From IMG/VR virus record IMGVR_UViG_3300028840_002041, positions 1 to 49,101 of that record: a DNA stretch of 49,101 nucleotides; one strand, written 5' to 3'. Below, one piece after another: positions 1 through 49,101 of this stretch (positions are counted from its first letter, which is position 1; each line of letters starts with the position of its first letter). Both the position numbers and the translations under genes were made by a program. The stretch is from a virus. The notes beneath the pieces were generated by a model. The model did no database searches, was not told where the DNA came from, and saw only the letters and a program-made list of their open reading frames with translations.

Positions 1-1
1 T

Positions 2-358
2 ACATATGGTTTAACACTCCATTTTAAAGAGAATGAAGGTGCCAATAGAATAAGACAGATTTCAAGAGGTGGAAAAAGACTGAACAATAAGGTGATAGAC
101 TTCTCAATCAAAATAAACATTAGAAGGATTATGACACAAAGAGCAGTAACAGGAGTCAAGTTTGATCACTTCTATCCACAAATAACATTTCAACCATCCA
201 CGTGTCAAAATGTGTGGTTGTACAAAGTGAAGGCATTGTCTTCAATAGTCCCGCAATTAAATTCGTTCATAAACAATACAATCCACTTATATCACAAACA
301 AAGGAGAAATCAAGATGTCGTGGAACAGAAAGCAAAAGGAAAACAAGAAGAAAAGTGA
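2..358 (+). CDS. Hypothetical protein, 5' end outside window
   Basis: An open frame runs from base 2 to the TGA at 356-358 with no stop, giving the last 118 residues of a protein that starts upstream. The visible part is basic, especially the Gln/Lys/Glu-rich last 20 residues, with a central stretch of mixed beta character. I do not recognise a family. An internal ATG at 92 is in frame but has no convincing SD, and the frame is open before it, so a truncated longer gene is more likely. Its 3' end overlaps the next small gene by 44 bases. Confidence 0.55.
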   Translation, partial: TYGLTLHFKENEGANRIRQISRGGKRLNNKVIDFSIKINIRRIMTQRAVTGVKFDHFYPQITFQPSTCQNVWLYKVKALSSIVPQLNSFINNTIHLYHKQRRNQDVVEQKAKGKQEEK

Positions 359-446
359 ACGGGCAAAAGGGGAAATTCAGAAAAAAGCTAAAGTAAGAAA
401 ACCTTCCACTGGTAAGCAGATTAAAAACCTTGAGCGAGGTAGCTAA
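315..446 (+). CDS. Small highly basic protein (43 aa)
   Basis: The ATG at 315 follows a strong SD (AAAGGAG, 299-305) at 9-base spacing. The 43-residue product is about 40 percent Lys/Arg (MSWNRKQKENKKKSERAKG start) and has no hydrophobic segment. It could bind nucleic acid, but no family is recognisable. The stop overlaps the next ATG (TAATG), which suggests translational coupling. Short phage ORFs with this good an SD and a coupled stop/start are usually real. Confidence 0.55.
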   Translation: MSWNRKQKENKKKSERAKGEIQKKAKVRKPSTGKQIKNLERGS

Positions 447-832
447 TGTCATTTATTAAAGCAATACTCAAAGTAATTGTATTGTCAATTAAAGAGTTGT
501 TGACAAAACAGAAAGATGCCAATATCAGCATACAGGATCAAGAATTTACCAATTCACCATCAGTAGGAGAGATACCATTACCATCATCATTCTTGAGTGA
601 TTGGTATGTGAAAAACGATGCTGTTGAACACAACACAGAGGTTGACTTGAGGTTCTTGTGCTACCTTGTGATGAGATTTGGTGAGTGTAAACCGATGGTA
701 GGAGAAACACAATACACAATTGAATTTGATGAATCTGATTATGAACACTTGAAGCGTTTAAAATTACAGATTGAGGCAAAGCCTCAATATGGCAAGAAAA
801 TGATCAAAGCAACAATAATAATGCCTGATTAA
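446..832 (+). CDS. Hypothetical protein (128 aa)
   Basis: The start ATG overlaps the stop of the 43-aa gene, and GAGCGAGG lies just upstream. The first about 22 residues form a hydrophobic or amphipathic helix (MSFIKAILKVIVLSIKELL), possibly a membrane-associated anchor. The rest is a small soluble domain with acidic and beta-prone segments. No motif is recognised. It ends shortly before the class I promoter at 837, so it probably closes the upstream transcription unit. Confidence 0.65.
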   Translation: MSFIKAILKVIVLSIKELLTKQKDANISIQDQEFTNSPSVGEIPLPSSFLSDWYVKNDAVEHNTEVDLRFLCYLVMRFGECKPMVGETQYTIEFDESDYEHLKRLKLQIEAKPQYGKKMIKATIIMPD

Positions 833-836
833 ATAA

Positions 837-870
837 TCCTTTACTTTTACAAATAAATTATTTATATTCA
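837..870 (+). promoter_or_regulatory. Class I sigma70-like promoter
   Basis: TCCTTTACTTTT (837-848) is followed 14 bases later by TATATTCA (863-870). Read as sigma70, the -35 is TTTACT (840-845) and the -10 is TATATT, with a 17-bp spacer. The same arrangement with identical spacing recurs at 4833-4866 and 46993-47026. It is intergenic and upstream of the 894 gene. Promoter function is inferred from motif and position. Confidence 0.6.
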
Positions 871-893
871 GCTAATTATAATGGAGGAAAACA

Positions 894-1391
894 GTGCCTG
901 AAAAACAAGTATTATTCAAATGTTTGTGTGAGCAAGAACCACAATTGTATCCATCACCTACTGGTGGTGTTCAATATTCTTGCGACAACTGTGAAATCAG
1001 AACAGAAGTTGTTCCAGACACAGAGGAAGCAACAGAGGCATGGAATGCCTTGATTGCCACCAAAAAGATACAACTCAAGATTACAGCATTCAACATTGCT
1101 GCCTTTGAATTGTTGCCACAAGGGAATTTCCGTGGCATTATAATTTGCATGTTACAGCTTGACTCATTCCCAGCTGTTAGGTTGGAATTAGAAATAGCCT
1201 GTACAGCACAAACAAAAGGTGACATCACTTGGAGAGTCAATGTTGTCAGGCCTGAAGCATTAGACAAAACAACAATTGATAAAGTCAGCACAGTGATATC
1301 ATCAGCATTGTTCCATAACAGAATAAACACAGCAATCAATTCATTCATGTACTTCATTAAAAACTTGGATTTGGTGAAAGGTCGATTATGA
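894..1391 (+). CDS. Lar-like zinc-knuckle protein
   Basis: The GTG start at 894 has a perfect SD (GGAGG, 6-base spacer). Residues 8-45 contain paired cysteines (CLC near residue 10 and CDNC near residue 30) followed by a T-E-E-A-T-E-A-W-N segment. This arrangement is typical of the Lar restriction-alleviation and related phage zinc-finger families, which end their zinc domain with an E-A-I-x-A-W-N helix. The C-terminal about 110 residues are an unrecognised alpha/beta region. A role in countering host restriction is possible by family analogy, but many Lar-like proteins are uncharacterised. It is the first gene after the class I promoter and overlaps the next gene's region by sequence TGAGATG. 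Confidence 0.6.
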   Translation: MPEKQVLFKCLCEQEPQLYPSPTGGVQYSCDNCEIRTEVVPDTEEATEAWNALIATKKIQLKITAFNIAAFELLPQGNFRGIIICMLQLDSFPAVRLELEIACTAQTKGDITWRVNVVRPEALDKTTIDKVSTVISSALFHNRINTAINSFMYFIKNLDLVKGRL

Positions 1392-1392
1392 G

Positions 1393-1662
1393 ATGGCACA
1401 ACCAACAATCACGCTGCGAAAATATTCCAAAGAAAAAGTGTCTGGTCATAGCAGTGGCGTTGCTGCTTTTATCAATGACAGCACTCGACATGTTGTTTGG
1501 TTTCAGAGGTATTGGGATGGTAAAGTCTATATTCTTAAAATTAATTGGCCTGTAATATTAGGTGAGTTAATCATATTTACAATTGCTACAATAATAGTTC
1601 TTGGAGAAGCACTATACATCTATCATCTTGTTTTATGGATAAAGGTTTTACTGAAATGTTAA
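1393..1662 (+). CDS. Small membrane protein (89 aa)
   Basis: The ATG at 1393 lies one base past the upstream TGA. The N-terminal half is soluble and the C-terminal 35 residues form one or two very hydrophobic helices (WPVILGELIIFTIATIIVLG and following). Third-codon AT content in this frame matches its neighbours better than the overlapping frame that starts at 1388. The SD AAAGG at 1378 is slightly far (11 bases). Function is unknown; it could be a membrane-perturbing accessory protein. Confidence 0.5.
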   Translation: MAQPTITLRKYSKEKVSGHSSGVAAFINDSTRHVVWFQRYWDGKVYILKINWPVILGELIIFTIATIIVLGEALYIYHLVLWIKVLLKC

Positions 1663-1943
1663 AAGAGAAGATTTTACAAAGAGTATTTGCTGCTGTAAGG
1701 AAACCAAAGTTGATGAACAAAGAAGTAACAAGTGATACTGTTATATTTCAGTACAAAGGTGACAATGGTTTTCATCAGGAGTTCATTTTCAAATTTACCC
1801 ACAGTGGCATAGAGTGCCATATGGCTGATCACAATTCTTTGTCCAATAGAGTTTGTGTCAAGCCATCAGCAGGAAATGTAATACACATAACAACAGAGGA
1901 ATTGGACAAACAATTAAAAAAGAGAGGTACGGATGGCAATTAA
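1656..1943 (+). CDS. Hypothetical protein (95 aa)
   Basis: I place the start at ATG 1656 because AAAGG (1641-1645) lies 10 bases upstream. The in-frame ATG at 1635 has no SD and sits deep inside the preceding gene. The product is a small soluble alpha/beta domain ending in an acidic/basic helix (EELDKQLKKRG). No family is recognised. It overlaps the previous stop by 7 bases and the next start by 11, consistent with a coupled operon. Confidence 0.6.
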   Translation: MLKEKILQRVFAAVRKPKLMNKEVTSDTVIFQYKGDNGFHQEFIFKFTHSGIECHMADHNSLSNRVCVKPSAGNVIHITTEELDKQLKKRGTDGN

Positions 1944-2319
1944 CAAAGACACCAAACGTTATTATCTCATGTGGCGTATGAGATTCTTTTGGAATCCGGT
2001 TTTCACAGCACTACAAGTTTTCGGATTGTGGAAGGGAATCTATGCTGTAAGTTTCATAGCATTGCTTGCTCAAATTATCTTCAACAGGGAGTGTTTGAAG
2101 ATTGATACAGAAGTGAAATGGGAATTGATGATGTTTGTAAGCTCAATGGTCAATCTTGTTGTTGTCTATTTGATGGGAACAATGAATGTACTTGAAATCA
2201 AAGGTGATATGATTTCTTATCCACCAAGTGATATGCTTTTACAAGCTATTACATTTGTTGTATTTCTCATTCACTTCCTAATTCACGCAACAAGAGAAGC
2301 TGATAAAATACGTGGTTAG
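1933..2319 (+). CDS. Multi-pass membrane protein (128 aa)
   Basis: The ATG at 1933 follows AGAGG. The sequence shows a basic, aromatic N-terminus, then hydrophobic segments at about residues 25-45, 65-82 and 100-117, so probably three membrane helices, and a basic C-terminus (ATREADKIRG). No family is recognised. It sits in a run of membrane and coiled-coil genes. A holin-like role cannot be excluded, but no endolysin is adjacent. Confidence 0.6.
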   Translation: MAINKDTKRYYLMWRMRFFWNPVFTALQVFGLWKGIYAVSFIALLAQIIFNRECLKIDTEVKWELMMFVSSMVNLVVVYLMGTMNVLEIKGDMISYPPSDMLLQAITFVVFLIHFLIHATREADKIRG

Positions 2320-2413
2320 ATTTCCAAACAGATTTCGATTCTAAAGTAAAAAATTGGCAAAGCTGTATCTTTTATCATTTGAAAATTATAAACCACTTCA
2401 TGGAGGCTTAAAA

Positions 2414-2815
2414 TTGAAATTAATCCAAACGATACTGCTCGCACTTATAGTGCTTAATTTCAGTTGCACAACGACATCGCCTTGTGACAGAAGGGTTGTG
2501 TATGAAAACCAACTGATCATAGAGGGTGATAAACTTCAAGCGATTGAAGAAGAAATTGATTCAATTGAGTATCAAATTACAACCAGACAGCAAAAGTATG
2601 ATTATAATGTTATGAATGAAACATGTAGTGAATATGAATTGTCACGTATGCGATTTGACATTGCAAGATTACATAGCAATCTTGCTAATGCTTGTACTGC
2701 AAGAGATGTCCAAAACAATAAGCTCAATGATGTAGCAGAAAAGTTACAAGCTGCTGAAACAGCCTGTCAGGAATGGCTTGATAAAGTTAAAGACAGGCAT
2801 GGAATAAATTTATAG
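2414..2815 (+). CDS. Exported lipoprotein-like coiled-coil protein (133 aa)
   Basis: The best start is TTG 2414, seven bases after a perfect GGAGG (2402-2406). The alternative in-frame TTG at 2354 has no SD. From 2414 the protein opens with a short signal (MKLIQTILLALIVLNFSC), with Cys18 at an imperfect lipobox, followed by a Ser/Thr linker. The rest is a long charged coiled coil with several cysteines. Outer-membrane spanin subunits can look like this, but the pairing evidence is weak because the neighbouring membrane protein has the wrong predicted topology. The signal becomes obvious only with the TTG start. Confidence 0.6.
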   Translation: MKLIQTILLALIVLNFSCTTTSPCDRRVVYENQLIIEGDKLQAIEEEIDSIEYQITTRQQKYDYNVMNETCSEYELSRMRFDIARLHSNLANACTARDVQNNKLNDVAEKLQAAETACQEWLDKVKDRHGINL

Positions 2816-2843
2816 TTGGAATGTAAAGCACCCATTTGTTAGG

Positions 2844-2864
2844 CAACTCCCAGCAACGGAGTTG
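2844..2864 (+). promoter_or_regulatory. Hairpin sequestering the SD of the next gene
   Basis: CAACTCC (2844-2850) and GGAGTTG (2858-2864) are perfect 7-bp complements around a 7-base loop. The 3' arm contains the GGAG Shine-Dalgarno of the ATG at 2869, so the fold would hide the ribosome-binding site. Regulation (by translation of the upstream gene, a protein or temperature) is inference. Confidence 0.5.
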
Positions 2865-2868
2865 AAAG

Positions 2869-3255
2869 ATGTTAGAACCATTCTTGGATACAAGATTTTA
2901 TGATGATCCAAATTGGCTCAGTCACTTAGCATTGTATTGTATATTCTATTTTCTCGCAATACTTGGTTTGATACAAGTTCTTGAAAAACTTTGGCTAAGG
3001 ATTCTCACTTGGTCAAAGAGATACAAGGATATTAAAGAGGCCATTGAAAAAGCATGGGACAACATGCTTGTTAGGGAATTAAAAAGAATGGATGTGCTAA
3101 AAGATGATGCTGAGAAAAGAGCCATCAAGGAATTATCCAAACAAGACGCATTTATGGAGGATTTAAAAAACGATGCCAGACCTAATGATATCGCACAGCG
3201 ATTTAAAGACAATGCTCAAAACCGGAAAACTGGAAATAAAACCACCGACACCTGA
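2869..3255 (+). CDS. Single-pass membrane coiled-coil protein (128 aa)
   Basis: The ATG at 2869 has SD GGAG at 7-base spacing. An acidic N-terminus (about residues 1-17) precedes one hydrophobic helix (about 18-40). The rest is a highly charged helical or coiled-coil tail (residues 45-128) rich in Lys, Asp and Glu. The positive-inside rule places the long tail in the cytoplasm, which argues against an i-spanin. No family is recognised. The last 83 bases overlap the next gene. Confidence 0.6.
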   Translation: MLEPFLDTRFYDDPNWLSHLALYCIFYFLAILGLIQVLEKLWLRILTWSKRYKDIKEAIEKAWDNMLVRELKRMDVLKDDAEKRAIKELSKQDAFMEDLKNDARPNDIAQRFKDNAQNRKTGNKTTDT

Positions 3256-3502
3256 GAGTGTAGAAGGTGGAGCAACAATCTACCTTGATCAAACATTTGG
3301 TCACCAAACAGGTATCATGACTGTCCATGAGCAGCTGAAACAGGTTGTATTTGATATGTACATAAAGATTTATGAAAAAACAACTGCTGATTATACAGAA
3401 CAAGCAGAACAGTTGTTGCAAATTGTTCAAAATATGTTTGTTAAACACACTGATGAATTGCCTTGTATAGCTAATGGATCATGTGACCATGTTACAGAGT
3501 GA
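3173..3502 (+). CDS. Protein with dCTP-deaminase-like N-terminal segment (109 aa)
   Basis: The ATG at 3173 has GGAGG at 12 bases; an in-frame ATG at 3185 (MISHSDLK) would match the family start better. Residues 5-45 follow the N-terminal pattern of dCTP deaminases: a short M-I-x-x-x-D helix, G-K-L-x-I-K-P, then G-A-T-I-Y-L-D-x-x-F-G. The catalytic core is absent and the C-terminal 60 residues are a helical domain I do not recognise. This may be a truncated or repurposed dUTPase-fold relative. The call rests on remembered family patterns, not a search. Confidence 0.45.
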   Translation: MPDLMISHSDLKTMLKTGKLEIKPPTPESVEGGATIYLDQTFGHQTGIMTVHEQLKQVVFDMYIKIYEKTTADYTEQAEQLLQIVQNMFVKHTDELPCIANGSCDHVTE

Positions 3503-4190
3503 TAAATATGGAGACATTGATTGGCACCCAGAAGAAATAGCAGCAACAAGAAAAGTTGCCAAAGAATTAATGGAGGAAGTTGTGGAACAAGAACACATTG
3601 AAAAAGAATTGATTGATTCAGTTAAAGAAGTACACTCTGATGTTGAGGTGAAGGCATTGGAATTGATAAAGAAAATGAAGATGTCAGCGAAACCAAAGAA
3701 GAAACGAAAAATGAATTCAGAGGCTAAGTTGCGACTGTTTACATTGATCATGCTATTCATTCCTCCAGTCACAATAGCAACTGTTAGTGCTATTCACTTA
3801 GTGAACTATTTCAGCATAGGCAATGCTATTGGATTATCAATAACACTTGCTATTGCCTTTGAAACACTGACACTATCTGCCTTTATATCGTTGCGACAGT
3901 TCCATGTATTGAGTGCTTTTACCAGAGCAGCTGTTTGGATAACAATATTTGGCCTTGCCGCATTACAGGTGCTTGGAAATGTATTCTCTGTTTACATCCA
4001 TATCAATGAAACACTTGCTATACAGGCATCAGAGCTAATGGGCATTACATATGGTGATGGTATCTTTGTAAAACGAGTGATATCCATTATGCTTGGAAGC
4101 ATTCTGCCACTAACATCATTGATCTTTACAAAAGTGTTAGCCAACTTCTGGTATGAAACATCTAAAAAGAAAGCAAGAGTGAAGAAATGA
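3474..4190 (+). CDS. Multi-pass membrane protein with acidic N-terminal domain (238 aa)
   Basis: The start is either ATG 3474 or the in-frame ATG 3489; neither has a strong SD, and the gene overlaps the previous one by 29 bases. Residues 1-70 are an acidic helical cytoplasmic domain. A Lys/Arg cluster (KPKKKRK) near residue 78 follows, then about four hydrophobic helices between residues 87 and 225 and a basic tail. No family is recognised. The helix layout suggests an inner-membrane protein with both ends in the cytoplasm. Confidence 0.6.
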   Translation: MDHVTMLQSDKYGDIDWHPEEIAATRKVAKELMEEVVEQEHIEKELIDSVKEVHSDVEVKALELIKKMKMSAKPKKKRKMNSEAKLRLFTLIMLFIPPVTIATVSAIHLVNYFSIGNAIGLSITLAIAFETLTLSAFISLRQFHVLSAFTRAAVWITIFGLAALQVLGNVFSVYIHINETLAIQASELMGITYGDGIFVKRVISIMLGSILPLTSLIFTKVLANFWYETSKKKARVKK

Positions 4191-4822
4191 TTAAAACGCC
4201 TGATACATACAATGTTAGAAGTGAATTGGCAATATTCTATTATCTTGGTTGCGTCATTACAAACAACATACTGGGAAAGTTGGATCCATTCGATAAGCAA
4301 GAATTAATGCCTGCCATTCGTAGAGTAAGACATCTTGGAAACCAGTTCGGTCTTGCTGTTGAGAGATTGATTAACAATTTTGCTGGTGATGTTAAATTGA
4401 CTGAATTAGAAAAAGAAAAATTCACAGCAACTGTAATTGGAAGATTGATTTATGATGCCACTACACTCGTTGTAGAGCCAAAGAAAACAAAGTGGGGTCT
4501 TGTCCATCCAGAAGGTTATAGGAGTGTTTTATTTCTCAATGGCCCATTACAGATGGAAGTCAAATATTTGCCCAACTTTAATACATTTGATAATACTGTG
4601 ACTATGCCAATCGGAAAGAAGATGGAAGATCAATTCCTATCCAATTATTTTAGACACAACGATGACTGTATAAAATGGGCACAGGAAGATAAGAATTTTG
4701 AACCAAGACTCTTTACAGATAATGATGATAGTTTCATCAATGTACAGCAAGCCATTGACTACAGCGTTATCAGGTACAAGGTAAGCAGCTATCTTGATGA
4801 AAAATATATAGCTATATGCTGA
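4187..4822 (+). CDS. Hypothetical protein (211 aa)
   Basis: The start overlaps the upstream stop (ATGA), so translation is probably coupled to the membrane protein before it. It appears soluble and mixed alpha/beta, with an N-terminal helical half and a C-terminal half rich in aromatic and acidic residues. No catalytic motif or signal peptide is visible. It is the last gene before the noncoding region. Confidence 0.65.
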   Translation: MIKTPDTYNVRSELAIFYYLGCVITNNILGKLDPFDKQELMPAIRRVRHLGNQFGLAVERLINNFAGDVKLTELEKEKFTATVIGRLIYDATTLVVEPKKTKWGLVHPEGYRSVLFLNGPLQMEVKYLPNFNTFDNTVTMPIGKKMEDQFLSNYFRHNDDCIKWAQEDKNFEPRLFTDNDDSFINVQQAIDYSVIRYKVSSYLDEKYIAIC

Positions 4823-4832
4823 AAAAAGAAAG

Positions 4833-4866
4833 TCCTTTACTTTGATAAAATTATTTCGTATATTAA
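4833..4866 (+). promoter_or_regulatory. Class I sigma70-like promoter of the noncoding RNA
   Basis: TCCTTTACTTTG (4833-4844), 14 bases, then TATATTAA (4859-4866). Taken as sigma70, the -35 TTTACT (4836-4841) and the -10 TATATT are separated by 17 bp, exactly as in the copies at 837 and 46993. Predicted transcription start is about 4868-4872, directly at the closing stem of the RNA. Confidence 0.65.
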
Positions 4867-4904
4867 CAACCCTTAAAGTTATTCATCTTAGTGTCTTAGG
4901 TGAC

Positions 4905-4926
4905 AAAGGAGGTTGCCATGTTATAG
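4905..4926 (+). other. Two-codon minigene with perfect SD inside the noncoding RNA
   Basis: AAAGGAGG (4905-4912), a 5-base spacer, then ATG TTA TAG (4918-4926). The TAG overlaps a GTG (4926) that would begin a 16-residue peptide ending at 4976. Lambda bar minigenes (ATG, one codon, stop after an SD) are a known precedent that causes peptidyl-tRNA drop-off. Here the ATG falls in the loop of a weak SD-containing stem. Translation is not demonstrated. Confidence 0.4.
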
Positions 4927-5089
4927 TGACCTTTAAACGGGCACACGGTAGTTGTAGTTGGAGTAAAAATATTTAGGGAATTAGCACTGAATGAACCCAG
5001 TGCTGCGAACAAATTAAATGGCTGGCTTATATCGACAGCGAAAAAAATTAAATTAACTTTTGGTTTTTGTCGTTTGTGTGTAAGCTGTA

Positions 5090-5145
5090 AAGGGTGTTAG
5101 ATAATTAAAAGATGTGACCATCCTGAAAAACTAACACCCTTTTAT
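5090..5145 (+). terminator. Intrinsic terminator with long loop
   Basis: AAGGGTGTTAG (5090-5100) and CTAACACCCTT (5131-5141) are perfect 11-bp complements, followed by TTTATTT. The 30-base loop holds a small GATG/CATC hairpin (5111-5122). The 5' arm can alternatively pair with 4864-4874, giving a possible terminator/antiterminator choice. Confidence 0.7.
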
Positions 5146-5149
5146 TTAC

Positions 5150-5338
5150 TGGTGGCGTGTACCCTATAATTTTATATTTTTAATATTTCTATATTTTTAT
5201 TTTTTAATATTTATATTTCTAAAAAAAAGAGCGAACATTGGAGGTTTACTGGTTTAAAATATGGTATATATATATTATATTATTATATTATATTATTCCC
5301 ATGCTCGTTTTCACCACTACTGGTTCACTGGAGAGAAG
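5150..5338 (+). other. Very AT-rich noncoding leader
   Basis: Bases 5165-5230 are almost pure A/T with repeated TATATTTTTA-like units, and 5262-5297 is a run of TA/TAT repeats. I see no protein gene here: an ATG at 5261 is in frame with the following gene but would add low-complexity residues. Two similar words, GGTTTACTGG (5242) and GGTTCACTGG (5322), flank the second AT tract. Possible roles are a promoter region, a DNA-unwinding element or an mRNA leader; none is proven. Confidence 0.4.
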
Positions 5339-6088
5339 ATGTACAAAACCAATGAAGAAAGAAATTTAATTGATTCTTTCAAGAAAGATTTTCCACTATC
5401 ACTGCCTATGAATATTTGTATTAATACATTCAACAGGTTAGAATATTTAAAAAAATGTATTGCTTCTATTGTAGCTGGTACTACCATTCCCTATTTTTTA
5501 ACAGTAATTGATGATGGTTCTACAGATGGAACAGTAGAATGGTTGAGAGAAAAACAGAAACTTATTCCACAGATGGCTTCTCTACACCCAAAAGTAAAAC
5601 TTGGTTCAGCTAACTCATTGAACTATGTTGTAGCATCAACACAATCATCTGTTGTTACATTTGCTAACGATGATATGTGGTTCCACAAAGGGTGGGACAT
5701 AGCCTGTATCAGAATCATGTTGGAATATAATGATTGTGGGGCTGTCTCATTCTATGACTACACAGCACTGAAATTAAAACAAGGTGTATCAACTAAGCTA
5801 AGCGATTCAGTAATTAAAACTCCAGTCACAGGCTTAGGTGCTACAATGATAGTGAAAGATACATTCAATGATGTCGGTGGTTTCAAATTAAGACTTGACA
5901 AAACAATGGGTTATTTTGCTACCAAGTTCTGTCAGGAGATGCACAAGCTACCAAAAACAACAAGGAATCAACTCTATCAAACACTACCACATATGGCACT
6001 ACATATGGATGGAGTGAATTCAAAATTAAATGAGCGTGTTTATTCAACTAAGTCAGGATATGAACAGTACAGGAAGGAGCACAAGTAG
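5339..6088 (+). CDS. GT2-family glycosyltransferase (249 aa)
   Basis: I choose ATG 5339, which has SD GGAGAG just upstream, rather than the SD-less ATG 5261 in the AT tract. The protein has GT-A hallmarks: an N-terminal MNICINTFNRLEYL strand-helix, the nucleotide-binding DDGSTDGT motif (about residue 57), and a metal-binding DxD-like ANDDMWF (about residue 108). It probably transfers a sugar from a nucleotide-sugar donor in the cytoplasm. Its length is close to a bare GT-A catalytic domain. It is separated from the main carbohydrate cassette at 22837-30272 and may act with it. Confidence 0.85.
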   Translation: MYKTNEERNLIDSFKKDFPLSLPMNICINTFNRLEYLKKCIASIVAGTTIPYFLTVIDDGSTDGTVEWLREKQKLIPQMASLHPKVKLGSANSLNYVVASTQSSVVTFANDDMWFHKGWDIACIRIMLEYNDCGAVSFYDYTALKLKQGVSTKLSDSVIKTPVTGLGATMIVKDTFNDVGGFKLRLDKTMGYFATKFCQEMHKLPKTTRNQLYQTLPHMALHMDGVNSKLNERVYSTKSGYEQYRKEHK

Positions 6089-6652
6089 ATGGCAAAGCAA
6101 TTCACTGAGGAAGAACTTGAGCAGATGGAAGTGGAGCAACGAATTAAACTTGGAGAATTTAGGATATGGGGCCACTCAATATTTAATATTGATGATGCTA
6201 TGCCTAATGATATTGTAATGTTTCCAGGTGTAGAAGGGAAATACATATCAACAGCGCCATATCCGCAATCATTTGTAATAGCAAAATACTATGAAACACA
6301 GGATATGTATGTTGTACAAAGACTAACACTAACATACATGTTCAAACACGCCATTAAAACCGCAATCACCTCAATCCTGTTAACCTCAAAATTCACACTT
6401 TACAAACTTGGTTTCATTAAAGACTTTCCACACAGTGATAGAATGTCTTGGAAAGACTTCACTCCATTCCCGAACAAGGAGTTGAGAAAAAGATATGCTG
6501 ATTACAATTTCAAGAATATCAACAACAGGGTGATGAAGTTGAAAATTGATAGGTTGAGTTCTGAAATTGACGTGAGCAAAATGAATAGTGAGCATGAAGA
6601 TGATGAAGAAGGTGTCGGCGGTCAGGATAATACATGGATTGGCAATTATTAA
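6089..6652 (+). CDS. Hypothetical protein (187 aa)
   Basis: The ATG immediately follows the glycosyltransferase stop (TAGATG), and GGAAGGAG lies 12 bases upstream within that gene. The N-terminus is an acidic helix, the centre is beta-prone, a moderately hydrophobic stretch sits near residues 85-105, and the C-terminus is acidic. No family is recognised. It is probably co-translated with the glycosyltransferase. A class II promoter begins two bases after the stop. Confidence 0.65.
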   Translation: MAKQFTEEELEQMEVEQRIKLGEFRIWGHSIFNIDDAMPNDIVMFPGVEGKYISTAPYPQSFVIAKYYETQDMYVVQRLTLTYMFKHAIKTAITSILLTSKFTLYKLGFIKDFPHSDRMSWKDFTPFPNKELRKRYADYNFKNINNRVMKLKIDRLSSEIDVSKMNSEHEDDEEGVGGQDNTWIGNY

Positions 6653-6653
6653 C

Positions 6654-6716
6654 ATAACTTTTGAAGTTATATAATTAAAAATATATTTTTATTATCAAAA
6701 AAATTTACTAAATTCA
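6654..6716 (+). promoter_or_regulatory. Class II (putative late) promoter with upstream palindrome
   Basis: The palindrome ATAACTTTTGAAGTTAT (6654-6670) begins exactly 55 bases before TAAATTCA (6709-6716). The same geometry occurs at 19174-19236 and 30250-30312. A T-rich -35 (6686-6691) sits 17 bp before the -10. The palindrome centre would be near -58, a classic class I activator position. It drives the probable small terminase gene, whose ATG lies only 10 bases after the -10 box, so the mRNA may be nearly leaderless. Confidence 0.65.
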
Positions 6717-6725
6717 GGATGTGAA

Positions 6726-7646
6726 ATGAATAAGAATCCATTAAACTTACCACCCAAGGCACCGGATAAACACTGTAATGCGAGAACACCAAACGGTTAT
6801 TGTAAAAATTTAGCAGGATTCAGAACCGGAAAATTAGGTGAAGGTAGATGTTGGCTACACGGCGGTATGACGCCAGCCATTAAAAACGGCTCCAATCTTG
6901 ACTTGTACACCCAAACCATCTACACTAAGTTCTTGCCTACAAATTTGGCTATTGAGCTTGCTGAGATAAAAGTTGATCCAACATTTTCTTCATTGAAAGA
7001 AGAATATGGTTTATTGAAACTGATTGTACAAGGGTTGATTAGTAATTTACCAGCTGATTTAGCTCTGATGTATGGAAAATTAGTTTGCGGTAAGTGCGGA
7101 ATGGAGATGGACAGTTCAGATGAAATTCTTGTTCAGTATGATAAGGACAACGACACTGAAACTTTGGAAAAAAGATTAAAGCTGGTATTACAAACAATTC
7201 GTGATATGGCTAATGTCTTTGATAAAGTCTCCAAGGCTGAGGAAAGACAAAAACGATTTGTCCAAATGAGTGATCTTGAAGGAATTGTCATCCAGTGGGG
7301 TAAGATTTTGACAGACCACTTAGGTGATGATCCAAGAATTAATGAAATCCAAAAGGATATGCTTACAACAGGATTCTTTAGAACACCAGGCCAGCAAGAT
7401 GATGAGAAGATGGCCAAGTTTCATGAAATACAAACAAAGCTGAAATCAAAGTACAAGTATGGGAAAAGAAAAGGTGAAGTTGATACAATCAAAGATGTAT
7501 ATGTTGAATTGAATAACGAAATCAACCACTTTGACGATGCCTCACTTGATATTGAGGAAGCTGAGATTGTAAAACCAAAGTTAAGTGCAAAAGAAATATT
7601 GGCAGAAAAGAAGAAACTGAAAAAGAAGAAAGCCAAAAAGAAATGA
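6726..7646 (+). CDS. Probable terminase small subunit (306 aa)
   Basis: Residues 16-50 carry a Cys/His cluster (C-N-A-R-T, C-K-N-L-A-G, then G-R-C-W-L-H-G-G-M-T-P). This HGGxTP zinc signature is common at the N-terminus of phage proteins annotated as small terminase subunits or packaging adaptors. A second CxxC (CGKCG, about residue 120) follows, and the C-terminal half is helical and ends in a Lys-rich tail (KKKLKKKKAKKK) suited to DNA binding. It is longer than most small terminases. Large terminase lies 7.4 kb downstream, an unusual gap. Role inferred from motif and position. Confidence 0.55.
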   Translation: MNKNPLNLPPKAPDKHCNARTPNGYCKNLAGFRTGKLGEGRCWLHGGMTPAIKNGSNLDLYTQTIYTKFLPTNLAIELAEIKVDPTFSSLKEEYGLLKLIVQGLISNLPADLALMYGKLVCGKCGMEMDSSDEILVQYDKDNDTETLEKRLKLVLQTIRDMANVFDKVSKAEERQKRFVQMSDLEGIVIQWGKILTDHLGDDPRINEIQKDMLTTGFFRTPGQQDDEKMAKFHEIQTKLKSKYKYGKRKGEVDTIKDVYVELNNEINHFDDASLDIEEAEIVKPKLSAKEILAEKKKLKKKKAKKK

Positions 7647-8086
7647 CCAGTAAAGAATTTGATGACATCACAGTTGCTCTATTTGAGGAAGCAACGAAAC
7701 GCACCGGAATGAACTATTGTCAAACGTGCGGCAATACAGATGTAGTCACAGATATGGAATTGGTAAAGAAAGAAGATAAAGTTGGAGATTTCATAGTAAG
7801 TGGCGGAAATTTCGGTTGGTTGTTAGATACTTATGAAAAGTTTACTTTAGTTCAACAGTGTACGAAATGTAACAAAGGGTTTAAGTGTAAACTTGATCCA
7901 CAACAGTTAGTTGATTTTGTCGGTGTTGGAATCATAGATGTAGCAGTTTATGAAGGCCACGACAAGCTGTTTAAAGAGTTTTCTGTTGAACAGCAATACA
8001 AGGAACAATTTTCAAGAGTTTACATTACATCATATTACTTGTTGAAGTATTTCAAGAACAAAATTGAAAAAAAGAAAAAGGCATAA
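7643..8086 (+). CDS. Zinc-ribbon protein (147 aa)
   Basis: The start overlaps the upstream stop (ATGA). Two CxxC pairs (CQTCG near residue 26 and CTKCN near residue 74) form a likely zinc ribbon around a beta-rich insert. The C-terminal half is helical and ends in a Lys-rich tail. No specific family is recognised; DNA or RNA binding is plausible. The overlap with the putative small terminase suggests a packaging-related or regulatory partner. Confidence 0.65.
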   Translation: MTSKEFDDITVALFEEATKRTGMNYCQTCGNTDVVTDMELVKKEDKVGDFIVSGGNFGWLLDTYEKFTLVQQCTKCNKGFKCKLDPQQLVDFVGVGIIDVAVYEGHDKLFKEFSVEQQYKEQFSRVYITSYYLLKYFKNKIEKKKKA

Positions 8087-8123
8087 TGCCTTTTTAAAAT
8101 AAATCACTTGAATGGAGGTACAA

Positions 8124-8507
8124 ATGTCCGAACTGACTCACAATGCCCAAACTCTTATCGTGCCAATTGAGGATAAGTTGGCAAGGATGGATAAGGCCAT
8201 TGAAGATTTGTTAGCACCGCCATTTACTCCAAGAGAGCTTACAGCCCTTCTATCTGCTACAATTGAGGTGGCCAACGAGTTCCTTGGTGATGATGCCCAA
8301 GAGGATGAAATGATCGCACTGACTCTTGAGATTTGGAATTATTACGAAAGTAAATATGACCTTATCAACAAGATTGATGATGCGGTTGATTTCAGAAAAA
8401 TCTTTGGCACAGCAGTTGGAACTATTGTAGAACAGTTTGACGGCAAAGGAATTGAGATGTTGATTGAGAAATTAATCATCCCAATGCTTATTGCTCAGTT
8501 GTATTAA
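8124..8507 (+). CDS. Acidic helical protein (127 aa)
   Basis: ATG 8124 is chosen because GGAGG (8115-8119) precedes it by 4 bases; the in-frame ATG at 8112 overlaps that SD. The product is acidic and almost entirely helix-forming, with a hydrophobic C-terminal helix (IEKLIIPMLIAQLY). No family is recognised. Its base composition is richer in G+C than its neighbours, as in the capsid and tail-tube genes, which may indicate high expression. A terminator follows 28 bases after the stop. Confidence 0.65.
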   Translation: MSELTHNAQTLIVPIEDKLARMDKAIEDLLAPPFTPRELTALLSATIEVANEFLGDDAQEDEMIALTLEIWNYYESKYDLINKIDDAVDFRKIFGTAVGTIVEQFDGKGIEMLIEKLIIPMLIAQLY

Positions 8508-8534
8508 ATGTTCCTTCGTGACGGGTAACGGGTG

Positions 8535-8569
8535 AAACTGGGCGTCTTTTACAGGCGCTCAGTTTTTTT
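8535..8569 (+). terminator. Intrinsic terminator
   Basis: AACTG(G)GCG (8536-8543) pairs with CGC(T)CAGTT (8555-8563), followed by a run of seven T. It ends the small-terminase transcription unit. Bases 8570-8612 hold TTGATT and TATAAATT-like words that could form a promoter for the following gene, but the 20-bp spacing is poor. Confidence 0.75.
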
Positions 8570-8624
8570 GGTTTTGATTCGATTGAAGATTGGTAATTGT
8601 ATAAATTAATAAATGGAGTTGGAA

Positions 8625-11600
8625 ATGAAAATCACAAAAGACAAATGTGGTAAAAAGGGAAGAAAGAAAAAAGGCATTAAGTTTTATAGTTCAATAGTTG
8701 TCTTACTATTGTTCACACTATTTATTGCCGATCTTGCCATACCGCAAATTAATGTTTTTGTAAGCCCTGAATTTGTAGCAAAATTACAAGCTGTAATTGA
8801 CGCACCGTATGATTTCAGCCCAGGTGGTTCATGGGATTGGAGTGGAGCTACAGTAACAAATTTGCCGACAAGTACAGGTGGAACATACATTGATTGGGAT
8901 TTAAACCCAACACTACCTGCTCCTCAACACCAAACCGGAAGAATGCACTGGTCTGCAGCAGATAATACGCTTGAAATCGGTATGCTTGGCAGTGATGTAG
9001 CATTACAGGTTGGTCAGGAAATTTTACTTTATGCTGAGAATAATTCTGGTGTAGCTATAAATAATGGTAAAGTTGCCTATGTATCTGGTTCAACTTCTAC
9101 TGATCCAGAGATTACAAAAGCAGATGCTGATGACCTAACAGCTTATCAAACAATTGGTGTAGCTACAGAGAGTATAGCAAATGGAGCAAGCGGATATGTG
9201 ACTACATATGGGCTTGTTCGTGGTTTAAACACAGATTCATGGGCAGCAGGGGCAATTTTGTATGTGTCTCAAACTGCAGGTGAAATAACAGATACAGAAC
9301 CAATAGCTCCAGCGCACTCAATTAGAGTTGGATACAATGTTGTCAAGGATGCTACAAATGGAGTTATTCTTGTAAGTACATTCCAAAAATACAAAGCTGA
9401 TGCTGATTCCTTGATGATCGGTATGGCCTATGATAAGCCAGCCATAACTCTTGTAGATGATAGCGGACTTAAAGTTGATGTTGAGAATATCAATACTGGT
9501 GATATGGAATTCAACATTGACGGGAAAAGGCTCACTCTTGATTGTACTACAGGAGCAGGAGCAGGTGGAAAAGCAAGAGCAAGTTTAACAGCTGGAGCAG
9601 ATGCAAACAATCCAATTACAAACTATATATATGTAGATGAAAGTGCAGGAGCAGCAAGATTACAGACTTCAACTTCACTGCCTACAGGAGCATTTGCTTG
9701 GATAGGGAAAGTTGTTGTACCTGATGCTACTACATTTGGTACAAATGGTTCTTATTTGTTTCAAAGATATACAGAATCAGTTAATGATGATCGTGGTCCA
9801 GTGTCGCATGAGAGAGAGAAATTGCGCCAGATGGGAGCCTTATGGTATTCAGGAGCAGCGCCAACATTAGATATTACAGTGAACGGTGGAGCACCTGATA
9901 ATGTTCATTTGAATACAGCATCAGGAACAGTTTATCAACTTCACAGACAAACTTGGCCGGCATTTACAGATGGGCCATATTATTATGGTAATGGTAGCAA
10001 TGTATATGAAAAGTTAACAGACTTGAATGCTGCTTTGAATTTGGATGACGGTACAGCAATCACAAATAATCAAAGATTCAATCTTGTTTTGTGGGGTGCT
10101 GTAAATTATTCATCTGGAGATTGTAAGCTATTTGTTAATTTACCGAACGGTACATATTTGAGTGATGGCAATGCTAAAGCTGACGTTAACAATACAGCCG
10201 ATTATTCTGTTCCTGCTGAGATGAGAAGTGTAGCATTTTTGATAGCAAGATTGGCTTTCAAATACACTACTGGTTCAAGTGGAACTTGGACAGAGTTAGA
10301 AACATATGATTTGCGTGGTGTCCCGTTCAGTTCAAGAACAGGTGGAGCTACAGTAACATCATCAAATGAATTTGACGATGCTTTATTTACTATTTATAAT
10401 AATGCTGATGCTACCAAGTCATTTGATTTTGATGCATCTGGAATAACAACCGGAACAGAAAGAACATTGACAGTTCAGGATGCAGATGGAACAATTGCTT
10501 ATACTGCTGACCAAGATACAACTGATCAAAATATCGTTAATTTGAGATCAAACGCACCAGAAAGTCCTTATTATTGGTTTGATGGTGTGGATGACGGTAT
10601 AGCTGTTAGTGATAATGACAATTTGACTTTTAGTGATTGTTCATTTTTATTTGAATTTGAAGCAAAAGAATATTCATCCAATATGCTGTTTGGGAAACAG
10701 AATACGGCTCAGTATGAATATGGAGTCTATATTGGAACTTCTGGAGAATTGATAATTACATTTTACGGTGCTTTAGATGCTTCAATATTTGTACGGTTTA
10801 CTACAGCTAATGGTATTGTTCTTGTTGACGAAACATATGTGCTGGCAGTAACTTTTGATCAATCAGAAGAGGATTGTATAGTGTATCTTGACGGAGAACC
10901 TGTTAGTGTCACTAAGTCGGAAGCTGGTTCATTTTCAGCTATGTTGAATGGAACAGGACAATTAGTCATTGGAAATAGGCAAAAAGATAATAATTTAGCA
11001 CACAATGGTAATATTGGAAAGTTAAAACTTTTCAACAAAGCCCTAACAGCAGCAGAGGTCAGAGAATATACCTATGGCGCTGTTGATTATAAGTATAAAG
11101 GTGCAAGTCAGACTGACTTAGTTACCAATAGCACATTTGATTCTGATGTTACTGGTTGGGGTGCAATAAATGGAACAATTGCTTGGGATAATACAGACAT
11201 TGGCGGTAATACTGCTCATGCAGAATTGACACGCACAAGTGGCAATGCATATTCAAGAATGAGTCCAAGATATTCTTTTTCAGCAGTAAAAAGTTTTAAA
11301 GCCTCAATTGATTATTATTGTCCATCTGGCCAATCTATAACATCAATAAGGTTTGGGATATTAAATCAATTAGATGCTAATCTTGTTAATGTTGATGATT
11401 TAACTACTAACACATGGACTACTCTTGAGTTGTATTTTACTTCAGATGGAACACAAACACAGTTATCACCTTATATAATGATATTAGGTGCATCTGGAAG
11501 TGATTATATTTATTTCGATAATGCGGAACTTACACAAATAGGCGAAGTAGCAGCCTATGAAGGCAGAGGAATTGACGACGGAATTTGGTATGATTCCGGT

Positions 11601-12332
11601 TCTAACGATCTTGATGGAACAGTATCAGGAGCAATAGCAAATAGTGCTATTCCATTCTGTTATATTGATGCTATAAATCCTGGTGCTAATGAATATCTGA
11701 TGAATATTGGTAAAACAGTTTCCGGTGTTAGAACAGACTTGGTAACATTAGATGAAGATGGCGATTTCTTTGTTAAGGGTTCATTTCTTGATTCAGATGG
11801 CGATGCTGGAACAGCAGGACAATTCCTTTCATCTACAGGAGCAGGTGCTACAAATTGGGCTGATGAATCTGCTGGTGGTGGGACTGATACTCTTGTAGTT
11901 GGTTCGATAAATAAGAATAGTGGTGTACCGTCAACAAAAGATATAGGCAATAATACTTGGACAAAAATAGATATGTGGAGTTCAACTAATACTTTTATTA
12001 ATTGTTCATATGATGGGACGAATAAAGGAATTAAAGTTGATTATAGTGGCCTTTATGAAATTACATGGGATGGTTCATTGAGAGCAAATGGCAGCGGTGT
12101 TAATGAGTATTCATTTAACATAGGTACTACTGGGTCAAGAATTGATCAGGGTAATGTAAGGATTGAATTAGATGCATCTAATAATTTATGGAGAGCAGCA
12201 TCATTGACTATACAAGCAGATATTGATGCAGATTCCACTATTTGTTTGTGGGGTATAAATGTTACAGATGGTGATGATATAACTATAAATGGTGGAGGCC
12301 TTGCAATAAAGAGATTGACATGGCAACACTAA
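8625..12332 (+). CDS. Giant fibre-type protein with N-terminal membrane segment (LamG, CBM-like, C1q-like)
   Basis: ATG 8625 is preceded by GGAGTTGGAA, a start region nearly identical to those at 12368 and 44430; the ATG at 8613 lies before the SD. A Lys-rich N-terminus (residues 1-20) is followed by one hydrophobic helix (about 21-42). Residues about 100-255 match a common phage-virion module (LQVGQE, IGVATE, GLVRGLN). Residues 645-817 form a LamG/concanavalin-type jelly roll (YYWFDGVDDGIAV start). Residues 834-970 resemble a carbohydrate-binding jelly roll. Residues about 1090-1235 look like a C1q-type trimeric tip (SGLYEITWDGSLRA). It is probably a receptor or glycan-binding fibre. The membrane anchor is unusual for a virion fibre. 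Confidence 0.75.
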   Translation: MKITKDKCGKKGRKKKGIKFYSSIVVLLLFTLFIADLAIPQINVFVSPEFVAKLQAVIDAPYDFSPGGSWDWSGATVTNLPTSTGGTYIDWDLNPTLPAPQHQTGRMHWSAADNTLEIGMLGSDVALQVGQEILLYAENNSGVAINNGKVAYVSGSTSTDPEITKADADDLTAYQTIGVATESIANGASGYVTTYGLVRGLNTDSWAAGAILYVSQTAGEITDTEPIAPAHSIRVGYNVVKDATNGVILVSTFQKYKADADSLMIGMAYDKPAITLVDDSGLKVDVENINTGDMEFNIDGKRLTLDCTTGAGAGGKARASLTAGADANNPITNYIYVDESAGAARLQTSTSLPTGAFAWIGKVVVPDATTFGTNGSYLFQRYTESVNDDRGPVSHEREKLRQMGALWYSGAAPTLDITVNGGAPDNVHLNTASGTVYQLHRQTWPAFTDGPYYYGNGSNVYEKLTDLNAALNLDDGTAITNNQRFNLVLWGAVNYSSGDCKLFVNLPNGTYLSDGNAKADVNNTADYSVPAEMRSVAFLIARLAFKYTTGSSGTWTELETYDLRGVPFSSRTGGATVTSSNEFDDALFTIYNNADATKSFDFDASGITTGTERTLTVQDADGTIAYTADQDTTDQNIVNLRSNAPESPYYWFDGVDDGIAVSDNDNLTFSDCSFLFEFEAKEYSSNMLFGKQNTAQYEYGVYIGTSGELIITFYGALDASIFVRFTTANGIVLVDETYVLAVTFDQSEEDCIVYLDGEPVSVTKSEAGSFSAMLNGTGQLVIGNRQKDNNLAHNGNIGKLKLFNKALTAAEVREYTYGAVDYKYKGASQTDLVTNSTFDSDVTGWGAINGTIAWDNTDIGGNTAHAELTRTSGNAYSRMSPRYSFSAVKSFKASIDYYCPSGQSITSIRFGILNQLDANLVNVDDLTTNTWTTLELYFTSDGTQTQLSPYIMILGASGSDYIYFDNAELTQIGEVAAYEGRGIDDGIWYDSGSNDLDGTVSGAIANSAIPFCYIDAINPGANEYLMNIGKTVSGVRTDLVTLDEDGDFFVKGSFLDSDGDAGTAGQFLSSTGAGATNWADESAGGGTDTLVVGSINKNSGVPSTKDIGNNTWTKIDMWSSTNTFINCSYDGTNKGIKVDYSGLYEITWDGSLRANGSGVNEYSFNIGTTGSRIDQGNVRIELDASNNLWRAASLTIQADIDADSTICLWGINVTDGDDITINGGGLAIKRLTWQH

Positions 12333-12367
12333 TGGTTAATAATAATTCAAGATAAAAGGAGTTGGAA

Positions 12368-12742
12368 ATGAAAAAGCTATTAACACTATTACTGGTTTTT
12401 GCTTTAGCGACAATAGTTGCTGCACAGTGGAATTTGGAGATTGAGATTCATGGAGAGATGAATCCAGATTCAACTAATATTTTTGAATTTAAACAGGACT
12501 TAATTGATGATGTAGCAGCAAGTCTTGGAGTTGATCCAGTATTTGAGATTACACTTGGAACAGCAAATATCACTGTCGCTGATACAATTCAAACAGTTGA
12601 TGTATTTGATGTAAGAGTTGAGATTGATGCGCAAACAGCAAGTGATTTGGATGATTTTTCAACAATTGTTTATAATTATTTCAAAGGCAAATTTGAATCA
12701 GCCAATTTAAGATTGGCTTATGAAAGAGTGATAAGCTGGTAG
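12368..12742 (+). CDS. Small exported protein (124 aa)
   Basis: The ATG at 12368 has SD AAGGAG with the same TTGGAA spacer as the large fibre gene. Residues 1-20 are a textbook Sec signal (MKKLLTLLLVFALATIVAAQ) with a likely cleavage after Ala-Ala. The mature part is acidic and alpha/beta, with repeated I-x-V/D-V-x-V-E-I-D strands. No family is recognised. It sits between the fibre-type gene and a beta-rich protein. A periplasmic or surface role is implied by the signal. Confidence 0.75.
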   Translation: MKKLLTLLLVFALATIVAAQWNLEIEIHGEMNPDSTNIFEFKQDLIDDVAASLGVDPVFEITLGTANITVADTIQTVDVFDVRVEIDAQTASDLDDFSTIVYNYFKGKFESANLRLAYERVISW

Positions 12743-12777
12743 TGTTATTTTAATTCTACTAATCAAGGAGCAGTAAG

Positions 12778-13119
12778 ATGCCAAAACCAATCGAACAGAT
12801 GTTTACAGCCTATAATTGGGAAAATTCCAATGGAGCAGTAGGTGATCACAGCCTTACATTCAGAGGCATTGATGGTGAAAATAACAATGAGTTTACAGCA
12901 CAGTTAGAGTTAACTAATGCTTCATTGAAGATTTACACATCAAACAAAACAAGGCCAGGTAGAACTGGTTGGACTGATCTGACAAGTTATTTTTCAGCTA
13001 CAGCGATTAATAGCAATAGAAGTATTGTTCAAACGTCAGATTTAAAATTTAAGTGGTGGAAGTTCGTTATCACTACATCAAATGCCACTAATACTTTTAA
13101 TGTGTACATTCAACGGTAA
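12778..13119 (+). CDS. Small beta-rich protein (113 aa)
   Basis: The ATG at 12778 has SD AAGGAG at 7 bases. The sequence alternates polar and hydrophobic residues with many Asn, Thr and Trp (TSYFSATAINSNRSI, KWWKFVITTSNAT), suggesting a single beta-sandwich domain. There is no signal peptide. It is reminiscent of small virion decoration or fibre-tip domains, but no family is recognised. It lies in the block of fibre-like and exported proteins. Confidence 0.65.
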   Translation: MPKPIEQMFTAYNWENSNGAVGDHSLTFRGIDGENNNEFTAQLELTNASLKIYTSNKTRPGRTGWTDLTSYFSATAINSNRSIVQTSDLKFKWWKFVITTSNATNTFNVYIQR

Positions 13120-13150
13120 CACATTATAAAAAAATTAGAGGTTAAGAAAG

Positions 13151-13696
13151 ATGAAAAAGTGTCCTTTAACAAAGGCATCATGTCCATTAAGTCAATCTGT
13201 CTGTAAGCTACAAGAGTGTGTCATATTGAATTCATTTGCTTTATCAGAATCTGGAATTATAATGTTGATTCTTGATATGAAATGTAACATAAGATATTTC
13301 AATAACGCACTTATGAAGTTGACAGGAAGAAATTTGGATGATTGTGCTGGGAAGAATTGGCTTGATGTCTTTATTGACCCTGGTGATGTACCTATCATCA
13401 CAAATGTAGCTAACAGGCTACATATAGAAGATACAACAACATTTACAAATGACATTGTAGATGTAGGAGGCAACAAGCACTTAGTTGCTTGGCATAATTA
13501 TAAAATAGAGAATGGAGTCACCTCAATAATATGTATTGGCATAGAGATAACAAAGTCACGTTATGTCGTTGAGGAGTTAGTTGTTCCAGAAGAACAAAAA
13601 GGTAGTCAAGATTCTGTACTCATGAAAGCACTTCATGATTTGACTGCCTCAACTAACAGACTTGCCATGATTAGACAGCTTAATCCGATCAACTAA
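13151..13696 (+). CDS. PAS-domain protein with N-terminal Cys cluster (181 aa)
   Basis: The gene starts at ATG 13151, preceded by GAGGTTAAGAAAG. Residues 4-23 contain four cysteines spaced as C-x6-C-x6-C-x4-C, which could bind metal or a redox centre. Residues about 31-132 follow the PAS fold: S-G-I-I-M-L-I-L-D, R-Y-F-N-N-A-L-M-K-L-T-G, the W-L-D-V-F-I-D-P-x-D segment, and a final strand ending in G-I-E-I-T. The C-terminus is a short helix with no histidine kinase, GGDEF or HTH output domain. A stand-alone PAS sensor in a phage late region is uncommon. The next gene encodes a coiled-coil membrane protein that could be a partner. Confidence 0.75.
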   Translation: MKKCPLTKASCPLSQSVCKLQECVILNSFALSESGIIMLILDMKCNIRYFNNALMKLTGRNLDDCAGKNWLDVFIDPGDVPIITNVANRLHIEDTTTFTNDIVDVGGNKHLVAWHNYKIENGVTSIICIGIEITKSRYVVEELVVPEEQKGSQDSVLMKALHDLTASTNRLAMIRQLNPIN

Positions 13697-13705
13697 AGGG
13701 TATTT

Positions 13706-14113
13706 ATGATGAGTGGAGATACGGTTGCACAGACCGGATTGGATGTTGTTCAGCCAATTATTGTTGCCTATGGTGAGATAGTAAAGCATTTAGTAGAATT
13801 AACAGCAGCATTAACATCAATCAAGGAGAATCAAAGTAGAGAGATGGTTGATATTGAGGCAATAAGTAAATGCTTGACTTCAATTGAATCCATACAAAAT
13901 CAACATCATTCAGTAGTATTGGAAACATTAAAGGCAGTCAAAGAGAGTGCCCAAAGTAATTCTAATTTAAAAGCTACAGAAATCAAGTCATACATTGATA
14001 GGTTTTTAGTTATTATTTCAGTGATTGTGACAGTTATTACAGCAGCAATAGGATTGTTTGTTCATTTTAAATTCGATTCTATGTTACATCAAATTTTAAG
14101 GTTAACACCATGA
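13706..14113 (+). CDS. Coiled-coil protein with C-terminal membrane helix (135 aa)
   Basis: The start is ATG 13706, with AAAGGG upstream (ATG 13709 is also possible). Residues 15-85 form helical or coiled-coil segments. A strong membrane helix (FLVIISVIVTVITAAIGLFV, about residues 100-119) lies near the C-terminus. This tail-anchor-like topology with a cytoplasmic coiled coil resembles some chemoreceptor-like or holin-accessory proteins, but no family signature is seen. It overlaps the following membrane gene by ATGA. Confidence 0.65.
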   Translation: MMSGDTVAQTGLDVVQPIIVAYGEIVKHLVELTAALTSIKENQSREMVDIEAISKCLTSIESIQNQHHSVVLETLKAVKESAQSNSNLKATEIKSYIDRFLVIISVIVTVITAAIGLFVHFKFDSMLHQILRLTP

Positions 14114-14370
14114 TGAGTAGACATCCAATAGATTGGGCAATACATTTTGTGTTAGTGTTTGTTAGTGGGTGGTTAATTTATAATCATCCACTATTGGCAT
14201 CTTTTGTAGTGCCATTATTTGTTATATTCATGATCGAATATGAACAAAAAAGCCAAGTCTGGTATAATGATTTGACTTGGGCAGATTTTATACAAAACCA
14301 CGCATTGGGAGATATATTGGCTGGAATTATAGCATTGATAGTTCTTGCTTGTTATATTTTCTCTCACTAA
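14110..14370 (+). CDS. Small three-helix membrane protein, possible holin (86 aa)
   Basis: The ATGATG start overlaps the upstream stop. Hydrophobic segments lie at about residues 10-25, 28-43 and 66-84, separated by a polar loop containing Y-E-Q-K-S-Q and W-A-D-F. Size and helix count suit a class I or III holin, but no lysin gene is visible in the window and small phage membrane proteins have many roles. The N-terminus is short and the C-terminus ends at the membrane edge. Confidence 0.6.
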   Translation: MMSRHPIDWAIHFVLVFVSGWLIYNHPLLASFVVPLFVIFMIEYEQKSQVWYNDLTWADFIQNHALGDILAGIIALIVLACYIFSH

Positions 14371-14405
14371 AGGCATCCATAAGTAAAGCATCTAAAAGGA
14401 GAGCA

Positions 14406-14675
14406 ATGAATTATGAACAGGCTTGTGAAAAGATTAGTCGATTTGAAACAAAATCCAGATACACAGAAGCGTGTAGAATGTTGGATATACTCGAAGATCA
14501 GTTCAAATCAACATATGGTGAACATATTTGGAAATATTATTTGTATAATTTTATTGACGCTGGCTTCTTTAAGTATCACCAGCTTTCTTCAAATGGTAGG
14601 ATCACAACCTACAAAATTATACAGCCAGACACTGACGTTGAATCCGCAAGAAGATGTGAACCAGTATCAGTTTAA
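14406..14675 (+). CDS. Small helical protein overlapping the next gene (89 aa)
   Basis: ATG 14406 follows AAAAGGAGAG, with a short spacer. Its third-codon AT content is about 70 percent, as in other genes of the window. The sequence reads like a compact helical fold (RYTEACRMLDILEDQF, then an aromatic helix and a beta hairpin ending TTYKII), possibly a winged-helix remnant. About 260 bases are shared with the gene starting at 14413 in another frame. At least one of the two overlapping N-terminal readings may be spurious. Confidence 0.4.
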   Translation: MNYEQACEKISRFETKSRYTEACRMLDILEDQFKSTYGEHIWKYYLYNFIDAGFFKYHQLSSNGRITTYKIIQPDTDVESARRCEPVSV

Positions 14676-15081
14676 ATTTACAAAACTTGATTCAGGAACA
14701 CTTGCGGCTGGTTTTGATACCTTCTATGTAAAGCAACAGACTATTACATTCAGTTGGATTATGTATGAAAGATTGACAAGATTAGAAGAACAAGATGATC
14801 CAGTGTTCTTTCCTAACATTACAAGGACTGATACACTAAACATCATGAATGCAGAGGTTGTTTTTTATCAAAACGATACAACAGCAGTCTATGTAGCACC
14901 AGGGCCAGATTTCCTTGATGATGGAGATTGGCAAGTTCAAATCAGAGCAAGTAGAATAAACAAGTATGGAAAAGAAATATGGAGTAAATTTTCAGATAGT
15001 GTAGCTTTTCACATTAATACACAAGAGTCTGACGATACACCATTCCATGTACCAGTATTCTTTAATTTAAGGTTCCATTAA
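14413..15081 (+). CDS. Membrane-anchored protein with Fn3-like exported domain (222 aa)
   Basis: The frame from 14413 to 15081 is secure after about 14675, where no other frame is open. ATG 14413 uses the AGGAG at 14398 with a 10-base spacer. An alternative start at ATG 14515 would begin with a signal-like helix (MVNIFGNIICIILLTLASLS). After the hydrophobic segment (about residues 38-62), residues 75-210 look like an Fn3/Ig-type beta sandwich (DGDWQVQIRASRINKYGKE). The domain is probably periplasmic or surface-exposed. The stop overlaps the large-terminase ATG (TAATG). Confidence 0.65.
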   Translation: MNRLVKRLVDLKQNPDTQKRVECWIYSKISSNQHMVNIFGNIICIILLTLASLSITSFLQMVGSQPTKLYSQTLTLNPQEDVNQYQFKFTKLDSGTLAAGFDTFYVKQQTITFSWIMYERLTRLEEQDDPVFFPNITRTDTLNIMNAEVVFYQNDTTAVYVAPGPDFLDDGDWQVQIRASRINKYGKEIWSKFSDSVAFHINTQESDDTPFHVPVFFNLRFH

Positions 15082-16901
15082 TGACATTACCAATTCAGAA
15101 AATAAGACATAAAGATGCCAGCGGACGGTTTACACAGAAAAGTGTTGATGGAAACCCAAATGATATTTTCAGAACTGGTTTATTAAAGGCTTTTACAGGT
15201 TCAGACAGTGTACCTGTTCAAGAAGAATTTGAAGATGGTTCCATATTCAAGATTCCAGAGCAGCATAAAGGTCTTTGGAGAGTAAAGCCTCCAACAGTAG
15301 AAGAATTTTTTACATCTTGGTTCCCTGAACCTTTATATCCATTACAACATGCTTTTGTAGAGAATGTTATTGGAGCTAATCCTTGGGAATGGAGCAAGGA
15401 TTATGATGAAGGTCATGCCTTTTGGGGCAAAGGAGCCGGAAAAGACAGAACAATTGCTAAGATGATGGCTTATGTTACAGCTAAACTTCACTGTATGGTT
15501 AATCCTCAAGAGGGATTGAATAAACTGTTAGGTGGAGGTTTACTTGGTATAGATTCTGCTATTGATATTGTCAATGTATCTAAAGATGCTGATCAGGCCA
15601 GAGAGGTGTTTTTTAAGAATCTAAAGACAGTATTGAGACAGGTTAGGAATCCTTACACTGGAAATTTGTTCTTTGAAGAATGTGGCGTTGATTTACGTGA
15701 AGGTTATGATATTCAATCCACACAGATAAATTTAAAACACAACATCACTTGCTTTTCACTTAACAGTAAAAGGTATGCTGGTGAGGGTTTGAATTTATTT
15801 TTTGTTGTTGCTGATGAGGTTGGTGCTATGCCGGCAATGAATGTTAAAGGTCAGTTGACATCAATTCGTGAAACTCTTGATTCACGGTTTCCAAAGATCG
15901 GCAAATTGATATTGATGTCATACAAGTATGAACAGAACTGTCCAATGTCTGTTGAATATAAACTTGGAGAAAAGAATCCAAGAATTTATTCCTCAAGGTT
16001 TCCAACATTCAAAGTTAATCCACAAAAGAAGAAATCAGATTATTCCAGACATTATTTGAGAGATTCCACTAAAGCACAGTGGACTTATGAATGTAAGGAC
16101 ATTAATGATACAGGTGGTGGTTTCATAAAGCAGAAATTCATCATCCCTTGGTGTTTCAATAATGATTTGATGGTGAATCCAACTAAGGATGAAGTTATCA
16201 CCACAGCAAACATAAGAAATTTGAGGTTTGAGAAAGAATTTTTTCAATCACTCAAAGGAAAGATGCTTGCACTACATGTGGATTTAGCAAAAGCTAAAGA
16301 TAAAACAAAAAGTGATTGTGCTGGATTAGCGTTAAGTTATCCAGAGTTGATAACTCCAAGAATACATCCACAATCTGTAAAGTTGTTAAAGAAGATAAAT
16401 GTATTAGATGCTGATAATGTAGATTTGCCTCCAAGAAAAGGAGTTAAAGTTCCACTTGCTATTCAGTTACAAGCTGAAATTGGATCAGAGATACAGTTTA
16501 GTGATATAATTGATTTCATAAAGTATTTGAAAGCAAATGGAGTTAATATATTCAAAGTAACATATGATGGTTGGCAATCAGTAGGTGAGATACAAAGAGT
16601 ATTACAAATGGGTATCAACGCAGAGGTATTGTCTGTTGACAAAACAACTGCTCCATATGATACTGCTAAATCCTTATTGTATCTTGGTTTGTTACACTCT
16701 TATGAAAATACAATAGCCATAAGAGAATTTGACGAATTAATTGTCGATGACAAAGGAAAGATTGATCACCCTGAAGTTTCATGGAAAAGATTAGAGCAGG
16801 AAGGGACTGACCTTGGAAGCAAGGATGTATCTGATTGTATAGCAGGTTCAGCCTACACTTGTATGGAAGAAATTTCACTTGATACTGGAATTGTGTGGTA
16901 A
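15081..16901 (+). CDS. terL: Terminase large subunit (606 aa)
   Basis: This is the DNA-packaging motor: an N-terminal ATPase and a C-terminal RNase-H-fold nuclease that cuts concatemers. Walker A is GKGAGKDRT (about residues 116-124), Walker B is VVADEVG with Asp245-Glu246, and a coupling segment (I-L-M-S-Y-K) follows. The nuclease acidic residues are Asp401 (HVDLAKAKD), Asp496 (TYDGW) and Asp582/Asp585 (KDVSDCIAG). Length is normal for the family. The start codon overlaps the upstream stop. Portal lies 0.7 kb downstream in the usual order, while the probable small subunit is unusually far upstream. Confidence 0.93.
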   Translation: MTLPIQKIRHKDASGRFTQKSVDGNPNDIFRTGLLKAFTGSDSVPVQEEFEDGSIFKIPEQHKGLWRVKPPTVEEFFTSWFPEPLYPLQHAFVENVIGANPWEWSKDYDEGHAFWGKGAGKDRTIAKMMAYVTAKLHCMVNPQEGLNKLLGGGLLGIDSAIDIVNVSKDADQAREVFFKNLKTVLRQVRNPYTGNLFFEECGVDLREGYDIQSTQINLKHNITCFSLNSKRYAGEGLNLFFVVADEVGAMPAMNVKGQLTSIRETLDSRFPKIGKLILMSYKYEQNCPMSVEYKLGEKNPRIYSSRFPTFKVNPQKKKSDYSRHYLRDSTKAQWTYECKDINDTGGGFIKQKFIIPWCFNNDLMVNPTKDEVITTANIRNLRFEKEFFQSLKGKMLALHVDLAKAKDKTKSDCAGLALSYPELITPRIHPQSVKLLKKINVLDADNVDLPPRKGVKVPLAIQLQAEIGSEIQFSDIIDFIKYLKANGVNIFKVTYDGWQSVGEIQRVLQMGINAEVLSVDKTTAPYDTAKSLLYLGLLHSYENTIAIREFDELIVDDKGKIDHPEVSWKRLEQEGTDLGSKDVSDCIAGSAYTCMEEISLDTGIVW

Positions 16902-16903
16902 TT

Positions 16904-17155
16904 ATGTCTGTTGTTAATTTAGGTTCATGGTATGTTGTTAAAGTAGATGGAATAGAGCAACCATTTTTGGCGTGTAGCTTTCCTGATCCACTGAGTGTAA
17001 TGTGTTTGAATTCAGATAAAAAATTAAGAACAATACAGAACAGCGATTTGATGCCAATAAGTAAAAAGAAATTGGGATCAATATTGTATGAACCAAGGAT
17101 GTCACACCTAACAGGCATTCAAAAAAATAACATTAGAAAATTGTTGGAGCAATGA
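16904..17155 (+). CDS. Small hypothetical protein (83 aa)
   Basis: ATG 16904 lies just after the terminase stop; the in-frame GTG at 16895 overlaps it and is less likely. The N-terminal half is a beta-rich module (G-S-W-Y-V-V-K-V-D-G, then F-L-A-C-S-F-P-D-P) and the C-terminus is basic and helical. No family is recognised. It is a short gene between terminase and portal, a position often filled by packaging accessory proteins. Confidence 0.6.
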   Translation: MSVVNLGSWYVVKVDGIEQPFLACSFPDPLSVMCLNSDKKLRTIQNSDLMPISKKKLGSILYEPRMSHLTGIQKNNIRKLLEQ

Positions 17156-17157
17156 AG

Positions 17158-17607
17158 ATGAAGAAGAAAAGCATCAACACAGGTAAACACAAAGTTGAAG
17201 ATTTGGTAAGTAACATTGAGAATTTACACCCTGCCGGTTGTGATTGTATCCAGTGTGTAGATTCAGAACTATTTTCAGATGGTATGGTAGTTGAAAAATC
17301 AAACGATAAGTCCAATGGATCATTTGATAAGTTCTTTGATGAACAAACTACAATCCAAGAAAGAAGTTTGGAAACTGATGACCTTAAAAGATCAGAGGAA
17401 ATGCTTGAAAAATCATCAGGAAAAATTGGTGAGGAAGAAATAGTAAATAGTTTACAAAAGACAATGGTTTATGCTACATCTGGCGGTCTATTGTTAATGT
17501 GTGTAATGGCTATGATTTTCACATTTACAAAAGATTATTCAGGTGGTATATTATCAATATTGGTCGGGTTGTTTTTGATGATAGTGAATGAAAGAATCAA
17601 TAAATGA
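17158..17607 (+). CDS. Membrane protein with two C-terminal helices (149 aa)
   Basis: ATG 17158 is preferred because GGAG (17146-17149) is 8 bases away; ATG 17152 would leave only 2. The N-terminus is basic and includes C-D-C-I-Q-C (about residues 28-33), a possible metal knuckle. Residues 40-100 are acidic and helical. Two membrane helices follow (TSGGLLLMCVMAMIFTF and GGILSILVGLFLMIV) with a very short C-terminal tail. Function unknown. It sits directly before portal and is probably co-transcribed with terminase. Confidence 0.65.
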   Translation: MKKKSINTGKHKVEDLVSNIENLHPAGCDCIQCVDSELFSDGMVVEKSNDKSNGSFDKFFDEQTTIQERSLETDDLKRSEEMLEKSSGKIGEEEIVNSLQKTMVYATSGGLLLMCVMAMIFTFTKDYSGGILSILVGLFLMIVNERINK

Positions 17608-17617
17608 GGAATTGCTA

Positions 17618-19162
17618 ATGGCTAATTTTACCAAAGCACTCACGGTTGCTCCACCTCCATCAGTATCTAAAAGAGAGGGAATGTTAGACAATCGTGAATT
17701 TAGGTCTGGAGGGATTGTCAATACAAAAGATACATCTCAAACTCCAGTTAGAGTTATGAGAAACAGATTGACATTTCCACAAATGGAGCAAATGTACTAT
17801 CTCAATGCTTGGGTTAGAGCTATTGTTGACAAGACTGTTAAAAGGTCTGTTGCAGTGAAGCCTCAATGGAAAGCTATAACAAAAAAGCATACAGATGCAC
17901 CATCAGAAGCTCAATTGAAGAAGATTGGCGAGTTAGAAGGATTTTTGTCGCAACCAAATTCCACTAATGAATCATTTGATTCAATTAGAACTAAACTATC
18001 AACAGATATATTGATATGGGATAGTGCCGGACTTGAGTTTGTCAAGAACACTCGAAAGAAACTGACAGAAATGTTTTCAGTATCTGGTGATACAATCAGA
18101 GTGAATGTAGATCGCAGAGGGATTTTCACAAGTCCAAACAAAGCATATTTACAAAAAGATCAATCTGGAGCAGAGGTGTCTTCATTTGGAAAAGATGATA
18201 TGGCTTACTTTAAACAGTATCCAAGATCATCCTCTGTTTATGGAACAAGTCCACTTGAATCCTTGAGACAAACAGTTACTGCTGATTTGTATCAGGATAA
18301 TTTCAATATAACACGCTTTATCAATGATGCAACGCCACGTTTTGCCTTGATGTTTGACGGTCTTGGAACAGGTCAAGGTGGTGCTGCGATGCAAAGGTTG
18401 AGAGAGTGGTGGGATTCTGAATTAAGAGGACAACCGCACAAACCGATTCTCATAGGTTCTGAAAATGGCAACATTCAATTTGAAAAAGTTGGCTTGTCAA
18501 ATGAGGATATGCAATTTCAAGAATACAGTAGATGGCTATTGTCAAAAATAATGGCAGTTTATAGAATGCAACCTGCTGTTCTTGGTGTAATTGATGTGAA
18601 TCAAGGTAGAATTAATGCTTCATATCAAGAAATCCAGTTCAAGAAAGATGCTCTGACACCACTGTTGACTTCAATCTCAAATCAACTTAATACTACATTG
18701 GTTTGGAATAAGAATAATTTTGGTTGGAGTGATATTTATCTTGATTGGGAAGGTCTTGATGATGAGGATAAAATTCTACAAGCCAAGATTCATGAAGTAT
18801 ATTTGCGTTATGGTGTTTATACTATCAATGATGTTCTTGAACAATTAGGTATGGACGGTGTACCTTGGGGTGATATTCCTTATATGTTCAACCAGATGGC
18901 ACCGTTGGATCAATTAAGCAACAATACAAGTGAAGAAACACCTCCACCTCCAATTGCTAAAGGGATGATTTCAAGAAATTCTTACTTTGATTCATTCACA
19001 GGCGAGTTTGATATCCAAAAATGGTTGATGGCTGGAGCACTTGCCGGAAAAGTTTTTCCAACTGGATTGGAAAGAGTTGAAAGAGGTGACATTAAGAAGG
19101 CAATCACAAAGCTAAAAGGTCAACACGAAAGTGCCAGATCAAAGTTGATTTCCATTAGTTAG
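17618..19162 (+). CDS. Portal protein (514 aa)
   Basis: ATG 17618 follows GAGGA; the ATG at 17588 lies inside the previous gene. The protein has the HK97-type portal pattern: an N-terminal region with N-A-W-V-R-A-I-V-D, a central alpha/beta wing, and a conserved helix set with S-R-W-L-L-S-K-I-M-A-V-Y-R-M-Q-P-A-V-L-G, then the Q-E-I-Q-F-K-K-D-A-L-T-P-L long helix. Twelve copies would form the capsid vertex channel for DNA. Position between large terminase and prohead protease is canonical. The C-terminal extension after about residue 430 is Pro-rich and variable. Confidence 0.88.
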   Translation: MANFTKALTVAPPPSVSKREGMLDNREFRSGGIVNTKDTSQTPVRVMRNRLTFPQMEQMYYLNAWVRAIVDKTVKRSVAVKPQWKAITKKHTDAPSEAQLKKIGELEGFLSQPNSTNESFDSIRTKLSTDILIWDSAGLEFVKNTRKKLTEMFSVSGDTIRVNVDRRGIFTSPNKAYLQKDQSGAEVSSFGKDDMAYFKQYPRSSSVYGTSPLESLRQTVTADLYQDNFNITRFINDATPRFALMFDGLGTGQGGAAMQRLREWWDSELRGQPHKPILIGSENGNIQFEKVGLSNEDMQFQEYSRWLLSKIMAVYRMQPAVLGVIDVNQGRINASYQEIQFKKDALTPLLTSISNQLNTTLVWNKNNFGWSDIYLDWEGLDDEDKILQAKIHEVYLRYGVYTINDVLEQLGMDGVPWGDIPYMFNQMAPLDQLSNNTSEETPPPPIAKGMISRNSYFDSFTGEFDIQKWLMAGALAGKVFPTGLERVERGDIKKAITKLKGQHESARSKLISIS

Positions 19163-19173
19163 TGATAATTGAC

Positions 19174-19236
19174 ATAACTTTAAAAGTTATAAACTTAAAT
19201 AATTATTTTATTTGTTATAATAATTTACTATATTTA
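19174..19236 (+). promoter_or_regulatory. Class II (putative late) promoter with upstream palindrome
   Basis: The palindrome ATAACTTTAAAAGTTAT (19174-19190) starts 55 bases before TATATTTA (19229-19236), which continues CACTGTAT as in the copy at 30305. A T-rich -35 (TTTTAT, 19206-19211) lies 17 bp upstream of the -10. It would transcribe protease, scaffold and capsid genes. The mRNA leader would include SD AGGAG at 19250. Confidence 0.75.
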
Positions 19237-19259
19237 CACTGTATTCAATAGGAGCTATA

Positions 19260-20975
19260 ATGTCTTACAGTTATCCACACAATGTACCTGAAATTATCAA
19301 AAATATTCCTACAGCTGCTCAAAAGCTGTTTGTTAGTGCTTATAATGCGGCATTAGCAAAAAGTGATGACGACAGTAAGTCTATTGATGACGGTTGGAGG
19401 TCAGTTAAGACAAAGTACAAAGAAGTAGATGGTGAATGGGTAAAGAAGAAACTATCAGTTCAGCTTGACGAACGGGTAGCCTTGGAAGAAGTGCCTGATT
19501 GTTTGCCGGATGATGTTTTAGAATTGCCTGGTCAATTGCCTACTGCTTGGGCTATGATCTTTAACAAGTTGTTGGACAAAAACATTAGCTTACCTATTGC
19601 ACGTGATAAATCTTGGAGCATAGTTAAAAAGTATGTTTACAAGGTTGAAGATGGGTGGAAGTTTAAACAACTGAGCCCTGTTGAAGAAATCTTGGCAAAA
19701 AACTTTAAAAATGATTCAACATTAAGGAAAGATCAAATGAAGGTAACTTTCTTCAAATCCAATGGAAAAGAAACTGATGGTGATTTCAAAGTTGTTATGG
19801 GAGCACAGTTTATTGAGAAATCAGTAGGCGGTGAAAAGAAACACTTTTTAAAAGGTGTTGCTTCTGGGAACTGGTTAGACAGGGAAGATGACATTGTAAT
19901 GCCTCCTTTTATCCAAAAGATGAGAGAAGTGGCAAAAGGATTGCCTGTTTTTACTGATCATGTACGTACTGATGAAAACATGATTGGTTCTGTTGTAGAA
20001 TTAGAGAGTGATGATGCTGATGTATTTGATCCAATCACAGAACTTGAACCTCCAAATGAAAACCAAATTGTAAAAAGACTACAAAAAAGAATGGCCAAAG
20101 GTATTAGTTATGGTTATTCCATAGGTGGTAAGATTACAAAGGCTGTTAAAGTTTGGGATGAAACGCTTCAAAAGTTTGTCCGTCAGATTATTGATGGAGA
20201 TATTTATGAAGTAAGTGTTGTACCAGTACCTGCTCTTGAAGGAACTGATGTAACAATGTTCAAGAAAACTTTTTCACCTGATTCATTTTTCGCTTCAACA
20301 GAAGTTGATCAAGATTACATTGACCTTGCAAAAAGTGCCGGAATCAATGTTGACAATCTTGATGAGGTAGTTAATGCTGTTGTTGAAGATGAAATAACAG
20401 ATGAACAAGTGTTCTGGCTTGATTTCGAGAAAGCTGTGGATAAGTTTGAGAAATTAAGCGAAAGCCAACCTAAAGATGTTGATATCAATAGTTTACCAAG
20501 ATCATGTTTTGCTAAAGCAACTGGAGACAATAGGGAAGAATGGAAATATCCTTATATGTACAAATGTGATACTGGATTGAATAAAGTCCACTATGGCTTG
20601 CTTGACAAAGCATTCAATGATGCGTCAATGGAAGATGATGAACGTGTATTTAATTTCTTGAAGAAAGTCAGAGGAAAACTTGGCTTGTCAGAAGTTGATT
20701 ACAACTTTGTTGATTTCCGTAAAGTATTGACCTCTACAATCACAGAAGCTGTTGAAGCACGTGAGGCCAGAGTTAAGTTGAATGATATACTCTGGGAGTT
20801 CCAAACCAATGTAGAGTTTGTAGCATTGAATGATTGGCAAGATACAGATGAAAAGATTGCTGACATAAAAGGATTGACAGCGCAATTGGTTGATGCCATT
20901 CAAACATTGTCAGAAGTTATTTCCCGCCAAGTTGTTGTTACGCTAAAATCACTATCCTTAGAAAATATGGAGTGA
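19260..20975 (+). CDS. Prohead protease with N-terminal ChaB-like repeats (571 aa)
   Basis: ATG 19260 has SD AGGAG. Residues 5-65 and about 80-135 are two ChaB-like units (P-E-I-I-K-N-I-P-T-A-A-Q-K-L-F...W-x-x-V-K-x-K-Y). Residues about 170-335 match the HK97-type capsid maturation protease, with the LKGVASGNWLDREDD segment, His234 in FTDHV, the I-S-Y-G-Y-S-I-G-G serine region near residue 282 and YEVSVVPVPA. A C-terminal domain with L-P-R-S-C-F-A (about residue 413) resembles a module seen in other phage proteins. The protease cleaves scaffold and capsid subunits in the prohead. ChaB fusion is uncommon; its role is unknown. Confidence 0.85.
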   Translation: MSYSYPHNVPEIIKNIPTAAQKLFVSAYNAALAKSDDDSKSIDDGWRSVKTKYKEVDGEWVKKKLSVQLDERVALEEVPDCLPDDVLELPGQLPTAWAMIFNKLLDKNISLPIARDKSWSIVKKYVYKVEDGWKFKQLSPVEEILAKNFKNDSTLRKDQMKVTFFKSNGKETDGDFKVVMGAQFIEKSVGGEKKHFLKGVASGNWLDREDDIVMPPFIQKMREVAKGLPVFTDHVRTDENMIGSVVELESDDADVFDPITELEPPNENQIVKRLQKRMAKGISYGYSIGGKITKAVKVWDETLQKFVRQIIDGDIYEVSVVPVPALEGTDVTMFKKTFSPDSFFASTEVDQDYIDLAKSAGINVDNLDEVVNAVVEDEITDEQVFWLDFEKAVDKFEKLSESQPKDVDINSLPRSCFAKATGDNREEWKYPYMYKCDTGLNKVHYGLLDKAFNDASMEDDERVFNFLKKVRGKLGLSEVDYNFVDFRKVLTSTITEAVEAREARVKLNDILWEFQTNVEFVALNDWQDTDEKIADIKGLTAQLVDAIQTLSEVISRQVVVTLKSLSLENME

Positions 20976-20982
20976 TACCGAT

Positions 20983-21663
20983 ATGTCTAAAAAATTAAAA
21001 GGCACTGAAATTAATCAGACTGTCGAGGAACTTGTCAAAGGTGTAGTTAGCTCAATGGTAGCTAACAATGATGATTCCAAAGCAACTGATACCGATGCTG
21101 ACTTGGATAAGTCTGTCGATGCAAGTGCTGATCAAGACAAAAATTTGGACAAATCCAAAGACACTGATGCTGACAATAAGTCAACTGATGGTGACGATAA
21201 AGATTTGGCTAAATATGTCACAACTGATCAACTTACAGCGACACTTACCGAATTTGCCAAAACTATCACTACCAGTGTAGTTGAAAAAATCAATATTGCT
21301 AAATCAGCCGATGCTGACGCAGATGGTGATACAGCAAGTGATAAAGACAAAGACCTGGATAAATCAGCTGATACAGATGTTGATAGTGATGCTGAACTGA
21401 ACAAATCTCAGGGTAACGATGAGCCAAAAGCCCTTACAGAAGATGAAGTTGTTTCTTGTGTTACAGAGACACTTGAAAAACATCTTGGTAGTGGCCGTAA
21501 ATCTCTTGTTTATTCCGGTGACAAACTTCTGAAATCAGCAGATGAAGTTGATGGCGCTGTTGAAGTCAACCTCGACACCGTTTCCAGTGAAGACTGGAAA
21601 AACGTACCTGAGAAGGTACAAAAGAGTGCATTGACGAATCATTTTCGCAGTGTTCTTAGTTAG
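20983..21663 (+). CDS. Acidic scaffold-like protein with Asp/Lys repeats (226 aa)
   Basis: The gene lies between protease and major capsid, the usual scaffold site. Two low-complexity blocks (residues about 30-75 and 105-145) are made of D-K-D-L-D-K-S-x-D-T-D-A-D-like units, including a D-A-D-A-D-G-D segment of calcium-loop type. Between them is a helical segment (TTDQLTATLTEFAKTITTSV), and the C-terminal about 75 residues look folded. Scaffold function is inferred from position and composition. The repeats may bind divalent cations or simply give a flexible acidic chain. ATG 20983 has a distant SD (GGAG, 10 bases). Confidence 0.6.
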   Translation: MSKKLKGTEINQTVEELVKGVVSSMVANNDDSKATDTDADLDKSVDASADQDKNLDKSKDTDADNKSTDGDDKDLAKYVTTDQLTATLTEFAKTITTSVVEKINIAKSADADADGDTASDKDKDLDKSADTDVDSDAELNKSQGNDEPKALTEDEVVSCVTETLEKHLGSGRKSLVYSGDKLLKSADEVDGAVEVNLDTVSSEDWKNVPEKVQKSALTNHFRSVLS

Positions 21664-21669
21664 AACTTT

Positions 21670-21683
21670 CTGGTGTAAACCAG
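21670..21683 (+). promoter_or_regulatory. GNRA-tetraloop hairpin in the capsid gene leader
   Basis: CTGGT (21670-21674), loop GTAA, ACCAG (21679-21683). In RNA this is a 5-bp stem with a GUAA (GNRA) tetraloop, 38 bases upstream of the major capsid ATG. It may stabilise or define the 5' end of a processed capsid mRNA. Confidence 0.35.
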
Positions 21684-21721
21684 CACGACTATAAATCAAT
21701 CAAGTTTTCATGGAGTGAATT

Positions 21722-22726
21722 ATGCCAGATTTAGGCTCACTACAAGATGCTCTGAACAAAGCCCTGACAACTGCTGGTGGTGAAGGTGGCGATTTTTTGC
21801 CAACTCCGCTTGCCAACACTTTCATTGACCTTGTTCGGGATAAAAATGTTTTCAGACAAATTCACCGTGTTGTGAATATGCCTGGTAAAACATTTGATTA
21901 CCCAAAGATTCTTTCCGGCCCAACGGTGTATTATGAATCAACAGAGCTTACACAAGAAGCTGTTGAAACAACTATCACCACCGGAACTGTGCGTTTGACC
22001 GCACGCAAATTCATGGCGCAAATCAAAGCCTCTGAAGAGGTTTTCGAGGATGCCAATCAGGATATGGACTCTATTATTGAACAACATTTCGTTGCTGGCC
22101 TCGCTGAAGCTGAGGAAGAAACAATGTTGGTAGGTGATAGAACACATACCGCCACAGCACTTTCTCCATCTGTTGCTACAGATGGTAACTGGTATTCCAA
22201 AGACCATCGTTTGGCTTGGAATGGCATCCTTACACTTGCTGGTGATATTGTAGGTACATTGTCTCAGGGCAATCGTGCTGCTAACCGTGTCGATGCAGGT
22301 GGAGCAGGAATGTCAACTCAGTTGGTGCGTCAATTGCTGTACAACCTTGGAAAATATGGCCGTACAATGAGTAATATCGTACTGTATATGAATCCTTGGT
22401 CAGCGAATCAATTGCTCGATGACTCCAAATTGGTAACTGTGGACAAGTATGGTCCATCCGCAACAATCCACACAGGTGAATTTGGAAAACTGTATGGAAA
22501 AATCACTGTTATTAATAGTGATAAATGTACCGATCAGTATGCTGTTGGTACCCATATTTCCAACCCTGTAATTGGTGATCGTCGGAAAATCAAATTGCGT
22601 AAAGAAGACATCATTGAATATGATGCACGTAGAGTTGTTATCAGCCAGCGTGCAGACATGAAGGTAGAGCACCAGGATGCGCTCTGCCAAATTCATGATC
22701 TTGATGCTCCAAGCACCTGGTCGTAA
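21722..22726 (+). CDS. Major capsid protein (334 aa)
   Basis: The ATG follows GGAG (21712-21715). The sequence fits an HK97-fold capsid protein: an N-terminal G-G-D-F-L-P-T-P-L segment, an E-loop region (PGKTFDYPKILSGPTVYY), the spine-helix region (E-V-F-E-D-A-N-Q-D-M-D-S-I-I-E-Q) and the A-domain C-terminus (EHQDALCQIHDL). It lies directly after protease and scaffold. Codons are more G+C-rich than in neighbouring genes, as expected for a very highly expressed product. It is followed by a strong terminator. Cleavage of a long delta domain is not obvious, since the N-terminus is short. Confidence 0.88.
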   Translation: MPDLGSLQDALNKALTTAGGEGGDFLPTPLANTFIDLVRDKNVFRQIHRVVNMPGKTFDYPKILSGPTVYYESTELTQEAVETTITTGTVRLTARKFMAQIKASEEVFEDANQDMDSIIEQHFVAGLAEAEEETMLVGDRTHTATALSPSVATDGNWYSKDHRLAWNGILTLAGDIVGTLSQGNRAANRVDAGGAGMSTQLVRQLLYNLGKYGRTMSNIVLYMNPWSANQLLDDSKLVTVDKYGPSATIHTGEFGKLYGKITVINSDKCTDQYAVGTHISNPVIGDRRKIKLRKEDIIEYDARRVVISQRADMKVEHQDALCQIHDLDAPSTWS

Positions 22727-22768
22727 TTTGTATTGATTATCTCCTGTGGTGCCTCCGTGGGAGTGGTT

Positions 22769-22813
22769 GCTGGAAGTCGGTTTAATTACTGGCTTCCAGC
22801 TTTTATTTTTTTT
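22769..22813 (+). terminator. Strong intrinsic terminator after the capsid gene
   Basis: GCTGGAAG (22769-22776) pairs perfectly with CTTCCAGC (22793-22800), followed by TTTTATTTTTTTT. It isolates the capsid operon from the carbohydrate cassette that follows. Confidence 0.85.
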
Positions 22814-22836
22814 AAGTAGAGAAGATTGGAGAGAAG

Positions 22837-25005
22837 ATGGAATACCCCAGCAAGAATTTAATAGATGATGAAGCAAGAAAAGAAGCACAACCGGATAAAT
22901 TCCCCTCACATGTGGGCCAAAAGGATCAACCTTTAAATGATGGAGTTAATCTTGTCAACAATGATGAGATATTCTCTATTACACTTACCAAAAAATTTAT
23001 CAACAAATCAAATAGAACTGAGATACAAAACTTGCTATCACTGGCATCATCTCCTATGTTCTTGAAAATCCCTAATGAAAATGAAGTAGGATTTGGAGAA
23101 TTTCACCCTACAATAAAAGAAAAAAGTAACATTGTTATCTTTATGGATATGCTACACCATTATACAGGTGGTAGATATTCTATATTTCAACAAGCAGTAT
23201 TGCTTGGTGAACACTTTGGGGTAACTCTGGTAACTGATAAAAAGCCTCCATTTGTAAATGATTTCAAATCATATTCAGGTTTTGGAAATGTAAAGATTGT
23301 AGTTGATCCTAATTGGTTACAATCATACAACAAAAATCCATTTGATTTAGTAATTGGTATTCCAAATGTATCTGCCCAGTATGCCCACGAGTATGCTAAG
23401 AAATTCAGATTGCCATTTTACTGTTACATGTTTGAATCCCCAAATTATGTGTCTGAATTTAGAGATGGAGTGGATGCTACAGAGGAATTTTGGGCAAATT
23501 TCAAAAGAACAATTGTCCATGCTGATATGAGAATTACTCCATCAAAAACAAGTATGGAGTATTTGAAAAAGTGGTTAGGTTCAGATGATGGTAAATATGG
23601 GTATGTATATCCTTGTTTTAATAAAAATGTAGCAGACAGATTTTTAGATACACCAGAAAGTAGAAAGGCAACCAAAATTTACGACTTGGTAATGCTGTCC
23701 AGAATTGCTGAATTTAAGAATCCTGCACCTATATTCAAGTTGCTCAATAAAATGCTTAAAAGCAAAATAAGAGTGGCGATTGTTGGTAGAAATTTGACTA
23801 ATTTTGACTTTGTCAATACGTTTGATAAAATCGAAATAGACTTATTTGATACTGGAATAAATGATGAGAAGAAATACAAAATCCTGTCACAATCAAAGAT
23901 TGGTATTGTACCTTCAAAATTTGAAGGCTATGGAATGCCACCGCAAGAATTTCTATATTTCAATGTACCTTGTATAGCATATGATTTACCTGTTTTAAGG
24001 GAAGTGTATGGTGATAAAATATCATATGTTAAAACAGAGAAAAATTTTGCTATAAAGATATTTACAATGTTGAAAAGCTACAAGCCTGTTAATAAACCAA
24101 CTACAGGTTTAACTACACCAGAGGTTACAAAGGAGCAATTCTTGAAATTACTACCAATCAAGAATGAACCGAAAGTTGCTATTGGAATCTTAGCGTTCAA
24201 TTGTATTGATTATCTTGATAGTGTAATCAGATCAGTCTATGACGTTGTAGATCAAATAATCATTGTTGAAGGAGCAGTCGGTAACATGAAACATTGCTCC
24301 AATAATTCAGGCCATTCCATAGATGGTACATTTGATGCCATTATAAATGATGAATTGTATGATCCAGACAAGAAAATAAAAATAGTTATGAAAAGAAAAG
24401 GCTATTGGAAGAACAAAATTGAGATGCAAAACGAGATAGCCAAAAGAGTCAGAGCCAAATATTATATAAAGATGGATGCTGATGAGATATGGAAACCTGA
24501 AACTGTAACTAAGATTGTTAAATTCTTGGATGAAAATGAAAATATTGATGTAATTAGGATGCCTTTTCATCATTTTTGGACATCTTTTGGTATAGTAGCC
24601 ACAGATTCTGGAGGTAAGTGGTCAACTAAGCATCCAAGAGTGTGGAGATGGAGGGAAACATTCAGGCATATCAGTTCATTTAACTTTTTTGTTGACAAGG
24701 CAACCGGAAATAAGGTTGATGAGAACAGTTACAATTATTATGTTTGGAAAAATGATCATATTTACCATATGGGATATGCCAGAACAAATGAAAGAGTGGA
24801 TGAAAAATTAAAATATTATGGTGCCAGAAAGATTGAGAATTTTGTCGATAAGAATAGATACAAAAATTGGAAAGATGGAGACAAAACTCAACCAACACAA
24901 GATACACCAAGCGGTTCAGTGAAGTTTTCAAGAAAAGATTTGCCAACAGTATTAAAAGAACACTATTATTATAAACTAAAAGACATCAGAGGTTACAATG
25001 GATAA
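22837..25005 (+). CDS. Two-domain glycosyltransferase (GT4-like plus GT2-like, 722 aa)
   Basis: The start has SD GGAGAG, as at 5339. Residues about 80-415 look like a GT-B (GT1/GT4) enzyme: I-V-I-F-M-D-M...T-G-G-R-Y-S, a V-M-L-S-R-I-A-E-F-K-N-P strand, and the donor-binding SKFEGYGMPPQEF motif (about residue 365). After a linker, residues about 445-640 form a GT-A domain with I-G-I-L-A-F-N-C-I-D-Y-L and an MDADEIW metal site (about residue 548). Two transferase domains in one chain suggest sequential sugar additions to one acceptor. The first about 75 residues are unique to this protein. It opens the cassette just after the capsid terminator. Confidence 0.85.
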   Translation: MEYPSKNLIDDEARKEAQPDKFPSHVGQKDQPLNDGVNLVNNDEIFSITLTKKFINKSNRTEIQNLLSLASSPMFLKIPNENEVGFGEFHPTIKEKSNIVIFMDMLHHYTGGRYSIFQQAVLLGEHFGVTLVTDKKPPFVNDFKSYSGFGNVKIVVDPNWLQSYNKNPFDLVIGIPNVSAQYAHEYAKKFRLPFYCYMFESPNYVSEFRDGVDATEEFWANFKRTIVHADMRITPSKTSMEYLKKWLGSDDGKYGYVYPCFNKNVADRFLDTPESRKATKIYDLVMLSRIAEFKNPAPIFKLLNKMLKSKIRVAIVGRNLTNFDFVNTFDKIEIDLFDTGINDEKKYKILSQSKIGIVPSKFEGYGMPPQEFLYFNVPCIAYDLPVLREVYGDKISYVKTEKNFAIKIFTMLKSYKPVNKPTTGLTTPEVTKEQFLKLLPIKNEPKVAIGILAFNCIDYLDSVIRSVYDVVDQIIIVEGAVGNMKHCSNNSGHSIDGTFDAIINDELYDPDKKIKIVMKRKGYWKNKIEMQNEIAKRVRAKYYIKMDADEIWKPETVTKIVKFLDENENIDVIRMPFHHFWTSFGIVATDSGGKWSTKHPRVWRWRETFRHISSFNFFVDKATGNKVDENSYNYYVWKNDHIYHMGYARTNERVDEKLKYYGARKIENFVDKNRYKNWKDGDKTQPTQDTPSGSVKFSRKDLPTVLKEHYYYKLKDIRGYNG

Positions 25006-26245
25006 AGTGATCAAAAGAGAAGGTAAGAATTTTACACACGATATTGAACTTGATTCTGGTAAGAGCTTTGTTGTACCAATGATAGAGAAAGCAAAGTTTG
25101 AACAAGATGATATTGGTGGTTCAAAGAACATTGTACAAAATGAGATGGTCATTCATCCTTTACAGATTCAGAAGGAAGTGTTCAAGCCAAGAGATACACC
25201 ATTGAGTGTTAATTATGAAAGTGACAAGCCTTATCTTAGTTGGAAGGTGAATATAGCATCTTGGTCTGATGTTGACAAAAGGACTTTTGCTTGTTGGGGT
25301 GATCATTGGGTGAAAGTAAGATTGGCAGAGGAGTTAGAGAAGTTAGGTTGTGTCACTGATGTAGAATTGGATCAGGCTGATGTAACAATTTACTTGTTTG
25401 GTTCACCATTTAATTTTAGAAAGAAAAGACCATATCACTACAATCCATTATCTTACAATGTAGTGTGGTTCTATTCTCATCCAGAAAAATTCTCTCAACA
25501 GGAAGCGGCAAGATATGATCATATCTTCTGTTTATCAAAACAATATTTGGAAACCATTAAAGAAGGTTTTCATCATACTGTAGAAGATGAACCACTTTAC
25601 AGTTGTACAAATTTTACAACTCCAGTTAATCTTCCATATGGTAGAGATAAAAGAATCGCTATGGTAGCAAATGCAAGAGGTGCTGGAGCACCATATGGTA
25701 GAGAAGTGATCAAATTATTGAAACCACTCAAGTCTTGGATGGAAAGTAAAGAATTGAGAATGGAAGTTTGGGGTCACAAGTGGGATCAATTTGATAAATA
25801 CAATCAATTTCCAAAAGAATGGTATGTTGATAAGTATTACCCATATGATGATTTGGATAGGCTTTACAGAACTTCAAAAGCTGTAATAATTGATGGTCAT
25901 CCTGAGATGGAAGAACACGGTTTTGTACCTATGAAGATATTTGATGTATTTGCCTCTGGTGGTATGCCAATTATCAAAAGGAATGCCGGAACAACAGAGA
26001 TGTTTGGTGATTATGTTCTACAATATGATAGTGTAGCAACATTAAAAGAGTGCTTGGAAGTTCTTGATGATAGGGCTGAGTGCTTTAAGATAATCAAAAA
26101 AGGTAGAACACTTGCCTATAAACATACATATGCCAATAGAGCTAAAAAGATTATGGACTCTATTGCTGATAGTGTTATTGGTACAGATCAATTGAAGATA
26201 CCAGAGAGTGGCAACAAGGCAAAGGATAAAATAGTATGGTTATAA
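24998..26245 (+). CDS. Glycosyltransferase, GT-B/CgeB-like (415 aa)
   Basis: The gene overlaps the previous one by 8 bases with SD AGAGG. Residues 80-240 contain a Rossmann-like half with polar N-terminal leader. The C-terminal half carries V-W-G-H-K-W-D, Y-Y-P-Y-D-D-L-D-R-L-Y-R-T-S-K and F-V-P-M-K-I-F-D-V-F-A-S-G-G-M-P, the pattern of the CgeB/Glyco_trans_1_2 group of GT-B enzymes. It probably transfers a hexose or amino sugar. Acceptor and donor cannot be read from sequence. No signal or membrane segment is seen, so it acts in the cytoplasm. Confidence 0.75.
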   Translation: MDKVIKREGKNFTHDIELDSGKSFVVPMIEKAKFEQDDIGGSKNIVQNEMVIHPLQIQKEVFKPRDTPLSVNYESDKPYLSWKVNIASWSDVDKRTFACWGDHWVKVRLAEELEKLGCVTDVELDQADVTIYLFGSPFNFRKKRPYHYNPLSYNVVWFYSHPEKFSQQEAARYDHIFCLSKQYLETIKEGFHHTVEDEPLYSCTNFTTPVNLPYGRDKRIAMVANARGAGAPYGREVIKLLKPLKSWMESKELRMEVWGHKWDQFDKYNQFPKEWYVDKYYPYDDLDRLYRTSKAVIIDGHPEMEEHGFVPMKIFDVFASGGMPIIKRNAGTTEMFGDYVLQYDSVATLKECLEVLDDRAECFKIIKKGRTLAYKHTYANRAKKIMDSIADSVIGTDQLKIPESGNKAKDKIVWL

Positions 26246-26973
26246 TTAAACCAGAATTATTCATACTCACTTACAATAGGCTTGAGTATTTAAAACTTTG
26301 TTTAGAATCTGTATGGAATCAAACATTGAAAGTTCCAATAAATATTTGGGATAATGGTTCTACAGATGGAACAAGAGAATACTTGACAGACCTTTACAAG
26401 AATGATAAGTTGAATGGTGGTAAATTCTTTGACAATGCTTCTAATGTTGGAATAGCTGAAGCAAGGAATAAAGGATTGGAGCTTATCAAGAATACTTGTA
26501 TCATTATATCAGATGATGATATGTATTATGTTGATAAGAACTATTTTAAACATATGTTTAATTGTTGGAATCATTTGGTAAAGAAGCATACAAGAATTGC
26601 TGTTTTATCAAATTACCATCCATTTGATAAAGGCAAGTATAGTGAAAAGATTTTCAAAGAAGCATATTTGTTTGGCAAATATGAATTGCACTATATAACA
26701 GGATCACCTCCAGGTAATTGGATGCTTGATAAAGAAGTTATTTTGTCAATGAATGGATTCAGAATACCAAATGGTAAGAAGATGGGATTTGCTGCTTATC
26801 ATTTGAATAAGAGAATAAGTAATTCAGAATTTCCATTTGTAAGGATAGATAAAATTGATGGAAAAGTTTACAAAGGTGTGGAGCATATTGATACTGTTGA
26901 TCACCCTATGAACAAAAGGGACAATTACAAAGAGTACATTGAATTCAGAATCAGAGAGAAGGGTAAAGATTGA
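26236..26973 (+). CDS. GT2-family glycosyltransferase (245 aa)
   Basis: It overlaps the preceding gene by 10 bases and uses AAAGGA as SD. GT-A motifs are clear: FILTYNRLEYLKLCLESV at the N-terminus, DNGSTDGT (about residue 38), N-V-G-I-A-E-A-R-N-K-G (about residue 73), and SDDDMYYVD (about residue 93). The later G-S-P-P-G-N-W-M-L-D segment is the usual acceptor-side loop. It resembles the enzyme at 5339 in size and motif layout, so the two may be distant paralogues. Confidence 0.88.
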   Translation: MVIIKPELFILTYNRLEYLKLCLESVWNQTLKVPINIWDNGSTDGTREYLTDLYKNDKLNGGKFFDNASNVGIAEARNKGLELIKNTCIIISDDDMYYVDKNYFKHMFNCWNHLVKKHTRIAVLSNYHPFDKGKYSEKIFKEAYLFGKYELHYITGSPPGNWMLDKEVILSMNGFRIPNGKKMGFAAYHLNKRISNSEFPFVRIDKIDGKVYKGVEHIDTVDHPMNKRDNYKEYIEFRIREKGKD

Positions 26974-27953
26974 TGGTAAAGCCTAAATTATTGTATATTG
27001 GAACATTTACAGGGAATTGGGTATCAGATCAATTTAGAGAAACTGGCTTCAAACGCCACTTTGATGTAAGAATATTTGATTACAGAGCATATTCTAAAAC
27101 AGATTATATGAATATGAACAATGAATTGTTCAAAGCTGTATATGAATTTGGACCTGATTTAATATTTGTCAACAAAGGTGAAGTAATTTCACCAATGATC
27201 ATCAAGAGAGTGAAATCAATATTCCCTAATTGCAAGGTTTTCATTTTCAATGGAGATCAAAGAGGTAGAATACAAGATGAAACTGTTAGACTTGGTTCAG
27301 TTTCTGATGCTATATTGATAAATAACAATCATGATGAACAGTGGAGTCAATATTATGATGCTGGAGTGAAAAAGATATATGAGTATCACACAGCAACAGA
27401 TGCTAATACATTCAAAAATGTAAAGGTAGATAAGAAATTTGATGTAGTATTTGCCGGTGGTCACTATGGAACAAGATTCCCTTTGTCTAAATTTAGACAT
27501 CAATGTTTAGTTGGATTATCTAAAAACTTTAAACTTGGTATAGCAGGTGGTAGAAATTGGACTTCATTCAGTGGAATGGAATATGTTGGTCCAAAATATA
27601 GAGGTTCATTGACTGGATTTCTTAATTCAGGTAGGTGTATTCTTGGAATAAATGCTTTTAATGACATAAAGAATTATACCAGCAATAGAACTTGGGTATC
27701 AATGTCTACAGGAGTTCCATATGTCTGTCATACGTATGCTGGTATAAATAATTTCTTTAAACACAAACAAAACATACTTGTCTTTAAAACTGTAGATCAA
27801 TGTATAGAAACAGTTAGATGGGTATTGAAAAATCAACCAGAAGCAAGAAAAATTGGAATGGCTGGAAGAACACTTGTAAAAAGTAAACATTCATATTATA
27901 ATAGGTCTGAACAGTTGTTGGAAATTTGGAAGGAAGTGAAAGATGAAGCCTAA
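26973..27953 (+). CDS. CgeB-like glycosyltransferase (326 aa)
   Basis: ATG 26973 shares its A with the upstream TGA. The protein has two Rossmann-like halves. The N-terminal half has L-L-Y-I-G-T-F, F-G-P-D-L-I-F-V-N-K-G and K-V-F-I-F-N-G-D. The C-terminal half has D-V-V-F-A-G-G-H-Y-G-T-R, Y-V-G-P-K-Y and S-N-R-T-W-V-S-M-S-T-G-V-P-Y-V. This is the CgeB/DUF3880-type pattern often found in polysaccharide and flagellin-glycosylation clusters. Substrates are unknown. It is the fourth glycosyltransferase gene of the window and lies mid-cassette. Confidence 0.78.
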   Translation: MVKPKLLYIGTFTGNWVSDQFRETGFKRHFDVRIFDYRAYSKTDYMNMNNELFKAVYEFGPDLIFVNKGEVISPMIIKRVKSIFPNCKVFIFNGDQRGRIQDETVRLGSVSDAILINNNHDEQWSQYYDAGVKKIYEYHTATDANTFKNVKVDKKFDVVFAGGHYGTRFPLSKFRHQCLVGLSKNFKLGIAGGRNWTSFSGMEYVGPKYRGSLTGFLNSGRCILGINAFNDIKNYTSNRTWVSMSTGVPYVCHTYAGINNFFKHKQNILVFKTVDQCIETVRWVLKNQPEARKIGMAGRTLVKSKHSYYNRSEQLLEIWKEVKDEA

Positions 27954-28650
27954 AAGAAAGAATATCAATACACCTCCATATTGGGATGAAAAGTATAAAG
28001 GACTTGGAAAGCCAGAGAGAATCCTTTATTCACCACATAAGAATATGTATGAGAAGATTTGTGATTTAATCTTTTCATTCAAGCACGATAAAATGGTTGA
28101 TGTAGGTGCCGGCACTTGTGTGATAGCATTTCTATTGGAGAAAAGAAATTTTCATTTCAAAGATAGATATATGTTAAACATTGATCATTCAAAAGTTGGT
28201 TTAGAAATAGGTCAAACAAGGTTGAAAGAAACCAATGTTGATATTGATATCAAGGTTTCTGACATAACAAAGCCTATTGATATGAGTGATATGGAGCACC
28301 AAGACAATTATGACTTGGTTACATGTTGCGAGGTCTTGGAACATTTAACTGAACCAGTGCTTGCTTTGAAGAATATGGAGAAGCTGGTTTCAGACAAAGG
28401 TAGGGTGATTGTTTCAGTTCCACACGGTAGATCACCCTACAAAGATCATTATTGGATCAGTATTGACAATGAAACTATGGTTGGTTGGCACGAAGCTGTA
28501 GGGTTGACTGTTGATACAATTACAATAGTAGATAGATGGAAAATATTCATAAGCAGGAAGATTACAAAAGAAGATGCTGAAAGGATGTTAAGTAATGAAA
28601 GTAAACGCAGAGTCAAAGCCGATTTATGTATTCCAGTCAAAGCTGAATAA
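27943..28650 (+). CDS. SAM-dependent class I methyltransferase (235 aa)
   Basis: The gene overlaps its neighbours on both sides (11 and 56 bases). Motif I is MVDVGAGTCV (about residues 51-60). The acidic residue after strand 2 is in L-N-I-D-H-S, and motif post-II/IV is LVTCCEVLEHL, typical of small-molecule and sugar methyltransferases. An N-terminal P-P-Y-W-D-E-K-Y element is characteristic of this type. In a sugar cassette it most likely O- or N-methylates a sugar residue; that is inference. Confidence 0.85.
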   Translation: MKPKRKNINTPPYWDEKYKGLGKPERILYSPHKNMYEKICDLIFSFKHDKMVDVGAGTCVIAFLLEKRNFHFKDRYMLNIDHSKVGLEIGQTRLKETNVDIDIKVSDITKPIDMSDMEHQDNYDLVTCCEVLEHLTEPVLALKNMEKLVSDKGRVIVSVPHGRSPYKDHYWISIDNETMVGWHEAVGLTVDTITIVDRWKIFISRKITKEDAERMLSNESKRRVKADLCIPVKAE

Positions 28651-29785
28651 AAAATCAATTGAACTTGCCAATCAAGTTATGGCTGATGGATGGATTGGAC
28701 TTGGTAAGGTAACAGAGAAGTTTGAAAGAGAATTTGCTGAATATTGCGGAGCAAAATATTGTGTAGGTCTTAATTCAGCTACATCAGCACTACATATAGC
28801 ATTAAAGTGTGCTGGAGTTAAATCTAAAGACAGAGTTATGTCTACACCATTAACATTTGTAAGCACTAATGCTGCTATACAATATTTGGGTGCTCGTCCA
28901 GAATTTTGCGATGTTGACCCAGCTACACTTACTCAATCACCTGAAATATATCTTGATAGAATTAAATTCCATTATAGTCAGGCAAATGTTCTTCCAAGAT
29001 ATGCTGTTCATGTTCATTTTGGTGGTTTAGCTATGGAACCATCAATTATGGAGATGATTGAATCACAGTGTGGAATAACTTTAATAAATGACTATGCCCA
29101 TTGTGCCGGAGCAAAACATTTTGATGGTTCAATGGCTGGTTCATATGGTGATTTCAACACATTTTCATTCCATGCTGTAAAGAATCTACCATCACCTGAT
29201 GGCGGTGCTCTTGTTACAAATAATGAACATGTTTATAAAAGAGCGAAAAAGTTGAGATGGTTAGGTATAAGTCAAGATACCTTTTCAAGAACTGCAACCA
29301 AGGGTAGAAATAAATATAGTTGGATATACAATGTAGATGAACTTGGTTGGAAGTATCATATGAATGACCTTACTGCAGCAATACTTCTTGGCGGTCTTGA
29401 AACACTTGATAAAGATAATGCAAGGCGCAGAGAGATACGGGAAAAATACAGAGAAGGGATTGTTAATGGCTTTATAAAGCCACTTGGAAATCAAGGGTAT
29501 CAATCTGGACATATGGCAATATATCAAGTCCCTAAAGGTTGCAATAGAGATATTGTAATTGAAAGATTGAAAAGTGAATTTAACATACATCCTGGAGTAC
29601 ACTATATTCCTAATTATCAATTTAAACCATTTAAAGATAATACAATAGATTATCCATCTGATCCATCAACTTGGATTGTAAATGATATTTGGGAAGAGTT
29701 AATAACATTGCCGTGTCACCTGTTGATGTCAGATTCAGATATAAATAGAGTGATTGAAGCTGTCAATACAATATGTGGTGATTAA
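28595..29785 (+). CDS. DegT/DnrJ/EryC1-type sugar aminotransferase (396 aa)
   Basis: This is a PLP enzyme that converts a nucleotide-linked keto sugar to an amino sugar, usually with Glu as donor. Visible hallmarks are G-L-N-S-A-T-S-A-L-H-I-A-L (phosphate-binding, about residues 58-70), T-F-V-S-T-N-A-A-I, Asp166 in INDYAHCAGA (pyridine nitrogen) and Lys196 in FSFHAVKNL, the Schiff-base lysine. Length is typical. The 4-keto sugar would have to come from a dehydratase not present here, so probably from the host. The start overlaps the methyltransferase gene by 56 bases. Confidence 0.9.
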   Translation: MKVNAESKPIYVFQSKLNKKSIELANQVMADGWIGLGKVTEKFEREFAEYCGAKYCVGLNSATSALHIALKCAGVKSKDRVMSTPLTFVSTNAAIQYLGARPEFCDVDPATLTQSPEIYLDRIKFHYSQANVLPRYAVHVHFGGLAMEPSIMEMIESQCGITLINDYAHCAGAKHFDGSMAGSYGDFNTFSFHAVKNLPSPDGGALVTNNEHVYKRAKKLRWLGISQDTFSRTATKGRNKYSWIYNVDELGWKYHMNDLTAAILLGGLETLDKDNARRREIREKYREGIVNGFIKPLGNQGYQSGHMAIYQVPKGCNRDIVIERLKSEFNIHPGVHYIPNYQFKPFKDNTIDYPSDPSTWIVNDIWEELITLPCHLLMSDSDINRVIEAVNTICGD

Positions 29786-29786
29786 T

Positions 29787-30272
29787 GTGAAAGCAATAAA
29801 ATATAAAAAAGCTGATTCAACTCATATAAAGATGGTTTATTTGATCAGGAATAATCCACTGGTAAGGAAAGAGTTGATTTGCGATGGTGATATAAATTAT
29901 CTCCAACATATAGAGCATTACAACAAGATGTTAGAGGATAGAAATTATTCAATCTATGTTATGTATTATGGAAGCTGGATCATAGGGTTCTATAATGTAA
30001 TTGTAGATAGAAATAAAAAAGAGGTTGAGATTGGTTACAAACTATCACCTACATTTTGGGGTAAAGGTCTTGGAAAGATAATGTTCAGAGATTCTTTGTC
30101 AAAGGTAAAAAAGTTGTATCCCAAATATGGTATCATCTTGACTGTATTCAAGGACAATGAGAAAGCTGTGAAGATATACAAGAGTGGAGGGTTCAAATTG
30201 TCAGGGGCAAAGAAGGTTAGAGACAGATTATTATACACAATGAAATTACATAACTTAAAAAGTAATATTTAG
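29787..30272 (+). CDS. GNAT-family N-acetyltransferase (161 aa)
   Basis: GTG 29787 lies one base after the aminotransferase stop (TAATGTG); upstream in-frame codons fall inside that gene. The GNAT core is clear: E-V-E-I-G-Y-K-L-S-P-T-F-W-G-K-G-L-G-K (acetyl-CoA loop, about residues 82-100) and N-E-K-A-V-K-I-Y-K-S-G-G-F-K (about residues 125-138). With the adjacent aminotransferase it forms the classic pair that makes N-acylated amino sugars (as in PseC/PseH or WecE/WecD). It ends the cassette, and a class II promoter palindrome overlaps its last codons. Confidence 0.85.
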   Translation: MKAIKYKKADSTHIKMVYLIRNNPLVRKELICDGDINYLQHIEHYNKMLEDRNYSIYVMYYGSWIIGFYNVIVDRNKKEVEIGYKLSPTFWGKGLGKIMFRDSLSKVKKLYPKYGIILTVFKDNEKAVKIYKSGGFKLSGAKKVRDRLLYTMKLHNLKSNI

Positions 30273-30312
30273 ATATAATACTTTTAAATTACAAATATTT
30301 TTAATATATTTA
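30250..30312 (+). promoter_or_regulatory. Class II (putative late) promoter with upstream palindrome
   Basis: The imperfect palindrome ATAACTTAAAAAGTAAT (30250-30266) lies in the 3' end of the acetyltransferase gene and begins 55 bases before TATATTTA (30305-30312). The 16-base word ATATTTACACTGTAT plus flanks is shared with the copy at 19229. It would drive the connector and tail genes. Confidence 0.65.
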
Positions 30313-30343
30313 CACTGTATGAAACCTAATGGAGTTATGTATA

Positions 30344-31000
30344 ATGGCCTATATTGAATGGGACAAAATTTTAAAAGATGATTCAAGCACAGTATCAACT
30401 GAATTTAAAGCAATAGCAGAGCAGCTTGTAAAAACAATGCTGCTTTCTGTGTTCAATAGTGATTTTGAGAAGCATACAATATCAACATCATCACCAGAGT
30501 TACACGATATTGGTAATAATCAAGCAACTCTGATATTGAAGAATTTTCCTGTTATCACTTTTACTGAATTGAAAGATAATGTAAGGGATGATGATAATGT
30601 AACTGCTTTAGTTGAGAACACAGATTTTGTAGTTGATTACACTTGTGGTATTGTAAAAATAGCTCCAACAATTGAAGCATCTAATTTGTTAAGGCGCATA
30701 ACTACATTTACAGTTGGTCCAGCAATGGTTAGTGTAGCTTATGTTTATGGTTACGAATCAATACCGGATGACATCCAAGGATTTATCAATGTATGGGCAA
30801 GTCAATTATATAAAACATTTCAGAAAACATTTCAAAATATCAATGATGCTGTTGAGATTGAAATGGCTGATTACAGGAAGAAAATTGGAACAGTCGCTCA
30901 AAGCCTATTGGCAACAAATACATATGTAATGTCAATGTTGCCTGGTCTCAAAAGTAATTATGCTAATTATGTAGAACTTGGAACCAAACCACGTTATTAA
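30344..31000 (+). CDS. Head-tail connector / adaptor protein (218 aa)
   Basis: ATG 30344 has SD GGAG at 9 bases. The middle of the protein has a beta region ending V-S-V-A-Y-V-Y-G-Y followed by P-D-D-I-Q-G-F-I-N-V-W-A, the pattern of gp6/gp15-type head completion proteins (x-Y-x-x-G-Y, then P-x-D-I-x-x-A helix). It is first in the tail operon, as expected for an adaptor that binds portal. It is longer than the usual 100-150 residues because of N- and C-terminal extensions. Confidence 0.65.
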   Translation: MAYIEWDKILKDDSSTVSTEFKAIAEQLVKTMLLSVFNSDFEKHTISTSSPELHDIGNNQATLILKNFPVITFTELKDNVRDDDNVTALVENTDFVVDYTCGIVKIAPTIEASNLLRRITTFTVGPAMVSVAYVYGYESIPDDIQGFINVWASQLYKTFQKTFQNINDAVEIEMADYRKKIGTVAQSLLATNTYVMSMLPGLKSNYANYVELGTKPRY

Positions 31001-31008
31001 GGGTTGTT

Positions 31009-31500
31009 ATGATTGAATTAAGTGAACTTCCAAGCACAATAACTGTTTATTCAGAAGCTACTCAACCACAAGAGTCTGACGAATTTGGAGATGTAACATC
31101 TGATACTCAAGTTAAATATATTGGCGTTAAGTGTAGGATAGCAAGGAATAGAAAGTTATCTGAAGGAGCGCAAATAAAAGAATCTGGAGTTATTGGAAAG
31201 ACAGATAATATTGTTTTTTTAAATCATTCAAGTGATAGTTATGATGAAATTATTATTAGTATTGGTGATAAATTAATTGATGAAATAGGTAGAAGATTTG
31301 AAGTGACCCAAGTAATTATTAGACCTGGTGGAGAATCTGACCACCAACAAGTTCACTGCTATGAAATAATAAGCAACGATTATAGTCAGCCAAATATACC
31401 AGGTCATGTTGATCCAAATCATCCAAGATTGGTTACAACAGATGATATTGAAGATGGAGCAGTAACCCCAGTCAAAACATCATTTGCTGAGGACTTCTAA
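31009..31500 (+). CDS. Head closure / head-tail joining protein with C-terminal tag (163 aa)
   Basis: The SD AAGGG precedes ATG 31009. Residues 1-125 fit the SPP1 gp16-type head-closure fold: I-T-V-Y, C-R-I-A-R-N, then I-S-I-G-D-K-L-I-D-E-I-G-R-R-F-E-V and a final V-H-C-Y-E-I strand. Residues about 126-144 are a linker, and the last 18 (DIEDGAVTPVKTSFAEDF) recur almost unchanged at the ends of the proteins at 43694 and 44055. The extra tag is unusual for this family. The stop overlaps the next ATG. Confidence 0.65.
   Translation: MIELSELPSTITVYSEATQPQESDEFGDVTSDTQVKYIGVKCRIARNRKLSEGAQIKESGVIGKTDNIVFLNHSSDSYDEIIISIGDKLIDEIGRRFEVTQVIIRPGGESDHQQVHCYEIISNDYSQPNIPGHVDPNHPRLVTTDDIEDGAVTPVKTSFAEDF
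31444..31500 (+). repeat. C-terminal tag repeat, copy 1
   Basis: These 57 bases encode DIEDGAVTPVKTSFAEDF plus the stop. They match copy 2 (43997-44053) at 53 of 57 positions by eye and copy 3 (44358-44414) more weakly. The similarity is confined to the 3' gene ends. Confidence 0.85.
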
Positions 31501-32009
31501 TGCCAAGACGTGTCTCTGGAGCAGGCATTGGTAGAACAGGTGGAGCAGCGTCATTATCAAAAGTATCAGGAATTGCTCCATCATCATTTTTAAGAGTTCC
31601 CAATGTAAAGGCTAAAATAACAGTATCTGGTGTTTCTGCTGTTGAGTCTGCTTTCAGAAAAGTATCAAGGAATATGGAGTCAGCCACATTTAAAGCTGTT
31701 GAAGCAGCTGTAAAGATGATCAGGGCTGAGGCAAGAAAAATAGTCCTTACAGGTTCAATGAAAGCATATGATACAGGTGAGCTATATGAAGGCATAGTTG
31801 CTTTAATTGAAGAAAGAAACAATGATGAGATATATGGAGTTGCCGGAACATTCACAGTAAAACACGCTATTTATATTCACGAAGGAACACACAAGATGGC
31901 TCCAAGACCTTTTTTATTGGTTGCCATTAAAAGAAGAATGAAATTGATCGAAAAGATGATACAACAAGCAGTCCAACGTGATATAAGCAGAGGTTTCATA
32001 TCAGTATGA
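31500..32009 (+). CDS. HK97 gp10-like tail completion protein (169 aa)
   Basis: The start overlaps the previous stop. After a variable N-terminus, residues 40-150 show the gp10 family layout: V-S-A-V-E-S-A-F-R-K, a long helix A-A-V-K-M-I-R-A-E-A-R-K, D-T-G-E-L-Y-E-G-I, and Y-I-H-E-G-T-H-K-M-A-P-R-P-F-L. That last segment (Y-x-x-x-x-E-x-G-T-x-x-M-x-x-x-P-F-L) is the family signature. The protein is a component of the head-tail interface or tail terminator complex. The genomic position agrees. Confidence 0.8.
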   Translation: MPRRVSGAGIGRTGGAASLSKVSGIAPSSFLRVPNVKAKITVSGVSAVESAFRKVSRNMESATFKAVEAAVKMIRAEARKIVLTGSMKAYDTGELYEGIVALIEERNNDEIYGVAGTFTVKHAIYIHEGTHKMAPRPFLLVAIKRRMKLIEKMIQQAVQRDISRGFISV

Positions 32010-32443
32010 TACATTATGATTTAGAAATATTAAAAGCCATCACTGCTATATTAAAAGCAGATAACACAGAGGGTGACAATGTTCACTCTTTTGTTGGTGA
32101 TAAAATCTTCCAAGGCAACACTGCTATTCAAGGTAGCAAAACTCCGCATGTGACAATTGATGTTGCATTTGGGGAAGATGAAGTTACACTTCCTGCGGAG
32201 CATGGTGAAGTTGTTATAAAGGTGTGGTATCCAACTGATATATCTAAATATTCCACATCTTGTAGAAAGTGTACCAGTAGAATAGATCACTTGCTAAATG
32301 CCAATCCTGCTGTAATAGCAGCCAATTGTAACATTAGTGCAATGAGGCTATTTGATAGAACTGATAAATATTTTCTACCTGATGGTGAGAATGTTTTCTT
32401 GGCTGGAACACTTAATTACGATTTCACACTCAGCAATCTGTAA
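32006..32443 (+). CDS. Tail terminator-like protein (145 aa)
   Basis: It overlaps the gp10-like stop by ATGA. The sequence is alpha/beta with an N-terminal helix (DLEILKAITAILKAD), T-P-H-V-T-I-D-V, and V-V-I-K-V-W, then a C-terminal strand ending D-F-T-L-S-N-L. This fits gpU/gp17-type tail terminators that cap the tail tube. The call rests mostly on its place between gp10-like and tail-tube genes. Confidence 0.6.
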   Translation: MIHYDLEILKAITAILKADNTEGDNVHSFVGDKIFQGNTAIQGSKTPHVTIDVAFGEDEVTLPAEHGEVVIKVWYPTDISKYSTSCRKCTSRIDHLLNANPAVIAANCNISAMRLFDRTDKYFLPDGENVFLAGTLNYDFTLSNL

Positions 32444-32457
32444 CAAAGGAGAATCGC

Positions 32458-32913
32458 ATGTCAGTTCAATTTGGATTGGCAACTATGCGGCTTGACAATG
32501 TAACACTTGGATACATGCAAGGTGTTACTATTGATTTCAGTTTCGAGCAAGCATTGTTGTATGCAGGTTCAGCCTTGTATCCTGTAGATGTACGGACGCA
32601 TACAGGGACAGTATCTGGTAATGCGGAATTTGCCGATCTTAACGCACTTGGTATCTCCAAGTTGTTAGGTGGCACAGCAAGCAATTATGGTGCAATTTCT
32701 ATCACAGATACTACATCCCCAACTGCATTCCAGGTTCAATTGGATATGAGCACAGACAATAAGACATTCAGGATCACATTGGTCCAGTGTCGTTCAACCA
32801 AGTTATCTTTTGGTTGGGCACGAGATAGTCATCAGATACCAAATTTTGACTTTCAAGCATTTGCCAACACGGCTGGTTCAGTTGGCACAATCATCCTTGA
32901 AGATGTCTCGTAG
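32458..32913 (+). CDS. Major tail tube protein (151 aa)
   Basis: The SD AAAGGAG precedes ATG 32458. The sequence is beta-rich: G-V-T-I-D-F-S-F-E-Q, then G-T-V-S-G-N-A-E-F-A-D-L, and I-P-N-F-D-F-Q-A-F-A near the end, as in siphophage tube subunits. G+C-rich codon choice resembles the capsid gene and suggests very high expression. A double hairpin terminator follows, as is usual after the tube gene. Confidence 0.75.
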   Translation: MSVQFGLATMRLDNVTLGYMQGVTIDFSFEQALLYAGSALYPVDVRTHTGTVSGNAEFADLNALGISKLLGGTASNYGAISITDTTSPTAFQVQLDMSTDNKTFRITLVQCRSTKLSFGWARDSHQIPNFDFQAFANTAGSVGTIILEDVS

Positions 32914-32922
32914 ATATTTCCC

Positions 32923-32979
32923 TGACATATGGTAATATGTCAACCATATGGCGGCTTAACTGGTCGGGTCGCCATATTT
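32923..32979 (+). terminator. Tandem hairpins / terminator after tail tube
   Basis: Hairpin 1: TGACATAT (32923-32930), loop GGTA, ATATGTCA (32935-32942). Hairpin 2: ATATGGCG (32946-32953) with CGCCATAT (32970-32977), followed by TTTAATT. CATATGG (32926-32932) can also pair with CCATATG (32944-32950), so the two folds compete. Partial termination would lower tail-chaperone expression relative to tube. Confidence 0.6.
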
Positions 32980-33020
32980 AATTAATTTGTAGAGCAGAGA
33001 AGAAACAAAAGGAGTTAATT

Positions 33021-33425
33021 GTGGAAAATGATCAAACAAATGATTTAGTAGCAATAGTTGGCGAAGTAAAGAAAGTGTCAATCAAAGGTACAATTTTGAG
33101 TGTTGGTGCTTGCTCACTTGATGAGATGGATCAATTGAATAAGATGATTGATAAGTTTTACAAGATTGCTGATTCTTTGGATGATTCAGAGTTGCTTGGC
33201 AATGAGAAGTTTAAAGTTGCAATGATTGATATTATCTATCTTGGTGTAAAGGATTATAATGATGATATCACCAAAGAGAAGTTGAGAAAGATTGTTACAT
33301 ATGCTGCTTTCCCAGCTATCTTAAAAATTATGCTTGACTTGAATGATTTCCTTATTGGCATGGATGATATTAAACAAAAGACAAAGATTGTTGAGGAAGC
33401 TAAAAAAAAATCGACAAGTTCATAG
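33021..33425 (+). CDS. Tail assembly chaperone, gpG-like (134 aa)
   Basis: GTG 33021 follows AAAGGAG with a 6-base spacer. The protein is small, acidic and helical, located between tail tube and tape measure, and its end carries a slippery A9 run followed by a stop 15 bases later. A minus-one shift joins it to the next frame to give a longer G-T fusion, the hallmark of siphophage tail chaperones. Both products coat the tape measure during tail assembly and are absent from virions, by analogy with lambda gpG and gpGT. Confidence 0.8.
   Translation: MENDQTNDLVAIVGEVKKVSIKGTILSVGACSLDEMDQLNKMIDKFYKIADSLDDSELLGNEKFKVAMIDIIYLGVKDYNDDITKEKLRKIVTYAAFPAILKIMLDLNDFLIGMDDIKQKTKIVEEAKKKSTSS
33402..33410 (+). 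promoter_or_regulatory. Programmed minus-one frameshift site
   Basis: Nine consecutive A (33402-33410) occupy three in-frame AAA codons. After a minus-one slip the ribosome reads ATC GAC AAG (33410 onward) and stays open to 33844, through the ATG at 33434. This gives a fusion of about 274 residues. Confidence 0.85.
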
Positions 33426-33433
33426 TTCTGTCA

Positions 33434-33844
33434 ATGGATGAATTTGCTGCTCTTACACCTGAGAAGCAAGTTAGATATGAATTAAAGCGTGCTCAATACA
33501 ATATGGCAAAAAAAGAGTATGCTGAACTCACAAAGAAATTTCAAGATGATGGAGGTAAGTTTTCGTGGTTAATACTCTTCCATCATCTTTGTAGTACATA
33601 TGGTTGGACAATTGATTATGTAGCTTCTTTGAAACCAAGACAAGTAAGATTGTTAATGACTGGAGCAAAGGACTATCATAAAAGACAACAAAATGTAATT
33701 AAAAAGGCCCAAGAAGAAAAAGAAGACAACAAGCCTAATTCTTTTGATGGAAGTTCTGTAAAATCAATTAAGAAGTCTGCCAAAACACCACAAGACTTTC
33801 TTAAATCAGGACTTTTCAACATTGTAAAGAAAAAGAAAAATTAG
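33434..33844 (+). CDS. Tail assembly chaperone, T part of the G-T fusion
   Basis: The minus-one frame is open from 33410 to 33844, so the coding part of the fusion begins inside the A run rather than at ATG 33434, which lacks an SD. The T segment has a charged N-terminal helix (T-P-E-K-Q-V-R-Y-E-L-K-R-A), then a compact domain (WLILFHHLCSTYGWTIDYV) resembling the helical module of other siphophage gpT-type proteins, and a Lys-rich tail. The T domain normally recruits tail tube subunits to the tape measure-G complex. Confidence 0.75.
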   Translation: MDEFAALTPEKQVRYELKRAQYNMAKKEYAELTKKFQDDGGKFSWLILFHHLCSTYGWTIDYVASLKPRQVRLLMTGAKDYHKRQQNVIKKAQEEKEDNKPNSFDGSSVKSIKKSAKTPQDFLKSGLFNIVKKKKN

Positions 33845-33856
33845 AAAGAGTTAGAT

Positions 33857-36800
33857 ATGGCAAAGCGTTTTACAGTGGCAGAGCTTGTTGTTGGGGTCAG
33901 AGCAGACTTAAAACAATTCAAGTTCGATTTGAGAGAAGGTCTTAGTGCTGTTAAGGGACTAAGTGCTGGAGTTAAACAAACATCAGCTGATCTTGCTAAA
34001 GGTGCTAAGATGTTAGCAGGTGTATCAGCTGTAGCTATTGGTGCTGGAACTAAGGCATTGATGGTTTTTGCTGATTTAGAGCAATCCATTGCTAACACAG
34101 CTTCTGTTACTGGTGGAACATCTCAAGAGTTGAAGAAACTTGAAGGCTTTGCCCGAAAGATGGGTAAAGAAACAGTGTTTACAGCTACACAAGCTGGTAA
34201 TGCTATGTATTATCTTGCTTCTGCTGGTTATAACACAAGACAAATCTTTTCTTCACTGGAGCCAATTTTAGCTCTTGCCGCTGCCACCCAATATGATTTA
34301 TCTGAGGCTACAGCCACGGTGGTGTCAACCTTGAGGGCATTTAATTTAGATGCTGATCAAGCAAGCAGGGTTACAAATGTGTTTGCGGCAGCCATCAGTA
34401 CATCTCAAGCTACAATGCTCAAGTTACAAGAGTCTATGAAATATATTGCCCCTGTTGCTTCAAATCTTAATTATGAGATTGAAGGTACAGTGGCTGCTTT
34501 ATCATTGTTATTTAATTCTGGTCTTGAAGCATCAATGTCTGGTACTCAGTTAAGGATGGCTCTTACAAGGTTGTTAAAGCCAACCAGACAAGCAAGACAA
34601 GCGATGCAGGATTTGGGATTGGAAGCAAAAGATTTAGACCCATCTGTAAAAGGGTTGGTTGATATTATAGGAGCACTTGAGGATGCTAATGCTGGTGCTG
34701 CTGAGAATGCTGACAAGATGGCTCAAATCTTTGGTGTTAGGTCTGTAAATGCTATGAATATTCTTCTAACAGCAAGTACAGATACAATGAAAGCTATGGA
34801 AGAAAATATCACTAACACTACAAAAGCTGCCGATATGCAACAGAGACAAATTGATACATTAAGAGGTTCTTGGAGATTGATGATAAGTGCTTTTCAAGAA
34901 TCCTCTATTATAGTTGGATCAGTTTTGGCTCCAGCTGTTAGAGCAGTGATTGAATCATTCAGACAATTGAATCTTTGGTTCGCTGCACTTCCTGGTTTTG
35001 TCCAAAAAGCAATTGTTGGTTTCAATGCTCTTGCTGCCGTTATGGGAGTTGTAGTTGCTGCCAATTTAATGTTGTTAGCACAATTACCTAAAATGATAGC
35101 AGGATTTAAAATATTTTTAACATTAATTGGAGGTTCAGTTGCTCCACTATTGGCTGTATCAGCCGCTGTTATAGCTCTTACAGGTGGATTGATTTATCTG
35201 ATAAGTGCCCAAGAGAGAGAAAAAAGACAACGCCAGTCAATGCTTGCTGACTACAATAATGTGTTGAATGCAAGGATAAAAGAGCAAAGGAATGTAAGAA
35301 ATCTTGCTAACTCATATGATGAACTTGCCAAAAAGAGTAAGTTGAACGAAACACAACAGAATAGAATGAACAGGGTTGTGAAGGACATTAATACTGAATT
35401 TCCTAATCTTGTTGATGAAACAAAAGAATACTCTGAATCACTCACCGCTGTAAAAGAGCAAGGAAAACTTGCCAATGACAGATTGACAGAGTTAGAGGCA
35501 ACACAAAAAAGAATGAGGCAAATAAAACTTGGTACAGATATTGCTGAGTTGAGGGATAGAGTAAAAGAGCTTGAAAAGGAATTGACTGATTTTGATATAA
35601 TGGCTCTATTAAAAGGTAGAGGTGCTGCCAATTCATTCCGTGCTGGTATTGATAAATCAACAGAGGCTGTACAGGAATTAGAGGTTGATTTATTAGCTGT
35701 TGATGAAGATATGGCCAATATTGTAATGAGTACACTTGATATGAATCAATCACTGCGCAAGTTACATCCAAATTATTATGATATTCAAAAGTTGACTGAA
35801 AAGATTGCTTCATCTACTGACGGTAACAATAAGGTGTTGAAGTTACAAGGTGATATCATTGAACAGATTGCCTTTAATGAAGCTGAAAGAGTAAAGATAC
35901 AAAATAGATCAAGTGAAGCATCTGTTACAATGGCAGCTGCCGATGCTGAAAGAAAGAGAGTTCTTGATAGTGTTGATGATGTCCTTGTTGCTATTCTTGG
36001 TGTTACTAATGAAACAGCTGAAATGAGTCAAGAGCTTGTTGATAAAAGAAAATTATTAAATGAACTGTTAGATCGACAGTTGGATACAGAGGGAAAAATC
36101 ACTCAAGAGTTGGAAGATAGAGAATTTCCAACAGACAGAATTGAAAGGGCTGATTTAGTCAAGCAACAAAGGTTGGAACATGAAATTGCTGTTGCTGGAA
36201 TCACTGATAGAAGAAAGTTGAGACAACAAGAGTTAGAACAGTGGAGAAAAGATACCCTTGTTAAAATTATTGATTCCGGTAAAGATGAAGCCAAAGCAAA
36301 AGAGATGATTGCTTCAGCATTGGCAAGGAAACAAAAAGTCAATGATGAGAAATATGAAAATGAAATGGCCCAATTTAGATTAGGTCTATTCACTAAGCAA
36401 TCACAAGATGTACTTGCTGTTAGAATAGCTCAATTGAATGATGAGAAGCGCAGAGCGATGCAGACAGCAAGAGATATTGGAGCATCTACAGCAGAAGTTG
36501 AAGCCTCTTATTTAAAACAAACAGAGAATATCAACAGACAACACGAGCTACAACGTCGTGAAATGTTGCTTAATTTAGTACAACAGACTCAATCAATGAA
36601 GTCTGATGCTATTCTTGATGCTGATTTAAAAGAAAGAACCAAGCTGGAAGAATCATTTGATCACCAACTTGAAATGTTAAAAGTAAGCAAAGCAAAAGAG
36701 TTGGAAAAAGTTAAACAAGGCTATCTTGATAGAGAAGATGTTGAAAGAGAATACAAAGAAAGACAGCTTACACTGGAAGAACAGCGAAATAATGAAGTTA

Positions 36801-37951
36801 ACCAATTACAAGCTAATCAAAATCAAGAGAATGCCAGATTGAGTGATGAGTTGTTAGCTGATAAGTTAGCAGCACTTGCTGCTATGGGAGAAGGTACAAA
36901 GACAGCATTGGAAAGAGAGCAAGCAATTGAAGATGCTGCTTACAAACAGAGATCAATTTCATTGGATGCTGAACTTGCCAAGAGACAACAACAGGTATTG
37001 GATGGTAGATTGTCTCAGCTTGAAGTTGATGAATGGTATCGTGCTAAATCATCACAACTTGAAGAAGAATACAGCAACAATAAAAAAGAGATTGATTTTG
37101 AATATGAGAACTACCGCCAAGAGATGATGCTCAACAGACTGGATCAAGATTCATTGATGTATGATCAACAGTTAGAAAATTATAGAGCATTCTTGGTAAA
37201 ACAGCAATCAATGTTTAAAGAGAATACTGAAATGTGGTTGAAGATTCAGAATATGATCGATGCTGTTGATAATGATATGTACAAGAAGAAAAAAGCAAGA
37301 CAGGACAAGTATAAAGACTTCATGGGATTGTCCATGGATGAATTGGCTACAGCAGCAGGCAAATCACTACAAGGCCAAACACGCACTTATAAAGATGCTA
37401 TGAAAACTATGGTAAAAGCAGCCATAGATGGTTATATGGCATATGCTAAGGCTCAATTGCTTGTGAATTGGAACAATCCTGTAGGAATAGCTAAATGGGG
37501 TGGAGCAATGGTTGGATTGAGAGCGCTGGAACACTGGGCTTATGGAGCTATTGATAGAGCCAATACAGGTGGTAAGGTACAAAAGTCTGGTCTATTACAG
37601 GTTCATACAGGTGAAACAATTGTACCAAGTCTTGCTGATAGGGATATGAATGTACCAGCTAAGATACACAGAGCATCATATGGAGATTATCTTGGTGACT
37701 TATTCAACTCAATGACAGCAAATCAAGGTGCTGGAGTGAGTGGAGATAGAGCATCAAGAGTTGAACCGGAAAGCTCAAAACAACCACAAACACTTAAAGT
37801 GGAAATGGAAATGAACTTTAATGCTGAGGGTGCTATAATAACAGGTGATCAAGATTCAGAAGATATGTTGTATGAGAGAATCATCAGACCTGCTGAAAGA
37901 AGATTCAAAGAATCCCTTGGTGAAGTTATAGATGAAAGGTTCACAAACTAA
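33857..37951 (+). CDS. Tail tape measure protein (1364 aa)
   Basis: A TP901-type tape measure region lies at residues about 55-330 (F-A-D-L-E-Q-S-I-A-N-T-A-S-V-T-G, then F-T-A-T-Q-A-G-N-A-M-Y-Y-L-A-S-A-G-Y). Hydrophobic membrane-like segments at about residues 375-455 follow, then long coiled coils (about 460-1160) rich in Glu, Gln and Lys, and a Gly-containing C-terminal region. The length implies a tail of roughly 200 nm at the usual 1.5 angstrom per residue rule. The hydrophobic stretch probably helps form a DNA channel in the host membrane. No lytic transglycosylase or peptidase motif is seen. Confidence 0.9.
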   Translation: MAKRFTVAELVVGVRADLKQFKFDLREGLSAVKGLSAGVKQTSADLAKGAKMLAGVSAVAIGAGTKALMVFADLEQSIANTASVTGGTSQELKKLEGFARKMGKETVFTATQAGNAMYYLASAGYNTRQIFSSLEPILALAAATQYDLSEATATVVSTLRAFNLDADQASRVTNVFAAAISTSQATMLKLQESMKYIAPVASNLNYEIEGTVAALSLLFNSGLEASMSGTQLRMALTRLLKPTRQARQAMQDLGLEAKDLDPSVKGLVDIIGALEDANAGAAENADKMAQIFGVRSVNAMNILLTASTDTMKAMEENITNTTKAADMQQRQIDTLRGSWRLMISAFQESSIIVGSVLAPAVRAVIESFRQLNLWFAALPGFVQKAIVGFNALAAVMGVVVAANLMLLAQLPKMIAGFKIFLTLIGGSVAPLLAVSAAVIALTGGLIYLISAQEREKRQRQSMLADYNNVLNARIKEQRNVRNLANSYDELAKKSKLNETQQNRMNRVVKDINTEFPNLVDETKEYSESLTAVKEQGKLANDRLTELEATQKRMRQIKLGTDIAELRDRVKELEKELTDFDIMALLKGRGAANSFRAGIDKSTEAVQELEVDLLAVDEDMANIVMSTLDMNQSLRKLHPNYYDIQKLTEKIASSTDGNNKVLKLQGDIIEQIAFNEAERVKIQNRSSEASVTMAAADAERKRVLDSVDDVLVAILGVTNETAEMSQELVDKRKLLNELLDRQLDTEGKITQELEDREFPTDRIERADLVKQQRLEHEIAVAGITDRRKLRQQELEQWRKDTLVKIIDSGKDEAKAKEMIASALARKQKVNDEKYENEMAQFRLGLFTKQSQDVLAVRIAQLNDEKRRAMQTARDIGASTAEVEASYLKQTENINRQHELQRREMLLNLVQQTQSMKSDAILDADLKERTKLEESFDHQLEMLKVSKAKELEKVKQGYLDREDVEREYKERQLTLEEQRNNEVNQLQANQNQENARLSDELLADKLAALAAMGEGTKTALEREQAIEDAAYKQRSISLDAELAKRQQQVLDGRLSQLEVDEWYRAKSSQLEEEYSNNKKEIDFEYENYRQEMMLNRLDQDSLMYDQQLENYRAFLVKQQSMFKENTEMWLKIQNMIDAVDNDMYKKKKARQDKYKDFMGLSMDELATAAGKSLQGQTRTYKDAMKTMVKAAIDGYMAYAKAQLLVNWNNPVGIAKWGGAMVGLRALEHWAYGAIDRANTGGKVQKSGLLQVHTGETIVPSLADRDMNVPAKIHRASYGDYLGDLFNSMTANQGAGVSGDRASRVEPESSKQPQTLKVEMEMNFNAEGAIITGDQDSEDMLYERIIRPAERRFKESLGEVIDERFTN

Positions 37952-40900
37952 TGATTACTGTAAGTACTGATTTTGTTGGAGATCAAGAGTCCAATGCTCC
38001 ATCTCCAACAATATTAAAATTATTCTTATACAAACAATGGCCTGGTGCTATAACAGATTATGCTGCTGGTTCTATTAAAATAGCAGGTGATGCTTCTGAT
38101 TTCTTTTCTGTTGATGATAATGTATTGTTGTCAACTAAGGATTTGAATACAGAGTTTACACTTGCTACAGTTACATTTGTTGATGCTGATAATAAGACTA
38201 CATTGACATTTGATGAAGCTGGTGATTACAGTGTAAAGAATACACCTGGCAATGACTTTGTATTTCTTAAATTTGATGCTACAGATTATATATTGAAACA
38301 ATCTGTTGGAGACATTAGAAAGAATTATGAAGTTGATTCATTTGGTAAGTTGAGACCTTTTCAATTTAACTTCTCATTGTTGGATGATGGAGACCAGTTT
38401 GATCTCACTGGTTCTTCATCCTCTCCACAATTTCTTTATAAAGATTCATTGTTGTTGTCTGTTAGTTCTGTTTCTTTGGTTGGAACAGATACTGAAATTA
38501 CATTCAATGAAGATTTATCAGGCTACACCAATGCTTTATTAAAGCAATATTATGTTGATATCATAGATGGAAACAAAAGAGAAAACAAAGCTAAGATAAA
38601 GACACCAACAGTATCATCTGATAAATTAGAGATAGATGAAGATTGGTCTGGTGATATTGAAGCAGATGATACTGTTGTTATTGCGATTCAGAACAAATTT
38701 CTCGTCAAATTTCAAATGAACATAAAAGGACATGCTTCAGATGAAGTAAACACTTTCTTTGGTGTAATTTATCCTAAGAATGTGACTAAAGCCAATAGGC
38801 GTGTAGATATTATCTCATATAGCCTTCTCATTGACTTTAATGAGACTTATGCTTTGAAGATTTCAGATTTGACAACAGAAGAAATTGATATTCCTGGGAT
38901 TCCAGGAGTTAGCATATATGAATATGAAGATGGTAATATACCTAAAGAAAAAGTTGTAAAAGTAAAGTATAAACACCCATCCGGAAAATTACAGAAGATA
39001 GGTGGATTGAAGATAAATTCAGCCTCTGTAGATACTGGATCAATAATTAGGATATTGAGATTCAAACACCCTGATTATTTTCAATGGGATGGAGGTTCTT
39101 GGGTACAGAAGTCAAGTACAGCTACATCTCAAACGTTGACAGCAGCAGATGGTTCTACAATTAATTGTGATTTTAGGCCATCTGATTATCCTAAGAGACA
39201 GGATGCTGAGGAATTTGTTTTCTTTGATCCTGTATCAAAGCAACAAGTTAGTTTGGCAAGGCGTGGTCCAGCTGGGATACAATTTGATAGTGGAGAGATA
39301 GCACAACTATATACCAAGTTCTTTAAAATTTGGGTTGATGAAACATATGCTGCCGGAACATTGACTGGATTGACTGATGTATCAAATGATTCACCAATTG
39401 AAGTTGTTCCAGATGTGACTACAGCTATTGCTATTTATTTTGTGTTACCATCTAAATTTGGCGCAATTGAATTTAAGGGTTTAAGACAACCTGGTGATTC
39501 TTTAACAGCAAGGATGAGTTGGGAATATTCTGTACCATTTGGTGTTGATCCAGCTTGTTTTGAATCCTTAACAGTTACAGATGGAACCAGCGGAATGTCC
39601 CAAGATGGAATAGTAAATATAACAATTCCAGATGATTGGGGCAGACTTGCTAAGGTAGGAGCAGCAATAGAAACATCATCATTTATAGTAAGGTTAAAAA
39701 TAACAGCTGGTACAGCATATAAAAAAGAGTTTAATCAAGTAATACCTTATGTTGTAGCTGAAGGTCAAGATGGAGATAAGTTTACTGTAAAGAGTGAAAA
39801 TTACAGATTAGGAAAAGAAAAAGACACTTATGAGAGCAGTGTAATTGTAAGATATGATGATACAGATGGAGATACACTAAATATTGCTAATTGGAAACAA
39901 TGTATTCCAGCATCTGATATACTTAGTGATATATTAGATAAGTCAGGATATGGGGTTACAACAGATGAACCTACATATCCTGGATTAATAACACTACCAA
40001 AAGAAACATTAAATGTTTGGGGCAAACCTTATTCATCAGAAGAAAGAATGCCTACAGCAATACATGGTTTGGATGGTAATGAGACTTTAGCTGGTAGTAT
40101 CTTTTGTGCTTACAAGAATCAAATCTTTATGCTATCAAGTGTTACTGGAAGTTGGTCTAAAATAGCTGAGGTTGATTATTATTATACAATTAAATCAATA
40201 CATTATTTTGAATTGACTGAGGATGCTGCAACAAGATATTTTATACTGGCACACGGTTTCAAAGATGTTGTTCCAGATGATTCTATATTGAATACAGATC
40301 ATTATGAACAACCAGATCAAGTCCTTGTTCGTGTAGATGATTTAAACACTACACCTGTAGCAAGATATACATATACAGATAATGGTGGAAATTTAGCAGT
40401 CACTACACAATCAGCTGGAAATGGTTTAATTGATAATTATAATTTGTTTAGAAGTGGAGCAGGATTGACAACAGCTGCTCCAACTGTTACTAATTTCAAT
40501 GCAATTGGAGATGTAAATGCAACGGCAACAGTAGCATATCAATTTAAGTCTAATTCAATTATAATACCATTTCCACAAATGACTTTGAATTTAATATCGT
40601 ATATCAATTTACTTTCAGATGATATATTTGTTGGTATTGATTCTTTAATGGATAATATTGTATATCCAGGTACTGATTCGCCTGATTATCCAGAGCCATT
40701 CACTATGATGCCTGGTTATTATGGTTATTTATCATCACAAACAGCAGTTGCTTTGTTTGCAGATATTGCTTTTAAACATACACTTGGTCAAAGAGGTGGA
40801 TTGGTTGGGGTTCATTTTTCAGGTCTGTCTTCATCACCATATGGATTGTATGGCCAAAGGTATCCAGATTCACCAGCAGCATGGTCTGATAACATTAGAA

Positions 40901-42684
40901 GATATTTATATCAATATTTGCCAAGAACTACACTTCCAATGACTGAATCAGGTAGAGATATGGGTTGTGGACAATGGCCTCAATCAGCATTTAGTGAAAA
41001 TACCAATGTTGACGATGCTACATTTATGGCAAGAGAGTTTTTACTGGATGCAGTTCAAATGCCAGAAGATGCTGTAACACCATATAGAGATTTCTTGATC
41101 CAATCAATTCTTACTGATTGGTATCAAATGGATGATTCAGATTATGAGGCCAATGAGGCAAGAATAGAAATAACAACTGAAAGAATTGGAACAGATGCAG
41201 CATTTATACCTTCCAATATGACTTGCGTACATTATGATTCAAGTGCTGCTACATATAATACAATAAATATGAGTTGGGCTTCATCAGTACAATTAGATCA
41301 AAATGATTGGTTGTATTTTAGCTTGCCATCTAAATATGGTAGAATGTATCTACAAACTACAGTAACAGGAACTGTTACATTAGAAGCAAAGCAATTTGTA
41401 ATGCAAACTGGAGCTAATGGTTCATGGCAAACAGTTGGACTTCATGAAGATGATTTCAGCGGAGCTACACCTGGAGCAAGGAATGGATTGGTTGACTTCC
41501 CATTACAAAGACATTGGCATTATCAAACAGCAGCACTAAGTGGAGTTACTGGAATTGGTACAGGTTATCAATTCGGAATAAAGCAAACAGGAACAGGCAA
41601 TCTTGTAGTTAGTTGGGCTGGTATAACGAGAAGGCAGATATGGACAAGCGATATAGATTGGCCAACCAATTCAAAACATTATATACCAATTGAGATAGAA
41701 TATAATAGATATGACAAGTGCATATATGGATGTATGTTTGATCAAGCTGATTTACAGTATTCTATATTTTGTCTTGAAGATAGTGATGATTTTGATACTT
41801 CTACAGGAATATCAAATATATCATTTCAACAATTAACTGATGCTGAATTGGTACCGACCGGATTTGCTCACAATAGAGATGATGGTTGGGTATATTTTGC
41901 TACAGCAGACAAAAAGTATATGAAGAAAACAGCAAAATTATACAGGTGTAAGTGTACTGATCCAAGTGCAGATACTTGGACTGTAGAAGATTTAGGTGAT
42001 TTAGTAGCAGGTGAATGGGATATTCCAACAAGACTAACTGTTGTAAATAATGGTGTCTATGGTTTTACAGGGCCAAACAGAGGTTACTTTTGGGAATACA
42101 AGGATGAAATAAAGATAAGATTTCCAATAGCAAACTTTGGCGATAAGAAATTATTGGGAGCATTGAATGATGTTTCCCAAATTCTTAACTACATTGTATA
42201 TACTGATGAAGAAGCTCAAACAGTAGTAAAGGATAGATTCACTGGTACACCTTCAATTGATAAGCAATTTGATGAGAAGCATATTAAATCTATTGGCTTT
42301 GTAAGGAATCAAGAGCAAGTGATGGCAGTAGATGTAGAATGGGATGATGGTGAATTTTCTGGAATAGAAAAAGTAGGAATAATTAGAGATGGAATACTGC
42401 CAAATACAATCAATAATAATCTAATTATGTTTCCACAAATAGCAAGATTAGTAGGATTGAATGTATGGAAGTATGGAATAACATATAAAAGGTCAGTAGA
42501 GACAGTTTGTAAGTTATTACAACAATATCAATTATTTGATCAAGCAAATTTATTAACATCCAATATGAAGAAATTTAGTTCATTTGGATTGACTTCATCT
42601 GATAATTGGTTCATTAAATCCTTGACACTATCTTATAAAAGAAGAAACACAAGCATTACATTCTTGGAAAATAAAGAGGTATAA
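37951..42684 (+). CDS. Large distal tail / tail-tip protein (1577 aa)
   Basis: The start overlaps the tape measure stop (TAATG). Its position, directly after the tape measure, is that of the distal tail and tail-tip hub genes. The sequence is beta-rich throughout, with repeated D-D and T-I-T strands. Two related jelly-roll modules are visible: about residues 485-600 and 1095-1230, each starting Y-F-x-L-P-S-K-(F/Y)-G and including a W/D-W-x-K element. A middle region (about 690-850) has propeller-like strands. No enzyme motif is visible. It is probably a large baseplate or central fibre protein; hub function is inferred from gene order. Confidence 0.65.
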   Translation: MITVSTDFVGDQESNAPSPTILKLFLYKQWPGAITDYAAGSIKIAGDASDFFSVDDNVLLSTKDLNTEFTLATVTFVDADNKTTLTFDEAGDYSVKNTPGNDFVFLKFDATDYILKQSVGDIRKNYEVDSFGKLRPFQFNFSLLDDGDQFDLTGSSSSPQFLYKDSLLLSVSSVSLVGTDTEITFNEDLSGYTNALLKQYYVDIIDGNKRENKAKIKTPTVSSDKLEIDEDWSGDIEADDTVVIAIQNKFLVKFQMNIKGHASDEVNTFFGVIYPKNVTKANRRVDIISYSLLIDFNETYALKISDLTTEEIDIPGIPGVSIYEYEDGNIPKEKVVKVKYKHPSGKLQKIGGLKINSASVDTGSIIRILRFKHPDYFQWDGGSWVQKSSTATSQTLTAADGSTINCDFRPSDYPKRQDAEEFVFFDPVSKQQVSLARRGPAGIQFDSGEIAQLYTKFFKIWVDETYAAGTLTGLTDVSNDSPIEVVPDVTTAIAIYFVLPSKFGAIEFKGLRQPGDSLTARMSWEYSVPFGVDPACFESLTVTDGTSGMSQDGIVNITIPDDWGRLAKVGAAIETSSFIVRLKITAGTAYKKEFNQVIPYVVAEGQDGDKFTVKSENYRLGKEKDTYESSVIVRYDDTDGDTLNIANWKQCIPASDILSDILDKSGYGVTTDEPTYPGLITLPKETLNVWGKPYSSEERMPTAIHGLDGNETLAGSIFCAYKNQIFMLSSVTGSWSKIAEVDYYYTIKSIHYFELTEDAATRYFILAHGFKDVVPDDSILNTDHYEQPDQVLVRVDDLNTTPVARYTYTDNGGNLAVTTQSAGNGLIDNYNLFRSGAGLTTAAPTVTNFNAIGDVNATATVAYQFKSNSIIIPFPQMTLNLISYINLLSDDIFVGIDSLMDNIVYPGTDSPDYPEPFTMMPGYYGYLSSQTAVALFADIAFKHTLGQRGGLVGVHFSGLSSSPYGLYGQRYPDSPAAWSDNIRRYLYQYLPRTTLPMTESGRDMGCGQWPQSAFSENTNVDDATFMAREFLLDAVQMPEDAVTPYRDFLIQSILTDWYQMDDSDYEANEARIEITTERIGTDAAFIPSNMTCVHYDSSAATYNTINMSWASSVQLDQNDWLYFSLPSKYGRMYLQTTVTGTVTLEAKQFVMQTGANGSWQTVGLHEDDFSGATPGARNGLVDFPLQRHWHYQTAALSGVTGIGTGYQFGIKQTGTGNLVVSWAGITRRQIWTSDIDWPTNSKHYIPIEIEYNRYDKCIYGCMFDQADLQYSIFCLEDSDDFDTSTGISNISFQQLTDAELVPTGFAHNRDDGWVYFATADKKYMKKTAKLYRCKCTDPSADTWTVEDLGDLVAGEWDIPTRLTVVNNGVYGFTGPNRGYFWEYKDEIKIRFPIANFGDKKLLGALNDVSQILNYIVYTDEEAQTVVKDRFTGTPSIDKQFDEKHIKSIGFVRNQEQVMAVDVEWDDGEFSGIEKVGIIRDGILPNTINNNLIMFPQIARLVGLNVWKYGITYKRSVETVCKLLQQYQLFDQANLLTSNMKKFSSFGLTSSDNWFIKSLTLSYKRRNTSITFLENKEV

Positions 42685-42686
42685 CA

Positions 42687-43685
42687 GTGGCTGAATATGA
42701 TGATTTAAATGATGAAGTTGTAGGTGGAATAGGAAAGCATGCTTTTTGCTTAATCAATGGATACCAAATACTGCCTAATACCAGCTTTGAAAATAATACA
42801 ACTGGATGGACTGAGGTTGGATCAAGCGTTATAACAAGAACACTTGATGATGAAGCTCCACTTGGCAATTATTGTTTAAAGATTCAAGACAATAATGTCG
42901 CTGCTCAAGAGTATGTTAAAACTGCTCAAATTGACCCTTACAATGGAGCAACATTGGAAAATAAGCTGTTCTTATGTACATTTTGGGCAAGAGCAGATGC
43001 GGCTGGACACGTAACTGTTGAAGCTGTAAGTAATGATTCTGATGTCAATTTACAAAGTGTTGATGCCAAAATATGCGAAACATTTGAGGATATTTGGAGG
43101 CCACACTATTTCTTGTTTGCTATTCCAAATGAAGCTGATGCAACTGAGTTTCATTTAAGGTTCCATCCATATTGGTGGACATTTGATGAAGATGATACCA
43201 GTACAGGAACAGCCTATATTGATCGTGTCAATCTTTACAAGGTAGGATATTACAAAGAAATAAGACAAGCAACCTCTATGACACCATCTTGGAAGAAAGA
43301 GATTTCAGCAGATTATATAATGGGAGATGGTTCCAATGTTGAATATTGTGATGGAATGAGAGTTCAGCTTGATATGTTTTGGGACTATCTTGATCAAGAA
43401 AATGAATTGGTCAAGTCAGCTATATATGGAACACCACAAGTATTTGTTATTCCACATAAGGATTATGATTGGGGTATAATGTGTAAGCCTCAAGGAAATG
43501 ATAAAAGGCAATACTTGAAAAATAAATATATTGGCCATACAGCTCAATTATCATTCCTTGGTATTGATCTGTTAGGTATGAAAAACGCACAATTAATGGA
43601 AGAAAATCTTATTCCAAAATGGGATTTTAATTTCGCAAGTATGCATCTTGGCGATAATCTTCCTTGGAACACTTATACTGGTTAG
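42687..43685 (+). CDS. Tail protein with N-terminal CBM-like domain (332 aa)
   Basis: GTG 42687 has SD AGAGG at 7 bases. Residues about 28-185 fit a carbohydrate-binding-type jelly roll (ILPNTSFENNTTGWTEVGSS start; A-Y-I-D-R-V-N-L-Y end), similar to CBM4/9-like domains. The C-terminal half (about 195-332) is a separate domain with V-Q-L-D-M-F-W-D-Y-L and V-F-V-I-P-H-K-D-Y. It probably forms part of the tail tip and may bind surface glycan. It overlaps nothing and ends 8 bases before the next SD-linked gene. Confidence 0.6.
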   Translation: MAEYDDLNDEVVGGIGKHAFCLINGYQILPNTSFENNTTGWTEVGSSVITRTLDDEAPLGNYCLKIQDNNVAAQEYVKTAQIDPYNGATLENKLFLCTFWARADAAGHVTVEAVSNDSDVNLQSVDAKICETFEDIWRPHYFLFAIPNEADATEFHLRFHPYWWTFDEDDTSTGTAYIDRVNLYKVGYYKEIRQATSMTPSWKKEISADYIMGDGSNVEYCDGMRVQLDMFWDYLDQENELVKSAIYGTPQVFVIPHKDYDWGIMCKPQGNDKRQYLKNKYIGHTAQLSFLGIDLLGMKNAQLMEENLIPKWDFNFASMHLGDNLPWNTYTG

Positions 43686-43693
43686 GAGTTGAT

Positions 43694-44053
43694 ATGTCTG
43701 TAAGAATTAGGATTGCATTGCCAGGTTCAGGCTATTCAGCACAGTTAGTTGGAATAGCTGGAACCAGAACATCAGGTGAAACTAACTCTGGAACCTATGA
43801 TGCCCATTATAAACAACATGAATTTGAAGTAGCAGTTTCTGGAAACTATATACTTCAAGTTGATGCTGCTGGTGGATCATCTTGGTCAACAGATACAGAT
43901 TGGTCTGATGCTAATGGAAATTTCTGTTCAGGTGATGATTTAGACAACCACTTGAACGGACATGGTACTGGAACTGCTTGGAAAATAGCAACAGCTGATA
44001 TTGAAGATGGAGCAGTAACACCAGATAAAACATCATTTGCTGAGGATTTCTAA
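43694..44053 (+). CDS. Small tail-associated protein, paralogue 1, with C-terminal tag (119 aa)
   Basis: ATG 43694 follows AGGAG at 5 bases. A beta-rich domain (residues 1-95) carries R-I-R-I-A-L-P-G-S-G-Y and a C-terminal G-D-D-L-x-x-H-L-x-G-H-G-T-G-T motif. The last 18 residues are the tag DIEDGAVTPDKTSFAEDF. The protein is co-linear along its whole length with the next gene's product, indicating tandem duplication. Function is unknown; small fibre or decoration proteins are the best analogy. Confidence 0.7.
   Translation: MSVRIRIALPGSGYSAQLVGIAGTRTSGETNSGTYDAHYKQHEFEVAVSGNYILQVDAAGGSSWSTDTDWSDANGNFCSGDDLDNHLNGHGTGTAWKIATADIEDGAVTPDKTSFAEDF
43997..44053 (+). repeat. C-terminal tag repeat, copy 2
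   Basis: Encodes DIEDGAVTPDKTSFAEDF plus stop, with 53 of 57 bases identical by eye to 31444-31500. Four changes, two of them silent. Confidence 0.85.
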
Positions 44054-44054
44054 A

Positions 44055-44414
44055 ATGGGAAAAATTAGAATAAGATTGCCAAACTCATCCTATGCTGCCT
44101 ATCTAAAAGGTGTAACTGGTACAAGAACACGGAATGAAACAAGAATTGATGGAGAATATCAATTCAGATGGCGTGCTCACGTGTTTGATATACCAACATC
44201 AGGAAATTATACACTTCATTTAGATAGAGACAGAAATGGAACATTTGCTAATAGTGGAGATTGGTCTGATTTAGATGGTAATTTCCTTCCTGGTGATGAT
44301 ATGACACTACACTTAGAAGGACATGGAAGTGGTACAGATTTTACAATTGCTACAGCGGACATATATGATGAGAATGTAAGTCCGGTTAAAACATCATTTG
44401 TAGAAGATTTTTAA
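44055..44414 (+). CDS. Small tail-associated protein, paralogue 2, with diverged C-terminal tag (119 aa)
   Basis: ATG 44055 starts one base after the previous stop, with GAGGA upstream in the tag of paralogue 1. The same length and layout as paralogue 1: I-R-I-R-L-P-N-S-S-Y-A-A-Y-L at the start, G-D-D-M-T-L-H-L-E-G-H-G-S-G-T-D-F near residue 90, and a diverged tag (DIYDENVSPVKTSFVEDF). The adjacent duplicates probably form related subunits or a hetero-oligomer. Confidence 0.7.
   Translation: MGKIRIRLPNSSYAAYLKGVTGTRTRNETRIDGEYQFRWRAHVFDIPTSGNYTLHLDRDRNGTFANSGDWSDLDGNFLPGDDMTLHLEGHGSGTDFTIATADIYDENVSPVKTSFVEDF
44358..44414 (+). repeat. C-terminal tag repeat, copy 3 (diverged)
   Basis: Encodes DIYDENVSPVKTSFVEDF plus stop. 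The V-K-T-S-F and E-D-F core is kept; DNA identity to copies 1 and 2 is lower. Confidence 0.7.
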
Positions 44415-44429
44415 TAAGGAGTTGGAAAA

Positions 44430-46973
44430 ATGAAAAGAAACAAGATTTTATTTTGGGGCACAATTATATTTTTAGTAATGTTTACACTGATATTACTTCA
44501 AGCAGATTGTGCTGAGGCAAAAGGGTTCCAAACAGACTCATTAAGAGTAACAACAAAGTTTGAGGTTGGTAATAAAGGAAGTGCTATAAACATATTCCCA
44601 TTTCTTGAGAATATAACTGGAAGCACCTTCTATTTTAGCGCTTTACCAGATTCTGCAAGAGGAATTGGATTAGCAAGCAATTGGGTTCGTATGCTTAGCC
44701 AATCTTATCGCTTTAGTACTGATCCAACAGCGCCTGGGACTAATTATAGAATGTATGTTCCTTGGATTGCTGGGCAAACTGAGCCTAATATTTTTGTTGG
44801 TAGCTCAAATGCTTCAAATACTTCTATTGGTATCAGGGCTGAATCTTATGATAATTATGCTTTATACGGTCTTGTAGGTGGAAGTAGTTCTAATAGTATT
44901 GCCATTTATGGACAGGCTCCATATGGGATTACAGGTGGATTTTTACAAGGAACAGTATTGACTGCCTCAAGTACAGCCCCTGCTGTTTCTATAACAAGAT
45001 TGGCTATTCCTGGTGCTTATGATATGACTGGGCCATTGCTTAGAGTTCAGGATTCATCAACAGGTGATGGAACAACAGGAAATTTAATTGAAGCTAAAGT
45101 AGGTTCCAATGAATATTTCGTAGTTGGAAAAGATAGTGTTACAGAGGTTCAATATTTAAAGTTAGCTACACTTGATACAAATAAAACAACTGTAACTGGC
45201 GGAGAAATGGCCTTTGATGGTGTTTATGGCTGGATGTATGATGGAACAGAATGGTTAAAGATGACTTTTGCTGCTTCTGGTGGAGTTACAATTACAGAAG
45301 TTAGAAGTGAAATTGCTGATTCTCTTGATACATTTAGAGCAGATTCATTATTAACTTGGGTCACTACAACACAATTGGCAGATTCGATGAGCACTTGGAA
45401 GGCAGATTCAGTATCTAAGTGGGTAACATTGACTCAATTAGCCGATTCACTTGGTAACTTTGCGAGAGTTGCTGACTCATTAACAAAGTGGGTGACTTTT
45501 AGCCAATTAGCTGATAGTGCTGCTGCTATACGTGCTGCTGGAGGTGGAGGTGGCGTAACAGATTTTGTTAGTTTGACTGATACCCCAGCCGATTATACTG
45601 ATGATGCTGGTAAATATGTATTAGTGAATGATGCAGAGGATGCACTTGAGTTTACTCATAATCCATATGTTAATTATTATGAACTCGATGCAGCTAAAAA
45701 TCAAACAGATTTGGATTCAGCATTAACTGCAATAGAAGCAATTGTTGGTACTGATTTTGTTGATGTATTCTTGCAACCTGGGACTTATGTATTCTCTTCC
45801 ACAGGAGCAAGAAAAAATAAAATAAGGATTAGAGGTTCCAATACAAATGGAAAGCAAATATATCGCTCATCAGACCCAACAGGCCAAACAATTATTCAGT
45901 TTTCTGATGATATGAAAATATCTGGAAATTTTACATTAGAAGATGTGACTTGTACAGTTGTAGGTTCAGCAAGTGTATTTGCTATATTTTATATAGAATA
46001 TTCCAGTAATGTTGTTTATGATGTTAATTTTCGTAATGTAACATTTGCTGATGTGACTGGCAATAACCTTTACGCATCACCTTCTTGGATAAATAGTACA
46101 GAACCAGGAACGATATTGTTAGAGAATTGTGGTTTTTATGGTTCAATATCTACACAAAAATATAATGGTATTTATATTAGTGATGATGGAGTGCATGTAG
46201 TTGTTGATGGTTGTATTTTTCAAGGTATGAATAATGGGGCATGGTTTAATCATCCGGCAACAGGTTCAGCAACAAATGTAGAAGTGATAGTGAAAGATTG
46301 TATTTTTGATGAAAATGATATAGGAATAAATTTTGAGCCATCATTGATAGCATCCCCAGATTATCGTTTGATCAACAATGTTTATACCAACAATGATGAA
46401 TATGATATTGAATTTGATTCTGGTGTATTGAATGTCTTTAGCTATAATGACAAAGCTATGAAATATGATTTCACCGAAGGCAGTTTTGATTTTAATTTCT
46501 ACAAAGATGATCAAGTTGGCGCTATGACAGATGCTACAGGAAGCACATTTACTGCCCAAACAGGTTATTTATTGCTTGGTGGAAAATATGGAGCTTTTAC
46601 ATATAGTGAAGAAGCTCAGACTGGAGCCTATACAACACCGACTTGGTTTTATGATTATACTGATTCTACTTTGACTATTCCAAGCGATTGGCCTGGAACT
46701 TATATGTTTGAGGCTCAAATTTATATTGAAGAAGGAACAACAGATGATGATTATAGTTGGGCTGTTGATATAGATGGTACTCAATACAATGAAATTCTAA
46801 TAACTCAGGTTGGTGGAGATTATCATCACATTCCTATGAGATATATATTTAAAGCAACTGGTGGAGAAGTTGTCGGAATGGCAGTAAAGGCTCCAAATGG
46901 TAATTCTGCTTTCGATGTAGATGGTATAATATGGACATTGACAAGAGTTGGAGATATAAGCAGTATAAACTAA
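44430..46973 (+). CDS. Exported fibre-type protein with coiled repeats and beta-helix (847 aa)
   Basis: ATG 44430 follows GGAGTTGGAA, the start region shared with 8625 and 12368. Residues 1-31 look like a Sec signal (basic MKRNK, hydrophobic core, cleavage near A-E-A). Residues about 287-370 hold three units of W-V-T-x-x-Q-L-A-D-S with A-D-S spacers, a probable trimeric fibre shaft. VSLTDTPADYTDDAGKYV (about residue 380) is a common phage fibre linker. Residues about 440-690 look like a right-handed beta-helix with N-V-x-F-x-N-V-T-F turns. The C-terminal about 150 residues are a jelly-roll tip. It is probably a receptor-binding fibre; an export signal on such a protein is unusual. Confidence 0.72.
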   Translation: MKRNKILFWGTIIFLVMFTLILLQADCAEAKGFQTDSLRVTTKFEVGNKGSAINIFPFLENITGSTFYFSALPDSARGIGLASNWVRMLSQSYRFSTDPTAPGTNYRMYVPWIAGQTEPNIFVGSSNASNTSIGIRAESYDNYALYGLVGGSSSNSIAIYGQAPYGITGGFLQGTVLTASSTAPAVSITRLAIPGAYDMTGPLLRVQDSSTGDGTTGNLIEAKVGSNEYFVVGKDSVTEVQYLKLATLDTNKTTVTGGEMAFDGVYGWMYDGTEWLKMTFAASGGVTITEVRSEIADSLDTFRADSLLTWVTTTQLADSMSTWKADSVSKWVTLTQLADSLGNFARVADSLTKWVTFSQLADSAAAIRAAGGGGGVTDFVSLTDTPADYTDDAGKYVLVNDAEDALEFTHNPYVNYYELDAAKNQTDLDSALTAIEAIVGTDFVDVFLQPGTYVFSSTGARKNKIRIRGSNTNGKQIYRSSDPTGQTIIQFSDDMKISGNFTLEDVTCTVVGSASVFAIFYIEYSSNVVYDVNFRNVTFADVTGNNLYASPSWINSTEPGTILLENCGFYGSISTQKYNGIYISDDGVHVVVDGCIFQGMNNGAWFNHPATGSATNVEVIVKDCIFDENDIGINFEPSLIASPDYRLINNVYTNNDEYDIEFDSGVLNVFSYNDKAMKYDFTEGSFDFNFYKDDQVGAMTDATGSTFTAQTGYLLLGGKYGAFTYSEEAQTGAYTTPTWFYDYTDSTLTIPSDWPGTYMFEAQIYIEEGTTDDDYSWAVDIDGTQYNEILITQVGGDYHHIPMRYIFKATGGEVVGMAVKAPNGNSAFDVDGIIWTLTRVGDISSIN

Positions 46974-46992
46974 ATTAGGTAAGGAAAAAAAA

Positions 46993-47026
46993 TCCTTTTC
47001 TTTTAGAAAAAAAATACTTATATTTA
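46993..47026 (+). promoter_or_regulatory. Class I sigma70-like promoter
   Basis: TCCTTTTCTTTT (46993-47004), 14 bases, TATATTTA (47019-47026): -35 TTTTCT and -10 TATATT with a 17-bp spacer. It would drive the sulfotransferase and helicase. The -35 region overlaps a weak AAGGA/TCCTT hairpin with a T-rich tail (46981-47004) that may terminate the fibre transcript. Confidence 0.55.
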
Positions 47027-47060
47027 GGGGATCAAAAAAATATGGTTCCCTAAATATAAG
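47017..47060 (+). promoter_or_regulatory. 13-bp perfect inverted repeat over the class I -10 box
   Basis: CTTATATTTAGGG (47017-47029) and CCCTAAATATAAG (47048-47060) are perfect complements around an 18-base loop; a G-T and an A-T pair extend the stem to 15. The left arm contains the -10 box TATATTTA, and the right arm ends one base before the SD of the sulfotransferase gene. It could be an operator or, if transcription starts upstream, an mRNA hairpin near the SD. Confidence 0.6.
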
Positions 47061-47074
47061 CAGGAGATGTAGAG

Positions 47075-47671
47075 TTGAGTAAAAATATTATCATCACAGG
47101 ATTCCCAAGGTCTGGAACTGGTTATGTAACCAAATTTTTACAAGAGATGGGATTGAAAGTGAAACATGAAGTGAAAGATGAAGATGGTTATGTAGATTGG
47201 CACGAAATGCCAGATATTGGTTTCCATGCTGCTGATCCAAATAACCTTGTAAGGATAGTGATGAGGAATCCCATTGATATAATGGGTTCAGCTTTTACAT
47301 TGATGAATTCATCTTGGGACTATATGAGTGACTATGTAAAGGTAAAAAGAGACAAAAGCAGAAGTAAAGTACAGTGGACTATGGAATTTCTAATCCAGTG
47401 GTACAGTATATGTTTAGAGGAACACTCTCACTTACTTGTAGCAACAGAAAAAATCAAATTCAAATCTAAATTCTTCCATGATGTAAAAGAGTTCATGGAC
47501 TTGCCTGATATAACTACATTTAATTTAAGCAACAAAATAAATACAAGGAGCAATAGGGAATCATACAGAAATTTCGTTATTGACGAATTGAGAGATAGTG
47601 TTCCAGAAGAATTGTTTAGTGATTTTAAAGATTTAGCAGAGATACATCAAAATTTATTAAATGTGAATTGA
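47075..47671 (+). CDS. PAPS-dependent sulfotransferase-like protein (198 aa)
   Basis: TTG 47075 has SD GGAG at 8 bases. The N-terminus gives IIITGFPRSGTGYVTKFL, matching the 5'-phosphosulfate-binding loop (P-R-S-G-T) of sulfotransferases. R64-N-P-I-D and Ser72 in I-V-M-R-N-P-I-D-I-M-G-S fit the 3'-phosphate-binding element. The protein is shorter than most carbohydrate sulfotransferases (about 250-300 residues), so it may be a minimal form. It might modify sugars made by the cassette at 22837-30272; that link is inference. PAPS would come from the host. Confidence 0.75.
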   Translation: MSKNIIITGFPRSGTGYVTKFLQEMGLKVKHEVKDEDGYVDWHEMPDIGFHAADPNNLVRIVMRNPIDIMGSAFTLMNSSWDYMSDYVKVKRDKSRSKVQWTMEFLIQWYSICLEEHSHLLVATEKIKFKSKFFHDVKEFMDLPDITTFNLSNKINTRSNRESYRNFVIDELRDSVPEELFSDFKDLAEIHQNLLNVN

Positions 47672-47694
47672 GAAGAATAGAAAATTAGACCAGT

Positions 47695-49101
47695 ATGATA
47701 ACATTGACTAAAGGCGCCAATGAACAAGGTGTCAATGAAATTTTTGTTAATTTCAAAGGAAGAAATAGCAGAGTAATACTTGATGTAATAAGGTTGATGC
47801 TTTCAAGAAGTTGGAACAGAGATGTCTCCATGTGGTCAATGCCATATGTAGCATTGCCTGGATTTCTTTCATTGATATCAAAAAAGGCTCCTGGTGAGAT
47901 AATCATTTGGGGCACTTCTATATTAAAAGATTATGTTGGTTGGAAGTATTTTAGAAAGAGACAATCAACATTCAAGAGCTTACCACCAAAATTTGCTTTC
48001 AATCATTACAATAGATATGTTGTAACTGATAATTACTTGAAACCATTTCAGACTGTAGGTGTACATTTTATGATAAATGTACATAAACACTTTGGAAATA
48101 AAGGTGTTTTACTTGCTGATACAGTTGGGCTTGGAAAGACACCTCAATCTATGTTGGCAGCAGAAATAATAATGAAAAGAGCATCTATGGATGTTACATT
48201 TATTATTTGTCCAGCCTCAATAAAGAAAAAATGGGAAAAAGATGTAAAGAAATTTCTTGGAGATGGTAGATCAATAGTAATTGATGGAGATAAGAAAACC
48301 AGATATAAGCTATATGAAGAAGCAATAATGTCATCCGGAAAATTTGTCATCATCAATTATGATTTAGCAATACATGATTGGGAAGATATTCTATTTCCAA
48401 TGATGGAAGAAAATGATTTTACTAATAACATAGTAATATTTGATGAAGCACAATATCTAAAGAATCAACAAGCACAAAGAACTATTAAGTGTAGAGAGTT
48501 AGCAGAGAAGTGTCAATTCACAATAGCATTGAGTGCTACATATATAGAAACATCAGTATTGGATGTATTTAATATAATGTATGTTGTAGATAATTCTGTG
48601 TTGGGGACAAGTTCATATAGATTTATTGGAAGATATGTGCAACTTGATTACTTTGGTAATGAAAAAGGCTCAATCAATGAAGAAGAATTGGTAAGAAAGC
48701 TATCACCATATGTATTGAGAAGGCAAAAGGATAAAGTGATAGAGCAACTACCAGATAGAATGGAAGATGTTTATTGGGTCAACTTATCCAGAGCGCAAAA
48801 GAAATGCTATGATGATGTACTTGAAGGTGTTACTGATAGAATAAATTCAATGACAAGGAAAGAACAAGTCAGTGTAGCAATGGTATTGACACAACTTGGC
48901 TATCTTATCCAAACTTGTCTATCACCAATATTAATGGATTATGAGGAAAAGGCATCGGCAAAACTGGAATTGTTATCAGAACTGATGAGCAGTTTTGGAA
49001 AGCAAAGGGTTGTTATATTTTGTAGATACACCAAAATGGTAGAGTTAATCAATGAGAGATTGAAGAAATTAGGTTACAATACTATTTATGCTCACGGTGG
49101 A
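47695..49101 (+). CDS. SNF2-type helicase, 3' end outside window
   Basis: The frame from ATG 47695 stays open to the last base (469 codons, incomplete). The start lacks a strong SD, but the frame is closed upstream. After an about 110-residue N-terminal domain, a superfamily 2 helicase core begins: Q-region KPFQTVGVHFM, Walker A TVGLGKT (about residues 143-149), Walker B as DEAQ at residues 250-253, and motif III SAT (280-282). R-R-Q-K-D-K and the second RecA domain (V-V-I-F-C-R-Y) follow. It is an ATP-driven DNA translocase, likely in replication or recombination. DEAQ replaces the more common DEAH. It marks the start of the nucleic-acid module. Confidence 0.88.
   Translation, partial: MITLTKGANEQGVNEIFVNFKGRNSRVILDVIRLMLSRSWNRDVSMWSMPYVALPGFLSLISKKAPGEIIIWGTSILKDYVGWKYFRKRQSTFKSLPPKFAFNHYNRYVVTDNYLKPFQTVGVHFMINVHKHFGNKGVLLADTVGLGKTPQSMLAAEIIMKRASMDVTFIICPASIKKKWEKDVKKFLGDGRSIVIDGDKKTRYKLYEEAIMSSGKFVIINYDLAIHDWEDILFPMMEENDFTNNIVIFDEAQYLKNQQAQRTIKCRELAEKCQFTIALSATYIETSVLDVFNIMYVVDNSVLGTSSYRFIGRYVQLDYFGNEKGSINEEELVRKLSPYVLRRQKDKVIEQLPDRMEDVYWVNLSRAQKKCYDDVLEGVTDRINSMTRKEQVSVAMVLTQLGYLIQTCLSPILMDYEEKASAKLELLSELMSSFGKQRVVIFCRYTKMVELINERLKKLGYNTIYAHGG

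Follow-up and report, generated by a model that had tools for sequence, protein, structure and literature searches.

Putative Activator-Dependent Late Promoters With a Dyad at a Fixed Upstream Place in a Group of Uncultured Tailed Phages

In a 49,101-bp stretch of viral DNA, three sites are probably tailed-phage late promoters that depend on an activator: a dimeric protein made by the phage would act at a dyad lying at a fixed distance upstream of a TATATT box. This stretch (hereafter the window) is the whole of the linear IMG/VR record IMGVR_UViG_3300028840_002041 (G000), a phage fragment that breaks off within an SNF2 helicase gene. Comparison with related records supports a conserved spacing and a drifting word, with the exact palindrome being lineage-specific, and the motif is therefore more aptly called a dyad that drifts in sequence while keeping its place. 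The preliminary description of this DNA had proposed a late-gene switch operated by a dimeric activator, and the proposal is strengthened by the predicted conservation of spacing, which is found, and by early promoters with a −35 hexamer that is absent at the late ones. A testable late-gene switch is thus suggested, from sequence alone, for an experimentally unstudied group of tailed phages, with a spacing that is replicated over genomes at only about 40–50% protein identity. The constant place and drifting word provide a natural set for studying the co-evolution of activator and operator specificity, and a source of orthogonal activator–promoter pairs.

Upstream Elements and Boxes in the Window

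The three upstream elements, all on the plus strand, share the word ACATAACTT-NNN-AAGT-N-AT, which is longer than initially recognized. Element 1 (6652–6670; ACATAACTT-TTG-AAGTTAT) contains the palindrome ATAACTTTTGAAGTTAT (6654–6670), and its dyad centre is 47 bp upstream of a −10-like box (6709–6716; TAAATTCA) that is a weaker match. Element 2 (19172–19190; ACATAACTT-TAA-AAGTTAT) contains the palindrome ATAACTTTAAAAGTTAT (19174–19190) and is followed by the box TATATTTA at 19229, which together with a downstream word spans 19229–19244 (TATATTTACACTGTAT). Element 3 (30248–30266; ACATAACTT-AAA-AAGTAAT), which lies within the 3′ end of the upstream GNAT gene, contains the palindrome ATAACTTAAAAAGTAAT (30250–30266; one mismatch), and its box, TATATTTA at 30305, likewise spans 30305–30320 together with the same downstream word (TATATTTACACTGTAT). 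As the preliminary description had stated, the distance from palindrome start to box is exactly 55 bp in three of three cases (6654, 19174, and 30250), and copies 2 and 3 have a 15-base downstream word in common. The site at 6709 is imperfect, in that its box (TAAATTCA) differs from the other two and its leader would be only about 5 nt long.

A search of the whole record finds CATAACTTNNNAAGT exactly three times, confining the shared word to the three late sites; when one mismatch is allowed, the sole extra matches are copies 1 and 2 read on the reverse strand. Loose palindrome matches (up to three mismatches) occur in the window at the background rate (10 observed vs. 8.5 expected), so the signal resides in the near-perfect copies and their spacing. 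When the copies are aligned on their boxes, 13 of 17 columns are identical, which none of 5000 dinucleotide shuffles reaches. A box-free test gives the same answer: the shared word comes out as the top 15-mer common to the three upstream regions (0 of 468 dinucleotide shuffles).

Copy 1 directly follows a stop codon and copy 2 begins 11 bases after one, as would befit intrinsic terminator hairpins of the upstream genes. This reading is nevertheless most improbable: the A+T-rich stems fold no better than shuffled sequences (z = 0.07, −0.29, and −1.45), copy 3 prefers a different fold, and the fixed distance to the box would be left unexplained.

Genes Downstream of the Late Sites

The sites had been described as lying directly before virion genes. 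This holds for the second and third, where PHROGs support the head maturation protease/scaffold gene (19260–20975, plus strand), the major capsid gene in the same operon (21722–22726, plus strand), and the head–tail adaptor (connector) gene (30329–31000, plus strand); PHROGs also support the portal assignment. At the first site, the product of the first late gene (6726–7646, plus strand; 306 aa), a probable small terminase with a 47% identical orthologue in the relative G004, has no match in PHROG or Pfam. Its C..C..HGG sequence and its conserved place ahead of the terminase region would fit a small terminase. Two related proteins, with repeated homologues in G004, are encoded at 5261–6088, where the product has a glycosyltransferase family 2 domain, and at 26236–26973, inside the head-gene block.

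Conservation in Related Phages

Protein searches recovered a 90-kb record (G004) that is syntenic with the window at about 50% protein identity (portal 54%, capsid 78%), three more records extending over this promoter region (L006, L007, and the metagenome-assembled contig C119), and a more loosely related set consisting of G006, G409–G411, G413 (portal 43% identical), the 127-kb G414, and L063. G004 and G414 were counted as complete phages; close relatives may have escaped the search tools used. The only genome match is a contig binned, possibly wrongly, as Chloroherpeton thalassium, and a capsid profile found no further close relative among 395 Chlorobiota genomes.

The window palindrome is not found at the corresponding places in G004, which at first looks like a refutation. 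However, at the starts of these three genes G004 has a different word, CAMCTCTAAWWAG, 57 bp before its box in all three cases (CACCTCTAAATAG, CAACTCTAATAAG, and CACCTCTAATTAG, preceding TACTTTTA, TATATTAT, and TATATTAT, respectively). A pattern drawn from these three sites has them as its top three matches across the 90 kb, and no shuffle out of 610 attains an equally good match among the three. An independent within-genome replicate is provided by G414, where AAACTTNTNTAGTCTC occurs five times (once with a mismatch), each time 55 bp before a TANNNT box. Three of these copies precede the portal gene, the protease gene, and the small-terminase operon, and the remaining two precede genes without a known late role. 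With the two clear sites of G411 (centre at 47 bp, plus a third, imperfect site), fixed spacing within a phage is seen in four phages (window, G004, G414, and G411); the small-terminase site of G411 has no good box (TGTAGAAT).

Before the protease gene, the centre of ACT-N5-AGT lies 46 (L006), 47 (G413), 48 (G414 and L063), or 49 bp (L007) upstream of the TATATT box; the G413 dyad, AACTT-TAT-AAGTT, is centred exactly 47 bp before TATATTAA. Variants at the same gene are CCT-TTAA-AGA at 45.5 bp in C119, which has the element only there, and CCT-TTT-AGG at 47 bp in G411. Across sites, the dyad centre is therefore 45.5–49 bp upstream of TATATT. In a scan of eight relatives, leaving out the window and measuring from dyad centre to TATATT box, the summed ACT-N5-AGT score is 38 at 47 ± 2 bp and 20–28 at every other distance (0 of 20,000 shuffles), with a core that was worded after some of the relatives had been seen. 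A scan with the window's 14-letter palindrome, left unmodified, also has its maximum at 47 ± 2 bp (65 vs. 46–59), which is unbiased though weaker support. The element is not seen at 47 bp in G409 or in G+C-rich relatives. Loss of the spacing in relatives had been named as grounds for abandoning the late-switch reading; instead, G004 and G414 carry multi-copy elements at late genes, and the eight-relative peak stands only at 47 bp. Anchoring on the box and its spacing reveals regulatory elements that are invisible to a search for shared words.

Chance arrangement in AT-rich intergenic DNA would agree with the background rate of the loose matches and with the outcome of querying all viral contigs with the exact bipartite motif of the window, a search that was set aside because its six matches all fall in one coding gene and are coincidental. 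Against this, no shuffle reached the observed values in any of the separate tests (0 of 5000, 468, 610, and 20,000), and chance is excluded for practical purposes.

It is also improbable that the dyad is used, without a phage regulator, by a host transcription factor or, in the manner of an UP element, by the alpha subunit of the polymerase. The upstream DNA is AT-rich and the position is near −59, a combination that suits polymerase alpha contacts. However, the word varies among phages at constant distance, which better fits a co-evolving binder encoded by the phage, and the signal takes the form of a dyad with fixed C and G positions rather than an A-tract.

Early-Type Promoters and the Position of the Dyad

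Promoters of a second type, CCTTTACTTT...TATATT (TTTACT, 17 bp, TATATT), lie ahead of non-virion genes in the window and G004, and their exact form has no match in the reversed controls of either. In the window they are located on the plus strand at 840–868 (TTTACT-17-TATATT, without a dyad), at 4836–4864 (the same form), and before replication genes at 46996–47024 (TTTTCT-17-TATATT). Judging from the genes behind them, these promoters are presumably early. In Chlorobiota genomes, checked as potential hosts for such promoters, the motif shows no enrichment over a reversed control.

The TATATT box is common to early-type and late sites, whereas the early-type −35 hexamer is missing from the latter, whose resemblance to it is weak (mean 3.8 of 6 positions; background 3.0). 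The preliminary description had placed the palindrome centre near −58, as for a class I activator; if TATATT is the −10 box, as is likely, the centre is near −59, and the class I contact itself is a plausible reading of this position. The late sites have two features of class I promoters of the sigma-70 type, a dyad near −60 with fixed spacing to a putative −10 and a −35 that is weak or absent.

In the proposed mechanism, a phage-made dimeric DNA-binding protein would appear during infection and bind the ACT-N5-AGT dyad, whose centre would be about 59 bp upstream of the transcription start, at a distance of 47 bp from the TATATT box, a class I position. The bound activator would then recruit RNA polymerase to the TATATT −10 box, where no usable −35 is present, and the head and tail operons would be switched on together. 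The sequences themselves show the element, its fixed spacing, the box, its recurrence before the corresponding late genes of relatives, and the lack of the early-type −35, whereas the −10 role of the box, the binder, its encoding by the phage, its contact with polymerase, and the transcript starts are what we infer.

Candidate Regulators

Among 30 proteins from the non-virion and boundary regions of the window, Pfam recognizes no regulator; as the record also ends inside the SNF2 helicase gene, the regulator is probably encoded outside it. Five relatives have a gene for an XRE-type HTH protein (G004, 1420–1890; G411, 12237–12773; G414, 8110–8424; G006, 3841–4287; G409, 88670–89065), whose profile matches XRE proteins in the PDB, including C.BclI, C.AhdI, and Esp1396I. 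Only the HTH core of its structure model is good; this core matches P22 c2 and C.BclI, at Foldseek E-values above 0.001 owing to the shortness of the domain. In G411 and G414, the gene for a zinc-ribbon protein of 108–131 aa (structure prediction weak: pLDDT 68, pTM 0.37) ends immediately upstream of the first late element, and in both phages the HTH and zinc-ribbon genes are kept just ahead of the late promoter. The best candidate for the dyad binder is the XRE-type HTH protein, encoded alongside the small zinc-ribbon protein and, in complete relatives, a few genes ahead of the first late promoter. A third candidate, a divergent phage sigma factor in G413 and G414, may function at the box in part of the group. 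A conserved protein of 130–280 aa, encoded between the helicase and DnaB, was dropped as a candidate as it shows no DNA-binding signal.

Repressors also bind dyads, and the likeness of the HTH candidate to P22 c2 and to controller proteins would suit an operator that holds the late genes off early in infection. This role is quite unlikely, given that a dyad centred about 59 bp upstream lies too far out for simple occlusion, that exact spacing to the box is the expectation for activation, and that late promoters without a −35 would be weak on their own.

We suggest tentatively, as a real but unproven possibility, that this uncultured group has one late architecture (dyad near −59, TATATT) in which activator and operator word co-evolve to give mutually orthogonal switches. 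The activator would belong to a new family (an XRE-HTH protein, in part fused to a zinc ribbon, or else a separate zinc-ribbon protein), and a divergent phage sigma factor might or might not take part.

Comparison With Known Systems

The late sites resemble the P2 late promoters, which are served by the zinc-finger activators Ogr and Delta, in having one dyad at a fixed upstream place before several late promoters and a weak −35. In P2, a single small phage protein activates both head and tail operons, and the relatives considered here have a small zinc-ribbon gene near a late promoter. However, the P2 dyad is TGT-N12-ACA and Ogr has the form CX2CX22CX4C (PMC3931495), whereas the dyad here is ACT-N5-AGT. 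At 17 of 18 sites the upstream DNA lacks TGT-N12-ACA, the exception being one off-position match in G004, and Ogr_Delta (PF04606) is found in none of eight records, one of them the window fragment, in a search that matched the E. coli control. Since neither the P2 dyad at the conserved place nor an Ogr_Delta protein is found, the best reading is that the late sites work like P2 Ogr promoters but are outside that family.

Controller (C) proteins of restriction–modification systems are XRE-type dimers that bind the quasi-palindrome GACT-TAT-AGTC (PMC3115060; PMC4321490). The ACT/AGT half-site and the matches of the candidate HTH profile to C.BclI, C.AhdI, and Esp1396I recall these systems. In contrast, the spacer is 5 here and 3 in C-boxes, which are two adjacent operators before the C gene rather than single dyads far upstream of virion operons, and GACT-N3-AGTC is not found at the sites.

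A lone −10-like box at late genes is also a feature of T4, whose late promoters are read by the sigma factor gp55 at TATAAATA without a −35. Two relatives also encode a candidate phage sigma. Sigma-70 region 2 exceeds the Pfam cut-off in G413 (41818–42444; L126:1818–2444) and G414 (122828–123391; L133:2828–3391), two of eight records; the proteins (187–208 aa) are homologous to each other at 5e-21 and have weak relatives in G411, C119, and G409. A phage sigma in the role of gp55 could thus read the TATATT box, with the dyad binding a co-activator or architectural protein and host sigma unused for late genes, and the lack of a −35 at the late boxes would agree with this. The possibility deserves attention but is on the unlikely side: no sigma match was found in G004, G006, or the window fragment, the early-type promoters use the same TATATT box, pointing to one sigma, and TATAAATA is absent at the sites. 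The fixed upstream dyad is a further difference from T4. A search for a single-subunit RNA polymerase gave no match and carries no weight, as its control was also unmatched. By sequence, the late sites are neither a C-box system nor T4-type late promoters, and we file them, as a new form, under activator-dependent phage late promoters.

Other Elements in the Window and Relatives

The early-type promoter at 4836–4864 stands in a 438-bp non-coding stretch of the window (4823–5260) with short inverted repeats (e.g., 4983–5004), possibly an untranslated RNA; it has no match in Rfam. In G409 (IMGVR_UViG_3300025131_000013; locus L109), a word similar to the late element appears to lie about one helical turn nearer to TATACT. 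This phage also repeats a one-block word, GATTCGYTANYTT, before early genes (e.g., 7421, 10316, 11331, 14657, 15611, and 19196), with six matches on one strand and none on the other or in the reversed control, a promoter-like element of a different, unsplit kind. The distant, G+C-rich L022, L024, and G010 have another common word, gCTTTCTTNCTTG, upstream of the protease gene, perhaps a late promoter element of their own. At 26979–27200 in G414, a strong terminator-like hairpin (AGCGCCTGTAGG...CCTACAGGCGCTTTTT) comes no more than about 130 bp after a late-type element with its box and precedes a gene with NUMOD-like repeats, an arrangement that possibly yields a short late RNA.

Follow-up and report, generated by a model that had tools for sequence, protein, structure and literature searches.

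A capsid-linked carbohydrate gene block in the head operon of an uncultured phage lineage, probably involved in virion glycosylation

The seven carbohydrate genes lying between the capsid and connector genes of an IMG/VR virus record, analysed here over all its 49,101 bases (the window), are interpreted as a module for virion glycosylation that forms part of the head operon, a reading to which a rough probability of 0.7 was assigned. In favour of the virion as the site of the glycan are the linkage of the block to the capsid gene, its location among late genes and, in one relative (L043), a cement-domain protein encoded inside it. A preliminary description had already proposed virion glycosylation, in the form of an insert with its own promoter; the glycosylation is the best-supported reading, given a capsid-glycosyltransferase linkage across the whole lineage and, in the records searched, none of the hallmarks of serotype conversion or of DNA modification, while the insert with its own promoter was not sustained.

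Layout of the block and its borders

The block consists of seven consecutive open reading frames on the + strand (22837-30272), each overlapping the next end to start. In gene order, the Pfam matches were PF00534 with PF00535 in one protein, PF13524, PF00535, PF13524, Methyltransf_31/11, PF01041 (250 bits) and Acetyltransf_1. The seven overlapping genes previously described were confirmed, with their identities, namely a GT4+GT2 fusion, two CgeB-type glycosyltransferases, a GT2, a methyltransferase, a DegT and a GNAT, and so were their flanks, the HK97 capsid (PF05065) upstream and the connector (phrog_442) downstream. The additional GT2 that had been placed at 5339 was also recovered, and it probably belongs to the same pathway as the block. 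The features considered are the following:

5261-6088, + strand: separate upstream GT2 (PF00535), with orthologs in G001 (46%) and G003 (38%); its N-terminal region reads ERNLID
8613-12332, + strand: putative decoration protein of 1239 aa with cement-like, sialidase-N/LamG-like and weak CBM stretches, a possible acceptor
21722-22726, + strand: HK97-type major capsid protein (PF05065, TIGR01554), C-terminus PSTWS, a candidate acceptor
22769-22800, + strand: terminator-like hairpin and T tail after the capsid gene
22837-25005, + strand: two-domain GT4+GT2 glycosyltransferase (GT4-GT2), 722 aa (PF00534 + PF00535)
22849-22866, + strand: SKNLID, a copy of the shared terminal motif, within the disordered N-terminus of GT4-GT2
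24998-26245, + strand: CgeB-type GT-B glycosyltransferase 1 (CgeB1), 415 aa (PF13524; same-slot orthologs)
25019-25138, + strand: disordered N-terminal tail of CgeB1 with the copies EGKNFTH, SGKSFVV and GSKNIVQ (the last at 25118-25138)
26236-26973, + strand: GT2 glycosyltransferase, 245 aa (PF00535), accessory, its copy number differing among relatives
26970-27953, + strand: CgeB-type glycosyltransferase 2 (CgeB2), 327 aa (PF13524; same-slot orthologs)
27943-28650, + strand: class I SAM methyltransferase, 235 aa (PF13847, PF08241)
28595-29785, + strand: DegT-family sugar aminotransferase, 396 aa, PseC/ArnB-like (PF01041, 250 bits; PLP lysine kept)
29754-30272, + strand: GNAT acyltransferase, 172 aa (PF00583), with PseH as best NCBIfam match (TIGR03585, 53 bits, below cut-off)
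30329-31000, + strand: head-tail adaptor (connector), the downstream border (phrog_442)

The terminator previously noted after the capsid gene was corroborated: its 13-bp stem contains 7 G-C pairs, a T-rich tail follows, and none of the other terminator-like hits, 7 in all, comes close to it in strength, although the number of hits as such equals that in shuffled sequence (mean count 5.9). Moreover, a hairpin followed by a T-run appeared 22-45 bases past the capsid stop in 9 of the 14 phages compared below, with unrelated sequences, and several of the remaining ones had the hairpin with an unclear T-run. As the position is conserved and the sequence is not, the post-capsid hairpin is probably an attenuator, which would keep enzyme levels below capsid levels. 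The promoter that had been placed before the connector gene did not rise above chance: its best site (30283-30310, TTTAAA-16-TATATT) scores 9/12, and the region contains 62 promoter-like sites vs. 55.7 ± 7.7 in shuffles. Searches of the window against Rfam and for nucleotide similarity to phage records gave no match, and a defence role was discarded, the sole PADLOC match being one methyltransferase and incidental.

The capsid gene and GT4-GT2 in related phages

Relatives were first found with capsid and portal queries, as viral contigs and one MAG contig, and a GT4-GT2 query later added L032, L033, L035, L039, L040 and L041, all of them with a homologous capsid gene upstream of GT4-GT2 (63% to 36% identity). 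Overall, the order capsid then GT4-GT2 was present in 14 out of 14 distinct contigs (metagenomic and incomplete; the window counted, the near-identical L005 left out), with capsid identities from 78% to 36% and gaps of 33 to 4,001 bases. As a control for circularity, the contigs found by the capsid and portal queries alone were taken separately, and all eight of those sufficiently long (G001, L014, L005, L016, L017, L019, L021 and L025) had GT4-GT2 after the capsid gene. Furthermore, the capsid and GT4-GT2 trees recovered the same phage groups, and the two identity matrices gave a Mantel r of 0.82, a value reached in none of 10,000 permutations.

The sugar block occupies the same slot between capsid and connector in G001 (90 kb, capsid 78% identical), where GT4-GT2 is followed by CgeB1, GT2, CgeB2, a further GT2, a methyltransferase, two GT-A-like genes, a methyltransferase, DegT, GNAT and then the connector. 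This order, with changes, was also found in L017 (capsid 76%), L016/G003 (58%) and L021 with two near-identical copies (55%). The same order was present in L025 (58%), without DegT and GNAT in the part covered by the contig, and L014 and L005 (75%) have the same beginning, after which the contig ends. DegT followed by GNAT appeared in six phages, and the block of L033 includes a pyruvyl transferase. In L043, the protein with a cement domain above the cut-off sits between GNAT and the connector and is a relative of the N-terminal part of the putative decoration protein of the window. The minimal form is that of L035, made up of capsid, GT4-GT2, one small gene and connector, which L039 resembles as far as its contig extends. 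Comparison of these relatives, the minimal ones included, thus identifies the capsid-GT4-GT2 pair as the constant part of the block, and the amino-sugar and additional glycosyltransferase genes as the changing part.

The fixed slot bears on whether the block could be a recently acquired mobile carbohydrate island in a chance location, as would be suggested by its run of overlapping genes preceded by a terminator, together with the comparable DegT/GNAT/glycosyltransferase/methyltransferase set in the head-tail region of an unrelated phage (L004). Such an origin is scarcely credible when all relatives have the block in this slot, the trees are congruent and the GC content is only slightly below that of the flanks; for the core, the slot and the trees rule out a mobile insert. 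The 'self-contained' character formerly ascribed to the cassette was thus not upheld, as distant relatives have the same block in the same slot, and the check suggested at that time, a search for the island at different sites in related phages, found it in this slot in every one of them. A weaker form of the idea does hold, namely the turnover of accessory genes inside the fixed slot.

Across this uncultured lineage, a single two-domain glycosyltransferase has stayed next to the capsid gene even as capsid identity fell to 36-42%, and the steps that change around this constant enzyme are those of the amino sugar, of methyl and pyruvyl transfer and of the extra glycosyltransferases. If virion glycosylation is the correct reading, surface sugars would be a core and evolving property of the particle, not an accessory one.

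Predicted sugar chemistry and target of the glycan

In GT4-GT2, the residues E363-x7-E371 and D547-x-D549 were kept in all the aligned sequences covering them. The DegT match to PF01041 exceeded the family cut-off, and the PLP lysine, K196 in FSFHAVKN, was invariant across five phages and aligned with ArnB. Among NCBIfam and PDB entries, DegT and GNAT came closest to PseC/PseH and ArnB, with profile scores below the curated cut-offs for both PseC (246 vs. 423.5 bits) and PseH (53 vs. 93.1 bits), and therefore no more is read into the two proteins than a 4-aminotransferase and an N-acyltransferase acting on an NDP-4-keto-6-deoxysugar. The pseudaminic acid pathway proper was discarded, since these cut-offs were missed and no PseB-like gene was found in five phage records. 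At this more general level, the pairing of aminotransferase and acetyltransferase for N-acyl amino sugars, put forward earlier, agrees with the sub-cut-off PseC and PseH matches and with the recurrence of DegT-GNAT in six phages. Epimerase-family and NTP_transferase genes were absent from the four phage records searched, which may be incomplete, so the precursor is probably supplied by the host. In the MAG holding L017, a placement that rests on binning, a dTDP-glucose 4,6-dehydratase was found above the cut-off, along with PseB relatives below threshold only and no GDP-mannose dehydratase above the cut-off.

Comparable enzyme sets are known outside tailed phages. The viosamine island of Pseudomonas syringae, with an aminotransferase, an acyltransferase, a methyltransferase and a glycosyltransferase, places a methylated 4-acylamino-4,6-dideoxysugar on flagellin (PMC3927599), that is, on a protein polymer; that island is bacterial and acts on flagellin, whereas the present set has CgeB-type glycosyltransferases and no acyl-carrier genes and lies in a phage head operon. 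Likewise, Mimivirus encodes a gene cluster for an amino sugar of its fibrils (Vio4NAc), N-acetylated and in part methylated, for which the nucleotide-sugar route was predicted and validated (PMC10117803). The resemblance lies in a virus-encoded amino-sugar cluster for a glycan that here, too, would sit on the particle, but Mimivirus is a eukaryotic giant virus with a fibril glycan, and the phages searched here lack the dehydratase step.

From the gene content, gene order, capsid linkage and co-inheritance, which were observed directly, we infer expression, acceptor, sugars and reaction order as follows. Transcription passing through the post-capsid hairpin would make enzyme synthesis a late event and keep its yield below that of the capsid. 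DegT and GNAT, judging from their families, would convert a host-supplied NDP-4-keto-6-deoxysugar into an NDP-4-acylamino-4,6-dideoxysugar. GT4-GT2, the constant partner of the capsid gene, would start the glycan on a virion protein, for which the capsid or a decoration protein is the most likely choice, attaching and extending its first sugars; the chain would then be lengthened by CgeB1, CgeB2 and the GT2s and capped by the methyltransferase. A terminal motif common to several of these enzymes, described in the last section, probably gathers them on one partner, either the assembling particle or each other. As for the acceptor, the capsid ends in Ser in 14 out of 14 phages, with 2-5 Ser/Thr among the last seven residues, which makes its C-terminus a candidate; in Mycobacterium phages, glycans have been reported at the C-termini of the capsid and the tail tube (PMC12619734).

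The enzymes could instead alter the surface polysaccharide or the surface-protein glycans of the host late in infection, for example to prevent superinfection or to keep progeny from being lost on debris. This seems unlikely, as the block has no membrane-spanning glycosyltransferase, flippase or polymerase and its linkage to the capsid gene is strict and co-inherited, although the accessory set differs from phage to phage as surface-polysaccharide loci do (GT2 copies, methyltransferases, the pyruvyl transferase of L033), PseC/ArnB/PseH-like enzymes are typical of surface glycans, and the late position in the head operon could equally serve late changes of the host surface. None of the seven cassette proteins showed a hydrophobic segment (19-residue Kyte-Doolittle maximum of 1.37), and the membrane-bound glycosyltransferase, flippase and adjoining integrase typical of gtr-type serotype conversion were not found. 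Lasting host conversion is likewise unlikely, given that the phage integrase PF00589 was absent from five records.

Phage glycosyltransferases can also act on DNA bases, as T4 AGT and BGT do, and CgeB1 shares its overall GT-B fold with T4 AGT (Z about 21). The possibility that the enzymes glycosylate modified bases of the phage DNA and thereby evade restriction is nevertheless very remote: neither a thymidylate-synthase-type hydroxymethylase (PF00303) nor a C5 DNA methylase (PF00145) was found in five records, some of them possibly incomplete, and the block adjoins the capsid gene, not replication genes. A Tet/JBP search gave no match, its controls being equally silent. Altogether, the virion is favoured over the host surface and DNA as the target because the enzymes are soluble, integrase and a thymidylate-synthase-type base hydroxymethylase are absent from the five records and a hairpin follows the capsid gene.

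Two attempts to deduce the acceptor from folds were set aside. For CgeB1, Foldseek ranked the protein glycosyltransferases SdgB and Gtf3 first, but a VIA ranking gave PimA, SenB, MshA and also T4 AGT equal standing, and for GT4-GT2, SunS appeared at rank 49 and was dropped as evidence. Fold matches thus fail to separate protein from other acceptors, T4 AGT scoring like the rest.

Among tailed phages, a few mycobacteriophages are known to have glycosylated virions. Capsid and tail-tube glycosylation has been reported in Che8, Corndog and Myrna (PMC12363180), and in Corndog (Cluster O) the genes gp35-gp38, a methyltransferase and glycosyltransferases, lie between portal and protease (PMC4351075). 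Hence, the kind of system is already known, and the window and its relatives share with Corndog a methyltransferase and several glycosyltransferases embedded in head genes of the structural operon. The block lies between portal and protease in Corndog and between capsid and connector here, and the present system differs from the Corndog type in DegT and GNAT, the capsid-tied GT4-GT2 fusion and the common terminal motif. In 50,697 phage records, GT4-GT2, CgeB1 and CgeB2 had no tblastn match at an E-value of 1e-5, a search that did not extend to direct or profile comparison with Corndog gp38 and Che8 gp110. GT4-GT2 of L040 and of L041 gave a single short and weak hit apiece, both in faecal scaffolds lacking annotation. 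As far as these searches reach, three features look new: the lineage-wide pairing of capsid and GT4-GT2, the presence of a DegT-GNAT module among the head genes of a phage, and the terminal motif.

A motif shared by the ends of the glycosyltransferases

The N-terminal tails of two different proteins, disordered in GT4-GT2 (residues 1-35) and in CgeB1 (residues 1-74), share the motif [GST]-x-[KR]-N-[IFL]-[IVL]-[ND], with the core K/R-N-I/F/L-I/V/L-N/D. The forms observed were SKNLID, GSKNIIN, TSKNIID, GNKRILN, TGKNLLT, GKNFVN and TKNFVE in GT4-GT2, and GSKNIVQ, GDKNFVD, DKNIIS, GNKHILN, GSRNILN, GLRDIVN and SSKNFLN in CgeB1. Among the 273 predicted genes of these phages, 17 carried the motif at most 50 residues from the start or 20 from the end; 14 of them were GT4-GT2 or CgeB1 and 16 were glycosyltransferase-like overall, the sole exception being a tape measure protein. 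Two carriers have it C-terminally, namely CgeB2 of L025, ending in GSSKNIVG, and, in G001, a GT-A-like protein of 290 aa that ends in GTSKNILTL and whose gene is distant from the block. In later loci, the motif was found in GT4-GT2 of L032 (DRKNFVD) and in a 562-aa PF13524 glycosyltransferase of L033 (NSKNILN), the hits outside glycosyltransferases being a tape measure protein and a terminase; CgeB1 of L043 carries TKNIIN, and GT4-GT2 of L019 and L033 a variant with K for N. With the loosened pattern, 18 out of 18 tails matched vs. 0.58 expected after shuffling, a post hoc figure over non-independent orthologs. As the motif was defined after the first hits had been seen and later loosened, and orthologs are not independent, these statistics are descriptive. 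The deep branch (L035, L039 and L040) is without the motif and has other conserved ends instead.

The motif could be put to use as a tag that directs enzymes to a shell or to an enzyme complex. That it is a recruitment signal by which the glycosyltransferases dock during assembly onto the HK97-fold particle, or onto a scaffold on it, and which thereby selects the virion as target, is a doubtful suggestion drawn by analogy with encapsulin cargo, whose targeting peptides usually sit at the C-terminus, and in some ferredoxins at the N-terminus (PMC8346489). Both cases involve short terminal peptides on enzymes encoded beside an HK97-fold shell protein, but the encapsulin consensus is SDGSLGIGSLKRS compared to K-N-I/F-I/V-N/D here, the phage motif does not conform to a SDGSLGIGSLKRS-like consensus, and the carriers here are phage glycosyltransferases. 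Alternatively, the motif may be a peptide holding the enzymes together, a reading that the deep branch, with a single glycosyltransferase and no motif, would fit at least as well. Both tails may also derive from a duplication, and their simple inheritance is disfavoured by the C-terminal position of the motif in two other glycosyltransferases. The motif opens a direct way to study how such enzymes reach their target, and docking, if true, would imply a protein glycosylation coupled to assembly, the target being chosen by a portable peptide besides the active site.

On a separate note, the 290-aa GT-A-like protein of G001 resembles a cassette protein of the same phage that itself has no Pfam match.

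Divergence and terminal peptides of the glycosyltransferase

The two-domain GT4-GT2 glycosyltransferase (22837-25005) was found to diverge much faster than the adjoining capsid protein (21722-22726), with identities to the relative G001 of 45% versus 78%. Despite this unequal divergence, the same phage groups were recovered in the capsid and GT4-GT2 trees. The K-N-I-L-N motif, a possible docking tag in the disordered ends of these phages' glycosyltransferases, was absent from the deep-branch GT4-GT2 proteins (L035:8234-10528, L039:9851-12211 and L040:7248-9503), whose conserved ends were of a different kind: M-[ST]-x-R-Q-x-x-R-R at the N-terminus and an SPxK-containing stretch at the C-terminus. 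These ends may represent a further docking signal. Moreover, the tape measure proteins of two relatives (L028:3802-8769 and L033:19114-22122) had starts resembling the motif (GRNFVE and DKNFIE, respectively), reflecting either chance or a binding partner in common.

Additional genes in the window and its relatives

In the window, a ChaB domain was found N-terminally fused to the prohead protease (Peptidase_S78; 19260-20975), and this N-terminal start also occurred in relatives. Within the sugar-gene block of L033, a polysaccharide pyruvyl transferase (PF04230) was encoded (13819-14631), so the glycan of this phage may be pyruvylated. The block of L021 harboured a 276-aa protein (17689-18519), polysaccharide-deacetylase-like by eye and with no Pfam match. 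Furthermore, the GNAT-connector interval of L016 encoded a 924-aa protein (14634-17408) built of ~24-residue repeats (SDGxKxGD...), which could be a fibre on the particle or an acceptor of the glycan.

A comparable gene set and a host lead

In the unrelated phage L004 (IMGVR 3300033150_001155; 3783-16125), a GT4 gene was flanked by two HK97-type capsid-like genes, the second being followed by DegT, GNAT, several GT2, a methyltransferase domain and a sulfotransferase-like gene, and then by tail genes. This set follows the same idea as the window's block and was apparently put together independently. Finally, the MAG into which the relative L017 (contig DYLM01000005.1) was binned carries the name Chloroherpeton thalassium (isolate SulCav...), which would, if the binning is correct, be a possible lead toward a Chlorobiota host.
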